From Limnomonas spitsbergensis (taxonomy: Eukaryota > Chlorophyta > Chlorophyceae > Chlamydomonadales), in NCBI GenBank assembly GCA_037349105.1, contig JAYJMM010000111.1, forward strand, positions 2,890,001 to 2,954,000: 64,000 nt of DNA, given 5' to 3'. Shown piece by piece: positions 1 through 64,000 of the stretch. Position numbers and translations under genes: made by a program. Numbering within the stretch: the first letter of the stretch is position 1; every line of letters begins with the position of its first letter. The notes beneath the pieces are model-generated. The model worked only from the letters and a program-made list of their open reading frames with translations. It made no database searches and had not been told where the DNA came from.

Positions 1-167
1 TGAGACCTACTTGTGATATTAAAAAACCTGAACACTATGTCATATCTCATACCTGTCATTTTGAGAACCTTATAACCCCAAACCCCAGATCCTTAACCCT
101 ACACCCCATAACCCTTAACCCCACAACCTGTTACCCTACACCCTTGACCTACATCAATGCGGCATAC
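1..167 (-). other. Start of NIT1 intron 8
   Basis: Intronic sequence with CCCTAACCC-like telomere-related motifs at 75-150. On the minus strand a short resemblance to the end of exon 8 and its donor (AATGACAGGTATGAG) lies at about 50-62, the same kind of duplicated exon end seen in other introns of this gene. No exon seen. Confidence 0.55.
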
Positions 168-204
168 CTGTGATCTTGGTGAATGCTGAAGGCACAAGCA
201 AGAT
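168..204 (-). CDS. NIT1: NIT1 exon 8 ([10 protein letters not shown] block)
   Basis: Acceptor CGATCCACAG, 37 nt, donor GTATGC, phase 1 out. It reads [12 protein letters not shown] plus a split Gly codon, the expected continuation of MGAE from exon 7. The next block of the family (EAHWE-like) is not in the remaining 167 bases, so the gene runs off the left edge. Confidence 0.9.
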
Positions 205-3200
205 CTGTGGATCGGGGATCGGGGATGGGGGGATGGGGGGATGGGGTATGGGTAGATGGGGGGATGGGGGGATGGGGGGATGGGGGGATGGGGGGATGGG
301 GGGATGGGGGGATGGGGGGATGGGGGGATGGGGGGATGGGGGGATGGGGGGATGTGGGGATGTGGGGATGTGGGGATGTGGGGATGTGGGGATGTGGGGA
401 TGTGGGGATGTGGGGATGGGGGGATGGGGGGATGGGGGGATGTGGGGATGGGGGGGGGGGATGGGGGGATGGGGGGATGGGGGGATGGGGGGATGGGGGG
501 ATGGGGGGATGGGGGGATGGGGGGATGGGGGGATGGGGGGATGGGGGGATGGGGGGATGGGGGGATGGGGGGATGGGGGGATGGGGGGATGGGGGGATGG
601 GGGGATGGGGGGATGGGGGGATGGGGGGATGGGGGGATGGGGTATGGGGGGATGGGGGTATGGGGGGATGGGGGGATGGGGTATGGGTAGATGGGGGGAT
701 GGGGGGATGGGGGGATGGGGGGATGGAAGATGGGGGGATGGGGGGATGGGGGGATGGGGGGATGGGGGGATGGGGGGATGGGGGGATGGGGGGATGGGGG
801 GATGGGGGGATGGGGGGATGGGGGGATGGGGGAGGTGTCCTAGTCCGTACTGGGGGAGGTGTCCTCGCCCCCCATGTAGCAACCTTGCATGGCTTTCAAG
901 CAACCCTTAAGGGTCGCCATTTATGCATGCACATTTACCATGCAGAATGCTGGACTGTATTGATACGTTACGTTACGTGACGAAACGGGATTTTTTGCCC
1001 AATCGGGCCGTAATTTTTGTCCCTGCCCTACAACCTACCCCCTACCCCCTACACACTCCACACCCTACACACCCTACACTCTATACCCTACAACAGTATG
1101 GAAACCAATACAATATACAGGCTGAGAGAATATGGCCCCTCCTCCCCCCCTCACACTTCCCTCCCCCCACTGTCCTCTCCTCCCTCCCTCCCTCCCCCCC
1201 CCCTCCCTTCCCCCTTTCTCTCCCTCTCCCCTACCCCCCCCCCCCCCCCCCCCCCCCCATTTCAGCCCTCACCATCTCCCCCCTCCCCATCCATCTACCC
1301 ATCTACCTCAAGGCCCGATCTCCCCTGTCCGGCTTCTTCATTCTCCCCCTTCCACCTCCTCCCCCCAACCCCATCAGCCTCCCCCTTCCTTCCTTCACCC
1401 GTACTCCTCCCTCCTTCCACCTCCTCCCCCCAACCCCATCAGCCTGCCCTCCTCCCTCTATTCTCTCCCACCCACCTCAGCACCGATGTCCCATATCATT
1501 TCTGGTACAGCTCTGAGAATAGCATCTCAGAGCCCCCCCCTCTCCCCCCCTCCCCGTACTCCCACCCACATACCTCAACGCCCCCTCCCCCTCCTCCCCT
1601 CCCCCTCCGTCCCTCCTCCCTCCCCCTCCTTCCTCCGTCTCTCCCCCCTCAAACCTGCCAGCTTACCTTCCTCTCTTAATGCCAACCCACCCACCTCAGC
1701 ACCCATCTCCCAGGTCTGCTTCTGGTACAGCTCCGCGAAGAGCATCTCAGAGCCCCCCCTCTCCCCCCCTCCCCGCACACCTACCCACATACCTCAAAGC
1801 CCCTCCCCCCCTCCTCCCCTCCCCCTCCTCCCCTCCCCCTCCGTCCCTCCCCCCACAAACCTGCCAGCTTACCTTCCTCTCTACATGCCAACCCACCCAC
1901 CTCAGCACCCATCTCCCAGGTCAGCTTCTGGTACAGCTCCGGGAACCGCAAATCGTAGCAGACGCTAAGACCCAGCTTCCCGACTGGGCTGCGTCACAAC
2001 AACGAGCAACAAAATGGGACAAGTGGTTCGGGTAGCACACAATCACACATTGATTTGATGACCGGTAGCGTAAATGTATAATGTGCACTGTTTTGCATAA
2101 CGTGCACTGGTTTGAATGACATGCAAATCGTAGCGGATGTTGAGGCCCAGCTTAGTTCCCGACTGGGCTGCGTCACGCAATGAGGAGCAGCACATGGGTT
2201 CAGTGTTGGGCAATTGCACCGTAAAATGATTTCAGTGTACAACTTTGACTGACATTTTACTGTTTAAAATGACCGTAAAAGGACCGTAAATGGGCATTTT
2301 CTCCGTGCGTTGTTCACTTTCAATATCAAATCGTTTTAGGATGTACAAAGGCAGCCTTTCATCGACCCAGAATTTGTAAAACACATCGGCAGCATGTCAA
2401 ACTAGAAAAAATGTGTAAACCGTAGGGCACCGTAAGGACCGTCAATTGCCCAACACTGAATGGGTTTGAATAGCGATACCGGTATTAGTAGCGCATATTA
2501 AATTGAATGTCGTCCATTCATATTCGAATTATGTGCAGCGGTGCAAATCCTGGCAACCGCTGACGCCCCGCTTCCCGATTGAGCTGCGTCACAACAAGGA
2601 GCAACGGATGGCCTTGAATAAGGTGCGTTGATTTGAATAACGTGCGAATCGTAGCAGATGCTGCACGTGCTCACCTATCAAACACTGCCCGGCTGTCACC
2701 GGGTCCTGTTGCAATGCTCTCCTTGTGCTCACCTATCATACACTGCCAGGCTGTCGCCAGGCGCTGTTGTACGGCCCTCATTGTGCTCACCTATCACACA
2801 CTGCCAGGCTGTCACCAGGCGCTGTTGTACGGCCCTCATTGCGCTCACCTGTCTCACACTGCCAGGCTGTCACCAGGCGCTGTTGTCTGGCCCTCATTGT
2901 GCTCACCTATCACACACTGCCAGGCTGTCACCAGGCGCTGTTGTACGGCCCTCATTGCGCTCACCTATGACACACTGCCAGGCTGTTACCAGGCGCTGTT
3001 GTACGGCCCTCATTGTGCTCACCTGTCGCACACTGCCAGGCTGTCACCAGGCGCTGTTGTACGGCCCTCATTGTGCTCACCTATCACACACTGCCAGGCT
3101 GTCACCAGGCGCTGTTGTACGGCCCTCATTGTGCTCACCTATCACACACTGCCAGGCTGTCACCAGGCGCTGTTGTACGGCCCTCATTGTGCTCACCTAT

Positions 3201-6200
3201 CACACACTGCCAGGCTGTCACCAGGCGCTGTTGTACGGCCCTCATTGTGCTCACCTATCACACACTGCCAGGCTGTCACCAGGCGCTGTTGTACGGCCCT
3301 CATTGTGCTCACCTATCACACACTGCCAGGCTGTCACCAGGCGCTGTTGTACGGCCCTCATTGCGCTCACCTATCACACACTGCCAGGCTGTCACCAGGC
3401 GATGTTGTACGGCCCTCATTGTGCTCACCTGTCGCACACCGCCAGGCTGTCACCAGGCGCTGTTGTACGGCCCTCATTGCGCTCACCTGTCACACACTGC
3501 CAGGCTGTCACCAGGCGCTGTTGTACGGCCCTCATGGTGCTCACCTATCACACACTGCCAGGCTGTCACCAGGCGCTGTTGTACAGCCCTCATTGTGCTC
3601 ACCTATCACACACTGCCAGGCTGTCACCAGGCGCTGTTGTACGGCCCTCATGGTGCTCACCTATCACACACTGCCAGGCTGTCACCAGGCGCTGTTGTAC
3701 AGCCCTCATTGTGCTCACCTATCACACACTGCCAGGCTGTCACCAGGCGCTGTTGTACGGCCCTCGTTGTGCTCACCTATCACACACTGCCAGGCTGTCA
3801 CCGGGTCCTGTTGCAATGCTCTCCTTGTGCTCACCTATCATACACTGCCAGGCTGTCGCCAGGCGCTGTTGTACGGCCCTCATTGTGCTCACCTGTCTCA
3901 CACTGCCAGGCTGTCACCGGGTTCTGTTGCAATGCTCTCCTTGTGCTCACCTATCATACACTGCCAGGCTGTCGCCAGGCGCTGTTGTACGGCCCTCATT
4001 GTGCTCACCTGTCTCACACTGCCAGGCTGTCACCAGGCGCTGTTGTACGGCCCTCATTGTGCTCACCTATCATACACTGCCAGGCTGTCACCAGGCGCTG
4101 TTGTACGGCCCTCATTGTGCTCACCTATCACACACTGCCAGGCTGTCACCAGGCGCTGTTGTACGGCCCTCATTGTGCTCACCTATCACACACTGCCAGG
4201 CTGTCACCAGGCGCTGTTGTACGGCTCTCCATCAGGACCGGCCCATTAGGCACATCCACATCAAACAGGTGCACCTGGATGGGTGACGGGATGGGATAAA
4301 AGAGAGTGGGATGGGTTTGGAATAGGTTATTTGAGTTTGGAATGGTTTTGGGATGGTGTTTGGGATGGTTTTGAGGTGTGTTTGGGATGGTTTGGGGATG
4401 GTTTTGGGATGGTTTTGGGATGGTTTTGGGATGGTGTTTGAGATGGTGTTCGGGATACCTTCATCTTATAGTGCCTTTTTTTCTTTTTCTTTCTAAAAGC
4501 TCAAATTTGATGCGGAACTTAGGTGAAGTTTCGGTGGGGGGGTGCGGGGGGGCGCTCAAGCCCACCCGCCATGGGGGTCCGGGGGCCATCCCCCGGAGGG
4601 GGTTCAGGGGCGAAGCCCCCAAAGTTCAGAAACGGTCTCTCGTGAAACATCGTATTTCTTCATTGAAAATGCGTTATATTTAGTGTTCAAAGTCACACCA
4701 AGGTTGGGGCATAAGGTAACTTACTCAGCTGTCTAGTGCCAATAAGTCCTAGTTGCTACAAAGTTCAGCAACCATTCCTACTGCCCTGCTGGACCTTCCT
4801 GCATTCCTTCTGCTCTGGCCAGGCCCTTATGGCTTCCTTGTAGGGGAAGTTCCTGAGGGTGACCCTAGGATGGTGAAAGGCTCTAGCACACTGAGTCACG
4901 TGCCTCTGCTGCAGGCTCTTTCACTGCGGGTTCTTGATATTCTTGATGGCTGAGATCATCCGCTGGAGCATCATCTGCAGCACTGCCCGGAAGAGGACAT
5001 GCATCTCTGGCAGCTCTTCTTGTGCAGTCAGGCTTGTTTGCGTGCAGCACCAGAGTCGAAGCCTGCTGCAAAGGTCTGTCATGCTGCCGCCTTGACCTTG
5101 AACTCTGCTAGTTTCTTCTGATGGCGGCCTGTTCGTCCGTGCTCGACGACAGCGATGGTCATACGGTCCCGTATGACATTTTGTAATCCATACGGTGCGC
5201 CGTATGGATATTTCACTTACTTACAGTCATACGGTCCAGAGGGCAAATGTGTAAAACGTGTGGCCAGTTCCTATTTTTTCCTCGCAGCCTTCGTGGCACG
5301 TTGTGTTCCACGCGTTGGCGTTGTAAGCAGGGCTTAGATAAAGTTTTGCTTTAAGATCAAGGAAATGAAAACAGGCCTCCTAGCTAGCTTTTGTGGGCTG
5401 CGCCCCTGAACCCCCATTTTCAAAAAGCAGCACCACCGTACGGATCTTAAAACTTACTTACATGCGGTCAACATCCATACAGTGTATGGATACGGATACG
5501 CGTATGACCATCACTGCTTGACGATCGTGCCCAAAGTCCCGCTGTACACGTTGCAGAACTTGCAGTGCCACATGTACTTTGTTCGAGATGTCGTTTGAGG
5601 CTTAATTCAAGCTGTTGTTAAAGGCTTAAAGCCGCAATCAATCAGCCACTCCCTTCGCAAATCACCGTCTTATAAAGAAAGAAAGAAAGCTGCGCCCCGT
5701 GGGGGGAGTGATGAGAGTTAAGGAAACAGCGCAGCCTGGGCCATAGCCACATCCGCGCCGTTACCGTCTTCGAAGTAAAAGGTTCTTGGAAGGCATTCGT
5801 CCCAGAGCCCTTACTAAGAGTTCTCCAAGCGCCATCGCTATGGCCTTTCGCCGCCTTAATCTTTCATTTAACCCCTAGCGTCGGAATGGCAGTTTGAGAG
5901 GCAATCTCGGCAGTCACAAGTGCAGAATGCGAGAACCCTAGGTTTATCGTGCCGGCCAGCATCGCTTTACCCCCGTTTTATCGTGCCGGCTAGCGTCGAT
6001 TTACCCCCGTTTTATCGTGCCGGCCAGATCGATTTACCCCCGTTTTATCGTGCCGGCTAGCGTCGATTTACCCTCGTTATATCGTGCCGGCTAGCGTCGA
6101 TTTACCCCATTTTATCGTGCCGGCTAGCGTCGATTTACCCCCATTTTATCGTGCCGGCTAGCGTCGATTTACCCTCGTTATATCGTGCCGGCTAGCGTCG

Positions 6201-9200
6201 ATTTACCCCATTTTATCGTGACTCACGATATATCGAACCTTAAAATAACCACTGGCCCGGGTTAATGGATGTTTTTTCGTGTAATCAGGCTTTAGGGTTG
6301 GGAATCAGGGTTACAAGGGTCAAGGGATACACGGTGTGGGGGTGGGGTTAAGGGTTGAGGGTTTATGTTTGGGGATCAGGGGTTGGATATCGCATGGCAT
6401 GGTCACCTCCATGCAGCACAGCTCAGGCTTTATATTGCAGCTCTAAATGGTCGGGGTTCGGGGCTCGGCTCTTAACGGCAAGAGTTCAGGACTTCGCTGT
6501 CAGGGCTCAGGGCTCAGGGTTCAGGGTTCAGGGCTTGCAACCCACTGCGCCATACCTTCAGGTAGGTCAAGAGTTAAGAACTCGGGGTTGAGGGTTCAGG
6601 GTTCAGGGCTTGAAACCCACCGCGCCCTATCCTCCGGAAAGTCGAGGGTTTAGGGTTAGGGGTTTAGGGTTTAGGGTTCAGGGCTTGCAACCCATCGCGC
6701 CCTATCCTCCGGAAAGCCAAGGGTTTAGGGTTATGGGTTACGGGTTTGGGGCTTGCAACCCACCGCGCCCTATCCTCCGGAAAGTCAAGGGTTTAGGGTT
6801 ATGGGTTTAGGGTTTAGGGTTCAGGGCTTGCAACACATCGCGCCCTATCCTCCGGAAAGTCAAGGGTTTAGGGTTATGGGTTACGGGTTTGGGGCTTGCA
6901 ACCCACCGCGCCCTATCCTCCGGAAAGTCAAGGGTTTAGGGTTAAGAGTGTAGGGTTTGGGGCTTGCAACCCACTGCACCCTAGCTTCCGGTAGATCGAG
7001 GGTTTAGGGTTTAGGGGTCAGGGCTTGCAGGCCATTGCATCACACCTTCCGGTATGTTTTGGGTTTTGGGTGTAGGGTTTAGGTTTCAGGGCTTGCCACC
7101 CACTGTGCCCTACCTTCCGGTAGATCGAAACGATGTCGCCCTTGGAATCAATAATGACGTGGGTATTGTACCTGTCAAAGGAGGAGGAGGGGGGGGGGGG
7201 CAGGTGGGGGGGTGAGTGGGTGGGTGGGTGGGTGAGTGGGAGGAGGAGAGGGGGGGCAGACATGTGGGTGGGTGGGTGGGAGGAAGAAGAAAGGGGGGGG
7301 GGCAGGCAGGTGGGTGGATGGGTGGGTGGGTGGAAGGAGGAGAGGGGGGCAGACAGGTGGATGGGTGGGTGGGAGGAAGAAGAAAGGGGGGGGGGCAGGT
7401 GGGTGGGTGGGTGGGTGGGAGGAAGAGGAGAGGAGAAGCAGACAGGTGGGCGGGTGGGTGGGAGGAGGAGGAGAGGAGAAGCAGACAGGTGGGTGGGTGG
7501 GTGGGAGGAAGAAGAAAGGGGGGGGGGGAAGGCAGGTGGGTGGATGGGTGGGTGGGTGGAAGGAGGAGAGGGGGGCAGGCAGGCAGGTGGGTAGGTGGAT
7601 GGGTGGGAGGAGGAGGAGGGGGGGGGGCAGGTAGGCAGGTGGGTTGGTGGATGGGTGGTAGGAGGAACAGGGGGGGGGGCAGGCATGTGGGTGGGTGGGT
7701 GGGTGGGAGTAGGAGAGGGGGGCAGGCAGGTGGGCGGGTGGGTGGGTGGGTGGGTGGGAGGAGAGGGGGGCAGGCAGGTGGGTGGGTGGGTGGCAGGAGG
7801 AGAGGGGGGCGGGCAGGTGGGCGGGTGTGTGGGTGGATGGGAGGAAGAGAGGGGGGCAGGCAGGTGGTGGGTGGGTGGGTGGGTAGGAGGAGGAGAGGGG
7901 GGACAGGCGGGTAAGTGGGTGGGTGGGTGGGGGGGAGGAGGAGAGGGGGGGGGGGGGCATGCAGGTGGGTGGGTGGGTGGGCGGTTGGGAGGAGGAGAGG
8001 GGGGGCAGGCAGGTGGGTGGGTGGGAGGAGGAGAGGGGGGGCAGGCAGGTGGGTGGGTGGGAGGATAAGAGGGGGGAGGCAGGTGGGTGGGTGGGAGGAG
8101 GAGAGGGGGGCAGGCAGGTGGGTGGATGAGTAGGTGGGAGGAGGAGATGGGGGGAGTGGACAGGTGGGTGGGTGGGTGGGTGGGAGGAGGAGGGGGGGGC
8201 AGGCAGGTGGGTGAGTAGTGGGAGGAGGAGGAGAGGGGGGGCATGTGGGTGGGTGGGTGAGGGTAGGAGAGGGGGGCAGGTGGGTGGGTGGTGGGTATGA
8301 GGAGGGGAGGGGGGCAGGTGGGTGGGTGGTGGGTGGGAGTAGGAGAGGGGGGGCAGGTGGTGGGTGGTGGGTATGAGGAGGAGAGGGGGGCAGGTGGGTG
8401 GGTTGTGGGTATGAGGAGGAGAGGGGGGCAGGTGGGTGGGTGGTGGGTGGGAGTAGGAGAGGGGGGGCAGGTGGGTGGGTGGTGGGTGGGAGTAGGAGAG
8501 GGGGGGCAGGTGGGTGGGTGGTGGGTGGGAGTAGGAGAGGGGGGGGGGCAGGTGGGTGGGTGGTGGGTGGGAGTAGGAGAGGGGGGGCAGGTGGGTGGGT
8601 GGTGGGTATGCGGAGGAGAGGGGGGGCAGGTGGGTGGGTGGTGGGTGGGAGTAGGAGAGGGGGGGCAGGTGGTGGGTGGTGGGTGGGAGTAGGAGAGGGG
8701 GGCAGGTGGGTGGGTGGTGGGTGGGAGTAGGAGAGGGGGGGGGGGCAGGTGGGTGGGTGGTGGGTATGCGGAGGAGAGGGGGGCAGGTGGGTGGGTGGTG
8801 GGTGGGAGTAGGAGAGGGGGGCAGGTGGGTGGGTGGTGGGTGGGAGTAGGAGAGGGGGGGCAGGTGGTGGGTGGTGGGTATGAGGAGGAGAGGGGGGGCA
8901 GGTGGGTGAGTGGTGGGTATGCGGAGGAGAGGGGGGCAGGTGGGTGGGTGGTGGGTGGGAGTAGGAGAGGGGGGCAGGCAGGTGGGTGGGTGGGTGGCAG
9001 GAGGAGAGGGGGGCAGGCAGGTGGGCGGGTGAGTGGGTGGATGGGAGGAAGAGAGGGGGGCAGGCAGGTGGTGGGTGGGTGGGTGGGTAGGAGGAGGAGA
9101 GGGGGGACAGGCGGGTAAGTGGGTGGGTGGGTGGGGGGGAGGAGGAGAGGGGGGGGGGGGGCATGCAGGTGGGTGGGTGGGTGGGCGGTTGGGAGGAGGA

Positions 9201-12200
9201 GAGGGGGGGCAGGCAGGTGGGTGGGTGGGAGGAGGAGAGGGGGGGCAGGCAGGTGGGTGGGTGGGAGGATGAGAGGGGGGCAGGTGGGTGGGTGGGAGGA
9301 GGAGAGGGGGGCAGGCAGGTGGGTGGGTGAGTAGGTGGGAGGAGGAGATGGGGGGAGTGGGCAGGTGGGTGGGTGGGTGGGTGGGAGGAGGAGGGGGGGG
9401 CAGGCAGGTGGGTGAGTAGTGGGAGGAGGAGGAGAGGGGGGACAGGTGGGTGGGTGGGTGGGGGTAGGAGAGGGGGGCAGGTGGGTGGGTGGTGGGTATG
9501 AGGAGGAGAGGGGGGCAGGTGGGTGGGTGGTGGGTGGGAGTAGGAGAGGGGGGGCAGGTGGTGGGTGGTGGGTATGAGGAGGAGAGGGGGGCAGGTGGGT
9601 GGGTTGTGGGTATGAGGAGGAGAGGGGGGCAGGTGGGTGGGTGGTGGGTGGGAGTAGGAGAGGGGGGGCATGTGGGTGGGTGGTGGGTGGGAGTAGGAGA
9701 GGGGGGGGCAGGTGGGTGGGTGGTGGGTGGGAGTAGGAGAGGGGGGGGCAGGTGGGTGGGTGGTGGGTGGGAGTAGGAGAGGGGGGGCAGGTGGGTGGGT
9801 GGTGGGTGGGAGTAGGAGAGGGGGGCAGGTGGGTGGGTGGTGGGTGGGAGTAGGAGAGGGGGGCAGGGGGGTGGGTGGTGGGTGGGAGTAGGAGAGGGGG
9901 GGGCAGGTGGGTGGGTGGTGGGTGGGAGTAGGAGAGGCGGGGCAGGTGGGTGGGTGGTGGGTGGGAGTAGGAGAGGGGGGGGCAGGTGGGTGGGTGGTGG
10001 GTATGCGGAGGAGAGGGGGGGCAGGTGGGTGGGTGGTGGGTATGCGGAGGAGAGGGGGGGCAGGTGGGTGGGTGGTGGGTGGGAGTAGGAGAGGGGGGCA
10101 GGTGGGTGGATGGTGGGTGGGAGTAGGAGAGGGGGGCAGGTGGGTGGGTGGTGGGTATGAGGAGGAGAGGGGGGCAGGTGGGTGGGTGGTGGGTGGGAGT
10201 AGGAGAGGGGGGGCAGGTGGGTGGGTGGTGGGTGGGAGTAGGAGAGGGGGGGCAGGTGGGTGGGTGGTGGGTGGGAGTAGGAGAGGGGGGGGGGGCAGGT
10301 GGGTGGGTGGTGGGTGGGAGTAGGAGAGGGGGGGCAGGTGGGTGGGTGGTGGGTATGCGGAGGAGAGGGGGGGCAGGTGGGTGGGTGGTGGGTGGGAGTA
10401 GGAGAGGGGGGGCAGGTGGTGGGTGGTGGGTGGGAGTAGGAGAGGGGGGCAGGTGGGTGGGTGGTGGGTGGGAGTAGGAGAGGGGGGGGGGCAGGTGGGT
10501 GGGTGGTGGGTATGCGGAGGAGAGGGGGCAGGTGGGTGGGTGGTGGGTGGGAGTAGAAGAGGGGGGCAGGTGGGTGGGTGGTGGGTGGGAGTAGGAGAGG
10601 GGGGGCAGGTGGTGGGTGGTGGGTATGAGGAGGAGAGGGGGGGCAGGTGGGTGAGTGGTGGGTATGCGGAGGAGAGGGGGGCAGGTGGGTGGGTGGTGGG
10701 TGGGAGTAGGAGAGGGGGGCAGGTGGGTGGGTGGTGGGTGGGAGTAGGAGAGGGGGGGCGGGTGGGTGGGTGGTGGGTATGAGGAGGAGAGGGGGGCAGG
10801 TGTGTGGGTGGTGGGTATGAGGAGGAGAGGGGGGCAGGTGGGTGGGTGGTGGGTGGGAGTAGGAGAGGGGGGGCAAGTGGGTGGGTGGTGGGTGGGAGTA
10901 GGAGAGGGGGGGCAGGTGGGTGGGTGGTGGGTGGGAGTAGGACAGGGGGGGCAGGTGGGTGGGTGGTGGGTGGGAGTAGGAGAGGGGGGGTAGGTGGGTG
11001 GGTGGTGGGTGGGAGTAGGAGAGGGGGGGCAGGTGGGTGGGTGGTGGGTGGGAGTAGGAGAGGGGGGGGCAGGTGGGTGGGTGGTGGGTGGGAGTAGGAG
11101 AGGGGGGGGCAGGTGGGTGGGTGGTGGGTGGGAGTAGGAGAGGGGGGGGCAGGTGGGTGGGTGGTGGGTGGGAGTAGGAGAGAGGGGGGCAGGCAGGTGG
11201 TTGGGTAGGTGACACAACGATGATACCGTGCAGACGTGTGTGGCAGGCAAGTGTGTTGCAACAAAGGAGGAGGAGGGGGGGCAGGTGGGTGGGTGGGGGG
11301 GCACAATTATGCATGTGAATGATTGGCATGCAAGCAGGTGGGCCGGTGGGTGGGTGGGTGGGTGGCACATTGCGATTGCGTGCGTGCGTCATGCATGGCA
11401 GGTGACAGCATGCGGGCGGGCGGGCGGGCAGGCAGTAAGGCCGGCAGGCAGGCAGGCAAGCAGGCAGGCAGGCAGGCAGACAGGCAGGTGCGTTTCATAA
11501 TGACAGCGGACTGGGGGGCAAGTAAGGCAGGCGGCACAGTGGCGGCGTGGCAGGCAGGCAGGCAGGCGGCACAGTCGCGGCGTGGCAGGCAGGCAGGCAG
11601 GCGGCACAGTGGCGGCGTGGCAGGCAGGCAGGCAGGCAGGCGGCACAGTGGCGGCGTGGCAGGCAGGCAGGCAGGCAGGCAGCACAGTGGCGGCGTGGCA
11701 GGCAGGCAGGCAGGCAGGCAGCACAGTGGCGGCGTGGCAGGCAGGCAGGCAGGCGGCACAGTGGCGGTGTGGCAGGCAGGCAGGCAGGCAGGCAGGCAGG
11801 CGGCACAGTGGCGGCGTGGCAGGCAGGCAGGCAGGCAGGCAGGCAGGCGGCACAGTGGCGGCGTGGCAGGCAGGCAGGCAGGCGGCACAGTGGTGGCGTG
11901 GCAGGCAGGCAGGCAGGCGGCACAGTGGCGGCGTGGCAGGTAGGCAGGCAGGCAGCACAGTGGTGACGTGGCAGGTAGGCAGGCAGGCGGCACAGTGGTG
12001 GCGTGGCAGGCAGGCAGGCAGGCGGCACAGTGGCGGCGTGGCAGGTAGGCAGGCAGGCGGCACAGCGGTGGCGTGGCAGGCAAGCAGGCAGGCGGCACAG
12101 TGGCAGCGTGGCAGGCAGGCAGGCAGGCAGGCGGCACAGTGGCGGCGTGGCAGGCAGGCAGGCAGGCGGCACAGTGGCGGCGTGGCAGGCAGGCAGGCAG

Positions 12201-15200
12201 GCGGCACAGTGGCGGCGTGGCAGGCAGGCAGGCAGGCAGGCGGCACAGTGGCGGCGTGGCAGGCATGTGATTAAGAGGAACAATGATGCGTGCACGTGTG
12301 TGACAGGCAAGCAGACAGGCAAGTGTGACAAGAAGAGTAACACTCACGGTACGGCCTTGCATTGCTGCTTTCAAATGCTTTGGACCTGGATCCGGGCCCT
12401 TCAGAAAACCTCCGCAAAACCTCTGCAAAAGTGTGACATTGCGTCAACAAGTGTTTCACAGGGTGTGGCCCTGCATGACAAATGCTTTTGACCGGGATGC
12501 TTCTTGTAGAAGTGTTCAAGTAAGTGCGGAACTGTGACATAAAGTATGAGACTGTGACATTAAGTGTGACCATAAATGTGTCACATGGTACGGCCCTGCA
12601 TGGCTGCTTACAAATGCTCCGGATCCGGGCCCTTCTCCTGGAAGCCCCCAAGCGACAGCCACAGCCCTTGGTCCCTACGCATCACAGAAGACAGCAGCAC
12701 CTTCACATGACCGGCACGACAGGAAAAAGTGTAGGGTTGAGGGCTTGGGGCACAAACCCTGAACCCTTGCTGAACTGGCGCGGCAGGAGAATATTTAGGG
12801 TTCATGGTATAGGGCATACATCCTAAACCCTTGCTCAAGTGGCACATCAGAAAAGTATGAAGGACATAGGGTGTGGGGCATAAACCCTCAACCTTTGTGT
12901 AAATGGAACGACAAGAACGTGTTTAGGGTGTGGGGAATAATCCTACAACCCTTGCATAACTGGCACGGCAGCAAAATGTCAAGGGATTAGGGTTAAGGGT
13001 AATCAACCCTCAACCTTGAACCCTGAACCCTCAACACTCCACCCTAAACCTTTAGATAAATGGCACGGCAAGAAAAGGCTGTTGGTTGGTTGGTTGGTTG
13101 GTAGGCTTTGCACAGGAGGGTGGGTGGAAAGGGACTAGCCGTTACGGGGCTTCTGTCCCAGCCCCGGATTCTCTTCAGGTTAAACACCACCCACCCTGAC
13201 ACAAATAAACCTGATTGCCTAATAACTGCTAATTGCTCCTCCTTCTACAGCTTGCATACAGTAGGGGGGGGAGCAACTAGGAGGGATTAGGGCTAATTTA
13301 CAGTAGGGGGGGCGGGGGGCAACTAGGAGGGATTAGGGCTAATTTACAGTAGGGGGGGCGGGGGGCAACTAGGAGGGATTAGGGCTTTATTTACAGTAGG
13401 GGGGGCGGGGGGCAACTAGGAGGGATTAGGGCTAATTTACAGTAGGGGGGGGCAGGGGGCAACTAGGAGGGATTAGGGCTAATTTACAGTAGGGGGGGGC
13501 GGGGGGCAACTAGGAGGGATTAGGGCTTTATTTACAGTAGGGGGGGCGGGGGGCAACTAGGAGGGATTAGGGCTTTATTTACAGTAGGGGGGCGGGGGGC
13601 AACTAGGAGGGATTAGGGCTTTATTTACAGTAAGGGGGGGCGGGGGGCAACTAGGAGGGATTAGGGCTAATTTACAGTAGGGGGGGCGGGGGGCAACTAG
13701 GAGGGATTAGGGCTAATTTACAGTAGGGGGGGCGGGGGGCAACTAGGAGGGATTAGGGCTAATTTACAGTAGGGGGGGCGGGGGGCAACTAGGAGGGATT
13801 AGGGCTAATTTACAGTAGGGGGGGGCGGGGGGCAACTAGGAGGGATTAGGGCTAATTTACAGTAGGGGGGGCGGGGGGCAACTAGGAGGGATTAGGGCTT
13901 TATTTACAGTAGGGGGGGCGTGGGGCAACTAGGAGGGATTAGGGCTAATTTACAGTAGGGGGGGGCGGGGGGCAACTAGGAGGGATTAGGGCTAATTTAC
14001 AGTAGGGGGGGGGGCGGGGGGCAACTAGGAGGGATTAGGGCTAATTTACAGTAGGGGGGGGCGGGGGGCAACTAGGAGGGATTAGGGCTTTATTTACAGT
14101 AGGGGGGGCGTGGGGCAACTAGGAGGGATTAGGGCTAATTTACAGTAGGGGGGGGGCGGGGGGCAACTAGGAGGGATTAGGGCTAATTTACAGTAGGGGG
14201 GGGGGCGGGGGGCAACTAGGAGGGATTAGGGCTAATTTACAGTAGGGGGGGGCGGGGGGCAACTAGGAGGGATTAGGGCTAATTTACAGTAGGGGGGGCG
14301 GGGGGCAACTAGGAGGGATTAGGGCTAATTTACAGTAGGGGGGGGCGGGGGGCAACTAGGAGGGATTAGGGCTTTATTTACAGTAGGGGGGGCGGGGGGC
14401 AACTAGGAGGGATTAGGGCTAATTTACAGTAGGGGGGGCGGGGGGCAACTAGGAGGGATTAGGGCTTTATTTACAGTAGGGGGGGCGGGGGGCAACTAGG
14501 AGGGATTAGGGCTAATTTACAGTAGGGGGGGCGGGGGGCAACTAGGAGGGATTAGGGCTAATTTACAGTAGGGGGGGGCGGGGGGCAACTAGGAGGGATT
14601 AGGGCTAATTTACAGTAGGGGGGGCGGGGGGCAACTAGGAGGGATTAGGGCTAATTTACAGTAGGGGGGGCGGGGGGCAACTAGGAGGGATTAGGGCTAA
14701 TTTACAGTAGGGGGGGCGGGGGGCAACTAGGAGGGATTAGGGCTAATTTACAGTAGGGGGGGCGGGGGGCAACTAGGAGGGATTAGGGCTAATTTACAGT
14801 AGGGGGGGCGGGGGGCAACTAGGAGGGATTAGGGCTAATTTACAGTAGGGGGGGGGGGGGGCAACTAGGAGGGATTAGGGCTAATTTACAGTAGGGGGGG
14901 CGGGGGGCAACTAGGAGGGATTAGGGCTAATTTACAGTAGGGGGGGCGGGGGGCAACTAGGAGGGATTAGGGCTTTATTTACAGTAGGGGGGGCGGGGGG
15001 CAACTAGGAGGGATTAGGGCTAATTTACAGTAGGGGGGGCGGGGGGCAACTAGGAGGGATTAGGGCTAATTTACAGTAGGGGGGGGGGGCGGGGGGCAAC
15101 TAGGAGGGATTAGGGCTAATTTACAGTAGGGGGGGGCGGGGGGCAACTAGGAGGGATTAGGGCTTATTTACAGTAGGGGGGGCGGGGGGCAACTAGGAGG

Positions 15201-18200
15201 GATTAGGGCTAATTTACAGTAGGGGGGGGGGCGGGGGGCAACTAGGAGGGATTAGGGCTTTATTTACAGTAGGGGGGCGGGGGGCAACTAGGAGGGATTA
15301 GGGCTTTATTTACAGTAGGGGGGGCGGGGGGCAACTAGGAGGGATTAGGGCTAATTTACAGTAGGGGGGGCGGGGGGCAACTAGGAGGGATTAGGGCTAA
15401 TTTACAGTAGGGGGGGCGGGGGGCAACTAGGAGGGATTAGGGCTAATTTACAGTAGGGGGGGGCGGGGGGCAACTAGGAGGGATTAGGGCTAATTTACAG
15501 TAGGGGGGGCGGGGGGCAACTAGGAGGGATTAGGGCTAATTTACAGTAGGGGGGGGGGGCGGGGGGCAACTAGGAGGGATTAGGGCTTTATTTACAGTAG
15601 GGGGGCGGGGGGCAACTAGGAGGGATTAGGGCTTTATTTACAGTAGGGGGGGCGGGGGGCAACTAGGAGGGATTAGGGCTAATTTACAGTAGGGGGGGCG
15701 GGGGGCAACTAGGAGGGATTAGGGCTAATTTACAGTAGGGGGGGGGGCGGGGGGCAACTAGGAGGGATTAGGGCTAATTTACAGTAGGGGGGGCGGGGGG
15801 CAACTAGGAGGGATTAGGGCTAATTTACAGTAGGGGGGGCGGGGGGCAACTAGGAGGGATTAGGGCTAATTTACAGTAGGGGGGGCGGGGGGCAACTAGG
15901 AGGGATTAGGGCTAATTTACAGTAGGGGGGGCGGGGGGCAACTAGGAGGGATTAGGACTAATTTACAGTAGGGGGGGGCGGGGGGCAACTAGGAGGGATT
16001 AGGGCTAATTTACAGTAGGGGGGGCGGGGGGCAACTAGGAGGGATTAGGGCTAATTTACAGTAGGGGGGGCGGGGGGCAACTAGGAGGGATTAGGGCTAA
16101 TTTACAGTAGGGGGGGCGGGGGGCAACTAGGAGGGATTAGGGCTAATTTACAGTAGGGGGGGGCGGGGGGCAACTAGGAGGGATTAGGGCTAATTTACAG
16201 TAGGGGGGGCGGGGGGCAACTAGGAGGGATTAGGGCTAATTTACAGTAGGGGGGGCGGGGGGCAACTAGGAGGGATTAGGGCTAATTTACAGTAGGGGGG
16301 GGCGGGGGGCAACTAGGAGGGATTAGGACTAATTTACAGTAGGGGGGGCGGGGGGCAACTAGGAGGGATTAGGGCTAATTTACAGTAGGGGGGGCGGGGG
16401 GCAACTAGGAGGGATTAGGGCTAATTTACAGTAGGGGGGGCGGGGGGCAACTAGGAGGGATTAGGGCTTTATTTACAGTAGGGGGGGCGGGGGGCAACTA
16501 GGAGGGATTAGGGCTAATTTACAGTAGGGGGGGCGGGGGGCAACTAGGAGGGATTAGGGCTAATTTACAGTAGGGGGGGCGGGGGGCAACTAGGAGGGAT
16601 TAGGGCTAATTTACAGTAGGGGGGGGCGGGGGGCAACTAGGAGGGATTAGGGCTAATTTACAGTAGGGGGGGGCGGGGGGCAACTAGGAGGGATTAGGGC
16701 TTTATTTACAGTAGGGGGGGCGGGGGGCAACTAGGAGGGATTAGGGCTTTATTTACAGTAGGGGGGGCGGGGGGCAACTAGGAGGGATTAGGGCTAATTT
16801 ACAGTAGGGGGGGGGGGCGGGGGGCAACTAGGAGGGATTAGGGCTTTATTTACAGTAGAGGGGCGGGGGGCAACTAGGAGGGATTAGGGCTTTATTTACA
16901 GTAGGGGGGGGCGGGGGGCAACTAGGAGGGATTAGGGCTAATTTACAGTAGGGGGGGCGGGGGGCAACTAGGAGGGATTAGGGCTAATTTACAGTAGGGG
17001 GGGCGGGGGGCAACTAGGAGGGATTAGGGCTAATTTACAGTAGGGGGGGCGGGGGGCAACTAGGAGGGATTAGGGCTAATTTACAGTATGGGGGGCGGGG
17101 GGCAACTAGGAGGGATTAGGGCTTTATTTACAGTAGAGGGGCGGGGGGCAACTAGGAGGGATTAGGGCTAATTTACAGTAGGGGGGGCGGGGGGCAACTA
17201 GGAGGGATTAGGGCTAATTTACAGTAGGGGGGGGGGGCGGGGGGCAACTAGGAGGGATTAGGGCTAATTTACAGTAGGGGGGGGCGGGGGGCAACTAGGA
17301 GGGATTAGGGCTAATTTACAGTAGGGGGGGCGGGGGGCAACTAGGAGGGATTAGGGCTAATTTACAGTAGGGGGGGGGGGCGGGGGGCAACTAGGAGGGA
17401 TTAGGGCTTTATTTACAGTAGGGGGGCGGGGGGCAACTAGGAGGGATTAGGGCTTTATTTACAGTAGGGGGGGCGGGGGGCAACTAGGAGGGATTAGGGC
17501 TAATTTACAGTAGGGGGGGCGGGGGGCAACTAGGAGGGATTAGGGCTAATTTACAGTAGGGGGGGCGGGGGGCAACTAGGAGGGATTAGGGCTAATTTAC
17601 AGTAGGGGGGGGCGGGGGGCAACTAGGAGGGATTAGGGCTAATTTACAGTAGGGGGGGCGGGGGGCAACTAGGAGGGATTAGGGCTAATTTACAGTAGGG
17701 GGGGGGGCGGGGGGCAACTAGGAGGGATTAGGGCTTTATTTACAGTAGGGGGGCGGGGGGCAACTAGGAGGGATTAGGGCTTTATTTACAGTAGGGGGGG
17801 CGGGGGGCAACTAGGAGGGATTAGGGCTAATTTACAGTAGGGGGGGCGGGGGGCAACTAGGAGGGATTAGGGCTAATTTACAGTAGGGGGGGGGGCGGGG
17901 GGCAACTAGGAGGGATTAGGGCTAATTTACAGTAGGGGGGGCGGGGGGCAACTAGGAGGGATTAGGGCTAATTTACAGTAGGGGGGGCGGGGGGCAACTA
18001 GGAGGGATTAGGGCTAATTTACAGTAGGGGGGGCGGGGGGCAACTAGGAGGGATTAGGGCTAATTTACAGTAGGGGGGGCGGGGGGCAACTAGGAGGGAT
18101 TAGGGCTAATTTACAGTAGGGGGGGGCGGGGGGCAACTAGGAGGGATTAGGGCTTTATTTACAGTAGGGGGGGCGGGGGGCAACTAGGAGGGATTAGGGC

Positions 18201-21200
18201 TAATTTACAGTAGGGGGGGCGGGGGGCAACTAGGAGGGATTAGGGCTAATTTACAGTAGGGGGGGGCGGGGGGCAACTAGGAGGGATTAGGACTAATTTA
18301 CAGTAGGGGGGGGCGGGGGGCAACTAGGAGGGATTAGGGCTAATTTACAGTAGGGGGGGGCGGGGGGCAACTAGGAGGGATTAGGGCTAATTTACAGTAG
18401 GGGGGGCGGGGGCAACTAGGAGGGATTAGGGCTAATTTACAGTAGGGGGGGGCGGGGGGCAACTAGGAGGGATTAGGGCTAATTTACAGTAGGGGGGGCG
18501 GGGGGCAACTAGGAGGGATTAGGGCTAATTTACAGTAGGGGGGGCGGGGGGCAACTAGGAGGGATTAGGGCTTTATTTACAGTAGGGGGGGCGGGGGGCA
18601 ACTAGGAGGGATTAGGGCTAATTTACAGTAGGGGGGGCGGGGGGCAACTAGGAGGGATTAGGGCTAATTTACAGTAGGGGGGGCGGGGGGCAACTAGGAG
18701 GGATTAGGGCTAATTTACAGTAGGGGGGGGCGGGGGGCAACTAGGAGGGATTAGGGCTAATTTACAGTAGGGGGGGGCGGGGGGCAACTAGGAGGGATTA
18801 GGGCTTTATTTACAGTAGGGGGGGCGGGGGGCAACTAGGAGGGATTAGGGCTTTATTTACAGTAGGGGGGGCGGGGGGCAACTAGGAGGGATTAGGGCTA
18901 ATTTACAGTAGGGGGGGGGGGCGGGGGGCAACTAGGAGGGATTAGGGCTTTATTTACAGTAGAGGGGCGGGGGGCAACTAGGAGGGATTAGGGCTTTATT
19001 TACAGTAGGGGGGGCGGGGGGCAACTAGGAGGGATTAGGGCTAATTTACAGTAGGGGGGGCGGGGGGCAACTAGGAGGGATTAGGGCTAATTTACAGTAG
19101 GGGGGGGCGGGGGGCAACTAGGAGGGATTAGGGCTTTATTTACAGTAGGGGGGGGGCGGGGGGCAACTAGGAGGGATTAGGGCTTTATTTACAGTAGGGG
19201 GGGCGGGGGGCAACTAGGAGGGATTAGGGCTAATTTACAGTAGGGGGGGCGGGGGGCAACTAGGAGGGATTAGGGCTAATTTACAGTAGGGGGGGGCGGG
19301 GGGCAACTAGGAGGGATTAGGGCTAATTTACAGTAGGGGGGGGCGGGGGGCAACTAGGAGGGATTAGGGCTTTATTTACAGTAGGGGGGCGGGGGGCAAC
19401 TAGGAGGGATTAGGGCTTTATTTACAGTAGGGGGGGCGGGGGGCAACTAGGAGGGATTAGGGCTAATTTACAGTAGGGGGGGCGGGGGGCAACTAGGAGG
19501 GATTAGGGCTAATTTACAGTAGGGGGGGGCGGGGGGCAACTAGGAGGGATTAGGGCTTTATTTACAGTAGGGGGGGGCGGGGGGCAACTAGGAGGGATTA
19601 GGGCTAATTTACAGTAGGGGGGGCGGGGGGCAACTAGGAGGGATTAGGGCTAATTTACAGTAGGGGGGGCGGTGGGCAACTAGGAGGGATTAGGGCTAAT
19701 TTACAGTAGGGGGGGGCGGGGGGCAACTAGGAGGGATTAGGGCTAATTTACAGTAGGGGGGGGCGGGGGGCAACTAGGAGGGATTAGGGCTAATTTACAG
19801 TAGGGGGGGCGGGGGGCAACTAGGAGGGATTAGGGCTAATTTACAGTAGGGGGGGGGGCGGGGGGCAACTAGGAGGGATTAGGGCTAATTTACAGTAGGG
19901 GGGGCGGGGGGCAACTAGGAGGGATTAGGGCTAATTTACAGTATGGGGGGGCGGGGGGCAACTAGGAGGGATTAGGGCTAATTTACAGTAGGGGGGGGCG
20001 GGGGGCAACTAGGAGGGATTAGGGCTAATTTACAGTAGGGGGGGCGGGGGGCAACTAGGAGGGATTAGGGCTAATTTACAGTAGGGGGGGCGGGGGGCAA
20101 CTAGGAGGGATTAGGGCTAATTTACAGTAGGGGGGGCGGGGGGCAACTAGGAGGGATTAGGGCTAATTTACAGTGGGGGGGCGGGGGGTAACTAGGAGGG
20201 ATTAGGGCTAATTTACAGTAGGGGGGGCGGGGGGCAACTAGGAGGGATTAGGGCTTTATTTACAGTAGGGGGGCGGGGGGCAACTAGGAGGGATTAGGGC
20301 TTTATTTACAGTAGGGGGGGCGGGGGGCAACTAGGAGGGATTAGGGCTAATTTACAGTAGGGGGGGCGGGGGGCAACTAGGAGGGATTAGGGCTAATTTA
20401 CAGTAGGGGGGGCGGGGGGCAACTAGGAGGGATTAGGGCTTTATTTACAGTAGGGGGGGCGGGGGGCAACTAGGAGGGATTAGGGCTAATTTACAGTAGG
20501 GGGGGCGGGGGGCAACTAGGAGGGATTAGGGCTAATTTACAGTAGGGGGGGCGGGGGGCAACTAGGAGGGATTAGGGCTAATTTACAGTAGGGGGGGCGG
20601 GGGGCAACTAGGGGGGATTAGGGCTAATTTACAGTAGGGGGGGGCGGGGGGCAACTAGGAGGGATTAGGGCTAATTTACAGTAGGGGGGGCGGGGGGCAA
20701 CTAGGAGGGATTAGGGCTTTATTTACAGTAGGGGGGGCGGGGGGCAACTAGGAGGGATTAGGGCTAATTTACAGTAGGGGGGGGCGGGGGGCAACTAGGA
20801 GGGATTAGGGCTAATTTACAGTAGGGGGGGCGGGGGGCAACTAGGAGGGATTAGGGCTAATTTACAGTAGGGGGGGCGGGGGGCAACTAGGAGGGATTAG
20901 GGCTAATTTACAGTAGGTGGACGGGGGGCAACTAGGAGGGATTAGGGCTAATTTACAGTAGGGGGGGCGGGGGGCAACTAGGAGGGATTAGGGCTAATTT
21001 ACAGTAGGGGGGGCGGGGGGCAACTAGGAGGGATTAGGGCTTTATTTACAGTAGGGGGGGGCGGGGGGCAACTAGGAGGGATTAGGGCTAATTTACAGTA
21101 GGGGGGGCGGGGGGCAACTAGGAGGGATTAGGGCTAATTTACAGTAGGGGGGGGCGGGGGGCAACTAGGAGGGATTAGGGCTAATTTACAGTAGGGGGGG

Positions 21201-24200
21201 GCGGGGGGCAACTAGGGGGGATTAGGGCTAATTTACAGTAGGGGGGGCGGGGGGCAACTAGGAGGGATTAGGGCTAATTTACAGTAGGGGGGGGCGGGGG
21301 GCAACTAGGAGGGATTAGGGCTAATTTACAGTAGGGGGGGGCGGGGGGCAACTAGGAGGGATTAGGGCTAATTTACAGTAGGGGGGGGCGGGGGGCAACT
21401 AGGAGGGATTAGGGCTTTATTTACAGTAGGGGGGGGCGGGGGGCAACTAGGAGGGATAAGGGCTAATTTACAGTAGGGGGGGCGGGGGGCAACTAGGAGG
21501 GATTAGGGCTAATTTACAGTAGGGGGGGCGGGGGGCAACTAGGAGGGATTAGGGCTTTATTTACAGTAGGGGGGGCGGGGGGCAACTAGGAGGGATTAGG
21601 GCTAATTTACAGTAGGGGGGGGCGGGGGGCAACTAGGAGGGATCAGGGCTAATTTACAGTAGGGGGGGCGGGGGGCAACTAGGAGGGATTAGGGCTGATT
21701 TACAGTAGGGGGGGCGGGGGGCAACTAGGAGGGATTAGGGCTAATTTACAGTAGGGGGGGCGGGGGGCAACTAGGAGGGATTAGGGCTAATTTACAGTAG
21801 GGTGGGCGGGGGGCAACTAGGAGGGATTAGGGCTAATTTACAGTAGGGGGGGCGGGGGGCAACTAGGAGGGATTAGGGCTAATTTACAGTAGGGGGGGGC
21901 GGGGGGCAACTAGGAGGGATTAGGGCTAATTTACAGTAGGGGGGCGGGGGGCAACTAGGAGGGATTAGGGCTAATTTACAGTAGGGGGGGCGGGGGGCAA
22001 CTAGGAGGGATTAGGGCTAATTTACAGTAGGGGGGGGCGGGGGGCAACTAGGAGGGATTAGGGCTAATTTACAGTAGGGGGGGCGGGGGGCAACTAGGAG
22101 GGATTAGGGCTAATTTACAGTAGGGGGGGCGGGGGGCAACTAGGAGGGATTAGGGCTAATTTACAGTAGGGGGGGCGGGGGGCAACTAGGAGGGATTAGG
22201 GCTAATTTACAGTAGGGGGGGGGCGGGGGGCAACTAGGAGGGATTAGGGCTTTATTTACAGTAGGGGGGGCGGGGGGCAACTAGGAGGGATTAGGGCTAA
22301 TTTACAGTAGGGGGGGCGGGGGGCAACTAGGAGGGATTAGGGCTAATTTACAGTAGGGGGGGCGGGGGGCAACTAGGAGGGATTAGGGCTAATTTACAGT
22401 AGGGGGGGCGGGGGGCAACTAGGAGGGATTAGGGCTAATTTACAGTAGGGGGGGCGGGGGGCAACTAGGAGGGATTAGGGCTAATTTACAGTAGGGGGGG
22501 GCGGGGGGCAACTAGGAGGGATTAGGGCTAATTTACAGTAGGGGGGGCGGGGGGCAACTAAGAGGGATTAGGGCTAATTTACAGTAGGGGGGGCGGGGGG
22601 CAACTAGGAGGGATTAGGGCTAATTTACAGTAGGGGGGGGCGGGGGGCAACTAGGAGGGATTAGGGCTAATTTACAGTAGGGGGGGGCGGGGGGCAACTA
22701 GGAGGGATTAGGGCTAATTTACAGTAGGGGGGGCGGGGGGCAACTAGGAGGGATTAGGGCTAATTTACAGTAGGGGGGGCGGGGGGCAACTAGGAGGGAT
22801 TAGGGCTAATTTACAGTAGGGGGGGCGGGGGGCAACTAGGAGGGATTAGGGCTAATTTACAGTAGGGGGGGCGGGGGGCAACTAGGAGGGATTAGGGCTA
22901 ATTTACAGTAGGGGGGGGCGGGGGGCAACTAGGAGGGATTAGGGCTAATTTACAGTAGGGGGGGCGGGGGGCAACTAAGAGGGATTAGGGCTAATTTACA
23001 GTAGGGGGGGCGGGGGGCAACTAGGAGGGATTAGGGCTAATTTACAGTAGGGGGGGGCGGGGGGCAACTAGGAGGGATTAGGGCTAATTTACAGTAGGGG
23101 GGGGCGGGGGGCAACTAGGAGGGATTAGGGCTAATTTACAGTAGGGGGGGCGGGGGGCAACTAGGAGGGATTAGGGCTAATTTACAGTAGGGGGGGCGGG
23201 GGGCAACTAGGAGGGATTAGGGCTAATTTACAGTAGGGGGGGCGGGGGGCAACTAGGAGGGATTAGGGCTAATTTACAGTAGGGGGGGCGGGGGGCAACT
23301 AGGAGGGATTAGGGCTAATTTACAGTAGGGGGGGCGGGGGGCAACTAGGAGGGATTAGGGCTAATTTACAGTAGGGGGGGCGGGGGGCAACTAGGAGGGA
23401 TTAGGGCTAATTTACAGTAGGGGGGGCGGGGGGCAACTAGGAGGGATTAGGGCTAATTTACAGTAGGGGGGGCGGGGGGCAACTAGGAGGGATTAGGGCT
23501 AATTTACAGTAGGGGGGGGCGGGGGGCAACTAGGAGGGATTAGGGCTAATTTACAGTAGGGGGGGCGGGGGGCAACTAAGAGGGATTAGGGCTAATTTAC
23601 AGTAGGGGGGGCGGGGGGCAACTAGGAGGGATTAGGGCTAATTTACAGTAGGGGGGGGCGGGGGGCAACTAGGAGGGATTAGGGCTAATTTACAGTAGGG
23701 GGGGGCGGGGGGCAACTAGGAGGGATTAGGGCTAATTTACAGTAGGGGGGGCGGGGGGCAACTAGGAGGGATTAGGGCTAATTTACAGTAGGGGGGGCGG
23801 GGGGCAACTAGGAGGGATTAGGGCTAATTTACAGTAGGGGGGGCGGGGGGCAACTAGGAGGGATTAGGGCTAATTTACAGTAGGGGGGGCGGGGGGCAAC
23901 TAGGAGGGATTAGGGCTAATTTACAGTAGGGGGGGCGGGGGGCAACTAGGAGGGATTAGGGCTAATTTACAGTAGGGGGGGCGGGGGGCAACTAGGAGGG
24001 ATTAGGGCTAATTTACAGTAGGGGCGGCGGGGGGCAACTAGGAGGGATTAGGGCTAATTTACAGTAGGGGGGGCGGGGGGCAACTAGGAGGGATAAGGGC
24101 TAATTTACAGTAGGGGGGGCGGGGGGCAACTAGGAGGGATTAGGGCTTATTTACAGTAGGGGGGGCGGGGGGCAACTAGGAGGGATTAGGACTAATTTAC

Positions 24201-27200
24201 AGTAGGGGGGGGCGGGGGGCAACTAGGAGGGATTAGGGCTAATTTACAGTAGGGGGGGGCGGGGGGCAACTAGGAGGGATTAGGGCTAATTTACAGTAGG
24301 GGGGGCGGGGGGCAACTAGGAGGGATTAGGGCTTATTTACAGTAGGGGGGGCGGGGGGCAACTAGGAGGGATTAGGGCTAATTTACAGTAGGGGGGGGCG
24401 GGGGGCAACTAGGAGGGATTAGGGCTTATTTACAGTAGGGGGGGGCGGGGGGCAACTAGGAGGGATTAGGGCTAATTTACAGTAGGGGGGGCGGGGGGCA
24501 ACTAGGAGGGATTAGGGCTAATTTACAGTAGGGGGGGCGGGGGGCAACTAGGAGGGATTAGGGCTAATTTACAGTAGGGGGGGCGGGGGGCAACTAGGAG
24601 GGATTAGGGCTTATTTACAGTAGGGGGGGGCGGGGGGCAACTAGGAGGGATTAGGGCTAATTTACAGTAGGGGGGGCGGGGGGCAACTAGGAGGGATTAG
24701 GGCTAATTTACAGTAGGGGGGGCGGGGGGCAACTAGGAGGATTAGGGCTAATTTACAGTAGGGGGGGCGGGGGGCAACTAGGAGGGATTAGGGCTAATTT
24801 ACAGTAGGGGGGGGGGCGGGGGGCAACTAGGAGGGATTAGGGCTAATTTACAGTAGGGGGGGGCGGGGGGCAACTAGGAGGGATTAGGGCTAATTTACAG
24901 TAGGGGGGGCGGGGGGCAACTAGGAGGGATTAGGGCTGATTTACAGTAGGGGGGGCGGGGGGCAACTAGGAGGGATTAGGGCTTTATTTACAGTAGGGGG
25001 GCGGGGGGCAACTAGGAGGGATTAGGGCTAGCTTACAGTAGGGGGGGCGGGGGGCAACTAGGAGGGATTAGGGCTAATTTACAGTAGGGGGGGCGGGGGG
25101 CAACTAGGAGGGATTAGGGCTAATTTACAGTAGGGGGGGCGGGGGGCAACTAGGAGGGATTAGGGCTAATTTACAGTAGGGGGGGCGGGGGGCAACTAGG
25201 AGGGATTAGGGCTAATTTACAGTAGGGGGGGGCGGGGGGCAACTAGGAGGGATTAGGGATAATTTACAGTAGGGGGGGCGGGGGGCAACTAGGAGGGATT
25301 AGGGCTTTATTTACAGTAGGGCGGGCGGGGGGCAACTAGGAGGGATTAGGGCTTTATTTACAGTAGGGGGGGCGGGGGGCAACTAGGAGGGATTAGGGCT
25401 AATTTACAGTAGGGGGGGGGGCGGGGGGCAACTAGGAGGGATTAGGGCTAATTTACAGTAGGGGGGGGGGCGGGGGGCAACTAGGAGGGATTAGGGCTAA
25501 TTTACAGTAGGGGGGGGCGGGGGGCAACTAGGAGTGATTAGGGCTAATTTACAGTAGGGGGGGCGGGGGGCAACTAGGAGGGATTAGGGCTAATTTACAG
25601 TAGGGGGGGGCGGGGGGCAACTAGGAGGGATTAGGGCTAATTTACAGTAGGGGGGGCGGGGGGCAACTAGGAGGGATTAGGGCTTTATTTACAGTAGGGG
25701 GGGCGGGGGGCAACTAGGAGGGATTAGGGCTTTATTTACAGTAGGGGGGGCGGGGGGCAACTAGGAGGGATTAGGGCTAATTTACAGTATGGGGGGGCGG
25801 GGGGCAACTAGGAGGGATTGGGGCTAATTTACAGTAGGGGGGGCGGGGGGCAACTAGGAGGGATTAGGGCTAATTTGCAGTAGGGGGGCGGGGGGCAACT
25901 AGGAGGGATTAGGGCTAATTTACAGTAGGGGGGGCGGGGGGCAACTAGGAGGGATTAGGGCTAATTTACAGTAGGGGGGGCGGGGGGCAACTAGGAGGGA
26001 TTAGGGCTAATTTACAGTAGGGGGGAGCGGGGGGCAACTAGGAGGGATTAGGGCTAATTTACAGTAGGGGGGGCGGGGGGCAACTAGGAGGGATTAGGGC
26101 TAATTTACAGTAGGGGGGGCGGGGGGCAACTAGGAGGGATTAGGGCTAATTTACAGTAGGGGGGGGGGCGGGGGGCAACTAGGAGGGATTAGGGCTAATT
26201 TACAGTAGGGGGGGCGGGGGGCAACTAGGAGGGATTAGGGCTAATTTACAGTAGGGGGGGCGGGGGGCAACTAGGAGGGATTAGGGCTAATTTACAGTAG
26301 GGGGGCGGGGGGCAACTAGGAGGGATTAGGGCTAATTTACAGTAGGGGGGGCGGGGGGCAACTAGGAGGGATTAGGGCTAATTTACAGTAGGGGGGGGCG
26401 GGGGGCAACTAGGAGGGATTAGGGCTAATTTACAGTAGGGGGGGCGGGGGGCAACTAGGAGGGATTAGGGCTAATTTACAGTAGGGGGGGCGGGGGGCAA
26501 CTAGGAGGGATTAGGGCTAATTTACAGTAGGGGGGGGCGGGGGGCAACTAGGGGGGATTAGGGCTAATTTACAGTAGGGGGGGGGGCGGGGGGCAACTAG
26601 GAGGGATTAGGGCTAATTTACAGTAGGGGGGGCGGGGGGCAACTAGGAGGGATTAGGGCTAATTTACAGTAGGGGGGGGCGTGGGGCAACTAGGGGGGAT
26701 TAGGGCTAATTTACAGTAGGGGGGGCGGGGGGCACTAGGAGGGATTAGGGCTAATTTACAGTAGGGGGGGGGGCGGGGGGCAACTAGGAGGGATTAGGGC
26801 TTTATTTACAGTAGGGGGGGCGGGGGGCACTAGGAGGGATTAGGGCTAATTTACAGTAGGGGGGGGGGCGGGGGGCAACTAGGAGGGATTAGGGCTAATT
26901 TACAGTAGGGGGGGGCGGGGGGCAACTAGGAGGGATTAGGGCTAATTTACAGTAGGGGGGGCGGGGGGCAACTAGGAGGGATTAGGGCTTTATTTACAGT
27001 AGGGGCGGCGGGGGGCAACTAGGAGGGATTAGGGCTAATTTACAGTAGGGGGGGCGGGGGGCAACTAGGAGGGATTAGGGCTAATTTACAGTAGGGGGGG
27101 CGGGGGGCAACTAGGAGGGATTAGGGCTAATTTACAGTAGGGGGGGCGGGGGGCAACTAGGAGGGATTAGGGCTAATTTACAGTAGGGGGGGGCGGGGGG

Positions 27201-30200
27201 CAACTAGGAGGGATTAGGGCTTTATTTACAGTAGGGGGGGGCGGGGGGCAACTAGGAGGGATTAGGGCTAATTTACAGTAGGGGGGGCGGGGGGCAACTA
27301 GGAGGGATTAGGGCTTTATTTACAGTAGGGGGGGCGGGGGGCAACTAGGAGGGATTAGGGCTAATTTACAGTAGGGGGGGCGGGGGGCAACTAGGAGGGA
27401 TTAGGGCTTTATTTACAGTAGGGGGGGCGGGGGGCAACTAGGAGGGATTAGGGCTAATTTACAGTAGGGGGGGCGGGGGGGCAACTAGGAGGGATTAGGG
27501 CTTTATTTACAGTAGGGGGGGGCGGGGGGCAACTAGGAGGGATTAGGGCTTTATTTACAGTAGGGGGGGCGGGGGGCAACTAGGAGGGATTAGGGCTAAT
27601 TTACAGTAGGGGGGGCGGGGGGCAACTAGGAGGGATTAAGGCTAATTTACAGTAGGGGGGGCGGGGGGCAACTAGGAGGGATTAGGGCTAATTTACAGTA
27701 GGGGGGGCGGGGGGCAACTAGGAGGGATTAGGGCTTTATTTACAGTAGGGGGGGGCGGGGGGCAACTAGGAGGGATTAGGGCTTTATTTACAGTAGGGGG
27801 GGCGGGGGGCAACTAGGAGGGATTAGGGCTTTATTTACAGTAGGGGGGGCGGGGGGCAACTAGGAGGGATTAAGGCTAATTTACAGTAGGGGGGGGCGGG
27901 GGGCAACTAGGAGGGATTAGGGCTAATTTACAGTAGGGGGGGGCGGGGGGCAACTAGGAGGGATTAGGGCTAATTTACAGTAGGGGGGGCGGGGGGCAAC
28001 TAGGAGGGATTAGGGCTAATTTACAGTAGGGGGGGCGGGGGGCAACTAGGAGGGATTAGGGCTTTATTTACAGTAGGGGCGGCGGGGGGCAACTAGGAGG
28101 GATTAGGGCTAATTTACAGTAGGGGGGGCGGGGGGCAACTAGGAGGGATTAGGGCTTTATTTACAGTAGGGGGGGCGGGGGGCAACTAGGAGGGATTAGG
28201 GCTAATTTACAGTAGGGGGGGGCGGGGGGCAACTAGGAGGGATTAGGGCTAATTTACAGTAGGGGGGGGCGGGGGGCAACTAGGGGGGATCAGGGCTTTA
28301 TTTACAGTAGGGCGGGCGGGGGGCACTAGGAGGGATTAGGGCTTTATTTACAGTAGGGGGGGGCGGGGGGCAACTAGGAGGGATTAGGGCTAATTTACAG
28401 TAGGGGGGGCGGGGGGCAACTAGGAGGGATTAGGGCTAATTTACAGTAGGGGGGGCGGGGGGCAACTAGGAGGGATTAGGGCTAATTTACAGTAGGGGGG
28501 GCGGGGGGCAACTAGGAGGGATTAGGGCTAATTTACAGTAGGGGGGGCGGGGGGCAACTAGGAGGGATTAGGGCTAATTTACAGTAGGGGGGGGCGGGGG
28601 GCAACTAGGAGGGATTAGGGCTAATTTACAGTAGGGGGGGCGGGGGGCAACTAGGAGGGATTAGGGCTAATTTACAGTAGGGGGGGCGGGGGGCAACTAG
28701 GAGGGATTGGGGCTAATTTACAGTAGGGGGGCGGGGGGCAACTAGGAGGGATCAGGGCTTTATTTACAGTAGGGCGGGCGGGGGGCACTAGGAGGGATTA
28801 GGGCTTTATTTACAGTAGGGGGGGGCGGGGGGCAACTAGGAGGGATTAGGGCTAATTTACAGTAGGGGGGGCGGGGGGCAACTAGGAGGGATTAGGGCTA
28901 ATTTACAGTAGGGGGGGCGGGGGGCAACTAGGAGGGATTAGGGCTAATTTACAGTAGGGGGGGCGGGGGGCAACTAGGAGGGATCAGGGCTTTATTTACA
29001 GTAGGGGGGGCGGGGGGCAACTAGGAGGGATTGGGGCTTTATTTACAGTAGGGGGGGCGGGGGGCAACTAGGGGGGATTAGGGCTAATTTACAGTAGGGG
29101 GGGCGGGGGGCAACTAGGAGGGATCAGGGCTTTATTTACAGTAGGGGGGGCGGGGGGCAACTAGGGGGGATTAGGGCTAATTTACAGTAGGGGGGGCGGG
29201 GGGCAACTAGGAGGGATTAGGGCTTTATTTACAGTAGGGGGGGCGGGGGGCAACTAGGAGGGATTAGGGCTAATTTACAGTAGGGGGGGCGGGGGGCAAC
29301 TAGGAGGGATTAGGGCTAATTTACAGTAGGGGGGGGCGGGGGGCAACTAGGAGGGATTAGGGCTAATTTACAGTAGGGGGGGCGGGGGGCAACTAGGAGG
29401 GATTAGGGCTAATTTACAGTAGGGGGGGCGGGGGGCAACTAGGAGGGATTAGGGCTAATTTACAGTAGGGGGGGGCGGGGGGCAACTAGGAGGGATTAGG
29501 GCTAATTTACAGTAGGGGGGGCGGGGGGCAACTAGGAGGGATTAGGGCTAATTTACAGTAGGGGGGGCGGGGGGGGGCAACTAGGAGGGATTAGGGCTTT
29601 ATTTACAGTAGGGGGGGCGGGGGGCACCTAGGAGGGATTAGGGCTAATTTACAGTAGGGGGGGCGGGGGGCAACTAGGAGGGATTAGGGCTTTATTTACA
29701 GTAGGGGGGGCGGGGGGCAACTAGGAGGGATTAGGGCTAATTTACAGTAGGGGGGGGCGGGGGGCAACTAGGAGGGATTAGGGCTAATTTACAGTAGGGG
29801 GGGCGGGGGGCAACTAGGAGGGATTAGGGCTTTATTTACAGTAGGGGGGGGCGGGGGGCAACTAGGAGGGATTAGGGCTAATTTACAGTAGGGGGGGCGG
29901 GGGGCAACTAGGAGGGATTAGGGCTAATTTACAGTAGGGGGGGCGGGGGGCAACTAGGAGGGATTAGGGCTAATTTACAGTAGGGGGGGCGGGGGGCAAC
30001 TAGGAGGGATTAGGGCTAATTTACAGTAGGGGGGGCGGGGGGCAACTAGGAGGGATTAGGGCTAATTTACAGTAGGGGGGGGCGGGGGGCAACTAGGAGG
30101 GATTAGGGCTAATTTACAGTAGGGGGGGCGGGGGGCAACTAGGAGGGATTAGGGCTAATTTACAGTAGGGGGGGGCGGGGGGCAACTAGGAGGGATTAGG

Positions 30201-33200
30201 GCTAATTTACAGTAGGGGGGGGCGGGGGCAACTAGGAGGGATTAGGGCTTTATTTACAGTAGGGGGGGGCGGGGGGCAACTAGGAGGGATTAGGGCTAAT
30301 TTACAGTAGGGGGGGGCGGGGGGCAACTAGGAGGGATTAGGGCTAATTTACAGTAGGGGGGGCGGGGGGCACTAGGAGGGATTAGGGCTAATTTACAGTA
30401 GGGGGGGGCGGGGGGCAACTAGGAGGGATTAGGGCTAATTTACAGTAGGGGGGGCGGGGGGCAACTAGGAGGGATTAGGGCTAATTTACAGTAGGGGGGG
30501 CGGGGGGCAACTAGGAGGGATTAGGGCTAATTTACAGTAGGGGGGGCGGGGGGCAACTAGGAGGGATTAGGGCTAATTTACAGTAGGGGGGGCGGGGGGC
30601 AGCTAGGAGGGATTAGGGCTAATTTACAGTAGGGGGGGCGGGGGGCAACTAGGAGGGATTAGGGCTTTATTTACAGTAGGGGGGGGCGGGGGGCAACTAG
30701 GAGGGATTAGGGCTAATTTACAGTAGGGGGGGCGGGGGGCAACTAGGAGGGATTAGGGCTAATTTACAGTAGGGGGGGGCGGGGGGCAACTAGGAGGGAT
30801 TAGGGCTAATTTACAGTAGGGGGGGCGGGGGGCAACTAGGAGGGATTAGGGCTAATTTACAGTAGGGGGGGCGGGGGGCAACTAGGAGGGATTAGGGCTA
30901 ATTTACAGTAGGGGGGGGCGGGGGGCAACTAGGAGGGATTAGGGCTAATTTACAGTAGGGGGGGGCGGGGGGCAACTAGGAGGGATTAGGGCTAATTTAC
31001 AGTAGGGGGGGGCGGGGGGCAACTAGGAGGGATTAGGGCTAATTTACAGTAGGGGGGGGCGGGGGGCAACTAGGAGGGATTAGGGCTAATTTACAGTAGG
31101 GGGGGGCGGGGGGCAACTAGGAGGGATTAGGGCTAATTTACAGTAGGGGGGGGCGGGGGCAACTAGGAGGGATTCGGGCTTTATTTACAGTAGGGGGGGC
31201 GGGGGGCAACTAGGAGGGATTAGGGCTAATTTACAGTAGGGGGGGCGGGGGGCAACTAGGAGGGATTAGGGCTAATTTACAGTAGGGGGGGCGGGGGGCA
31301 ACTAGGAGGGATTAGGGCTAATTTACAGTAGGGGGGGCGGGGGGCAACTAGGAGGGATTAGGGCTAATTTACAGTAGGGGGGGCGGGGGGCAACTAGGAG
31401 GGATTAGGGCTAATTTACAGTAGGGGGGGGCGGGGGGCAACTAGGAGGGATTAGGGCTAATTTACAGTGGGGGGGCGGGGGGCAACTAGGAGGGATTAGG
31501 GCTAATTTACAGTAGGGGGGGGCGGGGGCAACTAGGAGGGATTCGGGCTTTATTTACAGTAGGGGGGGCGGGGGGCAACTAGGAGGGATTAGGGCTAATT
31601 TACAGTAGGGGGGGGCGGGGGGCAACTAGGAGGGATTAGGGCTAATTTACAGTAGGGGGGGGCGGGGGGCAACTAGGAGGGATCAGGGCTAATTTACAGT
31701 AGGGGGGGGCGGGGGGCAACTAGGAGGGATTAGGGCTAATTTACAGTAGGGGGGGGCGGGGGCAACTAGGAGGGATTCGGGCTTTATTTACAGTAGGGGG
31801 GGCGGGGGGCAACTAGGAGGGATTAGGGCTTTATTTACAGTAGGGGGGGGCGGGGGGCAACTAGGAGGGATTAGGGCTTTATTTACAGTAGGGGGGGCGG
31901 GGGGCAACTAGGAGGGATTAGGGCTAATTTACAGTAGGGGGGGCGGGGGGCAACAAGAAGGGATTAGGGCTAATTTACAGTAGGGGGGGCGGGGGGCAAC
32001 TAGGAGGGATTAGGGCTAATTTACAGTAGGGGGGGCGGGGGGCAACTAGGAGGGATTAGGGCTAATTTACAGTAGGGGGGGGGGCGGGGGGCAACTAGGA
32101 GGGATTAGGGCTAATTTACAGTAGGGGGGGCGGGGGGCAACTAGGAGGGATTAGGGCTTTATTTACAGTAGGGCGGGCGGGGGGCAACTAGGAGGGATTA
32201 GGGCTTTATTTACAGTTGGGGGGGCGGGGGGCAACTAGGAGGGATTAGGGCTAATTTACAGTAGGGGGGGGCGGGGGGCAACTAGGAGGGATTAGGGCTA
32301 ATTTACAGTAGGGGGGGGCGGGGGGCAACTAGGAGGGATTAGGGCTAATTTACAGTAGGGGGGGCGGGGGGCAACTAGGAGGGATTAGGGCTAATTTACA
32401 GTAGGGGGGGGCGGGGGGCAACTAGGAGGGATTAGGGCTAATTTACAGTAGGGGGGGGCGGGGGGCAACTAGGAGGGATTAGGGCTTTATTTACAGTAGG
32501 GGGGGCGGGGGGCAACTAGGAGGGATTAGGGCTAATTTACAGTAGGGGGGGGCGGGGGGCAACTAGGAGGGATTAGGGGTTTATTTACAGTAGGGGGGGG
32601 CGGGGGCAACTAGGAGGGATAAGGACTTTATTTAAAGTAGGGGGGGGCGGGGGGCAACTAGGAGGGATTAGGGCTAATTTACAGTAGGGGGGGGCGGGGG
32701 GCAACTAGGAGGGATTAGGGCTAATTTACAGTAGGGGGGGCGGGGGGCACTAGGAGGGATTAGGGCTAATTTACAGTAGGGGGGGCGGGGGGCAACTAGG
32801 AGGGATTAGGGCTAATTTACAGTAGGGGGGGCGGGGGGCAACTAGGAGGGATTAGGGCTAATTTACAGTAGGGGGGGGGGCGGGGGGCAACTAGGAGGGA
32901 TTAGGGCTAATTTACAGTAGGGGGGCGGGGGGCAACTAGGAGGGATTAGGGCTAATTTACAGTAGGGGGGGCGGGGGGCAACTAGGAGGGATTAGGGCTA
33001 ATTTACAGTAGGGGGGGCGGGGGGCAACTAGGAGGGATTAGGGCTAATTTACAGTAGGGGGGGCGGGGGGAACTAGGAGGGATTAGGGCTAATTTACAGT
33101 ATGGGGGGGCGGGGGGCAACTAGGAGGGATTAGGGCTAATTTACAGTAGGGGGGGGCGGGGGGCAACTAGGAGGGATTCGGGCTTTATTTACAGTAGGGG

Positions 33201-36200
33201 GGGCGGGGGGCAACTAGGAGGGATTAGGGCTTTATTTACAGTAGGGGGGGGCGGGGGGCAACTAGGAGGGATTAGGGCTTTATTTACAGTAGGGGGGGCG
33301 GGGGGCAACTAGGAGGGATTAGGGCTAATTTACAGTAGGGGGGGGCGGGGGGCAACTAGGAGGGATTAGGGCTAATTTACAGTAGGGGGGGCGGGGGGCA
33401 ACTAGGAGGGATTAGGGCTAATTTACAGTAGGGGGGGGCGGGGGGCAACTAGGAGGGATTAGGGCTTTATTTACAGTAGGGGGGGCGGGGGGCAACTAGG
33501 AGGGATTAGGGCTAATTTACAGTAGGGGGGGCGGGGGGCAACTAGGAGGGATTAGGGCTAATTTACAGTAGGGGGGGCGGGGGGCAACTAGGAGGGATTA
33601 GGGCTAATTTACAGTAGGGGGGGCGGGGGGCAACTAGGAGGGATTAGGGCTAATTTACAGTAGGGGGGGCGGGGGGCAACTAGGAGGGATTAGGGCTAAT
33701 TTACAGTAGGGGGGGCGGGGGGCAACTAGGAGGGATTAGGGCTAATTTACAGTAGGGGGGGGCGGGGGGCAACTAGGAGGGATTAGGGCTAATTTACAGT
33801 AGGGGGGGCGGGGGGCAACTAGGAGGGATTAGGGCTAATTTACAGTAGGGGGGGGGCGGGGGGCAACTAGGAGGGATTAGGGCTAATTTACAGTAGGGGG
33901 GGGCGGGGGGCAACTAGGAGGGATTAGGGCTAATTTACAGTAGGGGGGGGCGGGGGGCAACTAGGAGGGATTAGGGCTTTATTTACAGTAGGGGGGGCGG
34001 GGGGCAACTAGGAGGGATTAGGGCTTTATTTACAGTAGGGGGGGGCGGGGGGCAACTAGGAGGGATTAGGGCTTTATTTACAGTAGGGGGGGGCGGGGGG
34101 CAACTAGGAGGGATTAGGGCTAATTTACAGTAGGGGGGGGCGGGGGGCAACTAGGAGGGATTAGGGCTTTATTTACAGTAGGGGGGGCGGGGGGCAACTA
34201 GGAGGGATTAGGGCTAATTTACAGTAGGGGGGGGCGGGGGGCAACTAGGAGGGATTAGGGCTTTATTTACAGTAGGGGGGGCGGGGGGCAACTAGGAGGG
34301 ATTAGGGCTAATTTACAGTAGGGGGGCGGGGGGCAACTAGGAGGGATTAGGGCTAATTTACAGTAGGGGGGGCGGGGGGCAACTAGGAGGGATTAGGGCT
34401 AATTTACAGTAGGGGGGGCGGGGGGCAACTAGGAGGGATTAGGGCTAATTTACAGTAGGGGGGCGGGGGGCAACTAGGAGGGATTAGGGCTAATTTACAG
34501 TAGGGGGGGCGGGGGGCAACTAGGAGGGATTAGGGCTAATTTACAGTAGGGGGGGCGGGGGGCAACTAGGAGGGATTAGGGCTAATTTACAGTAGGGGGG
34601 GCGGGGGGCAACTAGGAGGGATTAGGGCTAATTTACAGTAGGGGGGGGCGGGGGGCAACTAGGAGGGATTAGGGCTAATTTACAGTAGGGGGGGCGGGGG
34701 GCAACTAGGAGGGATTAGGGCTTTCTTTACAGTAGGGGGGGCGGGGGGCAACTAGGAGGGATTAGGGCTAATTTACAGTAGGGGGGGCGGGGGGCAACTA
34801 GGAGGGATTAGGGCTAATTTACAGTAGGGGGGGCGGGGGGCAACTAGGAGGGATTAGGGCTAATTTACAGTAGGGGGGGCGGGGGGCAACTAGGAGGGAT
34901 TAGGGCTAATTTACAGTAGGGGGGGCGGGGGGCAACTAGGAGGGATTAGGGCTAATTTACAGTAGGGGGGGCGGGGGGCAACTAGGAGGGATTAGGGCTA
35001 ATTTACAGTAGGGGGGGGCGGGGGGAACTAGGAGGGATTAGGGCTAATTTACAGTAGGGGGGGCGGGGGGCAACTAGGAGGGATTAGGGCTAATTTACAG
35101 TAGGGGGGGCGGGGGGCAACTAGGAGGGATTAGGGCTAATTTACAGTAGGGGGGGCGGGGGGCAACTAGGAGGGATTAGGGCTTTATTTACAGTAGGGGG
35201 GGCGGGGGGCAACTAGGAGGGATTAGGGCTAATTTACAGTAGGGGGGGCGGGGGGCAACTAGGAGGGATTAGGGCTAATTTACAGTAGGGGGGGCGGGGG
35301 GCAACTAGGAGGGATTAGGGCTAATTTACAGTAGGGGGGGCGGGGGGCAACTAGGAGGGATTAGGGCTTTATTTACAGTAGGGGGGGCGGGGGGCAACTA
35401 GGAGGGATTAGGGCTTTATTTACAGTAGGGGGGGGCGGGGGGCAACTAGGAGGAATTAGGGCTTTATTTACAGTAGGGGGGGGCGGGGGGCAACTAGGAG
35501 GGATTAGGGCTAATTTACAGTAGGGGGGGGCGGGGGGCAACTAGGAGGGATTAGGGCTTTATTTACAGTAGGGGGGGCGGGGGGCAACTAGGAGGGATTA
35601 GGGCTTTATTTACAGTAGGGGGGGCGGGGGGCAACTAGGAGGGATTAGGGCTAATTTACAGTAGGGGGGGGCGGGGGGCAACTAGGAGGGATTAGGGCTT
35701 TATTTACAGTAGGGGGGGCGGGGGGCAACTAGGAGGGATAAGGGCTAATTTACAGTAGGGGGGGGCGGGGGGCAACTAGGAGGGATTAGGGCTTTATTTA
35801 CAGTAGGGGGGGCGGGGGGCAACTAGGAGGGATTAGGGCTAATTTACAGTAGGGGGGGCGGGGGGCAACTAGGAGGGATTAGGGCTAATTTACAGTAGGG
35901 GGGGGCGGGGGGCAACTAGGAGGGATTAGGGCTAATTTACAGTAGGGGGGGGCGGGGGGCAACTAGGAGGGATTAGGGCTTTATTTACAGTAGGGGGGGC
36001 GGGGGGCAACTAGGAGGGATTAGGGCTAATTTACAGTAGGGGGGGCGGGGGGCAACTAGGAGGGATTAGGGCTAATTTACAGTAGGGGGGGCGGGGGGCA
36101 ACTAGGAGGGATTAGGGCTAATTTACAGTAGGGGGGGCGGGGGGCAAGTAGGAGGGATTAGGGCTTTATTTACAGTAGGGGGGGGCGGGGGGCAACTAGG

Positions 36201-39200
36201 AGGGATTAGGGCTTTATTTACAGTAGGGGGGGGCGGGGGGCAACTAGGAGGGATTAGGGCTAATTTACAGTAGGGGGGGGCGGGGGGCAACTAGGAGGGA
36301 TTAGGGCTTTATTTACAGTAGGGGGGGCGGGGGGCAACTAGGAGGGATTAGGGCTAATTTACAGTAGGGGGGGGCGGGGGGCAACTAGGAGGGATTAGGG
36401 CTAATTTACAGTAGGGGGGGCGGGGGGCACTAGGAGGGATTAGGGCTAATTTACAGTAGGGGGGGCGGGGGGCAACTAGGAGGGATTAGGGCTAATTTAC
36501 AGTAGGGGGGGCGGGGGGCAACTAGGAGGGATTAGGGCTAATTTACAGTAGGGGGGGCGGGGGGCAACTAGGAGGGATTAGGGCTAATTTACAGTAGGGG
36601 GGGGGGCGGGGGGCAACTAGGAGGGATTAGGGCTAATTTACAGTAGGGGGGGCGGGGGGCAACTAGGAGGGATTAGGGCTTTCTTTACAGTAGGGGGGGC
36701 GGGGGGCAACTAGGAGGGATTAGGGCTAATTTACAGTAGGGGGGGCGGGGGGCAACTAGGAGGGATTAGGGCTAATTTACAGTAGGGGGGGCGGGGGGCA
36801 ACTAGGAGGGATTAGGGCTAATTTACAGTAGGGGGGGCGGGGGGCAACTAGGAGGGATTAGGGCTAATTTACAGTAGGGGGGGCGGGGGGCAACTAGGAG
36901 GGATTAGGGCTAATTTACAGTAGGGGGGGGGCGGGGGGAACTAGGAGGGATTAGGGCTAATTTACAGTAGGGGGGGCGGGGGGCAACTAGGAGGGATTAG
37001 GGCTAATTTACAGTAGGGGGGGCGGGGGGCAACTAGGAGGGATTAGGGCTAATTTACAGTAGGGGGGGCGGGGGGCAACTAGGAGGGATTAGGGCTTTAT
37101 TTACAGTAGGGGGGGCGGGGGGCAACTAGGAGGGATTAGGGCTAATTTACAGTAGGGGGGGCGGGGGGCAACTAGGAGGGATTAGGGCTAATTTACAGTA
37201 GGGGGGGCGGGGGGCAACTAGGAGGGATTAGGGCTGATTTACAGTAGGGGGGGCGGGGGGCAACTAGGAGGGATTAGGGCTAATTTACAGTAGGGGGGGC
37301 GGGGGGCAACTAGGAGGGATTAGGGCTTTATTTACAGTAGGGGGGGCGGGGGGCAACTAGGAGGGATTAGGGCTTTATTTACAGTAGGGGGGGGCGGGGG
37401 GCAACTAGGAGGAATTAGGGCTTTATTTACAGTAGGGGGGGGCGGGGGGCAACTAGGAGGGATTAGGGCTAATTTACAGTAGGGGGGGGCGGGGGGCAAC
37501 TAGGAGGGATTAGGGCTTTATTTACAGTAGGGGGGGCGGGGGGCAACTAGGAGGGATTAGGGCTTTATTTACAGTAGGGGGGGCGGGGGGCAACTAGGAG
37601 GGATAAGGGCTAATTTACAGTAGGGGGGGGCGGGGGGCAACTAGGAGGGATTAGGGCTTTATTTACAGTAGGGGGGGCGGGGGGCAACTAGGAGGGATTA
37701 GGGCTAATTTACAGTAGGGGGGGCGGGGGGCAACTAGGAGGGATTAGGGCTAATTTACAGTAGGGGGGGGCGGGGGGCAACTAGGAGGGATTAGGGCTAA
37801 TTTACAGTAGGGGGGGGCGGGGGGCAACTAGGAGGGATTAGGGCTTTATTTACAGTAGGGGGGGCGGGGGGCAACTAGGAGGGATTAGGGCTAATTTACA
37901 GTAGGGGGGGCGGGGGGCAACTAGGAGGGATTAGGGCTTTATTTACAGTAGGGGGGGCGGGGGGCAACTAGGAGGGATTAGGGCTAATTTACAGTAGGGG
38001 GGGCGTGGGGCAACTAGGAGGTATTAGTGCTAATTTACAGTAGGGGGGGGCGGGGGGCAACTAGGAGGGATTAGGGCTAATTTACAGTAGGGGGGGCGGG
38101 GGGCAACTAGGAGGGATTCGGGCTTTATTTACAGTAGGGGGGGCGGGGGGCAACTAGGAGGGATTAGGGCTTTATTTACAGTAGGGGGGGGCGGGGGGCA
38201 ACTAGGAGGGATTAGGGCTTTATTTACAGTAGGGGGGGCGGGGGGCAACTAGGAGGGATTAGGGCTAATTTACAGTAGGGGGGGGCGGGGGGCAACTAGG
38301 TGGGATTAGGGCTTTATTTACAGTAGGGGGGGCGGGGGGCAACTAGGAGGGATTAGGGCTTTATTTACAGTAAGGGGGGGCGGGGGGCAACTAGGAGGGA
38401 TTAGGGCTAATTTACAGTAGGGGGGGGCGGGGGGCAACTAGGAGGGATAAGGGCTTTATTTACAGTAGGGGGGGCGGGGGGCAACTAGGAGGGATTAGGG
38501 CTTTATTTACAGTAGGGGGGGCGGGGGGCAACTAGGAGGGATTAGGGCTTTATTTACAGTAGGGGGGGCGGGGGGCAACTAGGAGGGATTAGGGCTAATT
38601 TACAGTAGGGGGGGCGGGGGGCAACTAGGAGGGATTAGGGCTAATTTACAGTAGGGGGGGGCGGGGGGCAACTAGGAGGGATTAGGGCTAATTTACAGTA
38701 GGGGGGGGCGGGGGGCAACTAGGAGGGATTAGGGCTAATTTACAGTAGGGGGGGCGGGGGGCAACTAGGAGGGATTAGGGCTAATTTACAGTAGGGGGGG
38801 CGGGGGGCAACTAGGAGGGATTAGGGCTAATTTACAGTAGGGGGGGCGGGGGGCAACTAGGAGGGATTAGGGCTAATTTACAGTAGGGGGGCGGGGGGCA
38901 ACTAGGAGGGATTAGGGCTTTATTTACAGTAGGGGGGGCGGGGGGCAACTAGGAGGGATTAGGGCTTTATTTACAGTAGGGGGGGCGGGGGGCAACTAGG
39001 AGGGATTAGGGCTAATTTACAGTAGGGGGGGCGGGGGGCAACTAGGAGGGATTAGGGCTAATTTACAGTAGGGGGGGGCGGGGGGCAACTAGGAGGGATT
39101 AGGGCTAATTTACAGTAGGGGGGGGCGGGGGGCAACTAGGAGGGATTAGGGCTAATTTACAGTAGGGGGGCGGGGGGCAACTAGGAGGGATTAGGGCTTT

Positions 39201-42200
39201 ATTTACAGTAGGGGGGCGGGGGGCAACTAGGAGGGATTAGGGCTAATTTACAGTAGGGGGGGCGGGGGGCAACTAGGAGGGATTAGGGCTAATTTACAGT
39301 AGGGGGGGGCGGGGGGCAACTAGGAGGGATTAGGGCTAATTTACAGTAGGGGGGGCGGGGGGCAACTAGGAGGGATTAGGGCTAATTTACAGTAGGGGGG
39401 GCAAGGGGGCAACTAGGAGGGATTAGGGCTAATTTACAGTAGGGGGGGCGGGGGGCACTAGGAGGGATTAGGGCTTTATTTACAGTAGGGGGGGCGGGGG
39501 GCAACTAGGAGGGATTAGGGCTAATTTACAGTAGGGGGGGCGGGGGGCACTAGGAGGGATTAGGGCTTTATTTACAGTAGGGGGGGGCGGGGGGCAACTA
39601 GGAGGGATTAGGGCTAATTTACAGTAGGGGGGGGCGGGGGGCAACTAGGAGGGATTAGGGCTAATTTACAGTAGGGGGGGCGGGGGGCAACTAGGAGGGA
39701 TTAGGGCTTTATTTACAGTAGGGGGGGGCGGGGGGCAACTAGGAGGGATTAGGGCTAATTTACAGTAGGGGGGGCGGGGGGCAACTAGGAGGGATTAGGG
39801 CTAATTTACAGTAGGGGGGGCGGGGGGCAACTAGGAGGGATTAGGGCTTTATTTACAGTAGGGGGGGGCGGGGGGCAACTAGGAGGGATTAGGGCTTTAT
39901 TTACAGTAGGGGGGGCGGGGGGCAACTAGGAGGGATTAGGGCTAATTTACAGTAGGGGGGGCGGGGGGCAACTAGGAGGGATTAGGGCTAATTTACAGTA
40001 GGGGGGGCGGGGGGCAACTAGGAGGGATTAGGGCTAATTTACAGTAGGGGGGGCGGGGGGCAACTAGGAGGGATTAGGGCTAATTTACAGTAGGGGGGGC
40101 GGGGGGCAACTAGGAGGGATTAGGGCTAATTTACAGTAGGGGGGGCGGGGGGCAACTAGGAGGGATTAGGGCTAATTTACAGTAGGGGGGGCGGGGGGCA
40201 ACTAGGAGGGATAAGGGCTAATTTTCTAGGCAGAGGGCTTGATCAGCTGAACTGAGCAGCTGTTCAGAATAAATCAGAGCCAAGCTGCGCCACCCGTATG
40301 TTGATGAGGGGCCACATTTTAATTGGCAGAGGGCTGGAGTGGCTGAATTGTAGCCGAGCCACCGTTATGTTGACAGGGACACCTTATCATCCTTCAGCTT
40401 AAAAGGCATATGTAAGATGTGAGCTTCATACTACGAAAGTATGAATGTGCTGATTAATCGGGATCCACGCATCTGAGCAACTTCTGGGCAATTGTGCGTG
40501 ACTCGGTATAAACTAACATTTATGTATCAATTAAACGAATTGCGGGACCCAACAGATTGACCAAGGCAACCTTTCTGTTTCGGTACATGTACAACCACAG
40601 CCTTGAATCCTGCTTAATCACCCCACCCCCGGCCCACCCCCCTGGGCCATCCCCCCTTCCCACCCCCCTGGGCCACCCCCCTGACCCACCCCTCTGGCCC
40701 ATCCCTCTGGCCCACCCCATGGCCCACCCATCTGGCCCACCCCTCTGGCCCACCCCTCTGGCCTACCCCCATGGCCCACCCCTCTGGCCCACCACATGGC
40801 CCACCCCTCTTGCCCACCCCTCTGGCCCACTCCCATGGCCCACCCCTCTTGCCCACCCCTCTTGCCCACCCCTCTGGCCCACCCCCATGGCCCACCCCTC
40901 TAGCCCACCCTTCTGGCCCACCCACCTGGCCCACCCCCAAGGCCCACCCCTCTGACCCATCCATCTGGCCCATCCCCATGGCCCACCCCTCTGGCCCACC
41001 CCCCTGGCCCACCTCTCTGGCCCACCCCCATGGCCCACCCCTCTGGCCCACCCCCATGGCCCACCCACATGGCCCACCACATGGCCCACCCCTCTTGCCC
41101 ACCCCTCTGGCCCACCCCCATGGCCCACCCCTCTGGCCCACCCACCTGGCCCACCCCTCTGGCCCACCCCTCTGGCCCACCCCCATGGCCCATCCATCTG
41201 GCCCACCCATCTGGCCCACCCCCATGGCCCACCCCTCTGGCCCACCTCTCTGGCCCACCCCCATGGCCCACCCCTCTGGCCCACCCCCATGGCCCACCCC
41301 TATGGCCCACCCTCCTAGCCCAACCCCCCTGGCCCGCTCCCTTGGCCCAGCCGCTGGACGAACCGCTCACGAAGCTTTACTGCCAGCTGGCGGCAGCCAA
41401 GGCCTCTGGCTGCCCCCTGGCCCTCATTCCACCTCCCCCCTTTCCCCTGTCCCACTCACCTGGCCAGCTGGCAGTATTGCTTCATGAGCGGGCCGTCCAG
41501 CGGCTGGGCGGCGGCCAGGGACTCTGGCTGCGCTGATCCGATGAATGAGAAACACTCGGGTAGGAAGAGCATTACGCAACCCGACAGCACAGAGCTCTGG
41601 AAGTAAAGGGGGGAGGCAGCGGGAAGTGGGCATTATTGGCATGTCTTAAGCCCGCATTCTTTATTTTTAATTGATGGATGACAAATATGCGGGCAGGAAT
41701 AGTATAACGCAACCCAACAGCACAGAGCTCTGGAAGTAAAGGGGGGAGGCAGCGGGAAGTGGGCATTATTGGCATATATTAAGCCCGCATTCTTTATTTT
41801 TAATTGATGGATGACAAACATTCGGGCAGGAATAGTATAACGCAACCCAACAGCACAGAGCACATGAAAGGAGGGAGGCAGCGGAAAGTGGGCATTATTG
41901 GCATATTTTGCAGGCAATATTAATTTGTAACTGTCTTAATTTGTAACTTTTAATTGATGAATTACAAACATTTCGGAGGAACAGTATTGCTTAGCCCGAC
42001 AGCACAGAGCTCTGGAAAGGGGGGAGGCAGCGGGGAGATGTTTCTTATATTTGCCTGTGTCTGTTGAACTGTCCATGTCTATATAAATATGCCGTAGATC
42101 GAGATGGAGGAGGAGGACTATGCTGAGTACTGCTGACCGTGTACTGTCCTTCCCAGCATGCATCAAACGAGGGTTTTGACAGAGTATGACTGTACTGGCT

Positions 42201-45200
42201 GAAAGCGCTGCACGGACGGAAATTTAAATGATTGTAACTGATGCGCGATGTTCAATTAAATTACCTGCTGCGGGGCATTTAATTAAATTACATATTTGCC
42301 GCTGCACGGCCGTTTCTTGATTACTCTTTTAGCTGCGCGACTAAAATTTAAATGATTTTGGGGGGGGGTGCGGACCCTTTGTCGATTTACGGTATTATAT
42401 ATATATATACTGGTATACCGTTCGTATTTAAAATTTATGATTGACGAAATTAAATACAACATAAAATAAAAAGGAGGGCAAAGCAGATCTGCAGTATCTC
42501 TCAAGTTGGAAAACCGTAGGCCAGACCCGGCACAAGCAAGATAGCAGGATGACAGACAGTGCTGTGCAATTGCGCCATACTTCAGGAAGCGTGTAATTGA
42601 TTATCAGGGCTTTGTACTGGAAAAAGTACCTGAAGTACCTAAAGTACCTGAAGTACCTGAATCTGCCGCTTACTGGTACAAGTATTTGAATCTGACCTGA
42701 AATTACGGTGACTGCAACTCAGCTACTTCATTCAGCCACCTTCAGGACCGTAATCAGCACAGCACTGGCGGCAATATATAGGCGAAAAGGGCATTGCTGT
42801 GCAGCTGCCCTCCCTTAACCCTAAACCCTGCACCCCTAACACTGCACCCTAACCTTAAACCCCACATACATCATCAGCCAGGACTGCTTGTCTCTGCTTG
42901 CCGCTGGCGTGTTAGGAATTTGGCCGCCTGGTCACCAGGAGCCGTCCTCTGCGCCCGTAAACCTTAACCTTGCGGGGCGATTAGGGTTTATGGTTTAACC
43001 ATTTACACTTAACCCTAAACCCTAAACCGGAACCTTGCGGGGTGATTATGCCTGCGTCCTACACCTTGCGCCCTAAACCCTGCACCCCAAACCCTTGGAT
43101 CACTTCTGCCAGCTGCCTGCAGGTCAGGAAGCTGGCTGGCAGATCCCCAACAGCCGCCATCTGCGCCCTCAACCCTCAACCCTGCACCCTCAACCTGTTA
43201 CCCTCAAGACGTCACCTGCTGGTCACTGCTCACTTCCACTAGCCGCTTGCAGCTCAGGTTGGTCGCCTGGTCTCCAGCAGCCATCACCTGTACCCTCAAC
43301 CCTGCGTCCTGAGACCTAAACCCTGTACCCTAAACCTTGGGTTCAGGGTTTAGGGTTCAGGGTTTAGGGTTAAGGGTTTTAGGGTTGAACCCTGTGCCAC
43401 AGACTCTGGCAACATGATAAACCGCAACTGCTCACTTCTGTCAACCGCTTACAGGTCGGGATATTTGCCGTCAGGTCCCAAACAGCTGTACTCTGTGCCC
43501 TAAACCCTTCGTCCTAAACTCTGACACCACGATCTGCTGTGACTGCTCGCTTCTGCTAGCCGCTTGTTAGCCAGGGAGTTGGCTGTCTAGTCCCGATCAG
43601 CCGACATCTATGCCCTGCACCCGTAACCCTGCGCCCTTAACGCTGTGCCCCTCACCCTACTCTCACCTCTGCTAGCCGCTTGCAAGTCAGGAAATTGGTC
43701 ACATGGTCCCCAACGGCCGTCATCTGCCCCACTGCCACCCTGGGCCAAGGCTTGGCGGCCACCTGCAAGGATTCAAGGGTTTAGGGTTTGTTAGGGTTAG
43801 GGTTAGTGTTTGTTAGGGTTAGGGTTAGGGTTTGTTAGGGTTAGGGTTTGTTAGGGTTAGGGTTAGTGTTTGTTAGGGTTAGGGTTAGGGTCTGTTAGGG
43901 TTCGGGTAAGGGTTTGTAAGGGTTGGGGTTAGGGGTTCAGGTTACAGTTGTCCTTTGGGGTAAGGAGAGGTTGGGAATGGGGGGAAGGTTTATTGCAGTA
44001 ATACCAACAGTAGATAGATATTTGAGTCGAAGGGTATGGGTAAAGACTGAGAGCAGAGGGTTCATGCCGATGTGTAAATGTGTTTGATGGTCTAAGGTCT
44101 AGGGTTTAGGGTTAGGTTTTAGGGTAAGCGGTTGGACGTGAAGGAGAAGGGGTAAAGTATACATTGGAATCGCATTCCATAGGGTATTCATTATAGTTTA
44201 GGGTTCAGGGTTAAGGTTAAGGGTTTCAGGTTTGGGTTGAGGGTTGGGGTTGAGGGTTAAGGGTATTGGAATCACCTTCCCTAGGATATTCTTGTAAATG
44301 TCCACATGAATAACACATGGTTATGGGTATTCACATTGTTCACACATATATTTCCTTTAAATTGGAATTCAAAACCTGTGAGACTGGCCGCCCCACCCTT
44401 CAAACCTGAGACATTTCCAAAAAAACAGGCTAGGTGTGCTTGGCCCCACTCGTATGGTCCCATGCAAACAGGCAGCATGGTCAGAGCCTCAAGCGTATGG
44501 TCCCATGCACACATGCAGCATGGTCAAAGCTCCATGCGTATGGTCCCTTGCACACATGCAGCATGGTCAGAGCCCCATGCGTATGGTCCCATGCACACAT
44601 GCAGCATGGTCAGACGCTCATATGTATGGTCCCATGCATACATGCAGCATGGTCAGAGCCCCATGCGTATGGTACCATGCATACATGCAGCATGGTCAGA
44701 GCCTCATATGTATGGTCCCATGCACACATGCAGCATGGTCAAAGCCTCATACGTATGGTCCCATGCACTCATGCAGCATGGTCAAAGCCTCATACGTATG
44801 GTCCCATGCACACATGCAGCATGGTCAAAGCCCCATGCGTATGGTCCCATGCATACATGCAGCATGGTCAGAGCCCCATGCGTATGGTACCATGCAATCA
44901 TGCAGCATAGTCAGAGCCCCATACGTATGGTCCCATGCACACATGCAGCATGGTCAGAGCCTCATACATATGGTCCCATGCACACATGCAGCATGGTCAG
45001 GGCCTCATACATATGGTCCCATGCACACATGCAGCATGGTCAGAGCCTCATACGTATGGTCCCATGCACACATGCAGCATGGTCAGAGCCTCATATGTAT
45101 GGTCCCATGCACACATGCAGCATGGTCAAAGCCTCATACGTATGGTCCCATGCACACATGCAGCATGGTCAAAGCCTCATACGTATGGTCCCATGCACAC

Positions 45201-46582
45201 ATGCAGCATGGTCAAAGCCCCATGCGTATGGTCCCATGCATACATGCAGCATGGTCAGAGCCCCATGCGTATGGTCCCATGCAATCATGCAGCATAGTCA
45301 GAGCCCCATACGTATGGTCCCATGCACACATGCAGCATGGTCAGAGCCTCATACATATGGTCCCATGCACACATGCAGCATGGTCAGGGCCTCATACATA
45401 TGGTCCCATGCACACATGCAGCATGGTCAGAGCCTCATACGTATGGTCCCATGCACACATGCAGCATGGTCAGGGCCTCATACATATGGTCCCATGCACA
45501 CATGCAGCATGGTCAGAGCCTCATACGTATGGTCCCATGCACACATGCAGCATGGTCAGAGCCTCATACGTATGGTCCCATGCACACATGCAGCATGGTC
45601 AGAGCCTCATACGTATGGTCCCATGCACACATGCAGCATGGTCAGAGCCTCATACGTATGGTCCCATGCACACATGCAGCATGGTCAGAGCCTCATACGT
45701 ATGGTCCCATGCACACATGCAGCATGGTCAGAGCCTCATACGTATGGTCCCATGCACACATGCAGCTGGTTGCTCACCCAGGGAGGATGGCATGGTTCCT
45801 TGCTTGCTGCTTTCTCTGTGTTTGTGCTGCTTTTGATTGTTTTTGCCTGTGTTGCGTGTTTTAGGTTTTGGTTCTGGTGGCTTGCATCCCCCCGGTTCGC
45901 TCTGCCCGGCCATTTCGAAAAAGGCTGTGGGCGGCTGCGTTAACTTTGTAACAACAATTTTTTTCTGGTTCGCTGTCCCAGTTTATTTAGCGCCCAAAAG
46001 GCCAAAACGGTTTGTGGGCACCTGTCCGAGATGCATAAAAAGTGATACTCAGCTGCGCTGAGAAAAGGTCACTTTGTTGATTGCACAAGAGCGCCTTAGA
46101 CAGGCCACTGCTGAGCAGCCTCTACTGAGTTGATGGGGACTAAACAATGACCGGCCCACGGCCAGTGGCCCGAGCAGCAGGGATGTCTGTACCAGGTCCC
46201 CTCGGCCGTAGAACAAGATGTATCTGAATTGTAGCTGCAACAGCCTTCAATATGGATTTTTCGTAAGGCATCTTTCAAGCCACCCCAACCACTACAGGCC
46301 TTATCAGCTCATGCCCACCCAGCGCACCTCAGATCCTGATGCGGATGCAGCAACTGACATGGCTGCGACCTGTCTTAGCCTCTGCTGCTGCTGCTGCTGC
46401 TGCTGTATCCCTCTCAGGGTTGGCGCGCTGCTGAAGATCGCAGATCTCTGCTGCTGTAGTCCTTGCAGGGGAGGAGTGCTTATGACGATGCGCTGCTGGT
46501 GGATGCACTGCTGAGCGGGAGGACTCTTCAGCCAGGGCGCGGCTTTGCATGCACCTAAGAGCCGCCGAGCTTGCATGTACAT
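168..46582 (-). CDS. NIT1: Nitrilase-superfamily amidase (Nit1-type deaminated-glutathione amidase), eight exons seen, C-terminus outside window
   Basis: Exons in transcript order: 46582-46328, 43762-43667, 41596-41460, 12674-12612, 7171-7114, 4274-4183, 1988-1901, 204-168. Every junction is GT-AG and phases match (0,0,2,2,0,2,0, then 1 at the open end). The joined reading gives 275 complete residues. Residues 1-85 resemble an organelle leader (Arg/Ala/Ser-rich, with a Gln run). Next come [11 protein letters not shown], then [12 protein letters not shown] (predicted catalytic Glu131), [35 protein letters not shown] (Lys203), [15 protein letters not shown] (Cys244) and [13 protein letters not shown]. 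These are the ordered blocks of the carbon-nitrogen hydrolase fold; the WLSLGGF block points to the Nit1/NitFhit branch, whose known activity is hydrolysis of deaminated glutathione to 2-oxoglutarate and Cys-Gly. About 90 C-terminal residues are expected left of position 1. Substrate is inferred from family. Over 98% of the span is intron, mostly tandem repeats. Confidence 0.9.
212..832. repeat. (GATGGGGG)n microsatellite beside the 3' splice site of NIT1 exon 8
   Basis: Octanucleotide array GGATGGGG with blocks of GGATGTGG variants (about 350-420). On the NIT1 sense strand it is CCCCCATC, so it extends the pyrimidine tract just upstream of the acceptor of exon 8 at 205. Apparent open frames on both strands are an artefact of a repeat that lacks stop codons. 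Confidence 0.95.
1015..1900. repeat. C-rich intron 7 sequence with two extra copies of the exon 7 tail
   Basis: Pyrimidine-rich on the plus strand (long C and CT runs, 1130-1870). On the minus strand two copies of the exon 7 end and its donor occur. At about 1752-1690 the copy still reads [13 protein letters not shown] followed by GTGGGT. At about 1530-1480 a copy is broken by a stop codon but keeps GGTGCTGAG/GTGGGTGGG. Spacing to the true exon end is roughly 205 bp. Confidence 0.8.
1901..1988 (-). CDS. NIT1: NIT1 exon 7 (nucleophile cysteine exon)
   Basis: Acceptor TTGTGACGCAG, 88 nt, donor GTGGGT in phase 0. It reads [19 protein letters not shown] followed by [10 protein letters not shown]. 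The Cys in [10 protein letters not shown] is the family nucleophile. Partial copies of its head (2108-2200, 2540-2620) and tail (about 1470-1530, 1697-1752) flank it. Confidence 0.94.
1989..2660 (-). repeat. Intron 6, exon-proximal part with two decayed copies of the exon 7 head
   Basis: On the minus strand, about 2200-2108 and 2620-2540 repeat the acceptor and first 50-60 bases of exon 7 (CGCAGCCCAGTCGGGAA... and CGCAGCTCAATCGGGAA...), both with changes that break the reading frame. The stretch between them (2230-2480) is unique and holds no gene. Confidence 0.7.
2660..4216. repeat. 58-bp tandem array made of the NIT1 exon 6 end plus its 5' splice site, about 27 copies
   Basis: Units repeat every 58 bp (for example GGCCCTCATT at 3063 and 3121). 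On the minus strand each unit holds the last 47 bases of exon 6 (from about GCCGTACAACAGCGCC to GTGTGATAG) and then GTGAGCACAAT. Nearly every copy keeps the AG/GTGAGC donor. Because 58 is not a multiple of three and the plus strand lacks stops, three long plus-strand frames of 428-542 codons appear; they are not genes. Confidence 0.95.
4183..4274 (-). CDS. NIT1: NIT1 exon 6 (VHLFDVD block)
   Basis: Acceptor CACCCATCCAG, 92 nt, donor GTGAGC after GATAG, phase 2 out. It reads [18 protein letters not shown] and ends in [10 protein letters not shown]; the split codon AG+C gives Ser at the join with SPVGKLG. An earlier GT inside the exon (after GCGCCTG) gives the wrong phase for exon 7, so the later donor was chosen. 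The last 47 nt plus 11 intron nt form the unit of the adjacent 58-bp array. Confidence 0.92.
4280..4465. repeat. GGGATGGTTTT repeats next to the exon 6 acceptor
   Basis: Degenerate 11-12 bp repeats of GGGATGGTTTTG. On the sense strand they are CAAAACCATCCC and merge with the pyrimidine tract before the exon 6 acceptor at 4275. Confidence 0.8.
4466..5138. other. NIT1 intron 5, no gene seen
   Basis: Mostly unique sequence. A GC-rich stretch at about 4535-4625 contains GGGGGCCATCCCCC and GGGGCGAAGCCCCC and can fold into hairpins. A related string (GGGCTGCGCCCCTGAACCCC) recurs at about 5397 in inverted orientation, suggesting mobile-element remains. Confidence 0.5.
5139..5530. mobile_element. 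Small inverted-repeat element in NIT1 intron 5
   Basis: The left end (5141-5166, CGACAGCGATGGTCATACG) matches the reverse complement of the right end (5496-5526, AAGCAGTGATGGTCATACG). Internal CATACGG/CCGTATG palindromes repeat. About 390 bp with no coding capacity, consistent with a non-autonomous foldback or MITE-like element. No clear target duplication identified. Confidence 0.6.
5942..6216. repeat. 33-34 bp tandem repeat, about 8 copies
   Basis: Unit TTTATCGTGCCGGCTAGCGT followed by CGATTTACCCCCG, spaced 33-34 bp (5946, 5980, 6014, 6047, 6081). Located in NIT1 intron 5; no relation to an exon found. Confidence 0.92.
6480..7113. repeat. Telomere-motif repeats fused to copies of the exon 5 end (start of NIT1 intron 5)
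   Basis: Units alternate at about 75 and 68 bp (CGCGCC at 6621, 6696, 6764, 6839, 6907). Each joins GGGTTTAGGG strings to a segment related on the minus strand to the exon 5 end and donor (CTACCGGAAG/GTAGGGC in the true exon). Most copies read CCGGAG/GATAGG, with the donor GT lost. Copies at about 7050 (CCGGAAG/GTGTGA) and 6555 (CTGAAG/GTATGG) keep GT. Confidence 0.85.
7114..7171 (-). CDS. NIT1: NIT1 exon 5 (catalytic lysine exon)
   Basis: Acceptor CTTTGACAG, 58 nt, donor GTAGGG in phase 0. It reads [19 protein letters not shown]; the final Lys is the family's catalytic lysine in the YRKxHLF context completed by exon 6. The upstream polypyrimidine tract runs directly into the 4-kb C-rich (sense strand) array. 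Confidence 0.93.
7176..11210. repeat. 4-kb G-rich array in NIT1 intron 4 (GGTGGGTGGG / GGAGTAGGAGAGGGG units)
   Basis: Variable units of roughly 38-42 bp built from GCAGGTGGGTGGGTGGTGGG and GGAGTAGGAGAGGGGG. A block at about 7780-8270 recurs at about 8985-9475 (offset about 1,204 bp, e.g. GGGGGACAGGCGGGTAAGTG at 7890 and 9094). On the sense strand it is C-rich. Open frames of about 1,400 codons on the minus strand (Pro/Thr/His-rich) are repeat artefacts. Confidence 0.95.
11211..12335. repeat. GGCA-based tandem array in NIT1 intron 4
   Basis: 11,385-11,490 is GGCAGGCA repeats. 11,520-12,265 is a roughly 35-bp unit, GGCACAGTGGCGGCGTGGCA followed by two to six GGCA steps, about 21 copies. It is flanked by related copies of an ACGTGTGTGGCAGGCAAGTG-like segment (about 11,232 and 12,293). 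11,263-11,295 repeats the pyrimidine tract found beside exon 5. Confidence 0.93.
12336..12611 (-). repeat. Start of NIT1 intron 4 with two decayed copies of the exon 4 end
   Basis: On the minus strand, about 12,415-12,345 repeats the exon 4 tail (AAGGGCCCGGATCC...) and reads GCATTT/GAAAGC where the true exon has GCATTT/GTAAGC, so the donor is lost. A shorter copy around 12,500-12,465 reads AAGCATTT/GTCATG. Both carry the downstream intron string GCAGGGCCGTACC or a close variant. Spacing about 120 bp. Confidence 0.75.
12612..12674 (-). CDS. NIT1: NIT1 exon 4 (WLSLGGF block)
   Basis: Acceptor GATGCGTAG, 63 nt, donor GTAAGC. It reads [20 protein letters not shown], with the split codon TT+G giving Leu at the junction with exon 5. 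The GLWLSLGGF motif is typical of the Nit1 branch. It is separated from exon 3 by about 28.8 kb. Confidence 0.92.
12690..13256. repeat. Degenerate 70-bp repeats with telomere-like motifs, then a unique strip
   Basis: From 12,700 to 13,075 five diverged units combine AACCCTTGC, TGGCACGGCAG and TTTAGGGT strings. 13,080-13,256 is unique apart from a short GGTT run. This is the exon 4 side of NIT1 intron 3. No coding signal. Confidence 0.75.
13257..40223. repeat. 27-kb satellite array (46-47 bp unit, about 580 copies) inside NIT1 intron 3
   Basis: Consensus unit CAACTAGGAGGGATTAGGGC, then TAATTTACAGTA, then G7, C, G6. Two main types differ by one base (GGGCTAATTT versus GGGCTTTATTT), and the first G run varies from about 5 to 10. 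Copy number is array length divided by unit length, not a count. Rare variants recur at fixed distances, showing higher-order duplication. The plus strand is G-rich, so the NIT1 transcript is C-rich here. No open frame of note. Confidence 0.98.
40224..40617. other. Unique strip of NIT1 intron 3
   Basis: No gene seen. A short direct duplication, GGCAGAGGGCT at about 40,230 and 40,327 with diverged following sequence, is the only structure noticed. Confidence 0.5.
40618..41335. repeat. 12-bp repeat array (CTCTGGCCCACC / CCATGGCCCACC)
   Basis: Dodecamer array alternating CCCTCTGGCCCAC and CCCATGGCCCAC units. Twelve is a multiple of three, so long Pro-rich or Gly/Trp-rich frames appear on both strands; they are artefacts. 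Lies near the 5' end of NIT1 intron 3. Confidence 0.95.
41345..41395 (+). repeat. Inverted copy of the NIT1 exon 3 tail
   Basis: The plus strand reads CAGCCGCTGGACGAACCGCT, continues CACGAAGC, and has TACTGCCAGCTGGC at its end. It matches the minus-strand exon 3 sequence CAGCCGCTGGACGGCCCGCT and onward at about 85%. It faces the true exon across a gap of about 65 bp, so the pre-mRNA could form a hairpin covering the exon 3 donor. Confidence 0.8.
41460..41596 (-). CDS. NIT1: NIT1 exon 3: catalytic glutamate exon
   Basis: Acceptor CTTTACTTCCAG, phase 0 in, donor GTGAGT, phase 2 out. The 45 complete codons include [12 protein letters not shown] with the family's general-base Glu, then [15 protein letters not shown]. 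The split codon AG+G joins exon 4 as Arg. Three decayed copies of the exon's front half lie upstream in intron 2, and an inverted copy of its back half lies just downstream in intron 3. Confidence 0.92.
41690..42025 (-). repeat. Three tandem copies of NIT1 exon 3 acceptor plus exon head (intron 2)
   Basis: About 130-bp spacing. Two copies keep most of the string from the CTTCCAG acceptor through TGTGCTGTTGGGTTGCG. In register they read [13 protein letters not shown] (catalytic Glu replaced by Ala), [13 protein letters not shown] (Glu kept) and a copy with an early stop. All hit a stop shortly after, so none is a full exon. Confidence 0.85.
42105..42410. mobile_element. Dispersed repeat, partner of the element at 59.4-60.0 kb
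   Basis: Shares about 260 bp with 59,696-59,945: ACTATGCTGAGTA.TGCTGAC, then CATCAAACGAGG, TACTGTACTGGCTGAAAG, GCGATGTT.AATTAAATTAC, and a G-run end. Estimated identity about 80%. It is a truncated member lacking the left inverted repeat. Lies in NIT1 intron 2. Confidence 0.7.
42560..42772. mobile_element. Short inverted-repeat element, AGTGCTGTGC family, copy 1
   Basis: Begins CAGTGCTGTGCAATTGCGCC and ends TAATCAGCACAGCACTG. The interior has TACCTGAAG repeats and CAGCTAC...ATTCAGCCACC, shared with the copy at 48.3 kb. About 210 bp, non-coding, in NIT1 intron 2. Confidence 0.7.
42820..43640 (-). repeat. Five tandem extra copies of NIT1 exon 2 (intron 2), three with open frame and intact donor
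   Basis: Minus-strand copies lie at about 43610-43550, 43495-43430, 43290-43228, 43165-43102 and 42955-42885, separated by CCCTAAACCC-rich spacers. The 43.29 kb copy reads [23 protein letters not shown], the 43.49 kb copy [25 protein letters not shown], and the 43.16 kb copy [26 protein letters not shown]. All three are open and preceded by a CAG. The 43.6 kb copy has a stop and a GC donor. The 42.95 kb copy has lost its donor. Confidence 0.85.
43667..43762 (-). CDS. NIT1: NIT1 exon 2: first beta strand of the nitrilase fold
   Basis: Acceptor CCTTGCAG then 32 codons in phase 0, reading [19 protein letters not shown] and ending in CKRLAE before GTGAGA. The VAVxQMT block is the usual N-terminal strand of the family. 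Five further copies of the back two-thirds of this exon follow in the intron. Confidence 0.9.
43775..44275. repeat. Interstitial telomere-like repeats next to the exon 2 acceptor
   Basis: GTTAGGGTTAGGGTTTGTTAGGG-type strings at 43,780-43,940 and degenerate TTTAGGG/TTCAGGG at 44,095-44,270. On the NIT1 sense strand they are CCCTAA-rich and lead into the exon 2 acceptor. They sit within a gene, not at a chromosome end. Confidence 0.85.
44440..45768. repeat. 43-bp tandem array in NIT1 intron 1, about 31 copies
   Basis: Unit GCAGCATGGTCAGAGCCTCA plus TACGTATGGTCCCATGCACACAT, 43 bp. The variant CATGCAATCATGCAGCATAG recurs at 44,891 and 45,278, exactly nine units apart, so a 387-bp block was duplicated. 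All three plus-strand frames are open because the unit has no stop in any frame. Confidence 0.95.
46328..46582 (-). CDS. NIT1: NIT1 exon 1: start codon and organelle-targeting-like leader
   Basis: ATG at 46582-46580; a second in-frame ATG lies two codons on, and a third (MSVAAS) near the exon end could start a cytosolic form. The 85 residues are rich in Arg, Ala, Ser and Gln with almost no acidic residues, including an eight-Gln run encoded by CAG repeats. The exon closes at GGA TCT GAG followed by the donor GTGCGC (phase 0). Mitochondrial versus plastid targeting cannot be told from this. Confidence 0.8.
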
Positions 46583-47046
46583 CACTGGACAGTGGAGGAG
46601 GTGGCTGGGGCAGGTCCTAAAACTTGTGTCAGGCCCATTGGTCAGGAAGGGGTGTCAGCCACACCACGCATGGTGGGGCCCTTAAGTGGTTCCGGAGCGG
46701 GTACTGATCGCTGCCGAGGAGGAATCTCGATGGCATTCCACACCACAACTCCCAAGCCAGTCGCGGTGCGTATAACACAGTATAGCAGATCTCTAATCAA
46801 GGCTGTCCCAAAGCTGCATTTTGCTCCTGGAATACATGACTAGGTGCGCGATCCGATAGGGGAAAAACAAGAGCAGGCCTTGTAACAGCGATCAGCTTGC
46901 TTATTCGTCGCTCGCTCCTCGCTGTTGCTTCCTTTCCACGGCGCACAGCGGCGTCCCTCTTCAATTCCTTCTCTCTTCGTTCTCACGTGCCCCGACGCGT
47001 CTGTTGTGTTTAAGCCACCATCCCTTACCAGCCTCTGATCATCGAA
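46583..47046. promoter_or_regulatory. Shared 464-bp region between divergent NIT1 and bL34 genes
   Basis: The start codons of the two genes face away from each other with 464 bp between, so this must carry both 5' untranslated regions and both promoters. No clear TATA box was identified. Confidence 0.6.
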
Positions 47047-49479
47047 ATGGCAGCATCCACCTCGTTGCCTACTCTGGCTCTTCGCTGCCTCCAGCATGCC
47101 GGCAGCAGCATCAGCCTTCTCAACCTGCGGACCCTGACTGCTGCGCGCCTCTCCCCCTCCTCCTCCTCCTCCTTCCCCCAGCTATCATTCCAAGCTGACC
47201 TCCATCCCCATCTGGCACTGCTAGCTGCTGCTCGCACAGCAACTGCAGCAGGCACACCGCAGCCCATGCAGCGCTATGCGGGCATGCATCCGCCGCCACC
47301 GCCCGCCCTGCAAGCCCTAGGAGGCTTCCTCCTCACACCCCGCATGGCAGACGCCGTGTCCGCGTCTTCCTCATCGTTGTGGCTGGGTCAGCTACCGCAG
47401 CAGGAGAGATCTACAACCATCCGTGACACATCGCTGCTGCATGCGCTCTTCAGAGACGCCATAAAACCCCCAGGTGCGCCCAGCTGCTGTTTAGGCGACA
47501 TGAATAGTGACGCTGGACATAACCAAGAAAAGAACAGCCTGAAGTCATACATTGTCCAGGAGCGACCAGTTTTATCCAGCCCAGGGTTTACCCCATGCCG
47601 TTTTGGACGTATAACGCATTGTAGGACTGGTCCAGTAGTCCTAGAGTGAGGTCTGAGGGAGCGCGTATCATTTCGTGTTTCCTTTCTCAGGTTTTGTCTA
47701 GGCGACATGACTCGTGACGTTGGACAGTACCTAGAATATAACAGCAGTAAGTCGTGCATACCGGTAGTCCAGGTGCGCCCAGTTGCTTTCCAGGCGACAT
47801 GACTCGTGACGTTGGACAGTACCCAGAAAAGAGCAGCCTGCATAGTACCCTGTTGCTGTCTAAGGTGACATGCCTCTTGAGGAGATCAACATAACGAAAG
47901 CATACATTTTTCAAACCTGATTTTGTTGCTCCCTAAGAGCAATTGTAACATGTACGACCACCTTGCGATACCAGCGATCTTGTAAAATCCTTGTGGACAC
48001 ATTTAGGGATGGAGGTGCACCTGCCTAGTGGCCTTGGTGCTGTTGACCAGTTTGTTTAGTGGCATTTGGAATTAATTGTGGTAGCCGAGAAGTAGCGACG
48101 AGTGCTTGGTGAAGAGCCCGCCGCAGGCACTGATATTTTCCCGATCATTATTTATTTCGTCATTTTTACTCGTTACCACACGAGTGGACCCCGGCTTCGC
48201 CGGATTGTTTGCTTCGTTACCGTTTTGTCACGACTCGTAACCAGTACCTATTAAAAACAAAATGCCATTGACTGAATAAAAGCAAATTCGCAAAGCTTCA
48301 GGGCACTGATTCTTAACGAGTGCTGTGCCGTTGCGCCGTAATTCATAAATTGCACACGTAATTACGGCGTCTGAAGGGTAAAAGTAGCTGATTTTGCCTT
48401 GACATTGCCGTGACTGAAGCTCAGCTACGTAATTCAGCCACCGTAGTGAGCGTAATCGGCACAGCACCGCTCTTAGCATAAACAGATGTATACCCAAGAG
48501 GCCTGCTTTCCTTCTTGTTTATCATTTTCAAAAAACATGAATAATATTGCAATCGGCGTCAGGGTTTGCCGAGGTACATAGTATTCACCCTAAAGCCTGA
48601 ACCCCTTTCTTGTAACCCTATCGCAGGCATGGACCTCCCATCTGCATGCCCAGACATAAGTATCGGCACGCCGCACTGCCCGCCTGCATCGCGACCTGAA
48701 CAGCACCTCCCCGTTCTCGAGGGCGACGGGACCGCCGGCACCCTGCTGCCTCTGGACGCGCCCCCGGCGCACGCGCCCCCGGCAACGCCCCTGGAGTGCG
48801 CCAAGCGCGGCATGACCTACCAGCCCAGCCACAAGAAAAGGGTGAACAGTCACGGCCTGGAGAAAAGGTGATTGTGATTGTGTGCGACACGAATGATGTC
48901 ACTCCTTTGGACCCTGCTGTATGGTGGTCGTGTGTGTGACAATATTACGACAACATAGCTTAGTTAATTGTCATAATGACGTCACTCCTTCATTTTGTTT
49001 ACCTCTTGCACAGAAAAACGTGATTGTGCGTGTGTGTGTGTCCTGCTTCCACCGAGCATAGTGTGACTAGTGTACACACAAATGTGTGTATCGGTATTTG
49101 TGTTTGTTTGATCCGGTATTGATTTCGTGATAAGAACGGTGTAGAGAGACAGATATGTGTGTTGGGGTGTGGAGAGACAGATATGTGTGTTGGGTGTGGA
49201 GAGACAGATATGTGTGAAGGGGGACGGAGGCACGGAGCCATGCGCAATTGCGCACATGCCACAAGGGCTGTTTTTCAGTTAGCATCTGGCCGCCTTTTTG
49301 TCATTTTCCACCCCATGCTGCTGCTTCTGAACTCAGCCTAGTTGTTCTGCACAGCCTGCGTAATGCCAACACCCCTGCGGCTGCGCGCCCACAGGTTGAG
49401 CACCCCAGGGGGGCGCCTGACACTGATGCGGCGCATTCAGAGGAAGAGGAGCAAGTTGACAGCCGACTGCTTTGTTTGA
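47047..49479 (+). CDS. RPL34: Organellar large-subunit ribosomal protein bL34, three exons
   Basis: Exons 47047-47473, 48627-48867 and 49395-49479 join in phase (1, then 2) through CAG/GTGCGC...CGCAG and AAAG/GTGATT...CCACAG to give 250 residues. The last 50 residues carry the bL34 signature: KRGMTYQPSHKKRVNSHGLE, then RLSTPGGRLTLMRRIQRKRS and a stop. bL34 is a small basic protein of the bacterial-type large subunit. The roughly 200-residue leader is long but starts like an organelle transit peptide (MAASTSLPTLALRCLQHAG). The third exon is only 85 bp. Mitochondrial rather than plastid is a guess. Both introns contain copies of their own 5' splice site. Confidence 0.9.
47474..47890 (+). repeat. 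Tandem copies of the bL34 exon 1 donor region in intron 1
   Basis: The true donor context CCAGGTGCGCCCAGCTGCTG, continuing TTTAGGCGACATGA...GACGCTGGACA, recurs at about 47,769 (CCAGGTGCGCCCAGTTGCTT). Partial versions starting at the GCGACATGACTCGTGACG segment lie at about 47,690 and 47,850. Up to four versions of the 5' splice region therefore lie in series. Confidence 0.8.
48312..48482. mobile_element. Short inverted-repeat element, AGTGCTGTGC family, copy 2 (bL34 intron 1)
   Basis: Starts GAGTGCTGTGCCGTTGCGCC and ends GCGTAATCGGCACAGCAC. The interior CAGCTACGTAATTCAGCCACC matches the 42.6 kb copy. About 165 bp. Confidence 0.72.
48868..49394 (+). repeat. bL34 intron 2 with a copy of the exon 2 donor region and short repeats
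   Basis: The donor string AGAAAAGGTGATTGTG recurs as AGAAAAACGTGATTGTG at about 49,012. AATGATGTCACTCCTT (48,891) recurs as AATGACGTCACTCCTT (48,975). GAGAGACAGATATGTGTGTTG occurs three times at 49,144-49,220. The acceptor is CGCGCCCACAG. Confidence 0.75.
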
Positions 49480-50154
49480 AGGACTGCTTGGGGCAATTTA
49501 GCTGATGCCGTACTGCTATGTTTAGGGTTTAAGGTTTGGGGACCGCTTGGGGGTGGCAGATTGGCGAGACTAATCAAGTACTGCTGACCGTTTCCGAATT
49601 CATGTGCGGCGCATGTATATTTTGTCTGCAAGCGACGTGTCTTGGGTTTCGCTGTCGGCGCATGGGCTTTGTTGAAAGGCTTGAACCGCATGGGACTTCA
49701 TTCTTTTATGGGCACATGGGAGCCCCTGTGCCTGGTACTTCCCCATGCATAGAAAATTGAACAGAGGGCGGATGGTGAATAGTCGCTTGTAGGCGATCTT
49801 CAGATGGGGGGACTCGTTTGATGATCTATCAAGGAGTCGACTTGGAGCCTCTGGACTGGCTGTTGATGAAGTGTTGATGAAGTTGGTGGTGGTAAACCAG
49901 GTGGAAGGCTGGAGAATGCCTGATAAAGGCCGAAATATCAAGAGAAGACCTTCAAGGCTAAGCAGTGTTTGTGCCTGCTTAGGCTGGAAGGAATAGTGCT
50001 GTGCCGATTATGGTCCTTACGGTGGCTGAATTATGAAACTGTGTTTGGTCATCGCAAATTTCAAGGCTGTTTAGCTACTTTCACCAGGAAAAGACTTAAA
50101 TTGCGCGCACAAGTTTTGAACGACGGCACAATAGATGTCAATGCTTGATGAAGC
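49480..50154. other. Intergenic stretch with a partial AGTGCTGTGC element
   Basis: No gene recognised. AGTGCTGTGCCGATTATGGT at about 49,991, followed by CGGTGGCTGAATT, matches one end of the inverted-repeat family in inverted orientation; a possible opposite end (GACGGCACAATAG) lies near 50,120. Confidence 0.5.
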
Positions 50155-50816
50155 TGTCAATGACGATACACCTCTGGGCCCTGCTCACAAGAAGGCTCGG
50201 CCGCGTGGGCGCCTAAATAGAAGAAACCGAAAAAAGAGGGCAAGAGGTAAAAAGGATGGGACAGACAAAAGGATGGAAAGGCAATGGAAGTTCCAGTCTC
50301 TGATGGAGCTGTGAACGATGATTTTTCGCTCGGTTACACCTCTGACTGGAACTTTTGTTTTTAGGGGGTCTCTTTCCTCTCTCTCTTTAGTTTCCAACCT
50401 TGCTGTTGGACGCCGACGCGGCCGAGCTTTGCAGCATGGCCCAGTGGTGTAACGTCATTGACCTCTGATTGGAGGTGCGATCGGGCTGCATTTTCCTTTG
50501 GGGGGGGGGGTATTTCTTTCCCCATTGTGTTCTTCTCCTTCTTTCCCTCTCACCTTCCGTTTCTTTCCTTCCAACGGGACAGTTGGGCGCCCACGCGGCC
50601 TAGCCTTTTTGAGCAGGGTCCAGAGGTGTCATGTCATTGACCTCTGACTGGAGGCCGGTCAAGGTTCGGCCCCAATCAGGCCTTTGGCTGCCGCTGTTGA
50701 TCGGCATACAGAAGACACTGGAAAGGGTCTCATCAGAAAGAACGCGGTGGGGCTCTGGAGTTAATGACGTTACACCTCTGGGCCATGCTGAAATGAAGCT
50801 CGGCCACGTCGGCAAA
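50155..50816. mobile_element. Cluster of two foldback elements with shared 55-bp ends
   Basis: Four copies of one end sequence alternate in orientation. Forward copies lie at 50,157 (TCAATGACGATACACCTCTG) and 50,760 (TTAATGACGTTACACCTCTG). Reverse copies end near 50,463 and 50,643 (GTAACGTCATTGACCTC and GTCATGTCATTGACCTC). Each forward-reverse or reverse-forward pair brackets 230-310 bp. The first element also has an inner inverted repeat around GGAAGTTCCAGT/ACTGGAACTT. Confidence 0.7.
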
Positions 50817-51023
50817 CAAAAAGTCAGCTATGGAAGTCGAGGGAGAAGGCACAGGAGGAAATAAAGGAAGGAGCAAGTTCACCCGCCAAACAGCAAGAAT
50901 ACTAAGGTTGGGCAGACCGTATCCCCTGCCCCTAAAGAGACTAGTGGGGGTTCTTGAGTGTGCCTCCAGGATTCTGGCTCTTGCAACGCAGGAACACCAC
51001 ACAAAATCCACAGGTAACCAGGT

Positions 51024-51410
51024 TCACTTAGGGAAACTACAAAAGGTGTTCTTGTAAGGAGGTGTTAAAAAACACCGGCTTTGTTGTATCAGATATGGAT
51101 TTTGACGTTTAGACCTTGGCAGACTATGGTATCCGTCCCTCTTGCTCTTCTTTGACAACAGGACAGAGTGGATGTTGGGAAACACGCCACAGGATGCCAT
51201 GGAGGCGGTGCCCAGCAGCTTGCTCAGATCGTCATCTTCGCAAATGGCCAGCTTGATGTGGCAAGGGGTGATACGCTTCTTCTTGTTGTCACGGGCAGCG
51301 TTGCCAGCCAGACCCAGAATCTCGGCAGCAATGTACTCGAAAATTGCGGCCAGGTAGAAAGGGGCACCATCCTCAATGCGCTCGGCATGTTTGCCCTTCA
51401 TGTGATAGCC
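51024..51410 (-). pseudogene. Isolated, diverged histone H2A C-terminal exon
   Basis: An AG-terminated stretch (GTATGTGACAG) precedes [17 protein letters not shown], then [39 protein letters not shown] and [15 protein letters not shown]. This is the H2A histone fold from helix alpha-2 to the docking domain. Conserved arginines are replaced by Cys in the PRHI and AIRND motifs, and a 30-residue unrelated tail follows. The N-terminal exon with the FPVGR motif was not found nearby. It could be a decayed or partial duplicate, or the last exon of a divergent variant. Confidence 0.75.
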
Positions 51411-52575
51411 CTGTCACATACGTACATCTAGATAGAGTGTCAGTACAACGCAGCATTTTATATATTTGTCTTTATCAAGCAGGCTGCTGGGCAGCAACCC
51501 CCAGCCTGATTTGTATCGAGTAACTACCGACCTTTGACTAGCCAGATGCCCTGCCTTGAGCCAGGACACAAAGGCCAGTGACCTTGATGTATACGTAGCT
51601 TCGCTGTTCAATGTTTACACATGGTTGCACAATCCGGCTGAACCGTATCGTGGCACTTTGGTAGTGCAATCCGGCTGAACCTATCGAGCCGTTGTCACGA
51701 CGTATGACTGCACCGTGCGTTTGACTGCGCCAACTGCTTTTTCGGTTGGAAGTTATGTGTGAACCTGAACAAGTGTGGTTGCCGTCTTAGAGGATCCCGA
51801 ACTGGGTCCTTTACTTTTTCTTTCTTACTTTGATCTCACGGCCTACAATAGACTCTTAACGTTTCTAGCTATTGTTCCTGATTATCAATCTGCAAGTTAA
51901 TCGTCAATCCAAGTCTCACTAAGGGGAAACTGGCAGAGCAACTAGGCCAACAGCGACTCTATAAGCATCAACAAGTCTCCTGATACGAAGCTGGCAGAGC
52001 ACCTAGGCCAACAGTAGACCATCTGCAGCAATTAGCGTTATTCCTGCCTCTTAACAAGGCATATCTCCAGTCTTACAGCTGGATATTACCACCAACCCAC
52101 CATCACACCTCCAATCTACAGCCTTTCCTTTGGCTCCAAGTCGACCATCTGATTTATCAGAGATATCTTCAGTCACCAGAAGTCGCCAAGCAAGCGACTC
52201 ATCACCACAGATCAACGGCCACAATCGCCCAAGATCGTCCCAAGAAACCCATAAGTACCTCAAGTGTCGAGGCTTTACGAGATCTTGTCAACAGTATCGA
52301 AGAAGTCCAGGTGAAGTAGCAAGAGCTATCACCTGTTAACGAGCTGATTTCACTGAGTTACAGCAGTGGATCGAGAAGCTCTTACTATAAGCTCTGTAAG
52401 AGTTTATTAGTACTTGTTTAAGTTGCCTTTTGGTCCTGCAATTGATCCTGATCCGGTTCCTGATAAGGAGCAAGGTGTTGCTGGATTACAAATGATTTCT
52501 GAGGATGCTGAAATGTCTTTTCCTTCACCTACCGAGTGGCCAGGTTCATGCCGTATCGTGTTACCATATGTACAT
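51411..52575. other. No gene recognised; short direct repeats
   Basis: Noted duplicates: GCAATCCGGCTGAACC near 51,628 and 51,667, and CTGGCAGAGCA.CTAGGCCAACAG near 51,930 and 51,990. The duplicate around 51,930-52,015 might be remains of a long terminal repeat, but no transposon protein was seen. Confidence 0.4.
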
Positions 52576-52815
52576 GATGCCTACTCCAAGGTGTACTGTG
52601 TCCTGGATGCCTACTCCAAGGTGTACTGTGTCCTGGATGCCTACTCCAAGGTGTACTGTGTCCTGGATGCCTACTCCAAGGTGTACTGTGTCCTGGATGC
52701 CTACTCCAAGGTGTACTGTGTCCTGGATGCCTACTCCAAGGTGTACTGTGTCCTGGATGCCTACTCCAAGGTGTACTGTGTCCTGGATGCCTACTCCAAG
52801 GTGTACTGTGTCCTG
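52576..52815. repeat. Eight perfect 30-bp tandem copies
   Basis: Unit GATGCCTACTCCAAGGTGTA CTGTGTCCTG, identical in all eight copies, so the expansion is recent or actively homogenised. The unit is in frame with a plus-strand open frame from about 52,414 to 53,004 (DAYSKVYCVL per unit), but two other frames are also open, so coding is unproven. Confidence 0.95.
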
Positions 52816-54060
52816 GATGCTTTTCATCATTACGAGAATCCCCTCATGCCACTTCATTCATCCACGTCACCACCAGATCTCATCCCTCGTGCTCCACATC
52901 ACCACCAGATCTCATCCCTCGTGCTCCACATCACCACCAGAGCTCATCCCTCGTGCTCCACATCACCACCAGAGCTCTCTAGAAGCATCGTATATCCATG
53001 TTAATGATGTTGTCGATGGGAAACCAGACCCCATCACAGAAGCTGCACATCACCGACAAGCATCTCACGCAACATCGTACATCCAATCGGTTACAATTTC
53101 AGGAACATGGAGCAAAAGCAAAACACTTTGGCAAGAGACGGCGCCTGAGCGAAATGCCTGGCCAGGGTCGTTGCATGTGGCCGCGCATGTGGCAATCTCA
53201 TTCCTTAGGTACACACCGTATGTCCCATGCATTAAATGCGATGCCCTGCTGAATGGTAAAAAGTTTAAAATAACTTAACGAGACTACCGGTACATGCAGA
53301 AAAAGAAAACAAGCACACAATAAATTTCGATGACCAGAAAACCATGTGCCAGCCAGCCAGCAAGATCGAAGGTGTTAGAGAGCCTTCATGGCGTTTCAGG
53401 GAAGAAGAGAAGTCGTTGCTTTATGTGCTTTGTTGACGGATCCATTTAAAACAGCAGATCCAGGTGTGGACAGCGGATCCAGGTGTGGACAGCAGATTCA
53501 GGTGCCCACAAACCGGTTTTAAGCCCTACAAATAAACACGAAAATAAGGTAAACATGGACAACGTAACATGCACAAGCTTGGAGGCAGCTCAGCCGTAGT
53601 GATGGTCAAGCACCTCTGCTTCTCTGATGCCGGTATATGCTTACGGCATTTATTTATTTGCTTTATTTCAAGATGAAACAGGAGGACAGACAAACGAACA
53701 GGAATGTAGGGCTACTGACGGATGAATTAACATGAATGCAGGACTACTCACGGATGAATCAAAATACGAATCGGATGAATCAAAATGAATGCTAAAAAAC
53801 GTTCACACCAAAAGAACACATGGTGTGTCACAGTGCAAACACATATTTCAGATTTTGCAGAGCATAAATAACGAGAGCAGTCGGCCGGGGGCTCGACACT
53901 AGTCCTGACGGAGTTCGTCTGTCTCTCGACAGCAAGGAGGCAGTACAACGAGAGCCTGGCTGCCCGGCAGGCCCCTGGCATTTTCGAAAGCTAAATGATT
54001 CATTTGTCTTCCTGGAGACACCCGGTCACAGGGACAAGGGTTGCCCAAACTGCTGGACAG
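52816..54060. other. Repeat-rich stretch without a recognised gene
   Basis: About four units of CATCACCACCAGATCTCATC plus CCTCGTGCTCCA lie at 52,865-52,985. ATCCAGGTGTGGACAGC is duplicated at about 53,458-53,500, and GGATGAATCAAAAT at about 53,753. A segment near 53,219 reads YVPCIKCDALLNGK and resembles one at 60.8 kb. Confidence 0.5.
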
Positions 54061-54155
54061 GCCCGCCTGATCTGGCTCGCCCACTGGAGAGGCCCGCCTT
54101 GCCGGCTCGCCCAATGGATAGGCCCGCCTTGCTGGCTAGCCCAGTGGATGGGCCG
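54061..54155. repeat. 30-bp tandem repeat (GGCCCGCC...GGCTCGCCCA), about three to four copies
   Basis: Units of the form AGGCCCGCCTTGCCGGCTCG CCCAATGGAT. Just beyond the stop codon of the minus-strand gene ending at 54,164, so probably in its 3' untranslated region. Confidence 0.85.
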
Positions 54156-54163
54156 GTCCTCAC

Positions 54164-57132
54164 TCATTGCTTGAACAGCAAGCTGCTGAACAGGCCGGGC
54201 TTGCTGGCTTTGACCGGTCGTGTGCCAATGCCAGGAAGGCCAGGCAGCTGCTTAGCAGCTGCTGCGATAACAACTGCTGACTTGCTCGTACACGCAGCAG
54301 CAGCAGAAGCAGCAGCCAGCGTTTGCGGCCTGCTGCTGCTCCGACTCTGGCTGGGGCACAGCGGCCGGGCTGATAGACTGCTGCTTGCGCAGCCCCCAAT
54401 CACCCCGACCATAGACATGACCTTGGACATCGAGTCCAGCGAGGCCCTGCGGAGCTGCGGCGGGGCGGCGGCGGCCGCCGCTGCCGCCGGCTGCAGCGGC
54501 TGAGAGCGCCTGTGGAACCCGGCACTGCCTCCGTCCTCTTGTTCCGCTTCGCCGGACGGCGCGAGCAATGAGGAGGAGCAGGCCTTGAGCCGGCGCATGG
54601 ACCTGGCGGCAAAGAGGGAAATCACGTGAGGCGACGCGGGTGGGCGGGGAGGCAGCTTGGCGTCAGCCGGAGCACCGTGATTGGATGGAATGCTGAGAGG
54701 GGAAGGTTCCAGAGAGAGAGGCCTGTGCGCAGTCGGCGGGTGGGGTTGCAGCTGCTGCTGCTGCTGTGTCTCCATGGCACCTGCCGCCGCTTCTCTTTCG
54801 GCTAGGCGAGCCACGCTGGGCGGGGTGGGGCTCAGCGGGGGCTTCGACTGCAAGAGCGCGATCAAAGACAGACATCTGATGGGTGTGTTGAGGTGCGTCT
54901 TGCCCATGGTTTTAGAGGTTACGGCGTAACGGTGAAGGGTTTGAGATCAAGAGATAAGGGATATGGAATGAGGGTTAAGACTGCATGCATGATAAACATG
55001 ATATAACGCTGCAAGGTGGTTCCAAACAATAGCCAGGCGAAGACCGCTTAAAAATGAAGCTGAGGCCACAGGGAGGGAAAGGGCCACAGGGAGGGAGGGG
55101 CCACAGGGAGGGAGGGGCCACAGGGAGGGAAAGGGCCACAGGGAGGGAAAGGGCCACAGGGAGGGAAAGGGCCATTGACAATTAGAAAGTACCGGTACTT
55201 CTAAAAACAAGAAAAGCGGCCCACAGACAGCAAGCACACCCATCTGGCACCTCCGCACAGTCGGCCTCACCTTGGTCTTGTTCATCTGCACATGCCGAAC
55301 TCCAGGCTTAGCACTATAAACCACCGGCCGCTGCGGGCCGCATCCGTCCAGAGAGACGCTCTGCCTCCTGCTCTCAGCACTGCCAGTCCGTGGCGGCGGT
55401 GGCTCCCTGCTCATCCCCCCTCGTCCCTCCCCATCCACCTTGCAGACATCGCCAGTGAACGACAGCCTTCTGCCGGCCCCGGATCCGCGCCCGCGCAGAT
55501 CCACGCCGCCGCAGTACGGCGCACGCCTCTCTTGCTTGTTGCGTTCGCCGTCGGAGGAGTCCCGTCGGCTGCTCGTCGTGCTCTCAGCCTCGGAGGAGCC
55601 GCCGCCGCCACGGCCGTCGCGCAAGCTATTGCGTCCGGCCGCTGCAGGCGACGGCGGCGCAAACTCTGTCAGCCAAGCGGAGGCGGCACCATAAGCAGCC
55701 GCAGGCCCCGCCGTCGACGCTATCGATGCCGAAGATGGGCTGCCACACAGGTGGCTCAACGGCTCGGACAGGTGGTCCATCCCCCAATCAGAGTCCTCAA
55801 ACTCCTTCCATGCAACGTGGCTCAGACGCCTGCCGAGTGTCGCCTCCTCCTGTCCCAACGTGCAGACAGTATTGATTTTAGGTAACGGAAGCTAGGTCAC
55901 AGCTGCGTCCCGGCCAAGCAATGGTGGCATGCAACATTCCGCTGGATCTCTTGCAGTGATGCCGTGAAAGTTCCGGCTCACCAAGCTTCAGAGGGGTGTT
56001 AGGATTCAGGGTTACGGGGGTAGGGTTAAGGTAGTAGGGTGTAGGGGATGAAGGGAGTGTAGGGTGTAGGGAGTAGGGTTTGGGTAGTAGGGTGTAGGGA
56101 GTTAGGTTAGGGTAGTAGGGTGTATGGAGAAGGGTGTAGGTGGTAGGGTGAGGGGTTTAAGCAATGATACCGTACATCCGGCATCAGAGGGAAGTTAGTC
56201 TTCTAGCATGAAAGAAAGTACATCAAGCACGCTTAATCCCCGCCGTTCGTTTTCCAGGCATGCCGCCATGCAAAGATGCTTACATCCCGTATGGGCGTGC
56301 GTCAAATGGCACGGCATCAGATAGCACGGCACGGCATCAGAGGCGTGCGTCAGAGGCGTGCGTCAGAGGCAGGCATCAGAGGCGTGCGTCAAATAGCACG
56401 GCACGGCATCAGAGGCTTGACGATGGACCACCAGTATTTCTTTGGAGCGCACTTCAGCTACTTGGCTAGTGATGGTTTGTGAAGTCTTGACAGCCCAGCG
56501 GAGCATCTCATTTGAGCTATGCTGCAGGTGCAATTCAGCTACATCATGGGTGGGGCATGGGCATGGGCATGGTGCAGCATGCATTGCTGCTTGGGCCATC
56601 ACCGTCACGCCGGTCCAGGTTTGGTCCCCATTGGGTCAGTGGTGGTTTCGCACCTTGCAGCTGGTGCTTGCGGCTGGCTGGCTGCCTGGCTGGCGCGCAC
56701 TAAAAGAAACATCGTGCACCAGTAGGTAGCATCCCAGCAGCCCCCGCTCACCTGCTGCTGCTGCTGCATGGTCAGCGGTCCGCTGCTGCGCCTATGTAGC
56801 GCGCTCTTAACAGCCGCAGCACGCGGGTTGTACCGGGACCGGGGTTGCTGCGGCTGGCTATTGCAGTAGTTGTCGCCCGGTCCGGACTCGCGGCCGTCTC
56901 CCCACGACGACGCGAACGAGCCGGAGATGCTTCGAGGCTCTTCCGCCTCCGCTGTGTTAAAGGAAAACGGAGAAGGCACCTTGCGGGCCTCCTCAGCCGG
57001 TCCGTCGATGACGAGCAGGGCTTCCCTGCGCAGCCCTGCCAGGAAGGCATCAAGATTGTCCAGCGGCGGGGGGGTGCCGACCGGCGCTGTGGCTGCAGGC
57101 TGCGCGCTCATGGTCCTGTAGAGCGTGTCCAT
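54164..57132 (-). CDS. Unknown protein, three exons, serine/alanine/proline-rich with RRxS sites
   Basis: Exons 57132-56752, 55849-55271 and 54898-54164, all phase 0, with CAG/GTGAGC...GGACAG, AAG/GTGAGG...GGCAAG, give 564 residues (ATG reading MDTLYRTMSAQ; the frame is open 17 codons further upstream, so an earlier exon is possible). No known domain recognised. The sequence is mostly low complexity: poly-Gln at the end of exon 1, poly-Ala and poly-Gln in exon 3. Several basophilic kinase-type sites occur: GRRLSH, GRRLSF, SRRQSVSLDG, LRRASLDS. A more ordered patch is HVAWKEFEDSDWGMDHLSEP at the start of exon 2. A regulatory phosphoprotein is a guess only. The AAG-type acceptor of exon 3 is the weakest junction. 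Confidence 0.65.
55058..55172. repeat. 17-19 bp repeat (GGGCCACAGGGAGGGAAA) in intron 2 of the minus-strand gene
   Basis: Six or so units of GGGCCACAGGGAGGG with AAA or GA spacers. On the sense strand it is a CCCTCCCTGTGGCC pyrimidine-rich run between donor 55,270 and acceptor 54,899. Confidence 0.9.
55985..56420. repeat. Intron 1 repeats of the minus-strand gene: GTAGGGTGTAGGG and GGCATCAGAGGCGTGCGTCA
   Basis: 55,990-56,155 is degenerate TAGGGTGTAGGG. 56,298-56,415 is a short tandem of CACGGCATCAGAGGCGTGCG and variants. No coding signal on either strand. Confidence 0.85.
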
Positions 57133-58010
57133 ATGCGCCAGAGAGATGGGCGGTTCGCAGTTGGGAGAAAAGTGGGCTTGCAACGAGCCCAGGGCACGGC
57201 GTCAGTGTGCAGGTCGCTGGCGTACGTCGTGTGGCTTTTCGTTGTTGCGACAACAGGCTGAGATGTCAGGAAAGCGGTAAGGAATTACGTGATAGTTCGT
57301 AATATGGGTCGTCGTTAACAGCGTGTCAGGAAGACCGATATACCGGTACTAATGTTCTTGCTTCTCTCCCTTTCTTTTTGTCGCTTCGGGATGTGACGCT
57401 GGAAGGCCAGTGGAAGGGCAGGTGGCACAACACCTGGCGTTGGGAAGTCAGCGGGAAGCGCTCACGACCACGCACATCGGGTTGGCAGAAGTGGGTAAAG
57501 TGGTTTGGTTGTCCCAGCGGGGTTTATGGTTAAAAAAACTAGAGGTCCTGTTCGACCCTTTCGCCGTGACGTGACAGAAGCACGCTGATACATGTCACCT
57601 ATTCCGGCATTGCCCTCCTGCCCCCCTCATACATAATACCCCACATCAGTGGCCCCAGGGGTGTGACGTCTCTATCCTAGCATGTCACGCCAGATGCCAA
57701 GTCGCACCGTATGCTGTCACGTCAGGCGGACATGCCGCATTACAATTTACAAACGGGATACGGTACCGTAATGGCGAACCGTATCTGTATGGCGAATCCG
57801 TATTTGTATGGCGTATCCGTATGAGTATGGGGAACCGTAATTGGGTTTGCGTAGGGCTAAGCATGTTGTGCGGCTTGTGGAAGCCTTGGGAATTCGTAAA
57901 AAATGGGAAAATGGGAAGTCGTAGGCGAGTTGGTTGGCGGTGGTTGGGAAGTTGAGGAGGCTACCGGGGTCCTTGTAAGCGGCTGCGCCTTTTTGTGGGT
58001 TGTATTGTGA
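57133..58010. promoter_or_regulatory. Region between two divergent unknown genes, with CGTATC/TATGGCG repeats
   Basis: Genes leave this 878-bp region in both directions, so it should hold both promoters. At about 57,755-57,845, units like AACCGTATCTGTATGGCG repeat four times with small changes. A GGTACCGTA palindrome sits at 57,762. Confidence 0.5.
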
Positions 58011-59227
58011 ATGTCATTCTTATCATTTTGGAGGCAGGAGAAGCATGAAGAGAAGAAGCAGAAGCAGGATGCGGCGCCGGCTGGTTTGCAAACAGCCCTG
58101 CTGTCGGTGGACCTGTTTGCGCGGGGGGACATGTATGTGCGTCCCGTTGATGCGCCCTGGTCCGTCGCGTCTTCGGCTGCAGACGATCAGTTGCGGTCGG
58201 AAGAGATTCGGCTATTTGTGCACCCGCACTTGGCGCCTGTGAGTTGGCGGTTGGTGTCCGTCTGTGTCGCGTATGACTTATCTGGTCTGTTTGAGTGACA
58301 GCTGCTCATTTTAATCGTGTTTAATCAAATTGATAGGATTATTTTGAGTCCGTCGGTGAGGCACGTGTGTTTAAGTAAAGCGAAGATGCCCGAATGTTAC
58401 AGTCTACTCTGTCACCACCAAGTCTGCCATCATACTAATAACATTGTGTCGAGCACAAGCCGGTCAGGATGTGACAAGCGGCGCGCCCCTAGTGACTGGT
58501 TGCCAGGGTCGGAAGTTGGGATCGGAAGTTGGAGTCGGGGGCTGGGATTGTCAGCCTGATGACGCAAGTTTGGGGTATACGGCATTTCCAACAGCTGGTT
58601 TAGACCTCCATCCTCCGTAGGGAGTCTTCCAGCATGGAAAATAATTCAATTACCCTTGCCTCGCTGCTTCTCGCTGCCACGCGCGTTTGCATTGGCCAGT
58701 CGCCTTCTCACCTCTGACCCCGAATATCAGGAAGCAAGTAGCTGTGTAAAAGACCTTTCGAGTCGACTAGAAGATCTTGGTGGACACAGCTATCTCGGGC
58801 GGATAGGGCAATTACCCAATGATCACATCCGCAAGGTTTTCGATGCAACCCTCAGCCGCTGTCTCGGCCTGAGCAGATGCGTGCACCCTCTTGCTCATCC
58901 GTCCGAGGAGGAACATGACGTTTTTGACCGTGTTGAGAAAAGGGCACTTCTCACAGCGCAGCTGCTTTTCCTTAAATGCTCAGCGGAAGGATTGTCGGAG
59001 TCAGAAGAGGCGCTGGTGGAGCTACATCTGCAAATGAAGCTGGCCGGTAGGACCGCCTCCCTTGGACTTCATGTACGTCACGCAGGCATGCTGCGGCCAA
59101 TAGTCTACTGATAAGATGTTTTTGAATTTCATGTTGCCAGGACGTGCAGACTGACCTCGTGATCTCTAGCGAAGACGAGGCTTACAACGAACTCATAAAA
59201 GTCACTCAAGCAAGACAACAAGCTTAA
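58011..59227 (+). CDS. Unknown protein, three exons, 218 residues
   Basis: Exons 58011-58238, 58731-59072 and 59141-59227 join in phase 0: CCT/GTGAGT...ATATCAG and CAT/GTACGT...TTGCCAG. ATG reads MSFLSFWRQEKHEEKKQKQD. The body is charged and probably helical (EEIRLFVHPHLAP, VKDLSSRLEDLGGHSYLG, DHIRKVFDATLSRCLGL, RVEKRALLTAQLLFLKC) and ends YNELIKVTQARQQA. No signal peptide, membrane segment or family recognised. The second intron is only 68 bp, unlike the expanded introns left of it. The acceptor of exon 2 has a good pyrimidine tract and was preferred over nearby AGs because only it keeps phase. Confidence 0.7.
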
Positions 59228-59364
59228 GGTAAATTTCGATGTCTGTCTTGTGATTACTGCAGTTTCTTCTATTTTCTTGCATGCTAATGAAAATCTTCCT
59301 ACTCAGTGTTAGATTTGCCCGGAACTTTCAAGTTGCCACGCCAAGTGGTACTTCTAGGCTTATA

Positions 59365-59989
59365 CCGTAGAACCGCTTTGACTCCGCTCGTAATTAAATA
59401 ATTATTGGGGTGCGTGGACATGGCTGCGCGCTAATATTAATTCAAAAATTGCCGCTGCGCGGAGCATCAGTCAGGTGCCCAAACATCAATTTGGGGGGTG
59501 CGCGCTACGAATTAAAAACAGCAAATGTCAAAAAATCGCGCGCTCGCACGTGACTGTTTCATTTGACATCCGTCGAGTGATCCTTACGCCAATCCCCATT
59601 GCGAAGCTCGATCCTGGAGGCAGAGACGGGTGCTGACGACTGCTGACGTTTCGGGGCTTCAGCAGCTACACGTTTCCTGAGGCTAGGAAACGGCGGAGGA
59701 GGAGGATGACGACTATGCTGAGTATTGCTGACCGTGTACTATCCTTGCAAACATCAAACGAGGTTTTAACTAAGTCTTACTGTACTGGCTGAAAGTGCTG
59801 CGCGGAAAATAATTAAATTATTTCCAGTGATACGCGATGTTAAATTAAATTACCTGCTGCGCAACGTTAAGTTAAATGAAAAATTCGTCGCTGCGCGACC
59901 ATTTTTAAATTATTTTTGGGGTGCGCGACTAGCGCGACGGGGGGGGGGAATTCTTTTTGTGTGCGCGGAGTCTAAGAGGTTCTACGGTA
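59365..59989. mobile_element. Non-autonomous DNA transposon with 21-bp terminal inverted repeats and TA flanks
   Basis: The left end TACCGTAGAACCGCTTTGACT and the inverted right end TACCGTAGAACCTCTTAGACT agree at about 17-18 of 21 bases. If the element starts at CCGTAG, both sides show TA. About 625 bp of AT-rich interior (AATTAAATTA, CGCTGCGCG motifs), non-coding. The right 260 bp recur at 42.1-42.4 kb. Confidence 0.75.
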
Positions 59990-62203
59990 TGCCATTCCCA
60001 ACTAATGGTGCACATCATACATTCAAAAATCAATGCACGACTCTAATTGGCTTACTAATCATCCTTGTCTGCAGCCCCGAGAGTGAAATCCCTGCGCTCT
60101 GGGTGGGTCGATTGGTTCTTGTAGAGAGGAGCCCAAGGATTGCTGAATCTGCAATTTGAAGAGAAATGCTGTCAGGTCAAGGAAGGGTGCAATGCCCAGC
60201 ATAGAATTTATCAAGCAGAATTTTTCTGGCATTATTTGATTGGTTGAGTAAGTCAGGGGATCAAATAACTTCAACAAATATAAATGTACGATAGGAAGCC
60301 TGGCTGGTAGAAGTCCTAATCTTGAAGGGGAGGGGACAGCAGAAGGTGCACTTTGCTTGTTCTGGCTGTGTTGAGTGCCAACCTTCCATTATAATTTGTT
60401 TTGTAACTTTACCCTTTACATGCACGGCGTGTCTGGGTGACTCATTTTGGCCGGGACATGCACACGGTGTCTGCTGGACTTCGCTGATGCCATTCGCGCA
60501 CCTTTTATATATAAAGCTTTTACTATATTTCAAGATACCGGTAATGTAGATAATGACTACTCTTTCTTCATGGCCCGGCATGTGATGTGTCTTTGCTATC
60601 TCACAGTGCCTGTTTGTGAACGGCACCGAATGCATTACATAGACCTGCATCATTTTTACACAAGTCTTGATTTTTGCATGGCCTCGCGCCAAATTCGGCC
60701 TCCTGTCGCTTTTGTTCTATGATTGTGTTGTTTGCTTGCCCTGTGGAGGTCACTGTTTTCCCGCTCATTGTTGTAGTGTGTTTAGAGAGTGTACTGGCTT
60801 ATGGGCATGTTCCATGCACCAAATGTGATGCTCTACAGGAATGTAAAACTTCACTTCCCATCTCAGGGTTTCCTGGTTGTCCATGTCAGCCATAGTAACA
60901 TACAGCCTTGGGCTTCGTTCCAAGATGTTCATTTGCTCGGTTCATTTGAGTGGTTCCGTCGGCAAGACTTTTGCTGTCACGATGGGGAAGAGCCGAAGAG
61001 GTACACCGGCCGTATTGATATTGATTTTCCTTTGTAGAAGCACCTCGGGAACCACATCATATTTCATCGCAAACGGGTTTGAGCATTACATGACTAGAAC
61101 AGGCAATCAAGAAACCAGGAACCCCTGGATTTGTTAACAGCAAGCAACCACCCAGGGTGGCAGGCCACATAACTTTGCAGCGTACATAAGCCCTATGTCA
61201 CACCATTTTCCTGTAGTGAGTTAATATGGTAAACTCTTAGCACACGGCGCCTTAGAGGGGCGCCCGCTACTCACAACTTAGACTGTACTGACAATGGTAA
61301 CCGTTAAGGGGGTCAGCCAGCCTCAGTTTAGGACTGCTGCCCTATGTATGCATAACTGGGGTGGCCCTTCTGTGGGTACCGCCCCCCGATCTTCACTCTT
61401 GAGGGTTGCTTTCAGACCGCTGTGGGACTTCTTCCGACTTGACAGTTCGGACCATTGTGGGCGGACTCGGCGGCGTCGATCACTCATTGCGGGTGATCGC
61501 GACGCTGGCCGCGAGCGCGGCGAACAATAAGATGAGCTTGGACTATGCATAGCACTGTTATTCTGCCTTGCACGATAGCTCCAGATGAGCCTGCTCGTCA
61601 GCAGGGTATCTGTGGGCTTACCATAGGCTGCGTGCCTGGGCCCTTGGATCGGCCGTCAGCAGGTTCTCTTCCTGGAGGAGCCCTGGCCCTGCTCTCCTGG
61701 GGTGCCCTGTTTGACTGTTCGCGCCACGCGATGGCCTCTAGTACCTGGCTCTCTTGCTCCCCGACTTTGCGCCCACTGAATCCTCCCCATTCCGAGTGCG
61801 ATGCCTACGCGATCCATACAGCTTCCCCCGACTCTGGGTGCTCCCTCTGCCTGGTGTGCCATTAATCCATGAACGCCCGCACCGCACTCACAGCCTCTTG
61901 CCCTGCTTCGCCCTTGGTCACCCGCCCGAGGCAATAAGCTAGCTAACGCATATCTAACAGGATCGATCGAAAGTTCGTTAACAGTTGATTGGTGTCCTGT
62001 TCTGGAGCCTCAGCTCGACGTTTTTTTTCCGTCACATGGCACCACGCTTCTGGGTATAATCTCCACTAATCCATTTCCGTCCTACCCTTTAAACAAGCAA
62101 TTTCCTTCGCTGCAGCTACCTGCAACCTTCCTTAACTCGCGTCTGTGCTTCTTTCATCTCCATAGTCATTCGACGCGCGCTCAGCTGCTAGCCAGCTTAC
62201 CCG
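59990..62203. other. 2.2 kb without a supported gene
   Basis: Scattered short open frames with no recognised family. At about 60,805 the plus strand reads HVPCTKCDAL, matching YVPCIKCDAL at about 53,219 at both DNA and protein level; this looks like remains of one dispersed sequence. The frame reading FEWFRRQDFCCHDGEEPKRY at about 60,945 is protein-like but has no supported exon borders. Confidence 0.4.
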
Positions 62204-63412
62204 ATGGTGCAGCCTCGCATGTCCCTTAGGGACAAAATGGATTTTAGGCCGTGGTCAGACGAGAAGGCAAGGTGCCTGAAGATGCACCGGGAGGGTGAGG
62301 TACTGAGGTCCTTCGATGCCAGTGCATGCACACGACACCACTGAGGGGATATATTTCGGGCTAATATCTGAACCCGCCGGAAATTTCTCAAATGGCAGAG
62401 CTCGATTGCAAGTGTCTGGAGCTCACGTCTATCCCCGGGGCCCTCGCCCTCTCTATAAATGTGGAGTACAGCTTGGCGCTCGAGGAGGGTGGAGCTCGGC
62501 TCGAGCGGATCAAGTTCATCCGCGACCACATTGCTGAGTTCAGGTCGTCCTTTGAGGTCCTGCTGAATCAGCCAACCATCCTGGAAGACCTGGTGCTCTG
62601 GCTCAAGCAGTGCATGCGGCAGCCCGGCACGGACGCGATCATCCGCATGCAGATTAGTGCTGTGCTGGCAATTGTCGAGGAGGCCCTCGAGGAGTGGCGG
62701 TGCTTCTACATGGGGAGGTGAGGACCAGCACTCCAACCCTGCCGTCTGTATGTTGGCCGCTGAATGTGGCTGAAGCAGGGTCAATCGGGACACCCCATCT
62801 CTGCCCATGCCAACGTGGCCACATGACTGCTCCCACTCAGCCCCGGTGACAGTGATGGCGGGAGAGTTAGTACATGCAGTCTGGTGCACACTCATAAAGC
62901 GTAGTAGTGATGCACTCTTCCCCTGGAGACTTTGGGCAAGAGATATGAATAGTTCCGAATGTTTATTTGTTGCCATTGAGACCACAGGATGGCCAACCGA
63001 ACAGTGCTTTGCTCACCCCCACACCCTAGCCTCCTCGAACTACTGTCGATACACTAGAGTCGTCGCAGGCAGTGGCTTAGGTGACTTTGCTCAAACTGAC
63101 GTGACCGCGCATGTGCTTGCATTGTATTGCAGGCGATGGGCTGGCAGCAAGTCCAAGGACATGGAACAATTACACCCCTCTCAATCTTTTGGAAATGTAC
63201 TATGCCCCCCCGTCTGCATCTCACCAGGAGACTCCTAGTGCCAACTCACCTCAGGTATCACTGCTCCTTGCAGTGACGACGAATCTGAGGCTGAGACCCA
63301 AGGGGAGGCCACACAGTCGGTCACGCAAGAGCTTGCAAGAGCCACTCAAGCGCTTGCCATCTCGTGCCCCATGAGTCAGGTCCATTCAGTTTTCAAGATT
63401 GGAAGTTCCTAG
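62204..63412 (+). CDS. Unknown protein, at least three exons
   Basis: Exons 62204-62294, 62399-62717 and 63274-63412 join in phase 1 then 2: GAGG/GTGAGG...AATGGCAG and GGGAG/GTGAGG...CCTTGCAG, giving 182 residues. ATG reads MVQPRMSLRDKMDFRPWSDE. The central part is helical and amphipathic (LALEEGGARLERIKFIRDHI, AEFRSSFEVLLNQPTILEDL, IIRMQISAVLAIVEEALEEW). Exon 3 is acidic then Gln/Thr-rich (SDDESEAETQGEATQSVTQE). Family not recognised. Exons 1 and 2 are well supported. The 3' end is uncertain: a CAG/GTCCAT donor at 63,380 could instead lead to another exon at 63,457, and an alternative exon in 63,157-63,255 is possible. Confidence 0.6.
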
Positions 63413-64000
63413 TTTGTCTTTACTTCATGAACCAAACGATGTGACCACGTGCAGGGGTGTCCCCAGGTCCAGCAAGCCACGGGACAGGCTGATGACGGCA
63501 GCCGCAGCGGATGCAAATCTGGCAGCCGGCAGCTTTGTGCCTCTGGCGACGCGTGCTCGTTCTGAGAAAGGCAATATGCGCCCTTCCGGTAGGGACATTG
63601 AGAGATGGGGCTGCGGCGGCGGGGCAGCGGTGGTGGGGCAGCTGCTGAGCCTGCGCTCGATGCTGGGGCCACTGCAGTGGTGGCAGAAAGGGCGCGGGCA
63701 GGGGTAGGGTAGGGGCGGCAGAGCTGCCAGCCACCACCCCACGCGCCCCGCCCACCCTAAACCCTTGCAATGTGATGATCTCTGTCATACACTCCCCCTC
63801 GCTGTCTAGTTTAATAGCTGCCTTTCCCTCTTTCCCTCACCTGGCCTGATTGATAATTTCTGATCAGTCATTACTTGACCAACTGACAAGCGCAATACCG
63901 GTAACTAAAAGCTCTCTGTGGCCATCAAGTTGGTCTGTGTGTCAAGGTGGCAGCATGGATTTGGCAAATTTGGTCCAGAGCAGCGCTGTATGCCTCACTC
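63413..64000 (+). other. Right edge: possible further exon, otherwise no gene
   Basis: After an acceptor-like ACCACGTGCAG at 63,456 two frames stay open. One reads GCPQVQQATGQADDGSRSG to a stop near 63,570; the other reads PRDRLMTAAAADANLAAGSF and onward to a stop at 63,707. The choice cannot be made from sequence alone. No feature seen after 63,710. Confidence 0.35.

Follow-up and report, generated by a model that had tools for sequence, protein, structure and literature searches.

The closest described systems are the mirages of amphioxus, minisatellite-like tandem repeats that extend across 5′ or 3′ exon–intron boundaries in the Adh3, globin, troponin C, and PGBD5 genes, with units of ~10–160 bp, many of which carry splice signals, and with splicing reported to be undisturbed (PMC3087553, PMC3902484). 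Internal tandem repeats and minisatellite expansion at exon–intron boundaries have been reported in human duplicated genes (PMC2812944), and intron gain through tandem genomic duplication in potato (PMC4974935). Tandem repeats of Chlamydomonas and Volvox are reported to be more frequent toward intron ends (PMC3887541), and core-Reinhardtinia algae have atypical intron lengths, the driving mechanism of which was left open in that report (PMC8226300). No report of algal mirages was found in the open-licence literature. The initial annotation of the locus considered here described introns that begin with copies of the preceding exon's end and knew of no named class for them; the amphioxus reports had already supplied the name, for 5′ and 3′ boundaries alike. 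The copies at the exon borders of the NIT1 gene of Limnomonas spitsbergensis are real and belong to this known kind, which they extend to a new lineage, where several gene families have them.

The window, that is, the whole stretch of DNA analysed, comprises 64,000 nt of contig JAYJMM010000111.1 (positions 2,890,001–2,954,000, forward strand) in assembly GCA_037349105.1; the genome examined amounts to 260.2 Mb in 124 contigs and was reportedly assembled from PacBio data and polished (PMC11228838). NIT1, encoded on the minus strand, extends past the edge of the window. Its exons 2–10 were located via homology, reading frame, and GT/AG signals (Table 1). All eight introns between these exons start with GT and end with AG, the joined frame is free of stops, and an alignment with seven homologs contains no gaps at the eight junctions; the top database match is from Chlamydomonas eustigma (77%). 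Intron 3, 28.8 kb in length, is mostly filled by an array of a 46-bp unit, for which no exon origin was seen. Elsewhere in the window, positions 51100–51420 on the minus strand resemble, by eye, a histone H2A-type gene, and positions 52576–52820 hold ~8 perfect copies of a 30-bp unit.

Table 1 Coordinates of NIT1 exons, border copies, and other repeats within the window
Feature	Position	Strand	Remarks
NIT1 exon 2	43667..43762	-	homology, frame, splice signals
NIT1 exon 3	41460..41596	-	homology, frame, splice signals
NIT1 exon 4	12612..12674	-	homology, frame, splice signals
NIT1 exon 5	7114..7171	-	homology, frame, splice signals
NIT1 exon 6	4183..4274	-	homology, frame, splice signals
NIT1 exon 7	1901..1988	-	homology, frame, splice signals
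NIT1 exon 8	168..204	-	homology, frame, splice signals
Diverged copies of exon 2 end	42892..43609	-	4 by DNA, one more by protein only
Exon 2 end copies by DNA	43546-43609, 43229-43290, 43051-43167, 42892-42955	-	
Exon 2 end copy by protein only	43397-43495	-	
Inverted copy of exon 3 end	41345..41391	+	47 bp, 89%; border not crossed
Copy of exon 4 end and donor region	12321..12389	-	1 copy; 17 exon and 50 intron bases; GT lost
Copies of exon 5 end and donor region	6503..6999	-	3 copies; 13-15 exon bases in each
Donor-spanning array after exon 6	2667..4182	-	58-bp unit, 26 copies
Copies of exon 7 end and donor	1410..1753	-	2 downstream copies; 206-bp unit, 59 exon bases
Copies of acceptor and exon 3 start	41673..42037	-	three upstream copies; 133-bp unit
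Copies of exon 7 start and acceptor	2123..2605	-	two upstream copies (2123-2176, 2543-2605)
Array of 46-bp unit	13264..40224	no strand	27 kb, ~579 copies; fills most of NIT1 intron 3
bL34 intron 1 repeats	47688..47840	+	4 and 0 exon bases from exon 1 donor

DNA probes placed across each NIT1 exon–intron border recovered same-strand donor-side copies downstream of exons 2, 4, 5, 6, 7, and 9, that is, at six of the eight donors. Each of the 26 copies in the exon 6 array includes 47 exon bases, and all 26 keep the GT. The four copies of the exon 2 end detected by DNA contain 53 intron bases in one case and 5, 5, and 0 in the others, so that one alone clearly spans the border. Exon 9, located beyond the window, is followed by a single weak copy (21 exon and 42 intron bases, E 9e-6). 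With the same probes, exon 8 gave no donor match at E 0.05 and no acceptor copies, and the exon 3 donor gave no same-strand copy, only an inverted one. Thus, the arrangement which the initial annotation had placed after exons 2, 4, 5, 6, 7, and 8 was recovered after all of these except exon 8, and the units straddle the border and carry exon bases, as it had proposed, at exons 4, 5, 6, and 7 and clearly so in just one copy at exon 2. Its extension to both introns of the neighbouring bL34 gene held up only weakly: the repeats in intron 1 include at most four exon bases and are therefore effectively intronic, and the exon 2 donor yielded one 22-bp match (E 0.007). Telomere-like CCCTAAA or TTTAGGG motifs were noticed by eye between the exon-derived copies at window positions 42760–43660 and 6500–7050.

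Introns also end in copies of the start of the next exon. Such copies are found at three of the nine NIT1 acceptors, those of exons 3, 7, and 9, the last of which is preceded by nine copies beyond the window. Border-spanning alignments numbered 81 in total, or 74 at 22 borders after removal of a double count of exon 9, and in none of these 74, some of which may overlap one copy, did the copy lie on the exon side.

At 38 of the 49 NIT1 copy borders, ~26 of them in the exon 6 array, the GT/GC or AG is intact. Splicing would introduce a stop at 37 of these sites and a frameshift at the remaining one, from which we infer that NIT1 must rely on the exon-proximal site, as exon definition predicts. 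Exon 6 is followed by 27 near-identical donors, the real one and its 26 copies; judged by the reading frame, a readable protein results from the first of these alone. Splice-border arrays such as this one represent natural competition tests between near-identical splice sites. The intact sites, including the GT kept throughout the exon 6 array, would be expected if border copies were retained for a function, for example, as decoy splice sites tuning splicing or expression. However, averaged over borders, the GT and AG positions are not better kept than the adjoining ones, for which reason conservation of decoy sites was rejected, and border copies, at the frequencies given below, are no commoner than copies in flanks or introns. 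Retention for function is accordingly improbable.

The NIT1 copies are far from a chance expectation: 9 of 16 borders have them, compared with 2 of 320 in dinucleotide-shuffled introns (introns longer than 6 kb were reduced to the 6 kb adjoining the border). When a single criterion is applied throughout, local copies cover 9 of 17 NIT1 borders, no more than the 58 of 110 points within NIT1 introns, while in the rest of the window 2 of 42 points are covered. Two of five NIT1 exon midpoints are also covered, those of exons 2 and 7, both of which lie less than 50 bases from a border since these exons are shorter than 100 bp. To obtain a broader sample, exons of the TCP1, kinesin, and nitrilase families were collected; at least 216 matches were listed, 76 of them with 1500-base flanks, and removal of NIT1 exon 9 left 75 exons in 37 gene clusters. 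To be counted, an alignment had to extend 12 bases beyond the point in both directions, with E 1e-4 as the threshold and a range of ~1500 bases. Copies were found at 9 of 74 acceptors, in every case upstream, and at 3 of 73 donors, in every case downstream, the donors having been set by consensus, so that some may be misplaced. None of 67 exon middles was covered, as opposed to 102 of 882 flank points. A looser listing of the sample gave donor-side copies at 6 exons and acceptor-side copies at 13, the latter including NIT1 exon 9. Coverage fades within exons: at 75–100 bases from the border, it drops to 0–1 of 73 on the acceptor side and to 1–2 of 72 per direction on the donor side. Exons with acceptor copies have repeat-richer surroundings (downstream flank coverage of 29% versus 12%).

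These counts bear directly on the process that the initial annotation had envisaged, namely, slippage or repair specific to donor junctions which extends introns from their start. Pooled sampled borders exceed exon middles (12/147 versus 0/67, Fisher p 0.02), but not flank points. On the refuting comparison that the initial annotation had itself named, with copies of other exon or intron segments, flanking sequence speaks against its reading and exon middles do not. Bootstrapping over genes placed acceptors level with the flanks and above donors, whereas donors were significantly below the flanks, with an interval excluding equality. Given these acceptor, donor, and flank frequencies, copying is neither 5′-specific nor subject to a hotspot at borders. 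NIT1 itself shows the reverse of the sample, with donors affected more often than acceptors, and its donors stand out against the sampled ones (6/8 versus 3/73, p 7e-6), as do its borders taken together (p 2e-5), although both comparisons are post hoc, the gene having been chosen for its repeats. The excess at NIT1 donors speaks for a donor-specific process, which nevertheless is very unlikely, considering that the sample has acceptor copies as often as donor copies or more often, and that they occur at exons 3, 7, and 9 of NIT1 as well. What stands of the earlier proposal is its generality: the copies recur in several genes and differ between paralogs, although not as growth from the 5′ splice site.

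Three acceptors, labelled by profile position, were compared in a TCP1-family pair encoded on C39 and C99. At acceptor 316, both genes have an upstream copy. At acceptor 382, C99 has several copies, with diagnostic bases matching its own exon in 17 cases and the paralog in 3 (9 own, 1 paralog, and 1 neither for the nearest copy), whereas C39 has only a 21-bp match; judged by these bases, the C99 copies are either younger than the gene duplication or converted. Acceptor 440 has a copy in C39 only, and because its diagnostic bases are ambiguous (2 own, 1 paralog, 4 neither), C99 may have lost its counterpart. Of two kinesin paralogs on C124, one carries nine 89-bp units (the exon edge and eight copies) across a donor, and no such array was detected in the other by pairwise comparison, where it may have been lost. 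The array-bearing exon has, by eye, a GC donor (CAG|GCAAGT) that is repeated in the array copies. The two paralogs (C124:7568700-7572300, with the array, and 7584050-7587000) share several near-identical exons, with much of their introns unalignable, as if gene conversion keeps mainly the exons alike.

A hint of polarity was also seen, the youngest copy apparently being the one closest to the exon. Among borders with at least two copies, nearer copies are closer to the exon in sequence at 13 of 14, compared with 40 of 61 control arrays inside introns, a marginal difference (p = 0.053) with controls that partly overlap one another. The similarity of the exon to the nearest copy exceeds that of the nearest copy to the next at 12 of the 14 borders (41 versus 16 among controls), a measure biased upward because the exon itself is conserved.

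False expansion of the repeats during assembly is very unlikely. The near-identical arrays of exon 6 and of the kinesin gene could have a wrong copy number; however, the assembly is a polished PacBio one, as noted above, and many copies are only 70–90% like the exon and hence represent separate sequences. Finally, introners, according to one report present in 5% of the species that were searched (PMC9860276), or other mobile elements making or entering splice sites can be virtually dismissed, given that every unit contains the coding sequence of its own gene and that, of two NIT1 units searched against the genome, the exon 3 array matched only itself and the exon 6 unit only its own array, a search that skips very common words, so that locus-only matches are not proof of rarity. 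Introner identity was rejected for these two units, dispersal at many loci being the property they lacked.

Collectively, the repeats are probably mirages, that is, local tandem duplications with a unit that happens to straddle the exon–intron border, selection keeping the exon-proximal site in use. Duplications would arise at similar rates everywhere and would be removed by selection when located within exons. Those crossing a border would persist, as splicing would continue at the exon-proximal site and the extra copy would turn into intron. The exon edge, being held intact by selection, would constitute a lasting seed, beside which new copies would form while older ones are shifted inward and decay, such that introns lengthen from both ends. 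Splice-border copying looks like one of the ways in which introns get longer. Several points weigh against this scheme: donors have copies less often than flank points, an outcome not expected from mere tolerance; NIT1 favours donors and the sample acceptors; two NIT1 exon midpoints are covered as well; the polarity is just marginally stronger than in the control arrays; and the inverted copy at exon 3 is at odds with tandem duplication. A more far-reaching and rather doubtful extension is that exon edges are permanent seeds of a two-ended conveyor, a ratchet enabled by exon-proximal site choice (exon definition) to which chlamydomonadalean algae would owe many of their long introns as one of the main sources.

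As in amphioxus mirages, the units span the exon–intron boundary, here at 9 of 17 NIT1 and 12 of 147 sampled borders, either boundary is affected in NIT1 and in the sample, the units of 58, 89, 133, and 206 bp fall in the minisatellite range, and undisturbed splicing, reported in amphioxus, would in NIT1 be required by the reading frame. As to the length instability of mirages between haplotypes or cells, the variation observed here is between paralogs. The present case differs in that it concerns a green alga and several gene families, with units of 58–206 bp in up to 26 copies. The repeats of Chlamydomonas and Volvox are described by their positions and motifs; those considered here are units that include exon bases. 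Human boundary repeats can reportedly alter splicing and form introns, whereas the NIT1 copies would break the frame if used. The intron gain reported in potato likewise involves a tandemly duplicated segment that carries splice signals; here, existing introns lengthen and no new intron is shown. New in the present case are the algal occurrence of mirages, their sampled frequency with controls, and the hint that the youngest copy lies nearest the exon. Splice-border minisatellites thus extend beyond amphioxus and would provide a concrete route for intron lengthening.
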